From positions 50,380,332-50,444,331 of the forward strand of contig OZ024938.1 in the NCBI GenBank assembly GCA_964017235.1: 64,000 bases of DNA, written 5' to 3'. Of this stretch, positions 1 to 64,000 are shown one piece after another. The number at the start of each line of letters is the position of its first letter. Position 1 is the stretch's first letter. A model generated the notes under the pieces. It made no database searches. It was not told where the DNA came from and saw only the letters and a list, made by a program, of their open reading frames with translations. The stretch is from Sabellastarte sp. h YS-2021 (lineage: Eukaryota > Annelida > Polychaeta > Sabellida > Sabellidae). A program made the translations under genes and the position numbers.

Positions 1-1142
1 AAATTTGTACAATCCAAATTCCAAGGATGAAGTTTTTTTTTCTTTATCTTCTTGAGGGATAAAATTTAAAAGTAAATGTCATAACTCAAAAGGATTATTT
101 TATGTTTACTATTCATCATTTTGTTTGAATAATATGTGAAAAAGTCGATATACATGTATATCTGAAAAATGCAAAAATATCAGCTGGGAAATGCATTTAA
201 ATGAATGTAAAAACCCCACATCCTTTAAAGGCTGTGTGGGTATTGTTTTTACCCATGGTGGGCAGTGGGAAAACTCTTGTCCTGATTGAGTCTCAGAAAA
301 TACAAGGTATAGGACGTTGATACTTGGTAGGCACATTAGTTAGGGGGTGTAGGTTTGCAATGTGATGGTGTGACCTTGATTTGACCTTTTACATTGCCAT
401 AGTGATCTTGACTTTAAAATCTTTGCTGTGCTGTATCTTGGAAACCGTAAGGATGTTGATACTTGATAGAGACATTGGTTTGAGGGTATAGGTGTGTATC
501 ATCGTGGTGTGACCTCAGTTTGAAATTTTACCTTGCTGTAGTGACCTTGACCTTTAAAATCTTGTCTGGGCTATATCATCAGAAACTGTAAGGTGTATGA
601 TCTTGATACTTGGTAGGCACTTGGGTTTGGGTTGTAGGTGTCCAATGTCATGGTGTGACCATGCTGTAACCTTTGACCTTGAATCTTCTAGAATATTTCT
701 ACGGCTATATTTGAGACATGTTTCTCCTATCACATGGAGATACATGGATTGCTGCAACTGAATATTATATATACTTTTACTTTATTGTTTTATCTCCATT
801 GACTGCTATAGTTCAATTTATGAATTTTACAGCTTCATAACTTCAATTAATTTTACTTACTATGACTGGCAATTTGCTTTTGATTTGTCTTGACAGTGTT
901 TTGATAATTTGTCTTTACATACATTTTCTGTCTCTTAAGTGTTATTGGTCCTGTACCTTTTCCTAATTACACTGTAAGTTGTATGTATAATGGTGTCCAA
1001 TGTTATTTCCCCAAGCTGTGGTGTACTGGCATCTCTGATGCTATTTTTCATAATTGCGGTATGTTGCAATTTCTCTTGTCACTTGCCTATCTGCTGACAA
1101 TGCCCCACCGTGGGACATTGAACTCCTCTTGCTGTGTTTCAG
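1..1142. other. Upstream COASY intron (no exon seen)
   Basis: I searched for the expected GGTFD-type exon ending in two bases of an arginine codon and did not find one. The stretch holds the tandem repeat listed separately and otherwise AT-rich sequence with no signal I can name. Confidence 0.5.
318..745. repeat. Tandem repeat, about three units of 136-149 bp
   Basis: The phrase TGATACTTGGTAGGCAC recurs with changes near 318, 454 and 603, along with GACCTTGACCTTTAAAATCTT and a phrase like CTGTATCTTGGAAACCGTAAGG. A diverged single unit of the same family appears at about 20450-20530. Confidence 0.75.
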
Positions 1143-1237
1143 AATCCACACTGGACATAAGATTCTGTTGAGTGAGACATGTCTTCTAGCCAGAGAAAGT
1201 ATCACAGTTGGAGTCACAGACAACACCATGCTAAAAA
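1143..1237 (+). CDS. COASY: COASY exon a (PPAT HxGH motif)
   Basis: The acceptor is tgtgtttcag and the donor gtaagt. It encodes RIHTGHKILLSETCLLARES and following residues. HTGH is the PPAT version of the HxGH nucleotidyltransferase motif. It enters with two bases of a codon from an unseen upstream exon and leaves in phase 1. Confidence 0.9.
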
Positions 1238-4200
1238 GTAAGTCATGTTCATATTTTGACAATCCCCCAAAACCAACTTGTTTATGTTAAAATATTGTGA
1301 TAAGCATAGTATATGAAAGTGTCCAAAGGCGGTGTAGTTCGACAAAAATGAGGGAAACTTGTAAATTCATTATGTTGCAGTGGGAAATCTTACTGATATG
1401 TGTGTATCACATACCCAGTCAGTGCCAAAATGAATACCTGTTAAAATTGAAAGGTTTTGGAAAGACTACATAAACTCTGCAATACTAAATACTAACAGGC
1501 CATACAAGTGTGTAGATATTTTAGTTTATGAAATATTATTTTGAAGTGTTTATTTTTCAACAATACATGTATCAACATGAATGAAATATTGTGCCGTTCC
1601 CAGTCTTTTACACAAAAAAGTCATTCATGCTATAAGATTAATGTATGTATAATAGTCAGTCTCTGACACCAGTCGTTAAAGTTTCATTCATTAAATGTAT
1701 GATTTTGGTTTCAAAATTAAAGATTAAAACATTACATATATGATTATCATACAACCTCTGCTGCCCAACCTAGTATTTCCTTGTAATTTTTTACTGAAAC
1801 ACCTTTGGTATCATATGATGGGGATTCTTTAATATCCAATGTTCTGGTAAAGTGACATTAAAAGTTGAATAAATGCAATATACAGGTAAAGTTGTGGGTG
1901 AACTGATTGAACCAGTCTCCAGTCGTCTGGCCTCGGTGACCAGTTTCCTGTCCGACATCTGTCCACAACTTAACCACAGTGTAGTCCCTATTTCTGACCC
2001 ATACGGACCTTCCATTACTGACCACTCCCTACAGGCCATAGTGGTCAGTGAGGAAACATTAAAAGGAGGTCAGGCTGTGAATGATAAGAGGAAAGAAAAG
2101 GTGAGACTGGTGCAATTATGCTTGCTAACAAAGTGTCATGTATACAGTAAATATATTGAATATTGCCATTATTATATATCACAATCACTAACCTATTGAT
2201 CATCCAGTGGTCAAATTATGTGATACCATGCACAATTTGAGACTAAGTTCAGCTTGATTCTAATAAAAATCCATGAAGATTTGCAATGCGTGTTACCACT
2301 AATAACCAGAAGTGTACTGTAAACATCTGTCATACTGAAGTGATCTTCAGAGGTCAGGTTTGGTTCACAGACTAAAATTATGATGTGATATAAGACTGTA
2401 AGTAACCAAAACATGTAAATGACAAGCACGAACTAGGGAGTAAATAACTTAATTATGCAGCTGTATCAAAGGTCATATTTTGCCTAGAAGTAATAAAATC
2501 ACATTTGGGCTGGAGGTCATGATACCCCATGCTTTTGCATCAAGTCCTGGAGAAGTTAGTGCAGTCAGATCCTATGCCTAAGCCGAAAGTCAAATACATA
2601 TACATGTTTTTTATTCATAAAAAAGCACCTACTATCTTGAGATATAATGATGGAAAAGGTGCATTGCAGTTTAACAAAATTTTCATGATAATATCACAAT
2701 ACGATCACACTTAATACACAAATGTTATTTAGTCACAAATTTCATGACTTTTTACTTTGGTTAGGTCCTACCCACATAAAGTTGTGTCCATTGGATTGGG
2801 AGTCACAGAAAAACAAATAAATGCACCCAAACACTGTGGATGTTGGAATTTCCAGTACAAAGTATAGTGTATAAGCGATATTTCCTCACATGGTCACTGA
2901 CTCAGTGCAATAGAAGAAGATAGAACATACATAGAGTAAGAAATCTAAAATTCGCCACATATCTGAAATTCGCCACATGTGAAAATACTAATAAAATAAA
3001 TGAATTGTGGTGAGATTTGATGACTGTATAGTAAATTAAGTCTTTTTGAACTGAAAAATACCAATTTTTAGACAAAAACATCATTTTCTTCATAAAATTA
3101 ACTAAGGTTTTAGAGGTGGCGAATTTTAGATTTCTTACTCTACAAGTTAAAAGTCTAGTAATCAGTTAATAGCGACTTGTATACAGATATACTTGTTGTA
3201 TTCAGGGTATGAGTGAGCTGAGTATTGAGTGCATTGCACTAGTGCAGGATGCATGCCACTCAAAGTATGAAGAGGAGAAGGTCAGTTCTTCCTCAGGCAG
3301 GAAGAGGTTACTCGGTACACTTCTCAGACCTCCCCAGGTAAGTAGTGATTTTGAGATTCTTTTTATCCATACTAGAGTCAGAGGTACTCAACAATGTTAT
3401 AAATACAGTAGAACCTCTATTATCCAACCTTCTTGAGAAGAAACAATTTGGTCGGATAATAGAAAGGTGGGATAACAGATGGGCTAACATAACAGTTTCA
3501 AATTGAGTTGGAAAAGTGGATTAGAGGTAGGATAACTGAAATTCAGATAATAGAGGTTCGAATAATGGAGGTACTAGTGTATAAAAATACAAAAAGTTAG
3601 AATAAATATTTGAAGGATATCTATTTTAAACATGGAATGGGTGAGTATGCAGCATAAGCCTGTATGCAGATGACATGATGCCATGCTAGTTGTCAGACCG
3701 GTTCTGAAAATAAAAAGCGATTTCTGGGGCTTTGAAACCAAACGAAATCTGGGATTTTGAAAGTCTGCACTGATATGGTAAAAATTTAATGCGAGCGTAC
3801 ATGAGCCAGATTTTAAAAAGGTAATATGAGACATTTTGAAGTTTATAAACTACTTTTACCATGAATATAAAGTGAAAATGTATGATGTGTCCTCTAATTT
3901 ATATGTTCTTTATTGTTTTGACGATGTATTAACCAATAGAAAGCCTAATATAATGACATTTTCAATAACCGGTACTTAAATATTCTTTTTCTTTTGCGGA
4001 TTTTGTTATTTCTACCTAACTAAAACGAAGTGTGGTATGCCGTTTACCATTCACATCACTATATCCTGCTGTGTAATCTCAACTAAGTAACATACAGACA
4101 GTATATAGAAATAGGAAGTACCTGGCCCAAGCTAAACCTAAGTATAACAGGCTTAGTATGGTTTTCTGAAACAAGACAAACTTGTCACATGTTAAAATAT

Positions 4201-7200
4201 CTGTATAAAAAATAAAAACATTAACTGTTTTTGAATATATATAGTTTGTAATACAAAAGGATGTGTGAATTCATTTGGAATAATAAAAAGTAGTAGTACA
4301 CAAGTCCCATTGCATATCTTTACAAAATTAATATTCACTTTTATATATTTAAACTTTTGACTGTTATTTTTTCCAAAGTATTCATTGGCTTCCTTTGTAA
4401 TGTCATTCATAAAATTACACTTTTTAATTAGGTATTGTCTTATATGGTGGATTATTACTGTGTAGCAACAAATTTTCTCGCCTCTTTGTAAAATCTGTTG
4501 ACATTCAAGTTTGTAGATCTTATCGTTTACACTTACAGCCTAGTGGTCTAAATTTGGAGGTACTTAGTACTAAGATAGTAAATGTAATGCTGTTTGCATA
4601 CATAGTCAAATAAGGTTGCAGCCATTACCAGTGGTTCCTATCATTGACCCAGTGTTGTAGAGTAGAATAGAAGCATTCACTTAGTGCAAAATTGATAGAA
4701 ATGGTCTCTAATGTGCTACTCCAAAAAGGGCAAGTCCTAAAGCAAACAGAGGTCGTTACCCTGCAAGCCACCACTAGGTGGGGGTAATACGAAGGTGCGT
4801 ATGCCAGTTTGAAAAGGTAGGTGATCCCAAGGTCACCTGACTTACTATATAATTTAGATCTGTTTCTACAGATCTTTTCAATTTAACTTTTGTTCCTCGT
4901 TCCTGCTTGAGTCCATGTTGTGGCTTCCTTTTGAACTGAATCAGACACATAATTACTGAAACACTCCTTGCAAAAATTAAATATATATTTTCAGGCAGCG
5001 CCTTTTTGAAAAAAAAAATTTTTTTTCGTTGCAGTACACAGAGAAAAACCTACCTGCCACACCTTATGTGATTGGACTGACTGGTGGTATAGCCAGTGGA
5101 AAATCCTCAGTATGTAAACGTCTGCAGGGATTAGGTGCGGCAGTGGTCAACTGTGACAAACTGGGTGAGTACTGACTTGAATTACAATAATGTTTTGAAA
5201 CTGAGACCCCCAAAACAAAAATTCTGATTTGGTTTGTTTAGTATTAGCCTAGCTATAAAATCTTCAATTTGTCTACATGAAATGCAAACAAAAATGTACT
5301 TTATTCGTGAGTAAATGTATTGGGTATTAAGTCATTGCATATTAACAAAACACAATATTAACCATTTCTGTGCAGTATGTTATGTATTTTTCTTACAGAA
5401 TTACATACATTTTTGGATACCAGTCATTTACATCAGATTCTGTAAAGATGTAGGTCAAAACACTAGTCTTACAAATTTGATATACGGTTATGCATGGGCA
5501 AGGACAAGAAGTCTGTTCATTGTTGGCTAATGTAGAACTTAATGGTGGGACCGTTTCTAGAAGTCAAAACTGATGACTGGGGCTTTGAAATGCATGAAAT
5601 CTGATATTTTGAATGCTTGTTAATGTGCAGTAAAATTATTCGCACAGTGTACATGAGGCAGAACTTGCAACTGGAAATGGTTTTTGCGAGAAATTATTAA
5701 GTACGTAAGCATAATTTTTGCTCAATATAAAGTAAAAATGTGACATATTTTACAAAAGATGTATATTTTTTGTCATTTTGATGAAGTATCAACCATTCGG
5801 TGGTATAACATGATGACGTATTCAATAACCAGTTCCAAAATATTCTTTGCGAATTTCGTTATTTTTGCCAGAAACGAACGAAAAACCACATACCGGTTTA
5901 TCATTCACAACATTAGTAGAACTGAACTTCTGTTACCCAACTCTTCAGTTTTATGAGCATTCTAATATCTTAAAATATAATATTTTCTAAATATGTTTGG
6001 ATAACAGAAATTCTGCGTAATTAATCTTTTCATATAACCTCGTACCAAAGGTTGTTAATGCAGAGTCATGTGATCCAACATCCACCAGTGAAATAAACAG
6101 CTTTAGACTTAAGGCTTATAATGGTATAATCATTGTTGGATTTGTTAAATACTTTCAAAAAAGTATTTACAATATTTTATGAACCGTACTCTTAGCTTAA
6201 GGAGTAAAAAATCGTCTTGTAAAGTATGTAGAAACATGAAGCTCATTGCGCATTGGGATTTGTGTGAGTGTATTGGCCCTCGGATCCCCCCTGACTTGGT
6301 ATAAATTTTGATTGTTATGCTTGACTTTGTTTCACACTGAACTTCATAAGATGTGAATTTCACATTTCTTACTCTTTACAGACACGATGACAAAAGTTGT
6401 GGTTTTCACTAGGGCTGCAAACGGTTACCCGAGCCTCGATAGGTGGTCTTTACTTTTACTCAAGTCCATTTTATCTACTGGACTTGTCACAGCATACTGT
6501 ATCATTGCCTGCGAAACGAAACTTTTATTGCGTTAATACATCCTATCCAATGGACAATTGCTAAACCGGTCGGCGCAGACCGGCCCGCCAAACGCCAGAA
6601 AAAGACGTCCTGTGTTTCCACCGGCTGGCCGGTCCCAGTACTGTGCATTCGCAAGGTGGCGCATGGTATTTACTTCCTGTCTAGACAACATGACGTCATA
6701 GCATCTTTTTCGTTTGGCGCGTGTACTGTGCAGACGTGTTTTCAACAATCTCCAGATATTTTAAAGGAAAGTGTGCATTATGACGGATTTTATACCTTAT
6801 TTGCAAAGAATTTATTGTAAAAGTGTTACCTTCATATCAAGCACGGATATACATCGAGAAATCTGCTGGAAACGCTCCCTAGTTGACTCAATTTAGTGTT
6901 GATGATAGGGCAGTAATCTACGAGAATATGAAGGCAGCCATTTTCTAGTTTCCTCCCATTCAACAATGGTGTTGTTAGGGGCAGATCGACAATATTTAGA
7001 AATATAATGGATATACTACTTACAAGGTAATTTTATCCGTGTTTTTTGTTTGAATGTACCTGCTGTGACCTTCCAGCTACAATCACCATAGAAACGTCTT
7101 TTCTAGTACTACAAATAGAAATCACGGGAAACTTCAGTCTACGTAGTTTTAACACTGTTAAGAAGGAATTCCCCCAGCAAGATGCATTCTTCATCTTCAG

Positions 7201-8521
7201 AGCGCACTGGTACCGACTTCTCTGCTGTATAGCATCAGTCACACCAGCCTAGCTCGAGTATTCAGTGTTTCTTCATCAGAAGCAAGAGATGAATTCTTCA
7301 GATTTCTTCAGAGCGCACTGGTCCAGACATCTTTGCTTTAATGCATTAGTCGACCGGCAAGCTCGTAGTCAGCCGACCTCACCTAGTATTTACATAGAAG
7401 AACTTCATCTTTAATCACTCTCAGTCCCACCCTTGTGGACCCGGCACTTGTGTCGGTAATAAGGGCAGTGGATGGCCAGGAAACTGGTTTGAGTGTACAG
7501 CCGGCTGAGAAGAAGAACCGACTCCAGACCGGCCAGGAATTTCATCTACAGAGCGCACTTGTCCAGGGTTCTCTGCTTTAAAAGCATCAGCCTACCGACC
7601 ATCTCAAAAGAACGCGACCTCTGACGTCATATCCAGTCAGCCAATCGCGTGTCCTTCTGACCCATCACGAAGCAGGTCACGTGTTTTCACCGACCTCAGA
7701 GGTCGGAAGTGCGTTCTTTCAGAACTCACGTCTACTGTATTCCAGTCCCTGCCTTGCAGACCCGGCCTGGTTGTCGGTAGTGGGGTTTGGTGGACTGTAA
7801 AGTTGCCAGCAAGCATCACACCAAGAACGCGAATACTGACGTCATCCCCAGTTAACCAATCGCGTGTCCTCCGACCAGTCACGAAGCTGGTCACGTGGTT
7901 TCACCGACCAGGTCACGAAGTACATCACGTGATTCACCGAACAGGAAGGTCGGAAATGGTCGGAAGATCCGACCAGGTCACGAAGCTGATCGTCATCTGC
8001 AATCAGCCAATCACGTTGTCCCTCCGACCAGCAAGCTGGTCACGTGACACACCGACCAACATTTGTTTCTAAATATAGCTCACAAGGGCTTCCCCAGCAA
8101 CTGTCAAATCTACAAATAAGACGTGCGTTCAAAGATAGTTGTAGAATTGTTTTTCAACAACTGGTTACAAAGTGACTCGACCAGTACCGGCTATACAGCC
8201 TTGTACACTTGTTTTCAACAACTGGTTACAGAGTGTACCGGCTATACAGCCTTGTACACTTGCTTCAACAACCGGTTACAGAGGAATTAATGGAGGAAAC
8301 TGAATTCAACACAAGATAGTTGTAAACTTCATTCAGCAACTGGTTACAGGATGTACCTACGGTCTACACAGCCTTGTACACTTACCTCAACAACTGGTTA
8401 CAAGTGTACCGACTGGTACTGGCTACACAGCCTTGTACACTTGCTTCATTCTATGGGTTACAAGTCTACTAACAGGGTGTTGGCTACACAGTCCTTACTG
8501 TAGTGCTTCAACTCAACTGGG

Positions 8522-8581
<60 letters not shown>

Positions 8582-11500
8582 GGCTAAATCTAGACCAGTA
8601 GCTGTCGAAATTCGTTGGTGACCCCAACCTGCCAGTTTTTGCCAGTTACAAGAATTACTGGTTACAGTACAGTACCGGGTATGGAGTCCGGGTACTGGAC
8701 AGAGTTGCCTAAGGTTAATTGGGTTACAGAGAATTCTTAAACTGGTCAGTGATCTTGATGATAGGACAGTTTCCCAAGCTACTGCCAGGCAACCTTCCCT
8801 TATCACACCTCTCAACAACCTGTTATCGGTGCTGGACTTGACTGCAGAGATAATAATCAATTTTGTCATCAGGTCCGGCCAGGGGACTGACATCTCACAT
8901 ATTACAATTGCTCTGTAAATGCTGCACCTTGCAGGCTGCTGGCCCGGGGCAAAGAGTTTATTAATGTGAAAATAAGACCACAATAAAAACAGAGAGACTG
9001 TTAACCTGGATCATTGTCACCAGACCGGACCAGTGTCCGGAGGGACAGAAAATATTGTCAGAATACCAAATGTCCCAAATGTGGCACACAATCTGCCTAT
9101 AAGGTCCAGACTAAGCCCTTTTTTGGGAACTTAGGAAGCCTTGGGGACTGGACTTTAGGTAGTACAACTGTTGAAGGAGGGATACCTACGTCCATATACC
9201 TATACAAGAACAATCCAGGAAATGCCTGAGATTTCACATCCAAGGTCGGGCATACCAACTCAAGGCCCGGCCATTCGGGTTGTCCACAGCACCTTTTGAG
9301 TTCACCGTGATACCAAGCAGGTGAAATTGATGGCCATACACAAGGATTTAAGAGGCCACCAGTACCTAGACGGCTAGTTGGTGAGAGCCAGATCCCACCA
9401 GGCTTGTCTCCAAATACACAGGAACTAGTAAATAATGTGTCAGCAACTGGGTTGGCTAATGAACTTAGAGAAATCAGAGCTGGAGCCTAATCAAGACTTT
9501 GATTTTGTAGGCTACCAGTTTCGACTTCAGGTCTGATCGGTTCCGACCGACCCTGGACTGGGTACAGAACCTTCAAGAGACTGTTAAAACTGCTATCCCT
9601 ACCGGCTTGCCCGGTCCGGGAATTCATGTCCTTGATAGGTTACTAACATCTACAGAAAAGCATGTTAATCTAGGCAGACTTCATATGAGACCCATACAGT
9701 GGCATCTCAAAAAAAAAACAGCTGGAGGGTACCAGAATCACTGGAAAAGGTGATCCAAGTCCCCAGGTCCCTGCACCCCCATTTTCAATGGTGGCTGAAG
9801 GAAGACAATGCACTTACAGGCCAACCATTACACCCAATAAAACATGCTCTGCAAATATTTACAGACGCATCAATAGAAGGGTGGGGCGCTCACTTAGATG
9901 AGCACTTGGCAGGAGCAACCTGGTCCCCTCCGGGAAGCAAGTTGTATATATAAACTATCTAGAACTTTAAGCAGTTTTTTCTGACTTTAAAGAGTTCTAA
10001 GACCTTTGCTTAAACAAGATAGTACTTGTAGCAACTGACAACACCACAGTAGTGTCATACATAAAGGAAGGAGGAATGCGGTCGGGCCCACTTTGTGCCC
10101 TACTATGGAGAATCTTGACCTGGGTACCAGGAAACAAGTGACTCTAAGCACGACACATTCCAAGCCGGCCTAATGTGGTAGCAGACAGGCTGTCCAGGCT
10201 AGGCCAGACCATCCAAACAGTGGTTTCTCCTTCCAGAGGTCTTCCACTCTATGCAGTAGGTGGCACCGGCCCAAATAAACTTATTTGCCACGAGGTTCAA
10301 CAACAAGTCGCCTCTGTTTTGTGTCACCGGTACCGGATCCCCTGGCCACAGCAGTGGATGTGCTCAGTCGGCCATGGTAGGATCTAAAAGCATACACCTC
10401 ACCATCAGCCATATTGGGCAAAGTGGTGAAGTTGCAAGACTCCCCATGTAAGAGAATCATTCTGATTGCTCCGGGGTGGCCCAACATGCCTTGGTTTTGG
10501 GATCTAGTGGCCATGTCCAGCCACATCCTGCTGAGCCTGCCCAATCTGTCCAGCCTGTTCACAGCCATTCGATCAGATCCCTCACAGAAATCTGACAAAT
10601 CTTAATCTCCATGCAGGGCTCCTAGAGCCTCAGCAATCGAGGAGCAGGGCTTGTCTGAGGCAGTGGCAGCAAGAATTGAGGCTCCTCAAAGGGGGGTCAA
10701 TCAGATCAGTCTATGAGGCAAATGGGTCATTTTTACCAAGTGATGTATCTTTCATCAGGTGGACTTCGGGCACCACCTGTAAAGTCAGTTGTTTACTTCC
10801 TTAGGTACCTGTTTCAGGACAGGAAGTTGCAGCCCAGTACCATTGATGGTTACAGGTCGGCCATTGCTGATGGTCTAGAAATTTGCCCATCAATTTTAGT
10901 AAGGATGAAAATCTCACTCGTCTCCTGGATAGCTTCCACTGAGACAGACCCAAAGGCCGGAGGGTAACCCCTTCCTGGAACCTCTCCCTGGTTTTTGCAC
11001 CAGCTGACAAGGTTCATTTTGAACCAATTAAAGGCCTCCTTGAAGCATTTGACCTTCAAGTCAGTTTTCCTCTTGGCCCTGGGTTCGGGCAAGCGTAGAA
11101 GTGAGATACATGCTTGGCAAACAGCCCAACACCATTGATGGTTATAGGTCACTCATTCTTGATAAACTGGAAATTCACCCTTTAACATCAGTAAGGACGA
11201 AAATCTCGCTCGTCTCCTGGATAGTTTCCTGAGAGACAGACCCAGAGGCAGGAGTGGCATACCCTCCTGGAACTTCTCACTGACCGTGCACCAGCTGAGA
11301 CTCCTTTTTGATCCAATCAAGGAGGCCCCCTTGAAGCATTTGACCTTCAAGATGGTATTCCTCTTGGCCCTTGGGTCGGGCAAGTGCAAAAGTGAGATTC
11401 ATGCCTGGCAAAACTGATATATTGGACACCAATCCGATTGGTCAAAGGTGTCCCTGTATTCATCACCCAGCTTTCTATCCTAGAATCAGCTGGCCATAGA

Positions 11501-14500
11501 GTGTCCAGTGTGGCCCCTGGGGTTATAACAGCCCTGGCCTCGACTCTGGATAGATCCCTCAAGTCTGACAGGTCCCTCTGTCCGGTCAGAGCATTATGCT
11601 ACTATTTGGACAGGACCTCAGACATCAGGCAGAATAAGGAGGTGGTTTTTTGTCTCCTTTAAGAAAGGTTTCAACAAAGACATCTCACCTGCCACTATCT
11701 CCTCTTGGATCAAGCAGACTGTGATCCTATGTTATGAGCTCTCTGACCAGGAGGCCCACATTTAACATCAGGTTAAAGCCCATGATGTCAGGGCCTTTGC
11801 TGCTTCTAAGGCCTTCCAGTCGGGAGTCTCCTTAGATCCAATCTTGTCAGCCTGCCACTGAAGTCACAATACCTTCACACAGTTCTATATGAAGGGAGGG
11901 GCTTGGGCTGATTCAGAGCTTTACCAATTGGGCTCGGTAGTGGCTGCTCAGCAGATCCACAAGTGGCCCGTAGATTGAGGAGATTTGTATATATGTATAA
12001 ACAGTTTCTTCATGTACATAAGAATTAAGTGTGGCGTGCTTCCTTTGGGAGGTTTATTTGCATTCTGGGACTGAACTCATCCCTCTCTTCCCCTACCTCA
12101 GAGCAGGTCTGCAAAAGGGGGGGGGGGGGTGACGGCGGTATAGCCCCGGGTAACCGGCTGCTGGCAACCGACCATGGCCTTGCAGGGTTTCCTGACCTTA
12201 AAGTCAACCCAGGCCTGGACCTATAGGTCTCCTGACGAAGTCAGCCTAGACCGTAGGTTAAAATTTGCTATTACTTGTGAGTTCACATAAGTCCCTAGTA
12301 ACTTACCCGCCGACCAAGCGGTAGTTATTCAGCAATTGTCCATTGGATAGGATGTATTAACGCAATAAAATTGCAAATTTAATAAGTAAATTAAATTTTT
12401 ATAAGTTAATACCCTATCCAATGGACACACAAGACCCTCCCACCGACCCCGCTATCAGCTTACTAGGGGTCTAATAGTTTTAGACAATGAAAAAGATGCT
12501 ATGACGTCATGTTGTCTAGACAGGAAGTAAATACCATGCGCCACCTTGCGAATGCACAGTACTGGGACCGGCCAGCCGGTGGAAACACAGGACGTCTTTT
12601 TCTGGCGTTTGGCGGGCCGGTCTGCGCCGACCGGTTTAGCAATTGTCCATTGGATAGGGTATTAACTTATAAAAATTTAATTTACTTATTAAATTTGCAA
12701 GTTTCTGTTAAATATGCGACATTTCTACATTTTCGACTCATGATATCAGTTAAAGTTAAAGTTGTGGTTTGGGCTTAAAAATGTATAATTTACTCCCTAT
12801 TCTGTAATACCTGGTTAAATAGAAGACGTTTGTCTTTCAAAATTAGTTTACAGAAGACTTCTAATGGTAGATACTAAATCTTGCGATTACTCGAATTTGG
12901 TTGTCAAAGTGCGGGTACTCTGGGCTATTGTTTAGCACCCGTCCCAGTCCTAATTTTCACATACTTTCCGTAATTCTGCTCATACTGTGAACAGCCTCCA
13001 GCATTTTTCGCATGTGACAATGGGACAGTAGTAATAATCTACAAAAGAATGCAAGAAATAAGAATTATCTCCACAGGTCATGTGAGTTATGTCCCAGGTA
13101 CAGAAGCTTTCAAGCAGATAGCTGAAGAATTTGGTTCTGAAGTGGTAGGTTCAGATGGCCAGATTGACAGAAAATCCCTGGGTAAAATTGTGTTCTCTAC
13201 CAAGGTAAGGTACAACAGTGTGTTCTCAGATTTAATTTAAGAATAGTATTTATTATCAGAGCTTTACAGTTATTGTATCCACTGGATGCCATCCGGTAGA
13301 TACTATGGATTACACATGAGTATGCCGCAGTGTGTAGGGATTTTCCAGTTACCCCACTAGGAGGCCAAGGTATTGTAGGTAGAGTTCTCAAATTTGCAAG
13401 ATATATCCTTCATTATAAAATCTTTCCTGGGAATATTTTCGCCCCATTTTGAAAGACATGATGGCTGCCACGGGTGATTTTCGACTTTCAGCACAGTCTT
13501 TTTGGCTCTCTGGTGCAAAGAGTGTTATACTATTAGGTAGAGATCTCAAATTTGCAGGATATGTGTTTTTTTTTTTTTTTTTTTTTTGACATGCATTACA
13601 TACAAAAAGAAGAAAGTATACACATAAAAAAACAAGGACAAACGATGCACACTTTACATACTCATACAAAAAATCCAGTACAATACAGTCAAAGAAAGTA
13701 TATAGATGTACAAAATTCACAGGAAACAGTGACAGAATTTAACTGGAACAATTTCAATTACTTTAGACAAAAATAACATTTATTCTGTTGCTCTTCCATA
13801 TTCTGTATCCTTTTATTAATATAAGAAACAGTAATCAAATACTTTGTGTGTTACCTAGCGTACAACATTTCTTTTATAATTTTAAGTCTTGCTATTCAAG
13901 CTATTCCATTTTTCTTCCAAAAGCCGATAAAGGTCTCTATTAACTCCTTCAGCTTCTGCCATGAAAATGCACCTGTATATATCTAATTTTTCTTTCACAA
14001 TACTTAAAAAATAAGTAAAATTTAATTCCTGTTTATTTGTTCTACAGTGGTTTAAGTACCATTTTGCTATTGTTATTATAATATTTATCAATTTATTCAC
14101 TGATTGTGTTTCCCCTTTAGGTTTAGTTCCAAAAAGGACTTCACATATTGTAAAGTTTGGATTACTGTGAAGATCCAGAGAATTTAGCATCCATATTTCT
14201 AATTTTTCCCAAAATTGCTTACTATAACCACAAAGATATAAATGATGTTCAATTGTATAAACATGATTGCAATAATTACACAAGGGGTTATCAATAATTT
14301 TCCATTTGTAAAGGTTATAATTTGTGTTAAGTATTCTTGCAGGATATGTTCATAATTACATAATCTTGACTGGGAATAGTTTTAGCCTCATTTTGAAAAA
14401 CAAGATGGCCACCATGGGCGTTTCTTTGTCAGTCATGAAAAGTGCCTGTATCTCCTTATTATTGGTCCTAGAGGTTTGGCATGTGAAACCAACCTGTAGG

Positions 14501-17500
14501 AAATCATGGGCTGGGAATCTTCTGGTGTGTTCAGATTTGACCTTGGACCCCTCCTTCAAGGTCAAACAAGGATAACAAAATTTAAAAGTGCTTATAACTC
14601 GCTTATTATTGGTCCTAGAGTTTTGCAATGTGGAACCAACCTATAGGAAATCACGGGCTAGGAATCTTCTGATTTGTTCAAATTTGACCTTGGGCCCCTC
14701 CTCCAAGGTCAAAAGAGAATAGCCAAATTTACAAGTGCTTATAACTCGCTTGTTATTGGTCCTAAATGTCAAACCTACTTATAGTGTATCATGGGCTGGG
14801 TATCTTCTGATGTATTCAGATTTGACCTTGGGCCCCTGCTTCAAGGTGAAATGAGGATAGACAAATTTAAAAGTGCTTGTAACTGGCTTATTATTAGTCC
14901 AAGAGGGTTGCAATGTGGAGCTAACCTACAGAAAACCATGAGCTAGGAATCTTTTGTTGTGGTCATATTTGACCTTGGGTCCCTCCTTCAAGGTTTAATG
15001 AGGATAGCCAAACTTAAAAGTGCTTATAGCCCACTTATTATTGGTCCTAGAGGTTTGCAATGTGAAACCAAATTATAGGAAATCATGAGCTAGGAATTTT
15101 CTGATGTGTTCAGATTTGACCTTGGGCCCCTGCTTTAAGGTTAAATGAGGGTAGCCAAACTTAAAAATGCTTACAACATACTTATTGTTAAAAAATACTG
15201 TTTATCTGCAAAACCATGTTAGTTGTACTTTTCCAGTGGATACAACCTGCATCTGGCTACGGATGCGTCCGTGGTCTAGTTAACATTATATTTTTGGCTA
15301 AAGTTGGAAAAATATGATTATAATATTATAAAAATAGCTCAGTGAAATTCCAAAATATTGCCTGAGTTTCAAATTGATGACTGACTGACTAAAGTGGACA
15401 CCTGGTGCAGATTTGTAATATCAGTATTCAATATCAAACTTGGCACACTAACTTGATGGAAATTATATTGAGATTTGACACTTTCATTGTTGATTTTGAA
15501 ACATGGAACCCTCCAAAAAACAAAACAAAACAAGACAAAAAATAAATAAATAAATAAAATAATAAAATAAAAATAACCTGAGATTATTTCAAATGCTGAT
15601 GTGAGATAAAAGAGCCTTGTGTCAAGAACTCTGATTGTAGACATTAATTGTGAAGTTGAAAAAAATGAAACTATGAAAAATATTTTATATTATTGACATT
15701 AATATAATTGAGTGAATTATTGTAATTTTGAGAAAAATAATAATATTAATACAAAATTGTGTTTGCCTTCATTTCAGGACTCTATGCAGAAACTGAATTC
15801 CATAGTCTGGCCAGCGATAGCTGACTTAGCTCAGAAAGAGATCCAGCAACATCGACAAGCAGGTCTGTAGAATAAACAAGGCTAAAAAGTCTTTCGGTCT
15901 ACATGCGCGAGCTGCACAGCCATCAGAGACACGAGTAGTGCACTAGAATTTATCAAAGTCTGGCGACACAAAGAAATTCCAAGTCAGACACATCCCATTG
16001 CTGGTCTAGAACTCAAATGGCTACCCACCCCAGTACTAACTTAGCCCATTACTGCTTAACTTTAATGAAAAGACAGATACACTACACAACAATAACATGA
16101 AAGTCTGAGACAAAAAAAGTGATTCCTGGAAGCGCAAGCGTCACTAGATCTCGCGCTTAAAAATGTAAACTTACCACAGGATTGATTTAATTTGAATAAT
16201 TACCCCTTCTAATGAGGTTATGCTTCAGGGCTGGATGTTAACTTTTCTCAGAACTTGCCAGTAGGGCAAGTGGCATTCAGATTTCACTTGCCCTGAACTA
16301 AAATATACTTGCCCGTACTATCTTGTGCCATAGGTTATTAAGCATGTCTAGAGATTAATAATTACACTTCAATGGGGTTTTCTGCATGACATGTTGCAGG
16401 TCATTTATGTCATGTTACTTGGGCCAAAGTTCTGCCTCAGTGGGCTTACAGGGAACCTTAAAAGTAGTAGCCATTTATCAGACTCAAATACATTGAGGCA
16501 AGACCAAAATTAAAATTTAAAAAAAAAATAAATAAATAAAGAAAAAGTTAATAATATTTTACACAATTTTAGTTACTTCCCATGTGGGCAAGTGAAACAC
16601 AAAATCCACTTAGCCTAAATGGAAATTCGCTTGACTTGGGCAAGGGGGCAAATGTTAACATCCACTCCTGTATACTTTTGGTACATTCATTTGTTTGTCT
16701 GGCTTTTGTCAGTCTCTATGACAATTACTCCCAGAGTAATGATCAGATATTTCTGGAATCTTTTATGTGGGTAGGGTCTGATAAAAAAATAATTGATTAA
16801 ATTTGGAAAGATCTTTATCATACTCTCGATACAAAAAGGTCAGGAATGTACAAAGAACTCATTTTAACTGAATTTTCCATGCTGTTGCCTTTGTGTTCAT
16901 CATTACTCATTTATATTTTCATGGTAATGCTATCTAATTATTGTCTAAGTAAAAAGCAGTATTTGGGCAAAAGTAACAATATGGAGATACCAGACTGCCT
17001 TGGTGGAAGGCTGCACTCTATGAGTGCTTTCTTGTGTACATAGCACCAATTCAGTCTGAACCTCCTCTCATGTGCTGATTATCAAAGAAGAGATCGTGCA
17101 ATAGAATATGAATGTTGTTAACGGTCTTTAATCAAAGACAGTATCAACCACAGGTTGGATTAGGTTTTTGTGGCAGGAAGGCAACTCTGAAAAAAAAATT
17201 GGTCTTTAGTTTTCTTCCTGGAACAAGCCATGGGGGGGGTCATGAGATCAGAGTTCGAATCCTGGCCTGATATCAAATAGGAAAGCTAGTAGTTGATTAC
17301 TGTTGGTTGGCAATTTAGAGGACAGAACCTTGACCAACTGTATGTACTGGTTTCCTCTGCCCTTCCAACTACCCGTCAAAATATAACCAATACAAAGGTA
17401 CTAGGCTTGATGTAAAACACTAAATAAATAAGAAACAAGTCATGGTCATTTATCAACAGACTACTGGTGGTATTTTATTCTTCTCAGATAGCACGTCAAC

Positions 17501-20500
17501 TGCAAAACTCTGGCTACTGACGTTTATACAATATCTACTGATGATCCAGTGAGGCTCAGGGAAACCGAAAACGTTTTATTTTAGTGTTTCCCGAACTGCT
17601 AACAGGAAGCAAAATGAATCAAAACAAAACAATGCAGTTTTCATCAAAAACGTATTGAAAACTTCAAATATGTGAGATAAAAGTGTACAATTTCTTCAGA
17701 TTTTTCCTTTATTTCGAATATTAACAGTGTAAGTTTACAGTTTTGCTTAAAATGGCGATATTGAAATACGTGTTTAGATCTCGATATCGGGAGTCCAGTT
17801 CCAAAACAATAACTATCGGCAATATCGATAAACAATTTACCCACTACCAATTCCCAGTCTAACACATTCTAAAAACCCCATTTGACCTTACACTTGTGAG
17901 GGTCATGTAAGCCATACATATTATGGACTTGTTGTTTTATCTTTAGGAGTATCTGTGGTAATACTAGATGCTGCAGTGTTGCTAGAAGCTGGCTGGGACA
18001 GGATGGCACATGAAGTCTGGACCACTTTTGTACCAAAACAAGAGGTGAAATAGAATAATTCATTGATTGGGGTTTAACTTTGTTTTCATCATACTGTATG
18101 GGACATATTAGGATAGGTAATGGACATGGCAGGGTCGGTACCAGATTTTCCATTTCGGTATCCCGCCAGTGTGATACCTTACCAATTCCGGGATAACGGA
18201 AAAAAAATTGCATTCTAGTATATCCCCCATTGAATAGGCCCACTAACAGGAAGTAAAAGGTGTGAAAACAAAACATTGACAGTTCTTCCAAAAGAAATCT
18301 CTATAAAAGTACTAAAGTACATAAAAATATGAGATAAAGTTTATACTTTCTTCAAATTTGGGGTTTGTTTCTAAGATTTTACGTTATCCACATACATTTT
18401 CCACGAACGGAACTCCAATAAGGCTTCTATTATGTACTGACATTCGAAATGCCGGTTGTAAATTGTCGTCACGGTATTCAAGTGAATTGGTCTTGATACC
18501 GAGATCCCGGTGTTACCGACCCTGCCCTAGTAATGATGGGGATGGAGGAAATCAGTGCATACTATTCAGTCGGCATTCTGTCCAGAAAACCATTCGGCAT
18601 CTGCAAGTGACTACCAATCTTCCTAAAAGTTGAAGTTGGGCTAGACGTCAATCTCAGATCATCAAAGATGGGAGTGTTTCACTCACTTACTAGAGTGCAA
18701 GTGTTTTTGTCAGCCTCATCAGTATAAGAGTTTACTTAGTATTTTGGTCTCAACTTTGCAAAATGAAGCTGCAAAGGTTTGGAATGATCTGCCTGACACC
18801 TGTACACTCGGTCACTTCTCTCTCCTTGCTCAAAAAAAAGTTGAAAACTTAATAATGTAAAAGATGGTAAACCTGAAACCTCTTTGCCGACCCAAAGACA
18901 CTGATACAGTTACATTTCATTTTCTTTTGATCAAAACCGGTTTCCTCACATATTCATTATTTTAATATAAGTTTACCAAAATATTCAACTACAACCAATA
19001 TTTTACAGTATATTGTAATATTCTATCAATATGTCAGACCTGTTGTCCTCAAAAGTCTTCAATAAGCACATTGCGGTTCATTATTTATATGTGAATTATA
19101 GCTCATGTATGCATAGGAAAACGTAGTCTTGATGTTTACTTAATCAAACGCACCCTGTTTTTCACCAAATTTCCACTTTCAGTAACTGGTTTTAAAATTT
19201 GGATTCAACCACAACACGAAAACCTAATCTCTGCAAAAGCTTAACCACCCTAGTTTTTGGTGTTTTTTTCCCTGGTATCTTTCACTGTGTTGCTGACCCT
19301 TGCTATTATCCACAGATAATAGCAAGGGATTAATCACTATAAAAGTACAGTTAGAATCAGAATTGTACACACACCTGCATGGAATGTTCAGTCATATATA
19401 AATGAATCAAAGTAAGAGTGTAAGTGTTCGACATAATCTAAAATAAGAAATTTCAGACATTTCTACATTGTGTCAGTGTTACAGGCCGCAGGCATTGGCA
19501 GAGCTTAGGGGAAGTATTTAACGCTATGATAGTCATGATTTTGTCAGCTGTTTAAACTACCTAGTAGTTAATATAACTACAGACTAGGTTTCATGCTTAC
19601 TAATACATAACCAAAAATTTCAGGCCATTCTTCATTAATTGGAAAATTAAGTGAAAACATCAGATGACTTTAGAATATTAATAGAATCATACACAGTAAA
19701 CTCTGCACAATTAAACTCTCTATTGTACATAGGATTTTCAGCTAACTTCCACTAATATCTTCAGAAGTCCACCATTTTGTTAGTGTTAGTACCCTGAATA
19801 CTTATTCTGCGTACACTTCTTCTGCTTTGCAGAGTTCACTATGAATTGTATTAATATTGTTAATACGATTTTATTATAATGCATAGTATTAATGTTGTTG
19901 TCACTTTCAGGCTGTTAAGCGTATTATGGAAAGGAACAAGCTGAGTGAAGAGCAAGCGACTCAGAGAATAGAGTCACAGATTGAGAACAGCGAGAGAATA
20001 GACAGGGCAAATGTGGTCCTGTCCACACTATTTGAATATGAATACACACAATTACAGGTAAGACACAGTAAATAACAGGTGAGATAAACAGCAGGTAAGA
20101 AACAGTTGATGAAAGAGAGATGATAGACAGGGTCAATGCGGTACTTTAAATATGAATACACACAGTTACAGTAAGATATGGTAAATGACAGGTAAAAATA
20201 TAGTAAATAACAGGTAAGATACAGTAAATTACAGAGAGAAGATGATTGGAATGATGGTCGTTTCTACTCTATTTGAATACAAATATATACAGTGACTGAT
20301 AAGACAAAGTAAATAGGAGGTAGAATGTAGTAAATAACAATAAAATAATAGGCATGTCTAATGTGGTGCTTTTTACCCCACAACTCTCATTGTTTGCACC
20401 CGTTGGCATGTGGCTGAGATGTTTGGCGGGCAGTCAGGCACCAGAGAACCTTGTCTGGGGCTGTATCTCAGAAACCATAAGGTGTTGGTTGCTTGCCATT

Positions 20501-21184
20501 GTGACCCTTGCTTTTGAAATCTTCTGCTAAATGTTTCAGCCTTACTTGGCTGTAGGGTACAGGACCTTTTGAGGCTATTGTTTATTCTGTTTGAGTATAC
20601 ACAGCAGTCGTAGGTACAATGTGTGTGGATATACCTATATATTACAGTATATAACTGATAAAAATACAATAAATAACAGGTAAAATACCATTTTGAAGAA
20701 CAGGTAAAAATACAGTAAAATATTGGAAAAACTACAGAAAGTAACTGGTAAAAAATACAAAAAAAATAAAAGATTAAATATATCTAGTAAATAACAGGGA
20801 AAGGGTTGACGGAGCCAGTGTGGTACAGACACAAGGGCCAGATGTTATAAATGCAACAAACACTTGTAAGTGCAGAATATATGTTATAAACATGCAATTG
20901 CAGAATATGCAAGTGTAATAAATGTAACCAAACTTGTCACAGAATTTACAAAATAATATAGATATAACATAACTTCTAATTAGTGCTTGTATTACAAAAT
21001 ATAATAAAGGGATCAGAAACTTGTTTTTGCAGACCAAATTATACAATGTAACAAAACTTCTAATTACAGTATAATAATAAAATTCTTTATACACATGTGA
21101 TATACAAAACAATACTTGTTGTTTCAGTGTGAGAAGGCATGGCGTTTGCTTCAAGAAAGACTTCCACAGAAAAGCAAGGCATAA
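1143..21184 (+). CDS. COASY: Bifunctional coenzyme A synthase, 3' part of the gene (nine exons)
   Basis: COASY carries out the last two steps of CoA synthesis: phosphopantetheine adenylyltransferase (PPAT), then dephospho-CoA kinase (DPCK). The exons are 1143-1237, 1886-2100, 3206-3337, 5035-5164, 13077-13204, 15778-15862, 17947-18044, 19911-20057 and 21128-21184. All have AG/GT borders and compatible phases, and together give about 361 residues ending in TAA. The first exon opens at the PPAT nucleotide-binding motif (IHTGHK). Exon 2 has DPYGP and VVSEET, which match animal COASY. Exon 4 has the DPCK P-loop GLTGGIASGKSS, and exon 7 has DAAVLLEAGW. The N-terminal region with the GGTFD motif is not visible and must lie upstream of base 1. 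Order and spacing match human COASY as I remember it. Intron 4 is about 7.9 kb because it holds a hAT-like MITE with a DIRS element inside. The identification is firm; the exact start of the gene is unknown. Confidence 0.93.
1886..2100 (+). CDS. COASY: COASY exon b (PPAT domain body)
   Basis: The acceptor is tatacag and the donor gtgaga. The split serine codon A|GT joins this exon to the previous one to give LKSKVVGEL. It contains ISDPYGPS and VVSEETLKGG, conserved in animal COASY PPAT domains. It ends on a whole codon. Confidence 0.93.
2933..3140. mobile_element. MITE with TA duplication, GAGTAAGAAATC family, copy A
   Basis: The left end GAGTAAGAAATCTAAAATTC is a perfect inverted match to the right end, and TA flanks both sides. 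It is about 208 bp and non-coding. The TA duplication suggests a Tc1/mariner-type source. Related copies lie at 28800-28974 and 29991-30570. Confidence 0.85.
3206..3337 (+). CDS. COASY: COASY exon c (PPAT to DPCK linker)
   Basis: The acceptor is gtattcag and the donor gtaagt. It gives 44 codons, starting GMSELSIECIALVQ and ending KVSSSSGRKRLLGTLLRPPQ. This matches the linker just before the kinase domain in vertebrate COASY (KVSSSS...RPP). Confidence 0.92.
3406..3581. mobile_element. pogo/Tigger-like MITE
   Basis: It starts CAGTAGAACCTCTATTATCC after TA, and has inverted forms of the same phrase (GATAATAGAGGTT and similar) near the right end. CAGTAGAACC...TTATCC is typical of pogo/Tigger termini. 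The right end is diverged, so the boundary is approximate. Confidence 0.65.
3690..4060. repeat. Dispersed repeat, copy 1 (pair with 5545-5912)
   Basis: It shares ordered blocks with 5545-5912: GGGGCTTTGAAA, GTACATGAG, ATAAAGT.AAAATGT, TTCAATAACC and ATATTCTTT. It is non-coding and MITE-sized. It may be distantly related to the hAT-like element at 59373-59739, which shares an ACCGGTT phrase near its start. Ends are approximate. Confidence 0.55.
5035..5164 (+). CDS. COASY: COASY exon d (DPCK P-loop)
   Basis: The acceptor is tttcgttgcag and the donor gtgagt. It encodes YVIGLTGGIASGKSS, the Walker A loop of dephospho-CoA kinase, then the conserved GLGAAVVNCDKLG. It leaves in phase 1. Confidence 0.95.
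5545..5912. repeat. Dispersed repeat, copy 2 (pair with 3690-4060)
   Basis: It has the same ordered blocks as the copy at 3690-4060, including ATTCAATAACCAGTTCCAAAATATTCTTT. It lies at the start of the long COASY intron 4. No coding capacity is seen. Confidence 0.55.
5925..6015. mobile_element. Possible short pogo-like MITE
   Basis: GAACTTCTGTTACCCAAC near the left end pairs with GTTTGGATAACAGAAATTCT near the right end. It is short, the match is imperfect, and no target duplication was assigned. Confidence 0.35.
6523..6713. repeat. DIRS copy 1 left terminal inverted repeat
   Basis: It pairs with 12486-12700 in inverse orientation from GGACAATTGC through the GACGTCATAGCATC phrase. The two outermost ends differ from each other, as is usual in DIRS elements. 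Confidence 0.88.
7600..8060. repeat. Promoter-like repeat block in DIRS copy 1
   Basis: Degenerate units repeat TGACGTCA (CRE-like), AGCCAATCGCGTG (CCAAT-like) and GTCACGTG (E-box-like). Matching blocks occur in copy 2 (about 38100-38620) and copy 3 (about 45735-46130). A role as the element's promoter is inference. Confidence 0.6.
8160..8500. repeat. 60-bp minisatellite in DIRS copy 1 (about six units)
   Basis: The units share GGTTACAGAGTGTACC and ACACAGCCTTGTACACTTGC. They are less regular than in copy 2. A long A-tract follows at about 8528-8578. Confidence 0.8.
12331..12426. repeat. Internal complementary region of DIRS copy 1
   Basis: It reads as the reverse complement of the left outer end (AGCAATTGTCC...CGCAATAAAA) joined directly to the reverse complement of the right outer end (TTGCAAATTT...CAATGGAC). 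That is the complement of a circle junction. This is the diagnostic DIRS feature, used in the rolling or circular intermediate model for the family. Confidence 0.92.
12486..12700. repeat. DIRS copy 1 right terminal inverted repeat
   Basis: This is the inverse of 6523-6713 with a different, longer AT-rich outer tip ending AAATTTGCAA. The tip is matched by the right half of the internal complementary region. Confidence 0.88.
13077..13204 (+). CDS. COASY: COASY exon e (DPCK)
   Basis: The acceptor is tctccacag and the donor gtaagg. It encodes HVSYVPGTEAFKQIAEEFG and then DGQIDRKSLGKIVFSTK, the DPCK stretch after the P-loop helix. It follows the long intron that carries DIRS copy 1. Confidence 0.94.
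13565..14337 (-). mobile_element. 5'-truncated LINE (3' end with poly(A))
   Basis: The - strand frame 14283-13882 encodes 133 residues with the zinc-knuckle end of non-LTR reverse transcriptases (CNYCNHVYTIEHHLYLC, then W in the next helix). The - strand poly(A) (T-tract 13566-13587) marks its 3' end. The 12-bp target duplication TGCAGGATATGT is at 13553-13564 and 14338-14349. The zf-RVT-like tail suggests an L1/Tx1-type source, but the clade is not certain. It inserted into the tandem-repeat element around it. Confidence 0.85.
14390..15190. repeat. Tandem array, about five units of 140-148 bp
   Basis: The phrase TTATTATTGGTCCTAGAGG recurs at about 14464, 14612, 14758, 14898 and 15044, along with GATTTGACCTTGG.CCCCT and CTTCAAGGT. 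The CAAGATGGCCACCAT phrase before it is echoed at about 13455 and 24545. Confidence 0.85.
15778..15862 (+). CDS. COASY: COASY exon f (DPCK)
   Basis: The acceptor is ttcatttcag and the donor gtctgt, which is weaker than its neighbours. It encodes DSMQKLNSIVWPAIADLAQK, matching the DPCK segment with the conserved WP. It leaves in phase 1. Confidence 0.9.
16226..16670. mobile_element. hAT-like MITE (CAGGGCTGGATGTTAAC)
   Basis: The ends CAGGGCTGGATGTTAAC and GTTAACATCCACTCCTG are imperfect terminal inverted repeats. The flanking sequence tatgctt/tatactt resembles a diverged target duplication. Its interior repeats CTTGCC...GGGCAAGTG phrases. It is non-coding. Confidence 0.7.
17230..17436 (+). 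mobile_element. tRNA-derived SINE, copy 1
   Basis: A B-box-like GAGTTCGAATCC is followed by a body shared with 34212-34500 (GACAGAACCTTGACCA.CTGTATGTACT and ATATAACCAATACAAAG) and an A-rich tail. The A box is weak. It lies in COASY intron 6. Confidence 0.7.
17640..17840. repeat. Fragment related to the hAT-like MITE at 18130
   Basis: It shares the order GAGATAAA.GT.TAC..TTTCTTCA, then TTTCG and GGTA/CGATATCGGGA phrases with 18290-18520. It looks like a diverged relative. Ends are not defined. Confidence 0.4.
17947..18044 (+). CDS. COASY: COASY exon g (DPCK)
   Basis: The acceptor is ttttatctttag and the donor gtgaaa. It encodes VVILDAAVLLEAGW and HEVWTTFVPKQE. DAAVLLEAGW is the animal form of the conserved D-x-PLL-x-E kinase motif. 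Confidence 0.94.
18130..18534. mobile_element. hAT-like MITE (CAGGGTCGGTA)
   Basis: The left end CAGGGTCGGTACC pairs with the right end GTTACCGACCCTG. CAGGG termini are typical of hAT elements. The target duplication is unclear. The open frame inside it is not a gene. Confidence 0.7.
19297..19328. repeat. Perfect hairpin, 14-bp arms
   Basis: CCCTTGCTATTATC, a four-base loop CACA, then GATAATAGCAAGGG. It lies in COASY intron 7. Its function is unknown. Confidence 0.8.
19911..20057 (+). CDS. COASY: COASY exon h (DPCK, C-terminal part)
   Basis: The acceptor is tcactttcag and the donor gtaaga. It gives 49 codons, starting AVKRIMERNKLSEEQATQRI, matching the AVRRI...R.GLSE.A..R segment of DPCK. 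Decayed copies of its 3' end and donor follow in the next intron. Confidence 0.94.
20058..20840 (+). repeat. Decayed echoes of COASY exon h and its splice donor
   Basis: The exon end plus donor (ATAGACAGGGCAAATGTGGT... ATATGAATACACACAATTACAG gtaaga) is repeated with decay at about 20113-20210 and 20233-20320, with weaker traces near 20350, 20660 and 20790. The result is many CAGGTAA-type cryptic donors in intron 8. Confidence 0.7.
21128..21184 (+). CDS. COASY: COASY last coding exon
   Basis: The acceptor is ttgtttcag. It encodes CEKAWRLLQERLPQKSKA and stop TAA. EKAW.LLQ.R.P is the conserved end of COASY. No clear poly(A) signal could be fixed downstream. Confidence 0.92.
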   Translation, partial: CEKAWRLLQERLPQKSKA

Positions 21185-21302
21185 TCTGCAGAATTCCAGA
21201 TGTTAACTCACTGAATATCATTACAGTGTATAATTGTTATCTTAAGGCTTTTTCTGTAGGAAAGCTGTAGAACCAGTGTCAGTCACAGTTACGTGTATGT
21301 AG

Positions 21303-21774
21303 TAGGGCTGTCACGACAAGCTGACTAATCGACAACGGTTAGAATAGTGCTGTATATCGGTATCATATTTTTAAGTACAAATAATCAATTAGAGTAAAAG
21401 ATGGCAGTAGGTCTGAATCCACCAAATATGTCCATGTTGTTACATAAAATAAGTTAAAATCTGACAACAGCCATGTTTTCTCTATTGTTTATGTATTCAT
21501 GTAAAACTGGAAGTACCATATACCTCTTATATCGCCCACTTCCTGTATGAGAAAAATGAGTCAGAAGTCACAGGAAAATGGCAAATTCAATGAATTTTAC
21601 AGATTATTGAGATATATTTTTATTTTATTTCACATATTTATCGTTTTTGTTGCCTTTTAAAATATAAAGCTTAAGATTTTTGGTAGTTGTACAAATTTGA
21701 CAGTTATTCGGTCTTGACACGAATAGTACTTGCCGATAAGCTGGCATGAAATATTTGGAGTCGTGACATCCTTA
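21303..21774. mobile_element. hAT-like MITE (TAGGGCTGTCACGAC)
   Basis: TAGGGCTGTCACGAC at the left end pairs with GTCGTGACATCCTTA at the right. TAGGGCTG ends are common in hAT MITEs. It lies just past the COASY stop, so it may sit in the 3' UTR or the flank. Confidence 0.72.
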
Positions 21775-21951
21775 GTACGTGCAACTAATTTCAAGTTGCA
21801 CTGTAAGAAAATACTCGGTTTCCGTAATTATAAATGGAAATAAGGCATAACACTAGGACCAAATCTGGTGGATATTGGAGGTTCTCCTTGTACAGGAGTC
21901 TACTGTATATGCTTCCTGTTTCACCACTCGAAAAAAGTGTCACCCGCCTGT

Positions 21952-22368
21952 AATGCTGAAACGATTAGCAGAAATTGCTAGCCGGGTAGTCGCTTGCATT
22001 AACCGTCGACTAACCGATTGTTTCTGACATTTAGCATGTATGAGAAATACCGAAAACGTGTGTTCCGGATGTAAACAAACAAAATGGCAGATCGCAAGAT
22101 GCTAAAAAGCAAATAATTTACCAGATTATTGGGTAAATTGGTAAATAATTTAATATTTTGATATTTTAAAAATAAAATGCATATAAAATGCTTTAATTTG
22201 ATTCGTTTTAAGGTCTTAACTCGAGATACTCATAGTTGAAACGATCGCGTAAAATCCGCTATGTGGTGATATACACAAGAAAACAATTAACCGATTTCAT
22301 AATATTGGCGTTGACCAGTGCTTTGATAACCTACTAATCGATTAGTACGAATAATCGTTTCAGCTCTA
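21952..22368. mobile_element. hAT-like MITE (GCTGAAACGATTA)
   Basis: TGCTGAAACGATTAGC at the left pairs with TAATCGTTTCAGCTCTA at the right. Flanks CGCCTGTA and CGGTCTGTA are similar, consistent with a diverged 8-bp duplication. A smaller CTGAAA...TTTCAG palindrome follows at about 22381-22443. Confidence 0.68.
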
Positions 22369-22723
22369 CCGGTCTGTAAAGCTGAAACAAATAACCGTGC
22401 CAAAGTGGTAGTCAGAGCCACTTTTCTTAAACCGGTTATTTCAGTGAATTTGAAGCATTTTATGACTGTGTGCAGTGTCATCAAAATTTAAAATAAGATT
22501 TTTATGTGGAAATTACGCCATAATTTGTATGAAGTTTCTAATTTTCTAGCATCACGACATCCGCCATATGATGCTCAATGTTTACTTGCATGGTGCATAT
22601 GGTGTTTTTGGTATTTCATCAAAGATACTATATAATTATTAGAAAGAGTCAACCAGTTTATCAATGGCTAAACAAGCTGATTACTGGTGATCAAATTAAC
22701 CTGACCATCTCAGACTTTCAGCC

Positions 22724-22954
22724 TTAATCATCAGTAATATCCACTGTGCAGTATGCTCTGTAATACCCCATTTGCATTACAGCCGATATTGCCTGCAGTA
22801 ACCCACGGTTTGTGAAATGTCCTGTCCTTGGATCACCGTCTGACATCCGTATGCGACCTTGCGAGTCAGAGGCGAACTGTCCATTACCTTGTGAGTCCCA
22901 TGGTTGTTTCCAAAATTTTTTAATTTCTGCCTCAGATTTCGATACCATGAGCAT
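22724..22954 (-). CDS. Candidate small protein, 76 aa, unknown
   Basis: I do not recognise this protein. The - strand frame starts MLMVSKSEAEIKKFWKQPW and ends CTVDITDD with a stop. Its balanced, non-repetitive composition (W, Q, G, D rich) is unlike the AT-driven frames around it, and local GC is higher. An NRF-1-like palindrome CGCATGCGCA lies about 16 bp upstream of the start codon (22970-22979). There is no signal peptide or membrane segment. It could be a single-exon gene, one exon of a gene, or part of an old repeat. A longer overlapping frame (23061-22777) reads less like a protein. Confidence 0.3.
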   Translation of the reverse strand: MLMVSKSEAEIKKFWKQPWDSQGNGQFASDSQGRIRMSDGDPRTGHFTNRGLLQAISAVMQMGYYRAYCTVDITDD

Positions 22955-22969
22955 GCACAGATGATTTCA

Positions 22970-22979
22970 CGCATGCGCA
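22970..22979. promoter_or_regulatory. NRF-1-like site
   Basis: CGCATGCGCA, with flanks TTCA and TATG, matches the NRF-1 palindrome core. It would sit near the start of the candidate - strand gene. A role as a promoter is inferred only. Confidence 0.3.
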
Positions 22980-23061
22980 TATGAATTTCTGAGTAACTGG
23001 AGGTGTGGTCCATGGTGTACATAAATGTGATTCGGTTGTCTTTGGTGTAATACGGTGACAT

Positions 23062-24420
23062 AAGGTGAGTTAAGGTATTGGTTGTTTCGCTATGGTGACC
23101 AATGTTTGTAGTACTGTCATCCCACTGTTATTGACGGTTAAAAAACCGTGTCCAATTAATAACACTGTTGTGAGTCAAACTTAGGCAAAAACATAAGCAG
23201 TTTTTAAGTCACAACATCATCAATGGTTCTATGTGTATCAGTATTAGTGGACAACTAGAACCAAAGCATGTAAACTGTGTGTGATATTGGAGATTCTGTG
23301 TAGTTTTGCTTGTTGGGAAGGAGCTGATATCCTCAGGGTTTTCCAGCTGTATTGTTTGAAACCAAGTGTTGCTGACGTTATCTTGTTTATATTGTATGTA
23401 TATTGCTCATATTTTCTGCTTTTACAAAGTACTTTCTTTTTACAAAGTAGACATGATAATATATTTGTGTTTGTGGAACATGGCTTCCTCTATTATTCTT
23501 CTAGTATTAGTGTCATTAACAACATATTATTATGTATAAACTTGTGGGACAAACTAAAGGTTAAATTACTGTATTTCACTGTATAAACACATTTTTCAAA
23601 ATGGAAACTACTATTACAGCAATAAAAGCAACTGTGAAGTCTGGTGGTGATGGTTGATAAATAGAAACCTCACAACATGCATCTTGATTGCCAGCGCATA
23701 TAATTCTGGGAGAACTTAAAACATTAGAAAACTTAATATGAGGAAAAAATCTAAATTAAATTATAAAATTTTTATCAACTAATTTTGTAGATTTTAATTC
23801 ATTCTTCATCAGAACTGTCATGTTTTGTTTTGATTTTTTTTTTGTTTCATATTAGCAGTTATTCAATTGACAATGCCCTAATCCTGGAATTGTAGAGAGG
23901 AGGTGGGAGGTAGGGGTGTTTAATAGGGAAGGGGTGTTTAATACGGTGAAATACAGTACTTGAAAATTGGATGCTTGAGGTTTCTGTATAAGACAAATTC
24001 TTCTGTTTATCTGTATTTAATGTAAAATGTATTTTCTTTCTCATTTTGCTTCTAAAATTGCTTTAAGGCTGGGGTTACAGTCATCTCTTACGCCGTTGGG
24101 GCGGCAGAGTTCCACAGCCAAAACCCATGCATGGATTTTCACCAAATTTTCAGGGTATATTTACCCCAAGAAAATCACAGACGAAAGAGTTGAAACAACT
24201 ACTGACCAAAGAAATTTGTCTAATATCGGAAGCGACGACGTATATATTTCCTCATAGAAATAGGTGAGAAAGACATGAAAGTGGGTTTATTTTATTTGTA
24301 CATCCAGCTAACAGTAATTCACGCAAGAATTTAGGTATTCTCACGAGATTTCCGTGCTTTGTCTAATTTTTAACTCGTCTTCTGCATATTGTGTCACGTG
24401 TATCATGTGTATCTTTGTCA
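23062..24420. other. No gene seen
   Basis: AT-rich intergenic sequence. The hydrophobic + frame at 23281-23586 has low-complexity composition and no supporting splice or homology signal. AATAAA-type hexamers occur (for example about 23621) but cannot be tied to COASY with confidence. Confidence 0.4.
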
Positions 24421-24439
24421 CCTTTTTAAATCAACTGTT

Positions 24440-24810
24440 CTGTCTCATTCATTTATGAAAATATCTTCACCAAATTTGCAGAGAATGATTATGGCTGTGA
24501 AAACATGTCTGTAAAAAAAAAAAAAAAAAATTTCTCATAATAAAAAAAAATGGCCGCCATAGTTGATTGTTTGAAAATCATTGACATGTTCTACAATATA
24601 AAATGTTGCAGCTAGCTACGTCAGATTTTCACAAAATGTAAATGGCTAGGAAAGCTTGTTTCAGAGTAATTTTGGTCATAATGGGTTTGGAATGAGAAAA
24701 CAACTTCCTGGAAATTGTGGTCTGCAAATCTTTTTGCAAGTGTCAAATATGATCTTTGACCCCTGCTTCAAGGTCGTGTAGGGTCATCATACTAAAAGCA
24801 CCTTTTATTA
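24440..24810. repeat. Diverged units related to the 14390 array
   Basis: ATGGCCGCCATAGTTGA and GACCCCTGCTTCAAGGTC echo phrases in the tandem-core element at 13273-15249. It may be a solo or decayed copy. An A-tract occurs near 24513. Confidence 0.45.
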
Positions 24811-24886
24811 TCCACCATGCAACGTATTTGCCCTAAATAAGAGGAAATACAAACCGGGATGTATTATTTCGTATACACATGACCCC

Positions 24887-24962
24887 ATATCACTCATGAA
24901 GATTAACAATATAATACTCGTGCTTCGCACTCATATAATATTGTTATCTTTATTCGTGATAT
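24887..24962. repeat. Long hairpin with GTGCTTCGCAC loop
   Basis: The arms ATATCACTCATGAAGATTAACA... and ...TGTTATCTTTATTCGTGATAT are about 36 bp each and nearly perfect, closing on GTGCTTCGCAC. It is a foldback repeat, probably mobile. Confidence 0.75.
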
Positions 24963-25861
24963 ATTTTTTCTGTATATGTCATTTGGGTAGTTTTCCTATT
25001 ATAGCTCCCTTATAATTGGTTCTAGGCCTTCAAAATATGAAAACAATTTTAAGAAATCATGGCATGTGAATCTTACATCTTTCAAGATTTCATGGATTCT
25101 GTATGCTTTTTACAACTGAAGTTGTTTCTAAGATTTTTCCCGAAATCACAATGTTGTTACCCATTTAGTTGTACCTGCAGGCTGTGATTCTTGCCTGCCG
25201 AGGCTGGCTATTTTTGAGTTGTGTCTGCAAACAAGTGGATATGATTACAATACCCTTTGCCCTTACCATTTGGGGTGCAAGGGTAATTAGGCTGTAGGTC
25301 ATAGTACTAAATCAAACAGGATATCAAGAACATTTATGTGTGTTCGGTTCTTTTTGTATTGTAACGAATTATGCATAATAAATTGTTAAAATTGTACACT
25401 GAAATATTTGTATTCAAAACTGTTACTTTTGAATTTTTTAAATGATTTGTCCATTGTAACCAAAATGATGTGAAACCTGCATTAAATAAATCAAAACCAA
25501 ATTGTGTGTATTCTTGTTCACTTGCTCATGTCTGTCTATATGTTACAATTTTCATTGTTTTTGCCCACTGGCTTCTTTCATAGTTTTGTTCACTTAATAA
25601 AATTTAGTGCCACATAAACTTTCAAACATCTGGGTTGCAACAAATGCATCATTCAATCTTAATTGTGGAAAACTGTATGCATTGTTTTTGACTGTCTTTG
25701 CCCTTGGAATTAATTAAAGATAAAACCCAAGTTCTGATAATTTTAACACTTCAAAAGTAGTTAATCACAGGAAATAATATTTTGAATTATTTTTCCTTCA
25801 AAAATTTATTATTTCTTAAAAAAATTCTTTAAAGTAAGAATAAGTATTACAGAAAAACAGA

Positions 25862-26030
25862 GGCTGTAATGACCACATGGTTCACTGACTGGACATTTAA
25901 TCACTTGCCTCTCAACTCTATGATCATGGGTTCCAATCCAGCTTATGTCACCGTATGTGATACATTAGACGCCAGGTCTAATGTAAACCTAGCCACCAGA
26001 AGGGATATAAAATCGCTGTTTTGATCTTCA
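25862..26030 (+). mobile_element. Possible tRNA-derived SINE, copy 2
   Basis: A B-box-like ATGGGTTCCAATCC lies about 60 bp after a possible A box. The downstream body differs from the other SINE copies, so this may be another family or only a tRNA-like fragment. Confidence 0.4.
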
Positions 26031-26604
26031 CTTTGACAGAAAGAATGTTAGAGGAAAGTTGGTGAGCCGTGTTCATACTGATGTGTATTTATAAGCATAG
26101 ATGTATTTATTCTGATTAATTAACCTATTTACAGCCATTATTATAGATCATTCCTAGCAAATCTAACAACTTTTTGTTGTAATTTTAATTCTAGTGATTA
26201 TAAAGGTTGTACACACCAAACTGATACAATTTAATCTAATATGATACACCGAGACAAGAGCCATCTTTAAGCCTAAGACTGATGAAAAATGTTTCATATT
26301 GATAGAAAAATAAGCAAGTTCTATTCAATTTAAATGTGAGTGTGTTTAATGCTGACGATATCACCCAATCTAATATAAGTTACTGAATTCCCCTGAATAG
26401 AAATTGTTTCCTATTATAAAAATGGAGACCTGTGCAGTCGACGCATATGCAACTCTGCGCATTTCATGGGAGTATTTAATAGAACATGGTTATTGGATGT
26501 TATCTCAAAAATAAATTTTAGAAAGGTTAAAACAACTAATAAACAGAAAACTTTTTGAAAAACATAATCAACGTTTATTAATAGCAATAAAGTACTTGTG
26601 CATT

Positions 26605-26694
26605 GGCGATTCAATCACAAAAAATATCCTCTAAATAAAGAACTCGTGCCTTTGACTGTCGTTCTTTGAGGTTATTTTTTGTGGTTGAATCGCC
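26605..26694. repeat. Foldback repeat, about 38-bp arms
   Basis: GGCGATTCAATCACAAAAAA... pairs with ...TTTTTTGTGGTTGAATCGCC around a short spacer. It is likely a MITE core or hairpin element. Confidence 0.75.
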
Positions 26695-28090
26695 GATAAA
26701 GTCCGCGTATATGTGGTTTATTACTACATCAGCTCATGTCATTCATGTGACGAGACAAGGTATATTGTATGTGTTAAAGATTTATTATCAAATTGGATTA
26801 TATTCTATTGTCTTTGGTGTGTATAGGCCTGCTAATAAACAAAAGCCATTTCCTAACAAATGCTACAGGTTGAAACTGTCCCAACTTACTAGCGACAAAG
26901 GTTTTATTTATGATTTACAGTGGTAACCAGTAAAGGTCATGTACACAAGGGTCTAGGCGAATCATTTCCACTGTATATTATCATGAGATCTCCACTAATA
27001 CCAGTGATTCACTTTGTTGGTTGGCAAGTGAGCTTTCTACAGAATGATCACATTTTGTGTATTTTTTGTGTACTCTTTAATGGGAAATTTTTTCAATCTG
27101 TAGCATTTTTAGGTAGTGGTAAGTATTTGAATTGTAGCAGTATCACTAATTTTAAAACCTCTGTATGTGTCATAGCAAAATGCTTTAAATGTAGATTTAG
27201 AATGTAGTTGAAAATTGTTGGTGTGGTACCTTAAGTAGAAGTAGTGTTAGTGTTGTAAAAGCATGTGTGTGCTGGTTGTAAGACCTAAGAGTTAAATCCC
27301 CGAAATCACCCACGGTGGTGCCCCCTGAGTGATAATTAAGGAAAAGTGTAAATTAGCGGGGTTGGTGTTTGAGTGAACATGGGCGATGAAGTAAGCATAG
27401 GCATTAATGTGAGGCACTTGGGCGATATAAAACAACATACTTTGCATTATTAAACACCAATGTTTTAATTTTAGACAACAATTAAAATAGATTTTTCCTG
27501 CCAAATTCTTTGTTAGATTATCAGAATCCCTGAAACTTCTTAAAATTTTACATGTTTTAGGGGATGGCCAATAATGCAAACATGGGCACTCTCCTGGATG
27601 ACTTTGGTGTACTAAAAACACAAACTCACAAAAATGCCATGTACTAGTTTGATTTTTGAACAGGTAGGCTGGTTAGCAATGTACACGTGTGCACATTGCA
27701 AAAAAGTAAGAAGATAAAGATTGACAGTGATAAATAGCTCCTAAGTAATTTTTAATCTTTACAGTGACTCTGAATGGGTTATGATATAATTTTTCTGTTG
27801 TGTGGTAACAAAATATTTAAATCCTTTGGTAAAGTCATTTAATATTTGATGTAAAGGGAAAACTTTTATCATTAGTATTTTAAATAACAGTATTTAAAAA
27901 ACTAAAGGCTTAAATTTATTTCAATTCATTATTTTTTTTTCATTCTTGCTCAAATGATTTGACTGTGAATTAACCTTTAAATAATTGATGTGGCTAGATT
28001 ATTAATTATAGACGATGATCATAAGCATTCACAAACAAAATATGCAATGTACATTCTAAGTATGAACATTTATTAAGTAGTAGGACGAAA
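26695..28090. other. No gene seen
   Basis: Two + frames of 86 and 95 residues occur here but have AT-driven composition, no recognisable domain, and no good splice partners. Confidence 0.4.
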
Positions 28091-28378
28091 TGTGTTTGAT
28101 TGACAGCTGAACTGGTCAATAACCTCCAGGGTTTGCTGTAGTCACTATTAGTGAGAGTAACAGTATCGGAATAAAGAGGCAGGGAGAGGTAATCAATACT
28201 CTTGTAGCAATTGTTGAGTAGGTGGGTGGGGCTTTGTGTTTGATTGGCAGCTAAAGGGATCAATAGCTTTTAGAGGTGGGTGTGGCTAAGAGAAAAAGTA
28301 ACAGTGTCAATAGAAAGAGACAGGGAGACAGATCAATACATGTTGTAGCAGTTGCTGACTCTTGTGATTATTCTTCTT
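28091..28378. repeat. Tandem duplication, two units of 144 bp
   Basis: TGTGTTTGATTGACAGCTGA at 28091 returns as TGTGTTTGATTGGCAGCTAA at 28235, followed by GTAACAGT.TC and AGAGACAGGGAGA in both units. Confidence 0.8.
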
Positions 28379-28799
28379 CCCTACTTAACATCTCGGCGTC
28401 CAAATGAAATGTTGTAAATTCCAATTATCACTTTATTTAATTGTAATTTTCACATAAGACGAATCTGTCATGATGTTTTAATTCATAGATGATTCAGTAG
28501 TTCTCTTTTAGTGAGTAGTCAACAAGCATATAGGTTAATAATTATGTAGCTTGTCAAAGTGTATAGAACTCTTCCTTTAAATTGATTTTGAGTTAAAGCT
28601 TTAGCATCTCAGTTTTCTGCTGCATTAGAGAGCTCTGCTTTTTACCATTTTATGTTGTAGTTGGCTGTGTTAATATTGAAAGGTATCAGTGAAATACAGA
28701 GTATGAGATGATATATATATAGGATACAAGCTGAACAGATTTACATCATAAACACAGTATGTAGTTATCAGTACAGTTAACATTTGTAAACAGGTATAA

Positions 28800-28974
28800 C
28801 AATAAAAATAATAAATTGAGGTGAGATTTTTTGCATGTATGTAGTTAATCGATCAAGGCTTTTTGAACTGAAATTTACCAACGTTAAGACAAACCATCAT
28901 TTTCTTCATAGAATTAACTAAGGTTTTAGAGGTGGCAAATTTTAGATTTCTGTCAAATTTTAGATTTCTTACTC
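28800..28974. mobile_element. MITE, GAGTAAGAAATC family, copy B (left end missing)
   Basis: It matches 3000-3140 (GAGGTGAGATTT, GGCTTTTTGAACTGAAA, AAGGTTTTAGAGGTGGC) and keeps the right end TTTAGATTTCTTACTC before TA. The left inverted repeat is absent. Confidence 0.75.
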
Positions 28975-29514
28975 TATTCAGTAGAAATCAGAGGTATGAT
29001 GTAGCCATCTGAATCACTTGTGTGTGAAGAATTTCTCAGCAGTCCAGGAAATAGAAGGTGACTTCCTGCCGGCCAATTTCATGTATACATGTATATTATT
29101 TATTTATTATAGTGACATTGTATCAATATAAAAACTACATATCAAAATGAATACAGCAGAGATATATACCCAGTCCCTAGCTGGGCTTATAAGTTACTTA
29201 GAGAAATATAGATATACGCGTATATTTAATCAGGCATGAGTGAGAAAACAAAGTGTACTTTTGTTGGTATTCAAAAAATTTGTTTGTGTAATATGCAAAT
29301 AATGTAACATTATCAGGTTTTAAAATGTTACAAAATTGGCCATTAAAATATGCATTGTACTGTAACATCATGTACTGTGGCAAATTTCACATTTGTTATT
29401 TTTGCCGTTTGATTAAAGATAAAATTTTATCTAATTCTTTTTGGTAAAAAATTCCAAATTTCTTTAGCTGTTTATAGTTCTGCGATGTATGTCATCACAT
29501 ACACTGTACAGATA

Positions 29515-29690
29515 CAATTGAACCCTATAAATGGAACTGGAAGGTATCACAGATATGTAAGGGTATTTAACAAGGAATGATAGATAACAGAGTTCATGTT
29601 AATGGAAAGGCACCCTAAAGACTTTTGACCCAGATATTGACTCGAAAACATTTGGTACTTTACCGAAATCTGCTTTAAAGGGTTTGATTG
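29515..29690. mobile_element. pogo/mariner-like MITE with TA flanks
   Basis: CAATTGAACCCTATAAATGG at the left pairs with CTTTAAAGGGTTTGATTG at the right. TA sits outside each end. It is about 176 bp and non-coding. Confidence 0.65.
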
Positions 29691-30092
29691 TATTTGATAA
29701 TGTATGTTTCAGCTCCCCCAAAAAGTGAATCAATGTTTAGAGCCAAAAAGACACAGTTTTTATAAAAAAAAAATTGTGTCATCAAAAGTTGAGTGTTTTG
29801 GATGTCTTCAAATGTCACACTTATGTGTTTGTAATTAAAACAACATAGGAACCATTGTGGAATAGACGGAGCTGTATATCTATAAGTGCCTTACTATTTC
29901 ATTAAAAGGTTGCTCTAAAAACCTCTGTACAGGAAGCAATATAAATATATGAATTTTTATGTCTTCCTAAAGTAATTTCAATCGGATATAGAGTAAGAAA
30001 TGTAAAATTCGCCACATATCTAAAATTTGCCACATGTGGAAACACAGATAAAATAAATGAATTGAGGTGAGATTTGTTGAATGTATATTAAA

Positions 30093-30295
30093 TTATAAAG
30101 ACCGGAAGCGTTCAGACTACACAAAACAATGCAGTGCACATATCTTTGCGTACATTTATCTGAGGCAATAAAAGGACGATCGCCGATAATAGAGAACCAT
30201 ACGATACAGGCAAAATATAATTCGACAAATAGGTTTGTAGAAAAACATATTTACAATAATATTTATGGATTAATAAAAGATACCGGTCTTTATAA
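30093..30295. mobile_element. Inserted unit with TTATAAAGACCGG inverted ends
   Basis: TTATAAAGACCGG at 30093-30105 is perfectly inverted as CCGGTCTTTATAA at 30283-30295. It is about 203 bp and lies inside the MITE, directly next to the large palindrome. Confidence 0.65.
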
Positions 30296-30444
30296 TAGAA
30301 ATAAAGTCTGAGGGTGAGTACTTTATGACCTCTATAAAAGGACGGAAGTTTCGGCATAATGGACTCGCGTTCGTCCATTATCCGCCGGAAGTACCGTCCT
30401 TTTATTAGTGGTCATAAAGTACTCACCCTCAGACTTTATTTCTA
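30296..30444. repeat. 149-bp near-perfect palindrome
   Basis: The arms TAGAAATAAAGTCTGAGGGT... and ...ACCCTCAGACTTTATTTCTA are mirrored to the centre near 30370 (GGACTCGCGTTCGTCC), with few mismatches. It could form a hairpin with arms near 70 bp. Confidence 0.85.
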
Positions 30445-30572
30445 CATTAAGGCTTTTTGAACTGAAAAATACCAAGTTTAAGATGAAACATCTTTTTTTT
30501 TCGTAGAATTAAGTAAGTTTTTTAGAGGTGGCAAAATTAAGATTTTTGGCGAATTTTAGATTTCTTACTCTA

Positions 30573-32307
30573 TAGCATTATCTCACCTGCTATCCAAATA
30601 TTCAGTTTTATGACCTCCTTTCTACTCACCTTGCACTCGTACACAGTACAGCCTGAACTATTTAAACTTATTGGGATAGTAAATTTTTTTCAGGTGACTG
30701 TCAGTTTGTAAACTAGTTAAGGCATTTTATTGTAGAAGCTACAGATTTGGGAGAGTGGAAGTGAGTTCATAAAAACCTAATATTCTGTATAACAAAAGGT
30801 CAGATAATAGAGCTACCACTGTGTTAATATTATGCTAAAATTTCCAAACAATGTGTGGCTTGTAATACTTGTTTATTAGGGTTTGTATTTTTTGGAAAAG
30901 GATCAGCTGAGGGTCAATGAAAAATCAGCTTAAGGATATCCTGTTTTATGTACAATACTCAAGAAGTAATGTATATATGGAAATTTTCACTGGACATTAT
31001 TTTTTGCCATTGTAGCTAATGAACTGAAATGCTGGAAACTAATTTGTTATGACATTTTAAATCTATATTAATCTCTTATGTAGAAACTAATCATCAGTGA
31101 GAATTAATTCCAGTAAATTGTTATAAAATTTGAAAATAAGTGAAATTTTCTTCCAGCAAACATTTACACCCATACGATCCTTTCAAAGCGACTCTAAATG
31201 TTTGATCATTTGTTTGTTCAGTTCTCTGTCTTTGAAGTGAGCGATTCAGTGTATATTATAACACATCACATGTGACACTATTGATTGTCAAACGTCCTTT
31301 CACTTGGATCTATTAATCTTGTTTTACACTCTTTTTACCCCTCCCACACACTCACTCCTTCCTTGTAGCAATACTACTGAAAAGGCAGATAGATGCATGT
31401 TATTGTTTTAGCATTTAGCAGTGGCTCAGGTGCAGAATGGAGACAGGCAGGAAGGTTTTAATGCAGTTTCTATGGTAACAGATGTTACTGTTTTAACTCC
31501 TTACAGTTGTTGAAGATGGAAGTGTATAACTGACAGGATCAGTATTATATGTTTTTTTTTTCAAAAAAAATTTAAACCTTGGATATTGTTAAAACTATTA
31601 TCTGCAATATTCAGACAGGTATTGTAACATTTAATGTTTTTTTCGAAAAATTCAGGAAATGTAATCAAGTTCTTCTAAGGCAATATAAGGTGTAAAATGT
31701 TTTATGGTCAATGACAACCACTGAAGATATAGAAGTGTAAGTATAATGAAATAAGAAATACAGGTTAAAAAAATGTTCACCTGCTAAAATATCTGATATT
31801 TTTTTCTAAATTTCTTTGCTTAATAATGTGCACAAAATGTGACTCTTTTTGGAGTTTTTAAAACACGCCAAATTTAGTAAACCTTCATTCATTGAGTAGT
31901 AGAATAGCAATAATTATAAAATTCACCACATTTTGCCACTTGTGACCGCCCTTTAAAATGAAGCAAAATTCACAGAAAAATTTATTGAAGTTTCGCATTT
32001 TACATCAATGACGTAATAGTCACAAATTATATAAAAATGTCACATAATATAAAGTAAACAAGGAGAGTTGCTCAGTGACACAATTTTATAATGAAATATC
32101 TGTACTATTTACAAACATTAGCCATTTCTTGGAGCTATTAGAACATCCTTAACCAGATCGATGACTATTATTAGTCCATTGCCCCACCTACAGGTTACAA
32201 TGATCTTTTTTTTCTATGTATATATTTCATGTTATATACACTCTGCCAAAATGTAAGTTCACACCTAAATCATAGTTTTTAAAAGACTTTGCATTGTTTA
32301 TTTTTAG
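30573..32307. other. No gene seen; upstream flank of the LRR-Ig gene
   Basis: AT-rich flank. The promoter of the next gene may lie here, or further upstream if the first exon is non-coding. No TATA box or CpG-rich stretch stands out. Confidence 0.4.
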
Positions 32308-32493
32308 GTAAAACACTTACAAAATGCCAGTTGCTAGGGAGGGTCGTGAACCATCGCGTAAGAAACGGCAGGTCAGTGTGTCATCGGCATTGAGTGCGGG
32401 CGCCATAGTGGTGGTGGGTGTAATGATGGTCATCGGCATTGTGATGAAAGGACGTAAAGCGAAAGGCAGCTGTGTATTTGACCAGAAGACCAG
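32308..32493 (+). CDS. LRR-Ig gene exon 1 (coding from 32324)
   Basis: A possible acceptor (tatttttag at 32307) suggests a non-coding exon further upstream. ATG at 32324 follows TTACAAA. It encodes the basic N-terminus, the membrane segment (SALSAGAIVVVVGVMMVIGI) and the first N-cap cysteine. The donor is gtaaaa, phase 2. Confidence 0.82.
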
Positions 32494-35400
32494 GTAAAAT
32501 ATATTCTGCTCACAACATATCCTCAGACAGTAGAAACTAGTGTTGGTATCGAATAATAATAATATACATCGATATCAAACCATATTTTTGCCTTCTGTAT
32601 CGATCGATATTGAAATATCGGGTCATGGATATTTTCTCAGAGAGAGTTTCCAAACGCTTTCGCAAGGTTTAGTAGTTTCCCGAAACGTAAACAAATATGG
32701 TGTTTCTGCTTTAGCAGTAAGTGAAATTTGACAAAAATGATAAGAAAACCAATATATTTCTCAAATTTTATATTTTATTTGAATGGAAAACAGCATAATT
32801 GCATCTATTAAGTACTATGTTCTGATATTGATATTATACCCTACCTTATCGATATCATTATATTTAGCATGGATCGATAAATATTTCAGTATCGATAAAC
32901 AATACCAGCACTAGTAGAAACCCATTAAAGGTTAATACCCGATTTACACTACAGGCGTTCAGTGCCGTGGTTAGAGGTTTTACTCGGCGGCAGAACCACC
33001 TCCCAGGATGCCACATACCTTCAGAGACCACAGGCAGTAAAACACATGGTTATAGGCATTGGGAGAAATGCCTCAGTCTGTTAAATCTATGAACCATACT
33101 TTGAACAGCCATGCACACTTTCTTCAACCACAAAAAGTGGTAAATATAAGTCAATATTCAGGTCTTGTGTAGAAAAGTTGGTTGCAAAAAAAAAAAGACA
33201 TACAAGGAATTGAAAGGAAAAATAACCCCCAATTAATGTCGGTTCTGTTAGCAAGACGATGTTAGTTGAAAAATTAGCAGCTTCTTGTCTGTCTGATTAT
33301 CAGATTCTTTAGACACCATGGAATTCATGTATTTCTTTGCCACTACATAATTATGCCATTTAACCACATTGAATGCAATATATTTAAGTCATGTTAATTC
33401 CAGTATATTTTAGATAGCCATTCAGTATTTTAAAAGGAAAGGATGACTGATGCTTTACGGAGACGGCTTACTATTAAGTAAAAATGAGTAATTCTTCAGC
33501 AGTGCGTGACTATGCTTAGACTGATGTCAAATGTCTGAAAATGTATTAACTGATATGCAATATCTTGCTTAAATTTTATCAAAAGATATGAAAGAAATCT
33601 CAGGTAAATAGGCATCACATATCACGATGGTATGTTTATGACATCATTACAACTGATCTCTTAGTTATTACATCGTAGGTGATATAGCTCTGACGTTACA
33701 ATCCAGTTGTGGAATTATGTGTGGCAAGGGTGCCAGAGAGACTCATCAGATGCTTAGTTAACTAGATAGGCTTGTGTATGTCTGTGTGTAGCAGTTATGC
33801 ATTATCCTTTGGTTTGTGATATCTGTTGTGAAGCTAGGAAATGAGTGGTTCACATAAAGCCCAGGTGTTGGTTATTACTGTTTTCAACTTGTTGGTTTCA
33901 GTCAGTCTGATGTGAATTCCTGTTGTAGTGCTGGAGACTGATAACATGTAATTTTTATTGCGTAAAATACCATTACCTTATCCTCACTATTGCTATGTGT
34001 TGGCGAGAGCAAACATCCACGACCAACTCGAATATTTTTAAAAGAAATATTCTTGTTAGTACCCTGCGCATGTGTGGACTGGGGGTAGAGGGTCACAGAG
34101 TCTGCGGATGTATTTTGCTACCTTGTGGAGCTGATCCTGTGATGTGGATTGAGTGTATAAGGTAAAATTCTGGAACAGTTGGGTGTGATAACTTCAAGTA
34201 AATCCAATGAATGGACAAGGGGCCAAAGTGGTAGCACATGCCACCACCACTGTAATTGGGGTTTGAATCCTGACCATAGACCTCCAGTGAGAAAACTGAT
34301 AGTTCTTTGCCATTGGTTGCTTGTTTAGATTTGACTGATGATTGATTTACCATACCACCTAGTTCCTTGTTTTGGTTTAAGTTGGGGGTTTAGAGTACAG
34401 AACCTTGACCAGCTGTATGTACTATGTTTTCCACAATTCAAACTACGTGACACAATATAACCAATACAAAGTTATTAGGCGTGACATAAAGTAAAAGATA
34501 AACTAGTCTTGTAAACCAATGAATTAACCGTTTTCAAATTGCAGGACCATGTACTGCCGTCACAAAGCACTGCAATCCCTACCTGTACTGCCAGAAGATA
34601 TCCTGAGCCTACAACTAGGTGAGCGGGGTGAGAAAGTAGAGCATCAGCTCAAGGCTTTACAGAGGGTCAATTTCTCAGGACTCGGAGAACTGAGAGATGT
34701 CAGACTTGTCAAGTGTCAGATAGAAACCATTGGTGAAGAGACATTCAGTGACCTGACTGGACTAAAGAGGTTTGTTTTGAGTACTATATTGCCTTATCAC
34801 TACACTAAAGTCATCAGTAATCAATACAGTCGAATATCAAGATGCAAGAAAAGTACATAACTTCTCAACTGAAAATTCTAAATGATAAATTTATGAAAAA
34901 AATGATTACAGGGATTCACTTTTTACCTGTATGTAAAAAATGGAATTCTATTCAACAGAGTTTCACTGTAAATATATAGTAAATTGTTCCACATTTCCAA
35001 ATATTGAACATTACACAATCACACAAACAAAAGTATCTAATTAAATGTTTCTGCTTCTCCCAAATTTCAAATAATATTCAGTCTTGCCAGGACCATTATT
35101 TACTTCTACCTCAAAGGGATATTGACTAAACCGAGATTTCTTTAGAGGAATTTAACTATATTGATGCTCCATTGTAACTGTCAGTAGGATAACATTCAGT
35201 GACCTCAGCAGGAGGTTGAAAGAGTTCTAAGTTATTCCTCTAAGGTCTATAATATTTCTTTAGATTTACAGTTGAACCTATTTAAGTAGAATCTTTTGTC
35301 TAATTCCTGATTAGGAGAGTAAATGTGTGGTACGTGGAAAGCCTACTTCATTGTATGATCTGGAATTCATGTTTAAATAAAACAATTTTGTTTTGTGTGT

Positions 35401-38400
35401 GTAAAATATCCATATCTTATCCTCTCAAGTGCTATATGTTGGTGACAGCAAACAGACACTATGATAAAAGTACAACACCTCTGTTTATGTTGTCCCTACT
35501 TTTTGAGGAGGATAAATCTTGTTCAGATGATTGAAAAACAGTTAAATTAAAAAATATAGGAAATTTGCAGTACAATAGTGCAACCATGAAAGAATAGAAA
35601 GAGATCACAGAATCAAATATTTTGATAATGTGTTCATCCTTTAAACATAATTACTTGTATGATTGTTTTTCCAGACTTGATTTGAGTCACAACAAGCTGC
35701 AAGTGTTGCCGCCTACAACATTCCAGGGATTGAGAGAACTGGCATTTCTAAATCTCTCCTCAAACCCATTGCACAGACTGGAAGCAAGCCTCTTTAGTGG
35801 TATCAGGATAGACCATTTAGTTATAGGTGACTATACTTTATATTCTTCCATCAGAAAATCCTTATTATCTTCTTTATTGTGACAAGTGTTGTATTTTATA
35901 TGCTAAAATATGCTTATAAATCATGATAAACATTTTGTATATTACCATCAAAGATCATGGTAAATTAATAGTTAATTACCATCATAAATCATGGAACGTT
36001 AGTGCCAAACAACAGGAGGTTACATTAATACCATTCTTACTTACATCTTTTGTACCTCTGTAGTTTTGGGCTCTTTCTTTAGACACTAATGTTCAATTTA
36101 AAATTTCATTTCAGTGGCTGTTTAAGTGTCCTTGTACCATATTTTTATCTTGTCCTTTCAGGTAATAACCCTGCCCTTACAGAAGTATCTGCAAACACTT
36201 TCAAAGGGGCGGAGATTAGGGAGCTGTCAATCAACAGGTGTGACCTGTCAATCTTAGATGCCTCTGTATTTAGCCCACTGTCTTCCAGTCTGGGTGTTCT
36301 GCGTATGACGCACAACCAGAGGGAGTTTAGTATACCCTACAAGACCTTCAAATCCTTAGTCTTGTCGCATCTGGACCTCACCGATTCACATGTAAAGGAT
36401 GGAGAGTTTCTCTATCACCTCCGTGCAGAAGTTCTGATATTGGATGACAATCCTTTGGCAGAAAATGTCAATCTTCAAAAGGGGGCGGGGCTTAAGTATA
36501 CCAAACATCTGTCACTCCGAAATACAGGAATCAAGAACATCCAGAAGAAGGACTTGGCTTACCTTTCTTCATTAGAACATCTGGACTTGAGTCAGAATCA
36601 CCTGCAGGTGTTTGAAGCAGGTGTTTTTGCGTTATTACAGCACCTGCAAGTTTTACACCTGGAGGAAAATTCAATGACTAATCTGGATGGGGATTTCGAT
36701 GACTCAGTTTTACCATCTCTAAAAGAGCTGCAACTCCACGACAACCGAATTACTCACTTGGATGAAAGTTTGAAAGGGTTATTCAATAGATTGGATGCTA
36801 TTACTCTCCATGGCAACCCTCTACACTGCAACTGTCAGGTAAGTGTTCTGCTGGGTTTTGATAAACTTTACAATAAACTTTCTATTACAATTGAACCACT
36901 GTAATATGATCTTCTATCATTCAAGTGTTTGATTTTATCAGCTCATTTCACTGTCTTAAACTGTAATTTTATTGCGTTAATACATCCTATCCAATGGACA
37001 ATTGCTAAACCGGTCGGCGCAGACCGGCCCGCCAAACGTCAGAAAAAGACGTCCTGTGTTGCCACCGGCTGGCCGGTCCGTAGTACTGTGCACTCCCCAG
37101 ATGGCGCCTCGTACTTCCTTCCTGTCTAGACAACCTGATGTCATAGCATCTTTTTCGTTTGGCGCGTGTACTGTGCAGACGTGTTTTCAACATCTCCAGA
37201 GTTTTAAAGGAAAAGTGTGCCTTATGACGGATTTTCGACCTTATTTGGGAATATTTTAGTGTAGAAATGTTATCTTCATATCAAGCACGGATATACCTTA
37301 AGAAATCTGCTGGAAACGCTCCCTAGCTGACTCAATTTAGTGTTGATGATAGGGCAGTAATCGACGAGATATATGAAGGCAGCCATTTTTTTCTAGTTTC
37401 CTCCCATTCAACCATGGTGTTGTTAGGGGCAGATCGACAATATTAAGGAAATAATGGATATACTACTTACAGGTATTTTTATCCGTGTTCGTTTGTTGAA
37501 TGTACCCTCTGTAACTTCCAGTTCAATCACCATAGAAACGTCTTTTCTAGTACTATGAATAGAAATCACGGAAAACTTCAATCTACGTAGTTTTGAACAC
37601 TGCAAATAGAAGGAAATCCCCAAGAGGTGCATTCTTCAGATTTCTTCAATATATGTACATCAGCAGCAAGAGATGAATTCTTCAGATTTCTTCAGAGCGC
37701 ACTGGTCCAGACATCTTTGCTTTAAAGCATTAGTCGACCGGTAAGCTTATATATATATATGTACATCAGCAGCAAGAGATGAATTCTTCAGATTTCTTCA
37801 GAGCGCACTGGTCCAGACATCTTTGCTGTAAAGCATTAGTCGACCGGCAAGCTCATGTTCAGCCGACCTCACCTAGTATTTACATAGAAGGAATTTCATC
37901 TTTAATCACTCTCAGTCCCTCCCTTGTGGACCCGGCACTTGTGTCGGTAGTAAGGGAGGTGGATGGCCAGGAAACTGGTTTGAGTGTACAGCCGGCTGAA
38001 AAGAAGAATCGACTTCAGACCGGCCAGGACTTCATCTACAGAGCGCACTGGCCCAGGCTTCTCTGCTTTTAAAGCATCAGCCGACCGGCCAGCTCAAAAG
38101 AACGCGACCTCTGACGTCATATCCAGTCAGCCAATCGCGTGTCCTTCCGACTAATCACGAAGCAGGTCTGTGTTTTCACCGACCAGGATGGTCGGAAGTG
38201 CGTTCTTCAGAACTCACGTCTACTGTGACTACAGTCCCTGCTTTGCAGACCCGGACTGGTTGTCGGTAGTGGGGTTTTGTGTACTGTAAAGTTGCCGGTA
38301 AAGCATCACACAAAGAACGCGAATACTGACGTCATCTCCAGTCAGCCAATCGCGTGTCTTTCCGACCAATCACAAAGCAGGTCACGTGTTTTCACCGACC

Positions 38401-41400
38401 AGGAAGGTCGGAGGTGCGTTCTTCAGAACTCACGTCTACTGTGATTCCAGTCCCTGCCTTGCAGACCCGGCTTCGTTGTCGGTAGTGGGGTTTGTGGATG
38501 AGTAGGATACTGCGCATTTGCATGTTTAAGTATCACAAAAGAACGCCACAACTGATGAGCTCCAATCAGCCAATCGCGTGTCTTTCCGACCAGCAAGCTG
38601 GTCACGTGACACACCGAACACCAAGTGTTTCTAAATATAGCTCACAAGGGCTTTCCCAGCAACTGTCAAATCTACAAATAAGACGTGCGATTAAAGAAAT
38701 TCTTTAATTAATGGAGGAAAACTACAGCAAGCTGAATTCAACACAAAAGATATTTGTAAAATTGCTTTAGCAATTGGTTACAGAGTGTACCCACCAGTAT
38801 ACCGGCTACACAGCCTTGTACACTTGCTTCAACAACTGGTTACAGAGTGTACCGGCTGGTACTAGCTACACAGCCTTGTACACTTGCTTCAATAACTGGT
38901 TACAGAGTGTACCAGCTGGTACTAGCTACACAGCCTTGTACACTTGCTTCAATAACTGGTTACAGAGTGTACCGGCTGGTACTAGCTACACAGCCTTGTA
39001 CACTTGCCTCAACAACTGTTTACAGAGTGTACCGGCTGGTACTGGTTACACAGCCTTGTACACTTGCTTCAACAGCTGGGTACAGAGTGTACCAGCTGGT
39101 TCTGGCTACACAGCCTTGTACACTTGCTTCAACAACTGGTTACAGAGTGTCCGGCTGGTACTGGGTACACAGCCTTGTACACTTACTTCAACAACTGGTT
39201 ACAGAGTGTACCGACTGGTACTGGCTACACAGTCTTGTACACTTGCTTCAACCTACCGGTTACAAAGTCTACCAATAGGGTGCTGGCTACACAGTCCTTA
39301 CTGTACAGGGCTTCACCCCAACTGGTTACAAAAAAAAAAAAAAAAAAAAAAAAAAGAAGCTGGCTAAATATAGACCAGTAGCTGTCTAATTCATTGGTGA
39401 CCCCAGCCTCCAAGTTTTTGCCGGTTACAGAAAATTACTGGTCACAGTTAAGTACCGGGTATGGAGTCCTGGTACTGGACAGAGTTGCCTAAAGTAAATT
39501 TGGTTACAGAGAATTCTTAGACCAGTCAGTGGTCTTGGGGATATGACAGTGATATGACAGTGTCCCAAGCTACTGCTAGGCAACATCTCTCAACAACCTG
39601 TTATCGGTGCTGGACTTGACTGGAGAGATAATAAAGTTTGTCATCATGTCCAGCCAGGAGTCAGACATCTCACAAATGACAATTGCTCTGGTAAATGCTG
39701 CACCTTGCAGGCTGCTGGCCCGGGGCAAAGAGTCTATTGATGTGAAAAGTTGTGTCAGCCCCACCGGACCACAGTAAGAACAGAGAGACTGTTAAGTTGT
39801 TAACTTGGATCATTGTCACCAGACCGGACCAGGGTCCGGAGGGACAGGAGATATTGTCAGGATACCAAATGTCCCAAATGTGGCACACAATCTGCCTGTA
39901 GGGTCCAGACTCAGCCCTTTTAGGAACTTAGGAAGCCTTGGGGGCTGGACCCTAGGTAGTACAATTGTGGAAGGAGGGATACCTATGTCCATATACCTAT
40001 ACAAGAACAATCCAGGAAATGCCTGAGATTTCACATCCAAGGTCGGACATACCAGTTCAAGGCCCTGCCTTTCGGTTTGTCCACAGCACCTTTGGAGTTC
40101 ATCGTGATACCAAAGGAGGTGAAATTGATGGCCATACACAAGGATTTAAGAAACCACCAGTACCTAGACGACTGGTTGGTGAGAGCCAGATCCCACCAGG
40201 CTTGTCTCCAACATACACAGGAACTAGTAAATAATGTGTTAGCAACTAGGTTGGCTGGTGAACTTAGAGAAATCAGAGCTGGAGCCCAAACAAGACTTCA
40301 ATTTTGTAGGCTACCAGTTCGACCTCAGGTCTGATCCGGTCCGACTGACTCCAGACCGGTGGCAGAACCTTCAAGAGAAAATGCTGAAATTGCAATCCCT
40401 ACCGGCTTGCCCGGTCCGGGAATTCAGGTCCGTGATAGGCTTACTAACAGCTACAGAAAAGCAAGTTCATGTAGGCCAACTTCATATGAGACTCATTCAG
40501 TGGCATCACAAACACAACTGGAGGGTCCCAGAATCACTGGAAAAGGTGATCCCAACCCCCAGGTCCTTGCACCCCCATTTACAATGATGGCTGAAGGAAG
40601 ACAATGTACTTACAGTCCAACCATTACACCCAATAAAACATGCTCTGCAAATAATTACAGACGCATCAATAGAAGGGTGGGGCACTCGCTTAGGCGAGCA
40701 CCTTGCAAGAGCAACCTGGTCCCCTCCGGGAAGCAAGCTGCATATAAACTATCTAGAACTTAAAGCAGTCTTTCTGGCTTTAAAAGAGTTCTAAGACCTT
40801 TGCTCAACAAGATAGTACTTGTAGCACTGATGACACCACAGTAGTGTCATACATAAACAAGGAAGGAGGCATGAGGTCGTGGCCACTTTGTGCCCTACTA
40901 TGGAGAATCTTGACCTGGTGTACCAGGAAACAAGTGACTCTAAAGCACGACACATTCCAGGCCGGCCGAATGTGGTAGCAGACAAGCTATCCAGGCTAGG
41001 TCAGACCATCCAAACAGTGGTTTCTCCTTCCAGAGGTTTTCCACTCTATGCAGCAGGTGGCACCGGCCCAAAATAGACTTATTTGCCGCGAGGTTCAACA
41101 ACAGGTTGCCTATGTTTGTGTCACCGGTACCGGATCCCCTGGCCACAGCAGTGGATGCGCTCAGTCGGCCATGGTAGGATCTGAAGGCATACACCTTCCC
41201 ACCATCAGCCATTTTGGGCTAAGTGGTGGAGAAGTTACAAGACTCCCCATGCAAGAGAATCATTCTGATTGCTCCGGGGTGGCCCAACATGCCTTGGTTT
41301 TGGGATCTAGTGGCCACGTCCAGCCAAATCCCACTGAGCCTGCCCAATATGCCCAACCTGTTGACAGCCATTCAATCAGATCCCTCACAGAAATCTGACA

Positions 41401-44400
41401 AACCTTAATATCCATGCAGGGCTCCTAGAGCCTCAGCAATCAAGGAGCAGGGCTTGTCTGAGGCAGTGGCAGCAAGGCTCCTCAAAGGGGATCAGCCAGA
41501 TCAGTCTATGAGGCAAGTGGGCCATTTTTACAAGTGATGTATCATTCATCAGGTGGACTTCGGGGCACCCCCTGTAAAGTTAGTTGCTGACTTCCTTATG
41601 TACCTATTTCAGGACAGGAAGTTGCAGCCCAGCACCATTGATGGTTACAGGTCAGACATTGCTGATAGACTGGGAAATTCGCCCATCAATATCAGTAAGG
41701 ATGAAAATCTCACTCGTCTCCTGGATAGTTTCCACTGAGACAGACCCAAAGGCCGGAAGGGAATCCCCTCCTGGAACCTCTCCCTGGTTTTTACATCAGC
41801 TGACAAGGGTCATTTTGAACCAATTAAAGAGGCCTCCTTGAAGCATTTGACCTTCAAGGCGGTTTTCCTCTTGCCTCTTGGGTCAGGCAAGTGCAGAAGT
41901 GAGATACATGCTTGGCAAAACAGAGATATTAGACACCAGTCCGACTGGTCAAGTGTCCCTGTACCCGTCACCCAGTTTTCTCTCTAAGAATCAGCTGGCC
42001 AAAGAGGGTCCAGACAGTGTGGCCCCAGGGGTATAACAGCCCTGGCCCCAACTCTGGATAGATCCCTCAAGTCTGACAGGTCCCTCTGTCCAGTCAGAGC
42101 ATTGCGCTACTATTTGGACAGGACCTCGGACAGAATAAGGAGGTGGTTTTTGTCTCCTTTAAGAAAGGTTTTGACAAAGACATTTCACCTGCCACTATCT
42201 CCTCTTGGATCAAGCAGACTGTGATCCTATGTTATGAGCTCTCTGACCAGGAGGGTATTAACTTATAAAAATTTAATTTACTTATTAAATTTGCAATTTC
42301 CCCCCTTTGTTTTGTTAAACTAAAATGCTTTGTCGCTAGGGTCGGATGTCAGATGGGTCGCTAGGCCTGGTTTCTCAGTATTGAGAGTATTTTACTGAAA
42401 TACCATGACAAGATTTTAACACCGTCACTTCGCTTTCCAACACATGTAATGGAAGGAAGAGTTAAAATATTAGAAACATACCAAAAATGTATAGAAATAA
42501 TAGACTTTAATCGCATATCTTGATGCATTTGCAGACTTATATACTAGTAGCGATTGTGTTGAGTAGACACTTTATAACCTCAGTCTTGCTTGACAACACT
42601 TAAAAATGGAAGGAAAACTTAACATATTGGAAACAAACCAGAAGTCTGAAAAATTTAGACACTTTTATCTCATACTGTTGTGTATTTGGGGACTTTTACG
42701 AAAATGTTAAGAGGAAACATCCAAGTTTGGTTGGGGTGTACTAAAACACGGAGTCCCAAAATAGGTACGGTTTTGCATTGGTGACCTCAGAATGTACACA
42801 TTTTTGGTACTTGCCCATCCCTAGTGAAAACATATGTACTCAACTGGAAAGAGCTCTGATTTTAGGTGATAAACTTGCACTTTTGTCTTAATAATTATGA
42901 TTGTATAATTTTCAATCCGTTAACTTTAGTATCTTTTTATTGGAGAAGTATTGTTTTGAAACATAAGTTGCAACCATTTCTACTTATATTATCTCTGAAG
43001 AAGATTGTATTTCATAAAGTATAATTTTCTGTGTTAACAAAGTTTGTTTTGTTACTGTTTATCTTATTCAATCTGCATGATTTATAACAAAGAAAGAAGA
43101 TAATCTACCCACAGGAGAAAGTCTTACTGTATTCATAGGTGTTAAAAAGGTATATTTTGATTGAAGCTGTGATAGGTAACCTAGTTACACAAAAATGGTC
43201 CAAATTCTCTGGGAAACAGACAATAAAGTGACAAAGTGGGTAACTGAAAAAATATAAGATATAGAGTTAATCAATAAAATACTTGGGTAAACCATGGTAT
43301 TCCTTCAGATTTGTTTTTCCTAGTATTAGTTTTTTTTCACATAATTTTCCTTCTTTATACAGATATTTAACATTATTTATGTAGTGTTTTGTTGACATCA
43401 TATGCCATGTTCATTTCTCTGGCACTGCCATTTGGTGAAGCCTAAAACACAGTTAATGGAATTCAGATTGGTTCTTTTCAGACGAATACCGGGTGTTGTT
43501 TTTCTAACCAAACCACTCGCTTAATTTGGGTGTTAAATTTAATTTATTATATGGAAATTGAATTAAGACGTATTATGTGTAACCAATACATAATCGCACA
43601 AGCACACGATAAAATATTTTCATGAAAAATAATGATGATAAGTGATGACCTAATTAGGACATCATAAGTTACACAGACAGTATCTTTGCAATTACTGGAC
43701 AGTCTTACATTGTGTGCACAAGAGTATATAATTTTATTTTACTTAAAGAAAATTAGTCTGTAAGAGATTTACCACTTGTTAATTAAACATATACATTTTA
43801 ATAATACTCAGCGGGGGTCATATATCCTCTACAATTTTGCCCCAGAACACAAACTTGGTAGGCAAACTTGTGATTATAGTGGAAGTAGGGTTTAGCTGCA
43901 TGACAGTAACATAGAATGGCTCTGAATTTGTCTCTAGATGTATATGCAGCATGAAGACACAATATGTGACTTGTATTTTGTAGTTGCAATGGTTGTGGCA
44001 ACTACTCAAGGACAAAAAGACAAGAGTTAAGCATCCACAAGCTGTCTCCTGCATCACCCCACAGAAGGAAAACATCACAAAGGTAAGAAATTTGTCTGAG
44101 AAATGTAGCACGTAACATTGTTGTATATGTATATTGGCGTCCATGTTTTCAAAGGATGAAACCTAAATTGCACATGATGACTTCTATTGTTAGGAATGTA
44201 ACCAACCAGTTTTAAAAGGTCCAATTACTGATCAGTCATACAAATACTGATCAGTCATACAAATATAGCACAAATCAATATTATAAGTTATGTTTCTATA
44301 GTAACTGCACACAATAAAGATAAATAAGTCAAATATCTTGCTGTATTAATTTTGCAGTACCAAATATTGTACTATTGATGTTTTGTAGTTATAAATGCTC

Positions 44401-47400
44401 CCATTTTTAGGCGGGTTGCGTGTAACAAACCTGCCTATTAGATTGATATGTTTGATGTTTGTTTCTTTCCGTCTACATTTCCCTTTCCGGACTGTAACAC
44501 AAAAACTCTTTGTCCAATCAAATCCAAACTTGATAGGGAGATAGATTACCATCATAGCTAAGTTGCTGTTGAAATTGGTGTAATTCCGTCTGTTCATTTG
44601 TCTGTTTTTCTGTCCGTCAACATTTCCATTTCCGGACTCTTACTCAAAAACGCTTTGTCCAATCGAATTCAAACTTGACAGGGAGATAGATCACCATCAT
44701 AGCTAAGTTTCTTTTGAAATTGGTGTTTTTATTGCGTTAATACATCCTATCCAATAGACAATTGCTAAACCGGTCGGCGCAGACCGGCCCGCCAAACGCC
44801 AGAAAAAGACGTCCTGTGTTTCCACCGGCTGGCCGGTCCCAGTACTGTGCATTCGCCAGGTGGCGCATGGTATTTACTTCCTGTCTAGACAACATGACGT
44901 CATAGCATCTTTTTCGTTTGGCGCGTGTACTGTGCAGACGTGTTTTCATCATCTCCAGATATTTTAAGGAAAAGTGTCCATTATGACGGATTTTCAACCT
45001 TATAGGTGGATGTTTTCAGTGTAGAAGTTTTATCTACTGATCAAGCACGGATATACAGTTAGAAATCTGCTGGAAACGCTCCCTAGTTGACTCAATTTTA
45101 TTTTGATGATAGGGCAGTAATCGACGAGAATTATGAAGGCAGCCATTTTTGCTAGTTTCCTCCCATTCAACCATTGTGTTGTTAGGGGCAGATCGACATT
45201 ATTGAGGAATTGTGGATTTACTATTTGCAGGTATTTTTATCCGTGTCTTTTGTTTTGAATGAATCTTCTGTAAAATTCCAGCTACAGTCACCATAGTAAC
45301 GTCTTTCTAGTACTAAAATGGAAATCACGGAAAACTTCATTCTACGTAGTTTTGAACCCTGCAAGGAATTCCCTTATGAAAGGTGCATTCTTCATCAGAG
45401 CGCACTGGTACAGACTTCTCTGCTGTCAAGCATCAGTCACACCAGCCTAGCTCGAGTATTTTTTCATCAGAAGCAAGAGGTGAATTCTTCAGATCTCTTC
45501 AACCGACCTCTCAAGTATTTACTACATAGAAGGAACTTTTGTCACTCTCAGTCCCACCCTTATGGACCCGGCACTTGTGTCGGTAGTAAGGGCAGTGGAT
45601 GGCCAGGAAACTGGTTTGAGTGTACAGCCGGCTGAGAAGAAGAACCGACTTCAGACCGGCCAGGAATTTCATCTACAGAGTGCACTGGTCCAGGCTTCTC
45701 TGCTTTTAAAGCATCAGCCGACCGGCCAGCTAAAAGAACGCGACCTCTGACGTCATACCCAGTCAGCCAATCGCGTGTCTTCACGAAGCTGGTCACGTGT
45801 TTTCACCGACCAGTCACGAAGTGTATCACGTGATTCACCGAACAAGAAGGTCGGAAGTACATTCTTTGCACTCACGTCTACTGTGATTCCAGTTTTTAGT
45901 TCCTGAAATTCACCTCCAGCACGCTGGTACAGACTTCTCTGCTACAAGCATCAGTCGACCAGTCAGCTCACATTTACTGTGATATAAAGAAAGAACGCGT
46001 CCAGTGGGGGCATTTCCCCGAAGTTGGTCACGTGATTCACCGACCAGGTCACGAAGCTGATCGTCATCTCCAATCAGCCAATCACGTTGTCCCTCCGACC
46101 AGCAAACTGGTCATGTGACACACCGACCAACATTTGTTTCTAAATATAGCTCACAAGGGCTTTCCCAGCAACTGTCAAAATCTACAAATAAGACGTGCGT
46201 TCAAAGAAATACTTTTATTAATGGGGGAAACCTACAGCTAGCTGAATTTTACACAAAAGATAGTTGTGAAATTTTTTCAACAACTGGTTACAGAGTGTAT
46301 CGACCAGTACCGGCTATACAGCCTTGTACACTTGTTGCAACAACTGGTTACAGAGTGTACCGGCTATACAGCCTTGTACACTTGCTTCAACAACCGGTTA
46401 CAGAGGAATTAATGGAGGAAACTGAGTTCAACACAAGATAGTTGTAAACTTCATTCAGCAACTGGTTACAGAGTGTACCTACTGGCTACACAGCCTTGTA
46501 CACTTACTTCAACAACTGGTTACAGAGTGTACCGACCGACTACCAGTTAAACAGCCTTGTGCAGTTACTTCAATAACTGGTTACAGTATGTACCGACTGG
46601 CTACCGGCTTCACAGCATTATACGGTAGCCTCAACTGGTTACAGTGTACCGGCTACACAGCCTTGTACACTGGCTTCAACAACTGGTTACAGAGTGTACC
46701 GGCTGGAACTGGCTACACAGCCTTGTACACTTGCTTCAACCTTCCGGTTACAAGTCTACAAACAGGGTGCTGGCTAGTAGCTACACAGTCCTTACTGTGC
46801 AGGGCTTCACCCCAACTGGTGACCAGTAGCTGTCTAAATTCATTGGTGACCCCAGCCTCCCAGTTTTTTGCCGGTTACAGAAAATTACTGGTGACAGTAA
46901 AGTACCGGGTATGGAGTCCTGGTACTGGACAGAGTTGCCTAAAGTAAATTTGGTTACAGAGAATTCTTAGACCAGTCAGTTGTCTTGGGGATATGACAGT
47001 GATATGACAGTGTCCCAAGCTACTGCCAGGCAACCTTCCCTTATCACACCTCTCAACCTGTTATCGGTGCTGGACTTGACTTGAGAGATAATAAATTCAT
47101 CATCATTCATCATGTCCGGCCAGGGGTCAGACATCTCACAAATGACAATTGCTCTGTAAATGCTGCACCTTGCAGACTGCTGGCCCGGGGCAAAGAGAGT
47201 CTATTGATGTGAAAAGTTGTGTCAGCCCCACCGGACCACAATAAGAACAGAGAGACTGTTAACTTGGACCATTGTCACCAGACCGGACCAGTGTCCGGAA
47301 GGACAGGAAATATTGTCAGGATACCAAATGTCCCAAATGTGGCACACAATCTGCCTGTAGGTTCCAGACTAAGCCCTTTTTGGGAACGTAGGAAGCCTTG

Positions 47401-50400
47401 GGGGATGGACCCTAGGTAGTACAACTGTTGAAGGAGGGATACCTATGTCCATATACCTATACAATAACAATCCAGGAAATGCCTGAGATTTCACATCCAA
47501 GGTCGGGCATACCAGTTCAAGGCCCTGCCTTTCGGTTTGTCCACAGCACCTTTGGAGTTCACCGTGACACCAAAGCAGGTGAAATGGATAGCCATACACA
47601 AGGATTTAAGAAGCCACCTGTACCTAGACGACTGGTTGGTGAGAGCCAGATCCCACCAGGCTTGTCTCCAACATACACAGGAACTAGTAAATAATGTGTC
47701 AGCAACTGGGTTGGCTGATGAACTTAGAGAAATCAGAGCTGGAGCCCAAACAAGACTTCGATTTTGTAGGCTACCAGTTTGACTTCAGGTCTGATCGGTT
47801 CCGACCGAACCTTCAAGAGACTGTTAAAACTGCTATCCCTACCGGCTTGCCCGGTCCGGGAATTCATGTCCTTGATAGGTTACTAACATCTACAGAAAAG
47901 CATGTTAATCTAGGCAGACTTCATATGAGACCCATACAGTGGCATCTCAAAAACAACTGGAGGGTATCCAGAATCACTGCAAAAGGTGATCCAAGTCCCC
48001 AGGTCCCTGCACCCCCATTTACAAGGGCGGCTGAAGGAAGACAATGCACTTACAGGCCAACCATTACACCCAATAAACATGCTCTGCAAATATTTACAGA
48101 CGCATCAATAGAAGGGTGGGGCGCTCACTTAGATGAGCACTTGGCAAAAGCAACCTGGTCCCCTCCGGGAAGCAAGCTGCATATAAACTATCTAGAACTT
48201 AAAGCAGTTCTTTCTGGCCTCAAAAGAGTTCCAAGACCTTTGCTCAACAAGATAGTGCCTGTAGCAACTGACAACACCACAGTAGTGTCATACATAAACA
48301 AGGAAGGAGGCATGAGGTCTTGCCCACTTTGTGCCCTACTATGGAGAATCTTGACCTGGTGTACCAGGAAACAAGTGACTAAAGCACGACACATTCCAGG
48401 CCGGCTGAATGTGGTAGCAGACAAGCTATCCAGGCTAGGCCTGACCATCCAAACAGTGGTTTCTCCTTCCAGAGGTCTTCCACTCTATGCAGCAGGTGGC
48501 ACCGGCCCAAATAGACTTATTTGCCACGAGGTTCAACAACAGGTTGCCTGTGTTTGTGTCACCGGTACCGGATCCCCTGGCCACAGCAGTGGATGTGCTC
48601 AGTCGGCCATAGTAGGATCTAAAAGCATACACCTTCTCACCATCAGCCATATTGGGCAAAGTGGTGGAGAAGTTGCAAGACTCCCCATGTAAGAGAATCA
48701 TTCTGATTGCTCCGGGGTGGCCCAACATGCCTTGGTTTTGGGATCTAGTGGCCATGTCCAGCCACATCCCGCTGAGCCTGCCCAATCTGTCCAGCCTGTT
48801 CACAGCCATTCGATCAGATCCCTCACAGAAATCTGACAAATCTTAATCTCCATGCAGGGCTCCTAGAGCCTCAGCAATCGAGGAGCAGGACTTGTCTGAG
48901 GCAGTGGCAGCAAGAATTGAGGCTCCTCAAAGGGGGGTCAATCAGATCAGTCTATGAGGCAAATGGGTCATTTTTACCAAGTGATGTATCATTCATCAGG
49001 TGGACTTTGGGCACCACCTGTAAAGTCAGTTGTTTACTTCCTTAGGTACCTGTTTCAGGACAGGAAGTTGCAGCCCAGTACCACTGATGGTTACAGGTCA
49101 GCCATTGCTGATAGTCTAGAAATTTGCCCATCAATTTTAGTAAGGATGAAAATCTCACTCGTCTCCTGGATAGCTTCCACTGAGACAGACCCAAAGGCCG
49201 GAGGGTAACCCCTTCCTGGAACCTCTCCCTGGTTTTTGCACCAGCTGACAAGGTTCATTTTGAGCCAATTAAAGGCCTCCTTGAAGCATTTGACCTTCAA
49301 GGCAGTTTTCCTCTTGGCCCTGGGTTCGGGCAAGCGTAGAAGTGAGATACATGCTTGGCAAACAGCCCAGCACCATTGATGGTTATAGGTCACCCATTGT
49401 TGATAAACTGGAAATTCACCCTTCAACATCAGTAAGGACGAAAATCTCACTCGTCTCCTGGATAGTTTCCTCAGAGACAGACCCAGAGGCAGGAGTGGCA
49501 TACCTTCCTGGAACTTCTCACTGGCCGTGCACCAGCTAAGACTCCTTTTGATCCAATCAAGGAGGCCCCCCTTGAAGCATTTGACCTTCAAGACGGTATT
49601 CCTCTTGGCCCTTGGGTCGGGCAAGTGCAAAAGTGAGATTCATGCCTGGCAAAACTGATATATTGGACACCAATCCGATTGGTCAAAGGTGTCCCTGTAT
49701 CCATCACCCAGCCTTCTATCCTAGAATCAGCTGGCCATAGAGTGTCCAGTGTGGCCCCTGGGGTTATAACAGCCCTGGCCTCGACTCTGGATAGATCCCT
49801 CAAGTCTGACATGTCCCTCTGTCCGGTCAGAGCATTATGCTACTATTTGGACAGGACCTCAGACATCAGGCAGAATAAGGAGGTGGTTTTTGTTTCCTTT
49901 AAGAAAGGTTTCAACAAAGACATCTCACCTGCCACTATCTCCTCTTGGATCAAGCAGACTGTGATCCTATGTTATGAGCTCTCTGACCAGGAGGCCCACA
50001 TTTAACATCAGGTTAAAGCCCATGATGTCAGGGCCTTTGCTGCTTCTAAGGCCTTCCAGTCGGGAGTCTCCTTAGATCCAATCTTGTCAGCCTGCCACTG
50101 AAGTCACAATACCTTCACACAGTTCTATATGAAGGGCGGGGCTTGGGCTGATTCAGAGCTTTACCAATTGGGCTCGGTAGTGGCTGCTCAGCAGATCCAC
50201 AAGTGGCCCTTAGATTGAGGAGATTTGTATATATGTATAAACAGTTTCTTCATGTACATAAGAATTAAGTGTGGCGTGCTTCCTTTGGGAGGTTTATTTG
50301 CATTCTGGGACTGAACTCATCCCTCTCTTCCCCTACCTCAGAGCAGGTCTGCAAAAAAGGGGGGGGGGCGACGGCGGTATAGCCCCGGGTAACCGGCTGC

Positions 50401-53400
50401 TGGCAACCGACCATGGCCTTGCAGGGTTTCCTGACCTTAAAGTCAACCCAGGCCTGGACCTATAGGTCTCCTGACAAAGTCAGCCTAGACCGTAGGTTAA
50501 AATTTGCTATTACTTGTGAGTTCACATAAGTCCCTAGTAACTTACCCGCCGACCAAGCGGTAGTTATTCAGCAATTGTCCATTGGATAGGATGTATTAAC
50601 GCAATAAAATTGCAAATTTAATAAGTAAATTAAATTTTTATAAGTTAATACCCTATCCAATGGACACACAAGACCCTCCCACCGACCCCGCTATCAGCTT
50701 ACTAGGGGTCTAATAGTTTTAGACAACGAAAAAGATGCTATGACGTCATGTTGTCTAGACAGGAAGTAAATACCATGCGCCACCTGGCGAATGCACAGTA
50801 CTGGGACCGGCCAGCCGGTGGAAACACAGGACGTCTTTTTCTGGCGTTTGGCGGGCCGGTCTGCGCCGACCGGTTTAGCAATTGTCCATTGGATAGGGTA
50901 TTAACTTATAAAAATTTAATTTACTTATTAAATTTGCAAAATTCTGTCTGTTCGTTTGTCTGTATGTCAACATTTCCGTTTCCGGACTCAAAAATGCTTT
51001 GTCTAATAAAATTCAAACATGACTGGGAGATAGATCACCATCATAGCTAAGTTGCTTTCAAAATTGGTGTAATTCCGTCAGTTTGTTTGTCTGTTTTTTT
51101 TTGTCCGTTTATCCCTCAACATTTCCCTTTCAGGTCTGTAACTCGAAAACTCTTCGTCCAATCGAATCCAAACTTGACAGGGAGATAGATCACCATTATA
51201 GCTAAGTTGCTGTTGAAATTGGTGTTTTTATTACGTTAATACATCCTATCCAATGGACAATTGCTTTTCCGGTCGGCGCAGACCGGCCCGCCAAACGACA
51301 GAAAAAGCCATCTTATATGAGCGCATAATGCCCTCACAAGCTGGCCGGTCCCCTTGTGCGTTCGCTAGGTGGCGCATAGTACTTCCTTGCTGTCTAGGCA
51401 ACGTGACGTCGTAGCATCTTTTTCGTTTGGCGCGCACCTTGTGCAGAAGGAAAATTGTGTTAGTGATTTATTTTGGGAAGTATTCGTAGAATATTTCGTG
51501 AACAGTGTTTTTATTGTGTGCGAATCGTCTTTAGAGTGCTTGGATCCCAATGTCTTCACCAGGACAACGCAGAGGAGTATGTGGCCATGCTATGGCAGGT
51601 TTTGATTTACACGCACACTGTGCACGTTGTAGGGACAAACTGAAGGGTGACGACCCGTGTGTGAGTAAAAAGCCTTGTCCTCACTGTGACGTTCTTTCTG
51701 AAGATCAAAAAGCGCAGTTATCTGTCCCTGTTTATCAAAAGAAGAAGGAAAAACGTGAGCAGAAAAATATGGACAAGAACTCAGATAATTCGACGGAAAC
51801 CTTAGTGGACCCTGCCTTAGTTTCCGTCGTGGGTGTTATTCCCTCTGACAAGAAATCTGTTAAGTCTCCAGAACCTGCCATTAACAAGGAAAAATCTAAA
51901 AAGAAGCACTCTACACCTTCCAAGAAGGCGTCTACTGATGAGAAACTTGAGGCTATGGACCAGAGATGGTCTGAACGTTTCAGTCGTCTGGAAGCGTTCT
52001 TTGTTTCAAAGTCTCTTGAAGGGTCACACCCGACCTTTCAAACCATTAAGATGCCGACTAAAACTCCTCCAGCCGGTGCAGTTAAGGGTTCTGAACCCTT
52101 TCTTCAACCTCAAGCTTCCGACCACACTGCAGGCCGGCCTGGATTAGCTACCGACCAGACTTGTGTACCCAAGAATGACCGGCTTCAGAGTAGTGATATT
52201 CAACAACCGACCAACCGAACTCTCTCTGATCTGTCACCGACTGCCCCTCACCAGGTTCCAGGTCCTTCTGGTTGGCAGTCCAGTCAGAATAGTGACAATG
52301 ATATGGATACTGATTTGGATGGTGATCTCTCCCACCATCAGACAGGGCATATAATAGAAGATGAAGAATTCTCTGATCCGGATAATGACATACCTAATGC
52401 TGATACCGACCAGGCTCTCTCTGAAGAGCAGTCTTATCGAGAAACAGTTAGAGGAATCAGGTCCTTTATGGGCTGGAACCACGTACCGGATATTGATAAC
52501 ACCTCTTCAGCTACAGATGACAATCCCTTTGCAACTTCCACCCAACAGCCTTCAGGCAGAGTGAGTGTTAAGTTACCTACTGACGAATGGTTATGTAAGA
52601 AAATGGACAAACTAAATGTCACCTTAGTGGAAGGGTATCCTTCAAGAGCTTCAGAGGCCGGTGGCCTTCAGAAGGACCAATTTGTCAAGGTCGGTAGATC
52701 ACAGTCAAAGTGGTACGGGTTACATCCAAATCAAGAGAAATCTGTGGAGTCGGTTACCTTCTGGAGTAGTGAACCAGCCAAACTCAACTCTAGTTACAGC
52801 AGAGTGGCAAGATCTTCAGGTTTATCAACCCCAGCTCCGGCCTCACGCCCCATTAGCCAGGATACTCTTAGACGATGGGAGAGGTCGGCTTGGGAGTCAA
52901 CCTACATATGCAATCAAGTGGCAGGCTTTAGTCGGTGCCTTAGTAAGGTACAGTCCAGTATGCAAACACCGGTACGGCTACAGATGAGTTACAGTACCTA
53001 CTGAAGTTCAACTCCAGTATAACCAAATGCATGGCCAAAACCATGGAACATTTATCAGAGTTTGTGTTTATTAACGTGGCCAACATGACACTAGCCAGAA
53101 GAGATGCTTACTTGGCCCATGTCAAAGTCGGGATCAAACATGACACCTTGTCAGCCTTGAGACAGGCTCCTATCCACTTGGATAAACTTTTCCCAGAGCA
53201 AATGTTAAAGAAGGCTGAGGAAGATATTGCTCAACATGAAAATAAAAATCGTCCCTCTCAATCTTCCACTGGCTTTAGGAAAGACCGTTTCCACCCTTAT
53301 CAGAGGAATGATAAAACCAGGGATCAAAAATCTGGAAAACCGGCCTGGAAGATTATTGGTGGTTTCCAGCAGAAAAGGAAGGGCAAGAATTCCAATTTTT

Positions 53401-56400
53401 CCTCGCGTCCGGCCAAGGGCCAATCTTACTATAAATGACAATCACAGTTCAAAGTTGTTGTTCTCCAAAGGACTGGCCAGGAGTTCACAGACTTTAATTG
53501 TAAATCAGTATCCACAGGCCGGACGAGGAACTGTGAACCACCAAGCATTGAACAGTGTAAACTTAAATGTTGTTTCTCCTGTACTTTTTGCTGTCGGGCA
53601 GCCACAAAAGAAAGGCATAAGTCCAGTTATTGTAAAACAAGAACAGAAATTAAAGTTTGTGAACAATGCTTCTTGTGTAGATCACTTGTGTTCTGTAAAA
53701 AATGCACCAAATGTCCCTCTTGCTGTACCAAATCTGATTGTAGGGGCCAGATTGAACCAATTTTGGGAAACTTGGCAAACCATGGGGGCAGGGCCCAAAG
53801 TAGTTCATATGTTGAAAGAAGGGTACATCCTACCCTTCCAAACCAAACCAAACTTGACCAGGTCACCGACGGTAGTCAGTTGTTATGTAAATCCCCACAG
53901 GAACAGCTACCTGCTGGAGGCATTGCATCAGCTGACAAAGAAAAATGCAATAGAATTGGTCACCAACCACCATTCTCTAGGGTTTTACAATCGTCTCTTT
54001 TTGGTCCCCAAACCAAACAACAAATGGAGACCCATCTTAGATCTGAGCAATCTCAACAAATTTCTCAAGATAGAAAAATTCAAGATGGAGACCCCAGAAA
54101 CTATCCGGACCTCCCTCCAGACAGGGGAGTGGGTTACGTCCATAGACTTCAGGGACGCCTACTTCCACATACCCATTCATCCTCACTCCAGAAAATATCT
54201 GAGCTTTCATGTAGAGGGCAAAACATTTCAGTTCAAGGCACTTCCCTTTGGCCTATCCACAGCACCTCTAGAGTTTACAGTGGTAGCCAAAGAGGTAAAA
54301 CTGATGGCCTTAAGGAAGGGTATAAGAATCCACCAGTACCTGGACGACTGGTTGGTCCGGGCCACATCCCACCAAACTTGTCTCCAGCATACTCAGATGC
54401 TAGTATCACTGTGTCAGGACATGGGCTGGGTAGTAAATTTCGAAAAATCAGAGCTGGAACCCAAACAGGTGTTCGACTTTGTGGGTTACCAGTTCGACCT
54501 TCAGGAAGGCAAAGTCAGACCCACCATAGACCGGTGGTTATCTCTCAAGGTAAAAATAAGGGAGCTACTGGCACAAAGTACCTGTCCGGTCCGGCACTTG
54601 ATGTCCCTGATAGGGTTATTAACAGCCACAGAAAAACAGGTCCATCTGGGAAGACTCCACTTGAGACCCATACAGTGGCATCTCAAAAACAATTGGAGGG
54701 TCCCCGAATCCCTAGAAAAGGTGATCCCAGTTCCCAGATCCCTCCACCCCCATCTAAGTTGGTGGCTGGAGGAAAGCAATGTGTTGCTAGGTCAACCATT
54801 ACACCCTCTAAAACATGCTCTGCAAATTTTTACAGACGCATCAAAAGAAGGGTGGGGCGCTCACTTAGACGAGCACACGGCAAGGGGAACTTGGTCCCTT
54901 CCAGAGAGCAAGTTGCACATAAACCACTTAGAGCTAAAAGCAGTACTCCTAGCCCTAAAAGAGTTTCGAACCCTCGTCTGCAACAAAAGAGTGTTGATAG
55001 CTACAGACAACACAACAGTGGTTGCTTATATCAACAAAGAAGGGGGGATGAAGTCGGGCTCCCTGTGTGCCCTACTGTGGAGAATACTGTCCTGGTGTAC
55101 CAGGCAGCAAGTAACCCTCAGGGCACGTCACATCCCCGGCCGGCTGAACGTGATAGCAGACAAGCTATCCAGACTGGGCCAGACCATTCAAACGGAGTGG
55201 TCACTTCATTCAGAGGTATTCAAAGCTATATGCGACCGGTGGCACTACCCTCAAGTGGACCTGTTTGCCAACAGGTTCAACAACAAACTGCCACAGTTTG
55301 TCTCACCGGTCCCAGACCCCCAGGCTTGGGCAGTGGATGCACTCAGCCTGTCCTGGGAGGACCTGGACCCATACGCCTTCCCACCGGCAGCCATCTTGGG
55401 CAAAGTGGGGGAGAAGCTACAGGACTACCCCTGCAACAGAATAATTCTGATTGCACCGGGGTGGCCCAACATGCCCTGGTTTTGGGACCTGGTAGTAATG
55501 TCAAGCCAGATCCCATTGTGTCTGCCCAACATACCCAACCTAGTGTCTCAGCCATTCAACCAGGTCCTTCACAGGAGCCTGTCGAATCTGAACCTACATG
55601 CCTGGCTCCTAGAGCCGCAACAATCAAGGAGCAAGGTTTCTCTGAGGCAGTGGCAGCACGAATTGAGGCTCCTCAAAGAGGATCAGCCAGATCTGTCTAT
55701 GAGGCAAAGTGGACCATTTTTACAAAGTGGTGCCTCAGTAATCAGGTGGACTTCAGGGCACTACCTTTGAAAGCCATTGCTGACTTCCTCCTGTACTTGT
55801 TTCAGGACAAGAAGTTGCAACCAGGCACTATTGATGGCTACAGATCAGCCATTGCTGACAAACTGGGCAACTCAACCATTAATGTCAGCAAAGATGAGAA
55901 TCTCACTCGTCTCCTGGACAGCTTCCATAGAGACAGACCCAAGGGCAGGAGGGGCATTCCCTCCTGGAACCTTTCCCTGGTATTGCACCAGCTCACAAAG
56001 GCTCCTTTTGAACCACTTAAAGAGGCCTCCTTGAAACATCTTACTTTCAAGACTGTTTTCTTACTGGCCTTAGGCTCAGGTAAACGCAGGAGTGAGATCC
56101 ATGCTTGGTTACATAAGAACATCAGACACCAGTCAGACTGGTCCAAGGTGTCTTTATACCCCTCACCCAGCTTTCTTTCCAAGAACCAGCTGGCTAAGGA
56201 GGGTCCAGATAGTGTGGCACCAGTGGTAATTCCAGCCCTGGCACCATCTCTGGATAGGTCACTCAAGGATGACAGGTCCCTATGTCCAGTCAGAGTCCTG
56301 CGCTACTATTTGGACAGGACTTCAGACCTCAGGCAGAATAAGGAGTTAGTCTTTGTCTCCTTCAAGAAAAGTTTTGATAGAGACATCTCACCTGCTACCA

Positions 56401-58675
56401 TCTCCTCATGGATCAAACAGACTGTGATTCTATGTTATGAGCTCTCTGACCAGGAGGCCCTTTCCTTACATCAGGTTAAAGCCCATGATGTTAGGGCCTT
56501 TGCTGCATCTAAGGCATTCCAATCAGGGATATCATTAGATCAGATCTTGTCAGCCTGCCACTGGAAATCCCACAACACCTTCACTCAGTTTTATTTGAAG
56601 GATGTGGCCTGGGCTGACTCAGAGCTATACCACCTGGGACCTGTAGTGGCTGCCCAGCGGGTGCACCACCAGGCCCAGCAGTGAGGAGATAATGTAAATA
56701 TGTACATAATGTAAATATGTTTTTTATTGTAAAAAAAAAAAAAAAAAATGGCGTGCTTCCATTGGGAGATTTTTATACTATGGGACTGAACTCATCCCTC
56801 TCTTCCCCTAACTCAGAGCTCAGAGCAGGTCTGGAAAAAGGGGGGGGGGGTGAGCCAGGTCGATTCTGATGGTTCAACCCCGGTTAACCGGATGATGATA
56901 TTCGACCATAGCCTTGGGCTTATTGACCTCAAGGTCTGCCCAGGCTTGAAAAGGGGAAATGTTATTATTTCTGAGCATGAGTTCAATATTGTTTTTGTTA
57001 GTCCCTAGTAACTTACCCGCCAACCAAGCGGTAGTTATTCAGCAATTGTCCATTGGATAGGATGTATTAACGCAGTAAAATTGCAAATTTAATAAGTAAA
57101 TTAAATTTTTATAAGTTAATACCCTATCCAGTGGACAGACAAGACCCTCCCACCGACCCCGCTATCAGCTTACTAGGGGTCTTCATAGGTTTAGACAACG
57201 AAAAAGATGCTACGACGTCACGTTGCCTAGACAGCAAGGAAGTACTATGCGCCACCTAGCGAACGCACAAGGGGACCGGCCAGCTTGTGAGGGCATTATG
57301 CGCTCATATAAGATGGCTTTTTCTGTCGTTTGGCGGGCCGGTCTGCGCCGACCGGATAAGCAGTTGTCCATTGGATAGGGTATTAACTTATAAAAATTTA
57401 ATTTACTTATTAAATTTGCAAAATTCTGTGTGTTCGTTTGTCTGTTTTTTTGTCTGTCAACATTTCCATTTCCGGACACTAACTCGAAAACTCATTGTCC
57501 AATCAAATCCAAACTTGACAGGGAGATAGATCACCATCATAGCTAAGTTGCTTCGAAATTGGTGCTATTCCGTCCCTTTGTTTGTCCGTTTTTTGTCCGT
57601 TTGTCTGTCTGTCAACATTTCTGTTTCCGGACACTAACTCGAACAGAAATGCTCTCCATTTACTTAGTTTCAGTCCTATATTTAGTATAGATACAATAAT
57701 GTAGGGCTGGAACGGGTGCTGAAAAATGGCATTGAGTACTCGCCCTCTCACAACTAGCCCGAATTCGAGTAACCACGAGATTTAGTATCTTCCATTAGAA
57801 GTCTTCTGTAAACAAATAGTCGGTTCTGGAAACAAAACTTTTGAAGACAGAAATGTTGAAATGTGGCATATTTTACACAAGCGTTTCATTACGTGGGCAA
57901 TAATATAATACCTCGCAAGTAACCGAGGATTTAAAATGGACTCAAGTACTAGCAAAGATCGACTCGTCTATCATGGCTCGAGTACTCGTTCACAGCCCTA
58001 CAATAATGTAACCTAGATTACAAGTTTTACATTTCTTAGCACGTCTAACACGTTTACCTTATAACTGGGTGACCTAACATTTTTTTCCTTGTTTCTAAAT
58101 TTAATTACAGCAGTCGCTAACCTTATTGCTGTCTGTGCAACCCTCCTCTTGGGTCATCTCTGATTCTCTTGTTGTAAAATAAATTGCCCCAGGGTAGTTA
58201 TTAAAAATATTATGGTACACACTGAATTAAACATTGAATTTATTTATTATTTATCCAACAGCTGTTGAGCTCCCATCTGCAGTGTCAGAAGCCAGTCATT
58301 TTGAATGCCACTCTGGACACTGATCGCCTGTCAATCATATGCACTGCAGAGGGAGACCCCGCCCCCACCTTAACCTGGATCACACCTCAAGGGTCCCAAA
58401 GTCGCAGCCCGGCTCCAGCTACAGTTACCATGACAACCAACCACCAATTACAGGTCACCAGTTCACTTCCCGTTACCCGACCTGGAAATTACACTTGCCT
58501 GGCAGAAAATGTGGCAGGAAAAGATCAGGTGTCAATCAACACCGAAACCATGGCAACAAATGGCTTGAAGCTCCGCCTCCAGTCAAAGGAGATAGAGATT
58601 CTGGAGACTAAAGAGGGTTTCTTTGTGACTTGTGTGCTACTATTTATACTGGGTTATATCTTCAGAAATAGTTGA
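32324..58675 (+). CDS. Leucine-rich repeat and Ig domain membrane protein (six exons)
   Basis: The exons are 32324-32493, 34545-34769, 35675-35826, 36162-36838, 43984-44082 and 58262-58675, giving 578 residues, with all phases matching. After a basic N-terminus (RKKR) comes a membrane segment at about 22-41, then an LRR N-cap cysteine pair. LRRs follow to about residue 400 (RLDLSHNKLQVLP, FLNLSSNPLHRL, HLDLSQNHLQVF), then a C-cap (NPLHCNC, cysteines 405, 407, 431, 449). An I-set Ig domain has C468, W480 and the YTC motif (C520), and a short membrane segment at 560-575 precedes the stop. The build resembles LRR-Ig adhesion or receptor proteins such as the LINGO/LRRN type, but the uncleaved-looking N-terminal anchor is unusual. 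The ligand is unknown. Introns 4 and 5 are swollen by three DIRS elements. Confidence 0.88.
32538..32913. mobile_element. hAT-like MITE with perfect 8-bp duplication
   Basis: The ends TAGTGTTGGTATCGA and TACCAGCACTA are flanked by GTAGAAAC on both sides (32530-32537 and 32914-32921). It is 376 bp, non-coding, and has several CGATA repeats near its ends. It lies 45 bp after the exon 1 donor. Confidence 0.88.
33062..34200. other. Intron 1 of the LRR-Ig gene, no feature seen
   Basis: AT-rich sequence with no convincing exon or repeat that I can name. Confidence 0.4.
34212..34500 (+). mobile_element. tRNA-derived SINE, copy 3
   Basis: An A-box-like GGCCAAAGTGG (34221) and B-box-like GGTTTGAATCC (34260) are followed by GTACAGAACCTTGACCAGCT and ATATAACCAATACAAAG, shared with 17230-17436. 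The tail is A-rich. It ends just before LRR exon 2. Confidence 0.75.
34545..34769 (+). CDS. LRR-Ig gene exon 2 (N-cap and first repeats)
   Basis: The acceptor is caaattgcag and the donor gtttgt. It encodes TMYCRHKALQSLPVLPEDI, an LRR N-cap with its cysteine, then LRR-like GLGELRDVRLVKCQIETIG. It leaves in phase 2. Confidence 0.88.
35675..35826 (+). CDS. LRR-Ig gene exon 3 (LRRs)
   Basis: The acceptor is gtttttccag and the donor gtgact. It encodes two clear LRRs, LDLSHNKLQVLPPTTF and AFLNLSSNPLHRLEASLF. It enters after two codon bases and leaves in phase 1. Confidence 0.92.
36162..36838 (+). CDS. LRR-Ig gene exon 4 (main LRR block)
   Basis: The acceptor is tcctttcag and the donor gtaagt. It encodes residues 183-408: about eight LRRs, including HLSLRNTGIKNI, HLDLSQNHLQVFEAGVF and ELQLHDNRITHLD, then NPLHCNCQ, the first half of the C-cap. 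Confidence 0.94.
36967..37158. repeat. DIRS copy 2 left terminal inverted repeat
   Basis: It matches the left ends of copies 1 and 3 from TTTTATTGCG to CATCTTTTTCGT. Confidence 0.87.
38765..39290. repeat. 60-bp minisatellite in DIRS copy 2 (about nine units)
   Basis: The unit is GGTTACAGAGTGTACCGGCTGGTACT.GCTACACAGCCTTGTACACTTGCTTCAA.AACT. Units start at 38777, 38837, 38897, 38957, 39017, 39077, 39137, 39196 and 39257. Because 60 is a multiple of three and the unit lacks stops, all three forward frames stay open over most of the array. An A-tract follows at about 39329-39353. Confidence 0.92.
42297..43983. other. Rest of LRR-Ig intron 4
   Basis: AT-rich intron sequence between DIRS copy 2 and exon 5. 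I see no further gene or clear repeat. Confidence 0.4.
43984..44082 (+). CDS. LRR-Ig gene exon 5 (LRR C-cap)
   Basis: The acceptor is tattttgtag and the donor gtaaga. It gives 33 codons, LQWLWQLLKDKKTRVKHPQA and following, with C431. It joins exon 4 (CNCQ) and exon 6 in phase 0 and supplies the W-rich helix and third cysteine expected in an LRR C-terminal cap. Without it the cap would be broken. Confidence 0.88.
44430..44726. repeat. Tandem repeat, about 144-158 bp units, block 1
   Basis: AACTTGA.AGGGAGATAGAT.ACCATCATAGCTAAGTT and AAATTGGTGTAATTCCGTCTG recur. The array is cut by DIRS copy 3 at GGTGT/AATTC, and resumes at 50940-51225 and 57422-57655. Confidence 0.85.
46284..46810. repeat. 60-bp minisatellite in DIRS copy 3
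   Basis: About nine degenerate units of the GGTTACAGAGTGTACC...CAGCCTTGTACACTTGC type, less regular than in copy 2. Confidence 0.82.
50570..50665. repeat. Internal complementary region of DIRS copy 3
   Basis: It reads as the reverse complement of the element's left tip joined to that of its right tip (CGCAATAAAATTGCAAATTT at the join). Confidence 0.92.
50726..50939. repeat. DIRS copy 3 right terminal inverted repeat
   Basis: The inverse of 44727-44917, with the longer AT-rich right tip ending AAATTTGCAA. Confidence 0.88.
50940..51225. repeat. Tandem repeat block 2, between two DIRS copies
   Basis: About two units of the array at 44430-44726 (TTCCGGACTC, AGGGAGATAGATCACCAT, GCTAAGTTGCTGTTGAAATT). 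It is the only host DNA between copies 3 and 4. Confidence 0.85.
51226..51426. repeat. DIRS copy 4 left terminal inverted repeat
   Basis: It starts TTTTATTACG and runs through GACGTCGTAGCATC. It pairs inversely with 57198-57421. Confidence 0.9.
51550..53438 (+). mobile_element. gag-like region of DIRS copy 4
   Basis: It codes for a hydrophilic, Ser/Asp/Pro-rich protein with a cysteine/histidine cluster near the start and a basic, Gln/Arg/Lys-rich end, as expected for the first product of a DIRS element. It has about one break. A VDPALVSVV phrase is shared with the 5' part of copies 1-3. Confidence 0.7.
53227..55770 (+). mobile_element. RT/RNase H region of DIRS copy 4
   Basis: A long open frame carries the family-typical reverse transcriptase (with the YLDDW core), RNase H (TDAS and related motifs), and a C-terminal region with the DLFANRFN and LIAPGWP phrases seen in DIRS elements, where a DAM-type methyltransferase domain is usual. 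It looks whole. Confidence 0.88.
55620..56684 (+). mobile_element. Tyrosine recombinase region of DIRS copy 4
   Basis: This is the C-terminal domain of a frame open from 53673. It has the phage-integrase-type arrangement (SEIHAW, AHDVRAFA, ACHWKSHNTFTQFY). In DIRS elements this enzyme integrates the circular DNA copy without target duplication. It looks whole. Confidence 0.9.
57041..57136. repeat. Internal complementary region of DIRS copy 4
   Basis: It is complementary to both outer ends, joined as in a circle (CGCAGTAAAATTGCAAATTT at the join). It differs at a few bases from the copy's own tips. Confidence 0.9.
57198..57421. repeat. DIRS copy 4 right terminal inverted repeat
   Basis: The inverse of 51226-51426 plus the AT-rich tip ending AAATTTGCAA. 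Confidence 0.9.
57422..57655. repeat. Tandem repeat block 3, right of DIRS copy 4
   Basis: It continues the array of 44430-44726 and 50940-51225 (AATTCTGTGTGTTCG, TTTCCGGACACTAACTCGAA, GGGAGATAGATCACCATCAT). Confidence 0.82.
57702..58000. mobile_element. hAT-like MITE with perfect 8-bp duplication
   Basis: The ends TAGGGCTGGAACGGGT and ACTCGTTCACAGCCCTA are flanked by CAATAATG on both sides. It is 299 bp. Its left half matches, inverted, the right arm of the MITE that hosts DIRS copy 1. Confidence 0.9.
58262..58675 (+). CDS. LRR-Ig gene exon 6 (Ig domain, membrane segment, stop)
   Basis: The acceptor is ttatccaacag. It encodes the last C-cap cysteine (HLQC), an I-set Ig domain (IICTAEGDPAPTLTW and GNYTCLAENVAG), and a final hydrophobic stretch FFVTCVLLFILGYIF followed by RNS and TGA. 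The tail is only three residues. Confidence 0.92.
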   Translation: MLSSHLQCQKPVILNATLDTDRLSIICTAEGDPAPTLTWITPQGSQSRSPAPATVTMTTNHQLQVTSSLPVTRPGNYTCLAENVAGKDQVSINTETMATNGLKLRLQSKEIEILETKEGFFVTCVLLFILGYIFRNS

Positions 58676-58905
58676 TTTAGTTTTGTAGTCTCTACTAGTG
58701 TATAGTCCATTTTCACTCACATTCTTCATATGTCTAAGGAAACAACCATTTTAAAGTAAATTTCTTAGAATAAGAAAAATTCCTTAAAAAGGATTTTCTA
58801 AATTCCTTAGAATTTTTAGAATTCCAAGTATAATAATGATAATTTAGATAAAACAACTGAGTAAAAACAAAGAATTAATACTTTAGATACTCTTTTTATT
58901 GTAAT

Positions 58906-58911
58906 AATAAA
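58906..58911 (+). terminator. Possible poly(A) signal of the LRR-Ig gene
   Basis: AATAAA lies about 230 bp after the stop. AT-rich sequence makes chance hexamers likely, so this is only a candidate. Confidence 0.3.
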
Positions 58912-58970
58912 AAATAATGAAAATACAGTAGGTAAGTCTAATATTTAAGAAGGGGTGGCTGTTGAAGGTA

Positions 58971-59282
58971 CAAAAGAACCCTGTTTATCTGAATCCCTCG
59001 GGATACATCCACTTAGTTTGGATATGCGAGAGGTTCAGATACATGAAAAACAGTTGCCGGGCGAAAATACAATGCTGCCCTAATCTGTGACCTTTCATTG
59101 TATAAACAGTGAAAGATCAGAGGTGAGACAACCTTAAGGGCAGTGATGTATTTATAGGCATTTTTGATGGCGACTTATATGATTCGGTCGTGTAGTGTGT
59201 AAAAATGTTGGGGGACATGCTTTGAAGTCGGATAAGCCAGAAATTCTTTTACACAGAGGCCGGATAAGCGGGGTTCTTCTAT
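58971..59282. mobile_element. pogo-like MITE
   Basis: AAAAGAACCCTGTTTATCTG at the left pairs with CGGATAAGCGGGGTTCTTCT at the right. TA precedes the left end and ATT follows the right. GAACCC(T)CG.TTATCCG ends are typical of pogo/Tigger-type MITEs. Confidence 0.72.
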
Positions 59283-59372
59283 TTTCAATGTAAATTTACA
59301 GTGGCAAGTGACAGTACCAAGAAGAATGTTATTGAATATGGGCCCCGCATGTCAATCATCATAACAGTCTGG

Positions 59373-59739
59373 TAGTGTTGTGGTTGAATGCGAATTTTAG
59401 AACCGGTTTCCGAAAGCAGAAATTCGGCGAAAACCGGGTATGTTTGATTTATCAAACGCAAAGAAATAAGTTTTCAAAAGCGTACATGAGACGTAACTCG
59501 TATATAAATAAGAACAACAATGGGCTTTTTGAAGACTTTCGAGGACAAAATGGGTGATACATTGATAGAATATTATAAAATACTGTGAAATATTTGTTGT
59601 AGTTTAATATTTTAGTAAAGATAGTTAAAATAATGACTACATGTGGCGAAACCGGTTTTGGTTACAAGAAAACGAAACGTAACCGGATCAGTGTCTTTCG
59701 GTCGGCAAATAGGTTTCCGGTTTACCGTCTTCAACACTA
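59373..59739. mobile_element. hAT-like MITE with perfect 8-bp duplication
   Basis: The ends TAGTGTTGTGGTTGAA and GTCTTCAACACTA are flanked by CAGTCTGG on both sides. It is 367 bp. It contains ACCGGTT and CCGGTTT phrases. Confidence 0.9.
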
Positions 59740-60209
59740 CAGTCTGGTTATATTGTATTAGTCAATGGTAGAAGCTCTAGTGTTGGGTGGTAATTAGTGC
59801 TGTGAAACTGTATGGAATTTTGGATCTGATGTTTGGTATTTCTTTGGACTAGCAAACCTTTATCGAGTTTGATCATCAGACTAACACTTTCAAAGTATAA
59901 ATTTACTGTTAAACCTACCGTGAAGTGTTGTAGTATGTGAAAAAAATATTGTAAAAACATGTTTTCCATGATTGATATTTTGGATAAATTTCACCTTATT
60001 CTCAATAGAACGTATTTTTTATAGTTGAGTGAAAGTTGCATCTTTCAAATCATGTCGGTGATCGCAAGTGATCAAACTTTTTCAAACATAATCACAGCAC
60101 TAGTAGTAACTGTGACATTTTAAAACAGAAGTGAAATTCACTACACAGAAGAAACCTCACAGTTTTAACAAAGGAAAATGAATTAGTCATGGAACATATA
60201 AAAGGTATT

Positions 60210-60455
60210 TTGAGCACAATGGTGAGGTCACTAAGGTACACACACATGCTTTCAACCGCTGAATCTGTGGGTTTGAATCTTGGTCCTGATGGGGATGTTG
60301 GTATTGGCTTGCTGATGTCCAGTAGTTTACAGTACAGAAGCTTCAGCAATTAGTAGTATGCTCTGTCCTCCTCCCATTCAACTACACAATGTAAAACGAT
60401 CTTTATATATCTGTGTTTTCATGGCAACATTAAACTCAAAATCATAAAAAAACAC
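60210..60455 (+). mobile_element. tRNA-derived SINE, copy 4
   Basis: An A-box-like stretch near 60220 and B-box-like GGGTTTGAATCTTGG at 60270 are followed by a SINE-sized body ending in an A-rich tail. The body is related to, but diverged from, copies at 17230 and 34212. Confidence 0.6.
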
Positions 60456-60863
60456 AACAGTGAAAATTTGGCTTGAATTCAAAACAAGAAATGTCATTGA
60501 GTAATTTGAAATTTGTGAATTTATAAACCTTAAATTGTACAAAAATTTTCTCTCATTTTTGAACTTAGTGAACTTTTGAGTCCTAGTGGTAAAAAGAAGA
60601 CCCTTTTTATATAAATTAAAAAAAATTCAAACCTTTTCCTTCAAAACTGATGTCACATCAAACCAAAGTCACGTGACAGTATGAGTATAAATGTAGAATT
60701 ATTGTTGTCTGTGCTTGAAAAAGTGTATCTCTGTTAAATACATATTTGTATTGATGCAGTTAATTTATATTCTCTTTTAATAACTAAAATGTCTTGTATT
60801 CTCTATGTTGTGTATAAAGTGATATGCTCAAAACTAGAGGTTCTACTGTATAATAGGTGTACA

Positions 60864-61326
60864 TAGTGGTGTCATCAGGATCGGCGATATCGCAAATTCA
60901 CAATGGATGATAATCAAGGATTAATTGTCATCTGAAATATATCTTCTAAACACTATTTAACCATTTACTTTAGCTTATTTTGGGAGAGATTTAACAAATA
61001 TGATGAAATATTGTTACAATGTTTACTTTCATGAGGTTTGTTTTGATTTGTGATGTAATTGTAGTGATGATTACTTCCACTTCCTACAGGAAGTACAGAA
61101 AAAAAAAATGTAAGTTGTTTACTTTTTAGTGCTTAGAATATTCACTATTTTAACAACTGTCAACACAAAAGATACATAAAATATGATATATTTCAGTAAA
61201 AGTTATCAATGCACATCTATGTAAAGAGCAAATGTAGGTTTAATTTGTGAAATGATGGCACCGCGATATCACTCACGATTTTGTTCACGGTATCAAGACC
61301 ACACATACCCAGACGATGGCACCACT
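60864..61326. mobile_element. hAT-like MITE (TAGTGGTGTCATC)
   Basis: TAGTGGTGTCATC at the left and GATGGCACCACTA at the right are flanked by ggtgtaca and agtgtaca (7 of 8 bases). It is 463 bp, with GCGATATC phrases near both ends. Confidence 0.83.
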
Positions 61327-62146
61327 AAGTGTACATGTTTAAATACAGTCAAAATTGTTGTGTTCTCAAATTATTATTTAAATGCTCTTAATTTTCGGAA
61401 CAATAATATAAAAGGATCATTTTAACTTCTGATAGTATATGCCTTTTGGGTCCACATCGGGTAGAAATTTTGGATAGGTTTGCTAAAAGTATAATGTGAG
61501 AGAATGTGACCAACACAAGAGAGAAAAAATGCTGGAAACATTTTAATTAATATTTTGCATTTTAATAATGTTGAATTACAAAGTATAATATTCATATGGG
61601 AAGTCCCTTTAAAAAGTGAACATCATTTGGTTTTTGGTTTTTCTAGTTTAAACTTTTTAAGCTTCCTCTGTTAATGTGCTGTAGAATTAGAAATTATTGT
61701 TCTGCCACATTTGATGCTCAAAAACCGAAAATTTATTTAGAAAATTATTGAAAAAGAGTTATTATAAAAAAAAATGAGAGTCAGATTTCAAGTGCTTCAT
61801 TTATATCAAATATAAAATGATTTCTTATAATTATTGAATATCTTAAGCACCCCGTAGTGGGAGACTGGTTTTTTGCCATGCAAAATGATAAAATTTTTGC
61901 CAGTTTATGTTATCTCTGTAAAATTATGTTCTAAAAGTTTTTTCATCTGATAACACAAGATGTAGTGGATGATATATAATGTAATTGCTGGCGTTTCTGC
62001 TCTTGTACAGAAAAATAACCTAAAAATGTGCAAGAAAATATTAATAGTGTAATCCAGCATTTTATACAACAGATTTGACTGTATTTAATACTGAAGTATT
62101 AAAGGGAATATTAACATTGTATCATTGACTGTATATTCCCTTGTAG
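61327..62146. other. No gene seen
   Basis: AT-rich intergenic sequence without a clear repeat or exon. Confidence 0.4.
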
Positions 62147-62259
62147 GTACACTCTGTTCTGGTTATAACTTGGGTTCACTCCCAGGCAGCCATATTACAA
62201 TGCTGCCCTTCTCGCTGTTTGTGAGTCTCTGATGTAACGGGATGTTGTCCTCCCTGCAG

Positions 62260-62330
62260 AAACAGCCATGTCATCTGCATACACAGAGCTTCTTCAGAAT
62301 GTCACTGGCAAGTCTCTGCTATCTCCGTGG
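62260..62330 (+). CDS. Candidate first coding exon of an unknown gene
   Basis: After a good acceptor-like tract (gtcctccctgcag), ATG at 62268 opens a frame MSSAYTELLQNVTGKSLLSPW, followed by a donor-like gtaatg or, if not spliced, an in-frame TAA. I do not recognise it. The local GC is higher than its surroundings. Confidence 0.25.
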
Positions 62331-62910
62331 TAATGTTTCAATGTGTTTACACTAGATACTAAGATAAGGTGAAACCAAGCTTGTGGCTCTTTTTGAGATA
62401 TGTCCCAAGTGTTTCAGACATCAGTTATCCAATAAGGAAAGTGTCAGTTTGAGTATTGGTGGAAAAAGAAAAAGTGTTTGTTATCCTCTTCAATTTACCT
62501 TGTGAATGTTTTCTCTCTTAAGTCAGTTTTCAGTGTACTTTTTGTGTAATCATTTTAGCATTGACAGAAGCTTAAAGTATTGAACACTTAAATGTCCTGG
62601 TCAAAGATGGAGACTGAATAGTGTGAGATACTGACATCTTTCTTCATATGATTAAAATAAGGCTGGTTGGCCCAAGTTATGTACTGTGTACAGCAGATGA
62701 ATCAGTTTTGTGTGTGTTGGTATCTCTTGAGTATTTATAGTCCTCATTATGTGTGACACTGTATTTTATAGACTCTGAGTTTATCAGCAAATATAAGAAA
62801 ACCTGTTGATCATGGAAATATGAGCATAGTTAGGTCTCACTGGGTGTGGCAAGACAGAACATATGATTGGTTGACCTGGTTTGGATCATTCCTATTGGCT
62901 GGTGTCCCAG

Positions 62911-62976
62911 GATGCACTCACCAACTACCAATCAGATTGTGAGTTCTACAATCCATTCAATAGACAGCTGCAAAAA
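62911..62976 (+). CDS. Candidate 22-codon exon of an unknown gene
   Basis: The acceptor is ggtgtcccag and the donor gtgagt. In phase 0 it reads DALTNYQSDCEFYNPFNRQL, which looks protein-like. The phase does not agree with splicing from 62330, so the link between the two is doubtful. Confidence 0.25.
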
Positions 62977-64000
62977 GTGAGTACTGAAGTCTTTGTTTCA
63001 TTGTTGATTTTATCTGCAGTTCTTGGTCATTGCAAAATTTTGTTTCAAAATCTAATTTTTGGGAAAAAAAATAGGTGTAATTCATGAATATTTGCAAACG
63101 GGTTGTCATTGGCAGGTGTACCAGCACTTGAATTAGAACAATCCACAATGCACACCTGCAGAATGCAGATGGTTTCCTGTGTTCACATACTTAGCTCATG
63201 ATTTGGCCCAATATTGTATTTCACTATGTTTTTGACAGACTAGCGGTTGCATAAAACTTGTGGTTCGGGAGGGGATTCAGGGATTTTTGAGACACCTTTG
63301 TGTGTGCTGGTTTCTTAGTGCATTCTGTGAAGTTGGCTTTTCTTGTAGAACACAGTCACTGTGGTAATTTCACAGTTAACACAAGTCGCAAGGTGAAATA
63401 ACTTTAATTCCTAGCATTTAAGGCTTGTTATATACTTTATTTAACTAGATAAATAAGGTTGTATGAATAGCAAATAACAAGTTTTATATATATTTAGGTT
63501 AATATAATAAATCAACACTCACTTATCCAGATTTTAACCCAGTATTTAAACTCGTATTGTGGACAAAATATTGTATCAGTTATAAAATTAATTCGTTTTA
63601 TTGATTGTTTTGACATTTTATAAAAATTAGATCATAGAAGAATTGTATGTTTCAAAATAAGATGCAGTAACATGAACGTGGCGAGATGACACACGCCCAC
63701 ACAAAAATTCAAAATTAATTTTGGGAATTTGATCAACCTATGCTCCAATGGTGAACCAGTGAAATTTAATACATGAATATAATGTATAATGTTTATCAAA
63801 ATTCAGTAAAATACAGTGACAAATTTGTAGTGACAAGCTACAGTGATTCTTAAAGTTAGTCCTCATGTAAATTTATACAATACCAGACAAAATAGGCTGG
63901 ATGGGGATTTATATTGTGTGTAGCACATCTTGTACACTGTATTTGACAATATATTAACAGGAGTTTCTCAAATGATTCCTAAGATGTGGAATTGCAATGA
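62977..64000. other. No gene seen
   Basis: AT-rich sequence to the window edge. If a third gene starts near 62260, this would be its intron. Confidence 0.35.

What the first reader, a model, noticed from the sequence alone, without database searches (positions are those of the whole stretch)
6523..50939. A DIRS subfamily that seems to have spread while already broken
Copies 1 (6523-12700), 2 (36967-42296) and 3 (44727-50939) share a 5' third unlike that of copy 4. Copies 1 and 3 are nearly identical over about 3 kb including their decay, yet sit in unrelated flanking DNA (a hAT-like MITE versus a tandem array). Shared decay with different flanks points to movement of an already broken copy, probably helped by an active relative such as copy 4. 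Duplication of the locus would have copied the flanks too.
Basis: partly seen in the sequence, partly recalled or inferred. Interest (0 to 1): 0.72.

Follow-up and report, generated by a model that had tools for sequence, protein, structure and literature searches.

The report
Broken DIRS retrotransposons that kept spreading
Three of the four mobile elements in this stretch belong to a large family that lost its own protein genes yet went on copying itself around the genome, most likely by borrowing the proteins of intact relatives.

Summary
Copies 1-3 are DIRS1-like elements without gag, with a ~321-bp deletion in the reverse transcriptase (RT) and many frameshifts. Copies 1 and 3 also share a 292-bp duplication and 19 of copy 1's 33 pol indels; copy 2 shares 10. 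The genome holds 1194 RT-deletion junctions and 1165 duplication junctions (controls 0). Of 22 insertion sites examined (231 pairs), 5 pairs match on both flanks, all of them inside tandem arrays. An uninterrupted paralogue of copy 1's target lies in the same window. Differences between copies 1 and 3 fall evenly on codon positions (24/21/23), but copy 1 v copy 4 gives 150/92/311: copies 1 and 3 diverged without coding constraint while the family multiplied. Tips and internal complementary region stay nearly identical to those of coding relatives. Likeliest helpers: a clade with open 883-886-aa pol frames and ends closer to copy 1. Copy 4's gag lies in two frames. The 5' third was also exchanged between lineages. 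Trans-mobilisation itself is inferred. New variant of a known kind: a large non-autonomous DIRS family recording its own stepwise decay.

The parts
6523..12700 (+). Copy 1: non-autonomous DIRS element, both tips present, no gag, decayed pol/YR
6523..6734 (+). Copy 1 left inverted terminal repeat (80% to copy 4's; first 199 bp 87.7% to a clade A left end)
6735..9064 (+). Copy 1 non-coding 5' third (minisatellite-like repeats, A-tract); no match to gag of copy 4 or clade A
9065..11960 (+). Decayed pol/YR remnant of copy 1 (33 indels relative to copy 4, 27 frame-shifting)
9166..9197 (+). Region of the ~321-bp RT deletion junction shared by copies 1-3; 1194 genome-wide matches to a 32-base junction pattern
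10830..11412 (+). 292-bp tandem duplication in copy 1 (10830-11121 / 11122-11412); 1165 genome-wide matches to its junction
12332..12428 (+). Copy 1 internal complementary region: complement of left tip followed by complement of right end
12486..12700 (+). Copy 1 right inverted terminal repeat plus right extension
36967..42296 (+). Copy 2: same family, no 292-bp duplication; deletion at 42254/42255 removes the internal complementary region and most of the right terminal repeat but leaves the right extension
44727..50939 (+). Copy 3: same family, shares the duplication and 16 frame-shifting indels with copy 1
49071..49653 (+). The same 292-bp duplication in copy 3
50571..50667 (+). Copy 3 internal complementary region, 97/97 identical to copy 1
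51226..57421 (+). Copy 4: coding relative (RT/RNase H frame 53209-55767 open, YR frame 53439-56681 open; gag in two frames, 51535-53001 and 52947-53435)
57042..57138 (+). Copy 4 internal complementary region
57801..58050 (-). Stretch holding an uninterrupted paralogue of the repeat that copy 1 is inserted into; it reads across the insertion point
44456..44726 (+). 145-bp tandem array left of copy 3; related units lie between copies 3 and 4 and right of copy 4

Best explanation
Copies 1-3 belong to a large non-autonomous DIRS1-like family mobilised in trans. Shown: a DIRS lineage lost gag and part of the RT; its sampled descendants inherit that deletion, add frameshifts, and one branch adds a 292-bp duplication; copies of these stages sit at separate sites. 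Shown: the cis tracts (left tip, right tip with extension, and a ~97-bp internal complementary region) stay almost identical to those of coding DIRS elements while the rest diverges. Inferred: the element's RNA is reverse transcribed by proteins of a coding relative, most likely the clade with open 883-886-aa pol frames (clade A); the internal complementary region templates closure into a circle; the helper's tyrosine recombinase inserts the circle at a short TTT/ATT-like core without target duplication. Inferred: the 5' third is exchanged between lineages by template switching or gene conversion.
For: Lesions: 33 indels v copy 4, 27 frame-shifting; 28 of the 33 are in 17-19 of 19 loci, 19 are in copy 3, 10 in copy 2. 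Whole-genome counts: RT-deletion junction 1194, duplication junction 1165, reversed-pattern controls 0. On contig C1, 49 of 89 exact RT-deletion junctions have an exact duplication junction within 4.5 kb downstream. Flanks: 5 of 231 pairs of 22 sites match on both sides, all in tandem arrays. Empty-site paralogue reads across copy 1's insertion, score 136 v maximum 55 of 200 shuffles. Right-flank triplets: TTT 12 and ATT 4 of 22, TTT background 4.5%. Codon positions: copy 1 v 3 24/21/23 (P 0.9); copy 1 v 4 150/92/311. Cis tracts, copy 1 v clade A: internal complementary region 96/97, right tip 62/62, left tip 44/46, against 86.7% with 104 gap columns in the 300 bp before that region. Clade A: 41 of 55 rows have 883-886-aa open frames, 40 of them without a stop; 466 matches to a clade A gag pattern; the sampled ends are 83-88% identical to copy 1's left terminal repeat, copy 4's are 78-80%.
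Against: No expression or transposition data. Copy 1 v copy 2 differences keep a slight position bias (58/39/68, P 0.018), so the lineage may not have been free of coding constraint for all the time since copies 1 and 2 split. 40 of 89 exact RT-deletion junctions on C1 have no exact duplication junction nearby; mutated junctions and copy-2-like copies could explain this but were not separated. L015 and L025 match at the same array position on both flanks; their bodies and 5' types differ, but a duplicated locus is not excluded for that pair. In an end-to-end alignment the rest of the left terminal repeat is only slightly closer to clade A than to copy 4 (134/149 v 131/149). The YR match in copy 4 is below Pfam's cut-off and no methyltransferase was found.
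Confidence: 0.9

Rival explanations
1. Copy 4's own clade is the helper.
For: Copy 4 has open pol and YR frames and tips close to copy 1's (left 42/46, right 61/62).
Against: Gag is interrupted in copy 4 and in 4 of 4 sampled relatives. Its gag region has 13 hits at 96% or more, copy 4 included, against 466 for the clade A gag pattern (the two searches differ in method and threshold). Its terminal repeat is 78-80% identical to copy 1's v 83-88% for clade A, and its internal complementary region 94/97 v 96/97.
Confidence: 0.12
2. Broken copies move as DNA circles cut out and reinserted by a helper recombinase, without reverse transcription.
For: Nothing here shows an RNA intermediate directly; insertion sites fit a recombinase.
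Against: High copy number implies replication. The internal complementary region, needed in the accepted DIRS replication model (recalled), is kept nearly unchanged.
Confidence: 0.1
3. The copies are old and immobile; gene conversion among dispersed copies makes them look young and alike.
For: The 5' third is mosaic: the 3' tree rejects the type II 5' group as one clade (p-AU 1.5e-5).
Against: Over 1100 dispersed copies with the same junctions, and empty-site evidence for copy 1, need insertion events. Conversion alone does not create new sites.
Confidence: 0.04
4. Spread by segmental duplication of one locus.
For: 5 of 231 pairs of sites match on both flanks; L015 and L025 do so at the same array position.
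Against: 226 of 231 pairs do not match on both flanks; the five that do are all array insertions. Copies 1 and 3 share no flank.
Confidence: 0.02

Closest known systems
DIRS1-like retrotransposons (PMC3266345, passages read)
   Same: Inverted terminal repeats, right extension, internal complementary region near the 3' end; coding relatives carry gag-like, RT/RNase H and YR frames. Insertion of copy 1 left no target duplication.
   Different: Copies 1-3 have no gag, lack part of RT, and have a non-coding 5' third; they cannot be expected to move on their own.
SIRE / VIPER of trypanosomes (PMC6681497, passages read)
   Same: A non-autonomous derivative of a tyrosine-recombinase retroelement.
   Different: SIRE is a short element of terminal pieces of VIPER, which has split direct repeats; this family is about full length (~6.2 kb) with inverted repeats and keeps its decaying pol.
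LARD-type and Dasheng/RIRE2-type non-autonomous LTR elements (recalled; Dasheng seen only in a reference list)
   Same: Large non-coding retroelement spread by an autonomous partner with matching ends.
   Different: No LTRs; ends and insertion are of the DIRS / tyrosine recombinase kind.

Membership tests
DIRS1-like retrotransposon | Inverted terminal repeats | tested here: met
   Copy 1 left v right 96.4% over 196 bp; copy 4 97.0% over 203 bp. Copy 2 has lost its right repeat.
DIRS1-like retrotransposon | Internal complementary region matching both ends, near the 3' end | tested here: met
   9 of 9 examined: copies 1, 3, 4, one clade A element and five fetched loci. Missing by deletion in copy 2 and half missing in L013.
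DIRS1-like retrotransposon | Right extension beyond the terminal repeat | tested here: met
   Present at the right ends of copies 1-4 and in the fetched loci with a right end
DIRS1-like retrotransposon | No target-site duplication; short core at the site | tested here: met
   Empty-site paralogue for copy 1; triplets in 22 sites
DIRS1-like retrotransposon | RT and RNase H domains | tested here: met
   Copy 4: RVT_1 E 2e-22, RT_RNaseH E 9e-7; only fragments in copies 1-3
DIRS1-like retrotransposon | Tyrosine recombinase | tested here: inconclusive
   Copy 4: Phage_integrase E 4e-4, 20.6 bits v cut-off 27.1
DIRS1-like retrotransposon | Methyltransferase domain | tested here: inconclusive
   No Pfam match in copy 4's pol; no other test made
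Non-autonomous element mobilised in trans | No intact coding capacity in the examined copies | tested here: met
   RT deletion in 19 of 19 loci plus copies 1-3; no gag match in copies 1-3
Non-autonomous element mobilised in trans | Many copies with the same lesions at different sites | tested here: met
Non-autonomous element mobilised in trans | Movement by a helper shown directly | not testable with these tools
   Needs an assay
LARD / TRIM | Long terminal direct repeats | tested here: not met
   Ends are inverted repeats

The most novel reading that the evidence does not exclude
DIRS elements show little or no cis-preference: a broken lineage can persist as its own evolving parasite, adding lesions stepwise and swapping 5' modules between lineages, so that successive broken 'masters' rather than intact elements drive much of this DIRS load.
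Probability: 0.45. Interest if true: 0.7.

Novelty: new variant of a known kind. Interest (0 to 1): 0.58.

Why it matters
If right, it is a natural test of which DIRS sequences are needed in cis: the tips and internal complementary region persist while gag, RT and the 5' third do not. It also shows a tyrosine-recombinase retroelement sustaining a non-autonomous family of over a thousand copies. A bivalve survey reports DIRS in low copy number (PMC10294476, passage read); searches for coding sequence could miss a family like this. That this genome is a bivalve's is my recollection and was not tested. The nested lesions give a relative clock for successive source copies.

Tried and rejected
Rejected: reading the minisatellite plus A-tract of the 5' third as a captured polyadenylated RNA. 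The tract is missing in copy 3, is 50 in copy 1, 26 in copy 2 and 18-33 in four of five loci looked at (none of 15 or more in L027), so it behaves as a simple repeat. Rejected: using the 96-97% identity between a copy's two terminal repeats as its age; the left 680 columns, terminal repeat included, are identical in 9 of 12 type I copies while copy 1's own two repeats differ. Rejected: copy 2's 3' deletion as a spread lesion; 6 of 6 sampled relatives lack it. Without result: Pfam on four ORFs of the 5' regions; Rfam on copy 1, two matches on the internal complementary region far below gathering scores; a plasmid search. Left open: a preference for tandem arrays. 9 of 22 sites are inside arrays v 12% of bases in 20 random pieces (binomial P 6e-4), but v 3 of 20 midpoints the Fisher P is 0.06, and copies 3 and 4 are not independent. 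Not in print, as far as searched: no paper of the held library has 'non-autonomous DIRS', 'nonautonomous DIRS', 'defective DIRS' or 'DIRS non-autonomous'; some searches gave listings only, from which I read passages of six papers with answered 'find' calls on DIRS or bivalve repeats and two more. Subscription journals and Repbase were not searched.

The triplet counts did not change. One search also showed that L013 is 3'-deleted like copy 2 (it keeps the right extension only), so 17 of 20 fetched loci have both complete tips, not 18.
Full report
Setting. The window lies in an unnamed eukaryotic genome of 1.786 Gb in 647 contigs. Size and contig pattern recall a venerid clam, which I did not test; a published Mercenaria assembly is 1.86 Gb in 19 chromosomes (PMC8905726, passages read).

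Observation. Self-comparison of the window finds four DIRS-like copies. Exact ends are 6523-12700, 36967-42296, 44727-50939 and 51226-57421. Copies 1 and 3 match at 94.7% over 4165 aligned bases and share a 292-bp tandem duplication that copies 2 and 4 lack. One-kb flanks of copies 1 and 3 do not match each other beyond the ~30-bp right extension, which belongs to the element. An uninterrupted paralogue lies within 57801-58050 on the minus strand and reads straight across the insertion point.

What the elements are. They have inverted terminal repeats, a right extension, and an internal complementary region made of the complement of the left tip followed by the complement of the right end (copy 1 at 12332-12428). 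These are structural marks of DIRS1-like elements (PMC3266345, passages read). Copy 4 keeps open RT/RNase H and YR frames (the YR match is below Pfam's cut-off). Copies 1-3 have no gag match to copy 4 or clade A (beyond chance-level E-values). They lack about 321 bp that include the first part of the RT domain.

Shared decay. Relative to copy 4, copy 1's pol has 33 indels, 27 of them frame-shifting. Copy 3 shares 19 (16 frame-shifting) and copy 2 shares 10 (8 frame-shifting), all 10 also in copy 3. Of the 33, 28 are in 17-19 of the 19 fetched loci compared; the other five are in 16, 14, 9, 1 and 0. The one in 1 of 19 is the duplication, whose exact placement varies with the alignment; its junction is visible in all 19 loci and in copies 1 and 3. 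The lesions are nested: the RT deletion and 8 frameshifts in copies 1-3; the duplication and 8 more frameshifts in copies 1 and 3; more in the copy-1-like group. In small samples, 5 of 5 informative copy-2-like loci lack the duplication (L064 does not cover it). Of six copy-3-like pieces, four have it, one lacks it and one gave no match.

Scale. The junction of the RT deletion occurs 1194 times in the genome and that of the duplication 1165 times, at up to 2 mismatches, with 0 for the reversed patterns. On contig C1, 49 of 89 exact RT-deletion junctions have an exact duplication junction within 4.5 kb downstream on the same strand. The core of the internal complementary region occurs 11,535 times, so most elements with this core are neither this family nor the coding clade described below.

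Flanks and insertion. Of the 20 fetched copies, 17 have both complete tips. L013 keeps its left tip but has a 3' deletion that leaves only the right extension; L026 has a right but no left tip; L028 has neither. Among 22 sites (18 loci and copies 1-4) 36 of 231 pairs show some flank similarity and 5 match on both flanks: L010/L015, L010/L025, L015/L025, L011/L020 and copies 3/4. All of these are insertions inside tandem arrays. L015 and L025 match at the same array position; their bodies and 5' types differ, so I read them as two insertions. The first three flanking bases on the right are TTT in 12, ATT in 4, AAT in 3 and others in 3 of 22; the TTT background is 4.5%. Copies 3 and 4 are inserted at the same place in a 145-bp unit.

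Spread without coding constraint. Differences between copies 1 and 3 fall evenly on codon positions (24/21/23, P 0.9). Copy 1 v copy 4 is strongly biased to third positions (150/92/311). The coding control is weaker: copy 4 v four relatives gives 43/39/92 in sum, but these share copy 4, and one of the four (L031, 10/9/11) shows no bias. Copy 1 v copy 2 shows a slight bias (58/39/68, P 0.018), so the earliest part of the lineage may have kept some constraint (all).

Cis tracts. Between copy 1 and a clade A element the internal complementary region is 96/97 identical, the right tip 62/62 and the left tip 44/46; the 300 bp before that region align at 86.7% with 104 gap columns. Copy 1's pol body is 75.6% identical to copy 4's, while their internal complementary regions are 94/97. 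This is the pattern expected of an element kept going by proteins from elsewhere.

Helper. A protein search with copy 4's pol gave 55 rows. Six sampled right ends of this clade (A) are 83-86% identical to copy 1's left terminal repeat and 75-77% to copy 4's; one left end is 87.7% to copy 1's. Copy 4's repeats are 78-80% identical to copy 1's. An end-to-end alignment of the rest of the left repeat gives a smaller gap (134/149 for clade A, 131/149 for copy 4). The one clade A left end carries a continuous 719-aa gag-like frame, and a pattern from it has 466 matches. Copy 4's gag lies in two frames, and gag is interrupted in four of four relatives. Clade A is thus the better helper candidate; this is inferred.

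Mosaicism. The first ~680 columns fall into two types ~10% apart, each nearly uniform. Loci of both types can share nearly the same 3' body: copy 1 and L017 are 99.88% alike there. The 3' tree is ladder-like and rejects the seven type II loci as one clade (p-AU 1.5e-5; the types were defined from the 5' identity before the tree was made; the bootstrap had not settled). So the 5' third was replaced within an already broken lineage, by template switching or gene conversion.

What is known. Non-autonomous tyrosine-recombinase elements have a precedent in SIRE, a short derivative of VIPER (PMC6681497, passages). The phrases tried for non-autonomous DIRS gave no paper in the held library. I rate this a new variant of a known kind: an about full-length, high-copy, progressively decaying non-autonomous DIRS family.

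Noticed in passing
window 44456-44726, 50940-51225, 57422-57643: Copies 3 and 4 are inserted at the same position of a 145-bp tandem-repeat unit, about two units apart, in the same orientation; seven of the 18 fetched insertions also sit inside 133-169-bp arrays.
   Followed up: partly
genome, contig C1 18737962-18740340: Three internal complementary region cores spaced exactly 1172 bp apart, which may be a short or tandem non-autonomous derivative.
   Followed up: no
whole genome: 11,535 matches to the internal complementary region core, far more than the 1194 RT-deletion junctions and 466 clade A gag signatures account for.
   Followed up: no
window 42254-42296; L013 7304-7340: Copy 2 and L013 each have a separate 3' deletion that removes the right terminal repeat but leaves the right extension at the insertion junction.
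   Followed up: partly
L030 363-990 and 1627 onward; L019 7651 and 8048; L013 7340 and 7414: DIRS ends lie close to each other in some loci, suggesting clustered insertions.
   Followed up: no
L033-L052: Tandem arrays with periods of 50 bp or more cover 12% of 20 random 1.2-kb pieces, so such arrays are common in this genome.
   Followed up: partly
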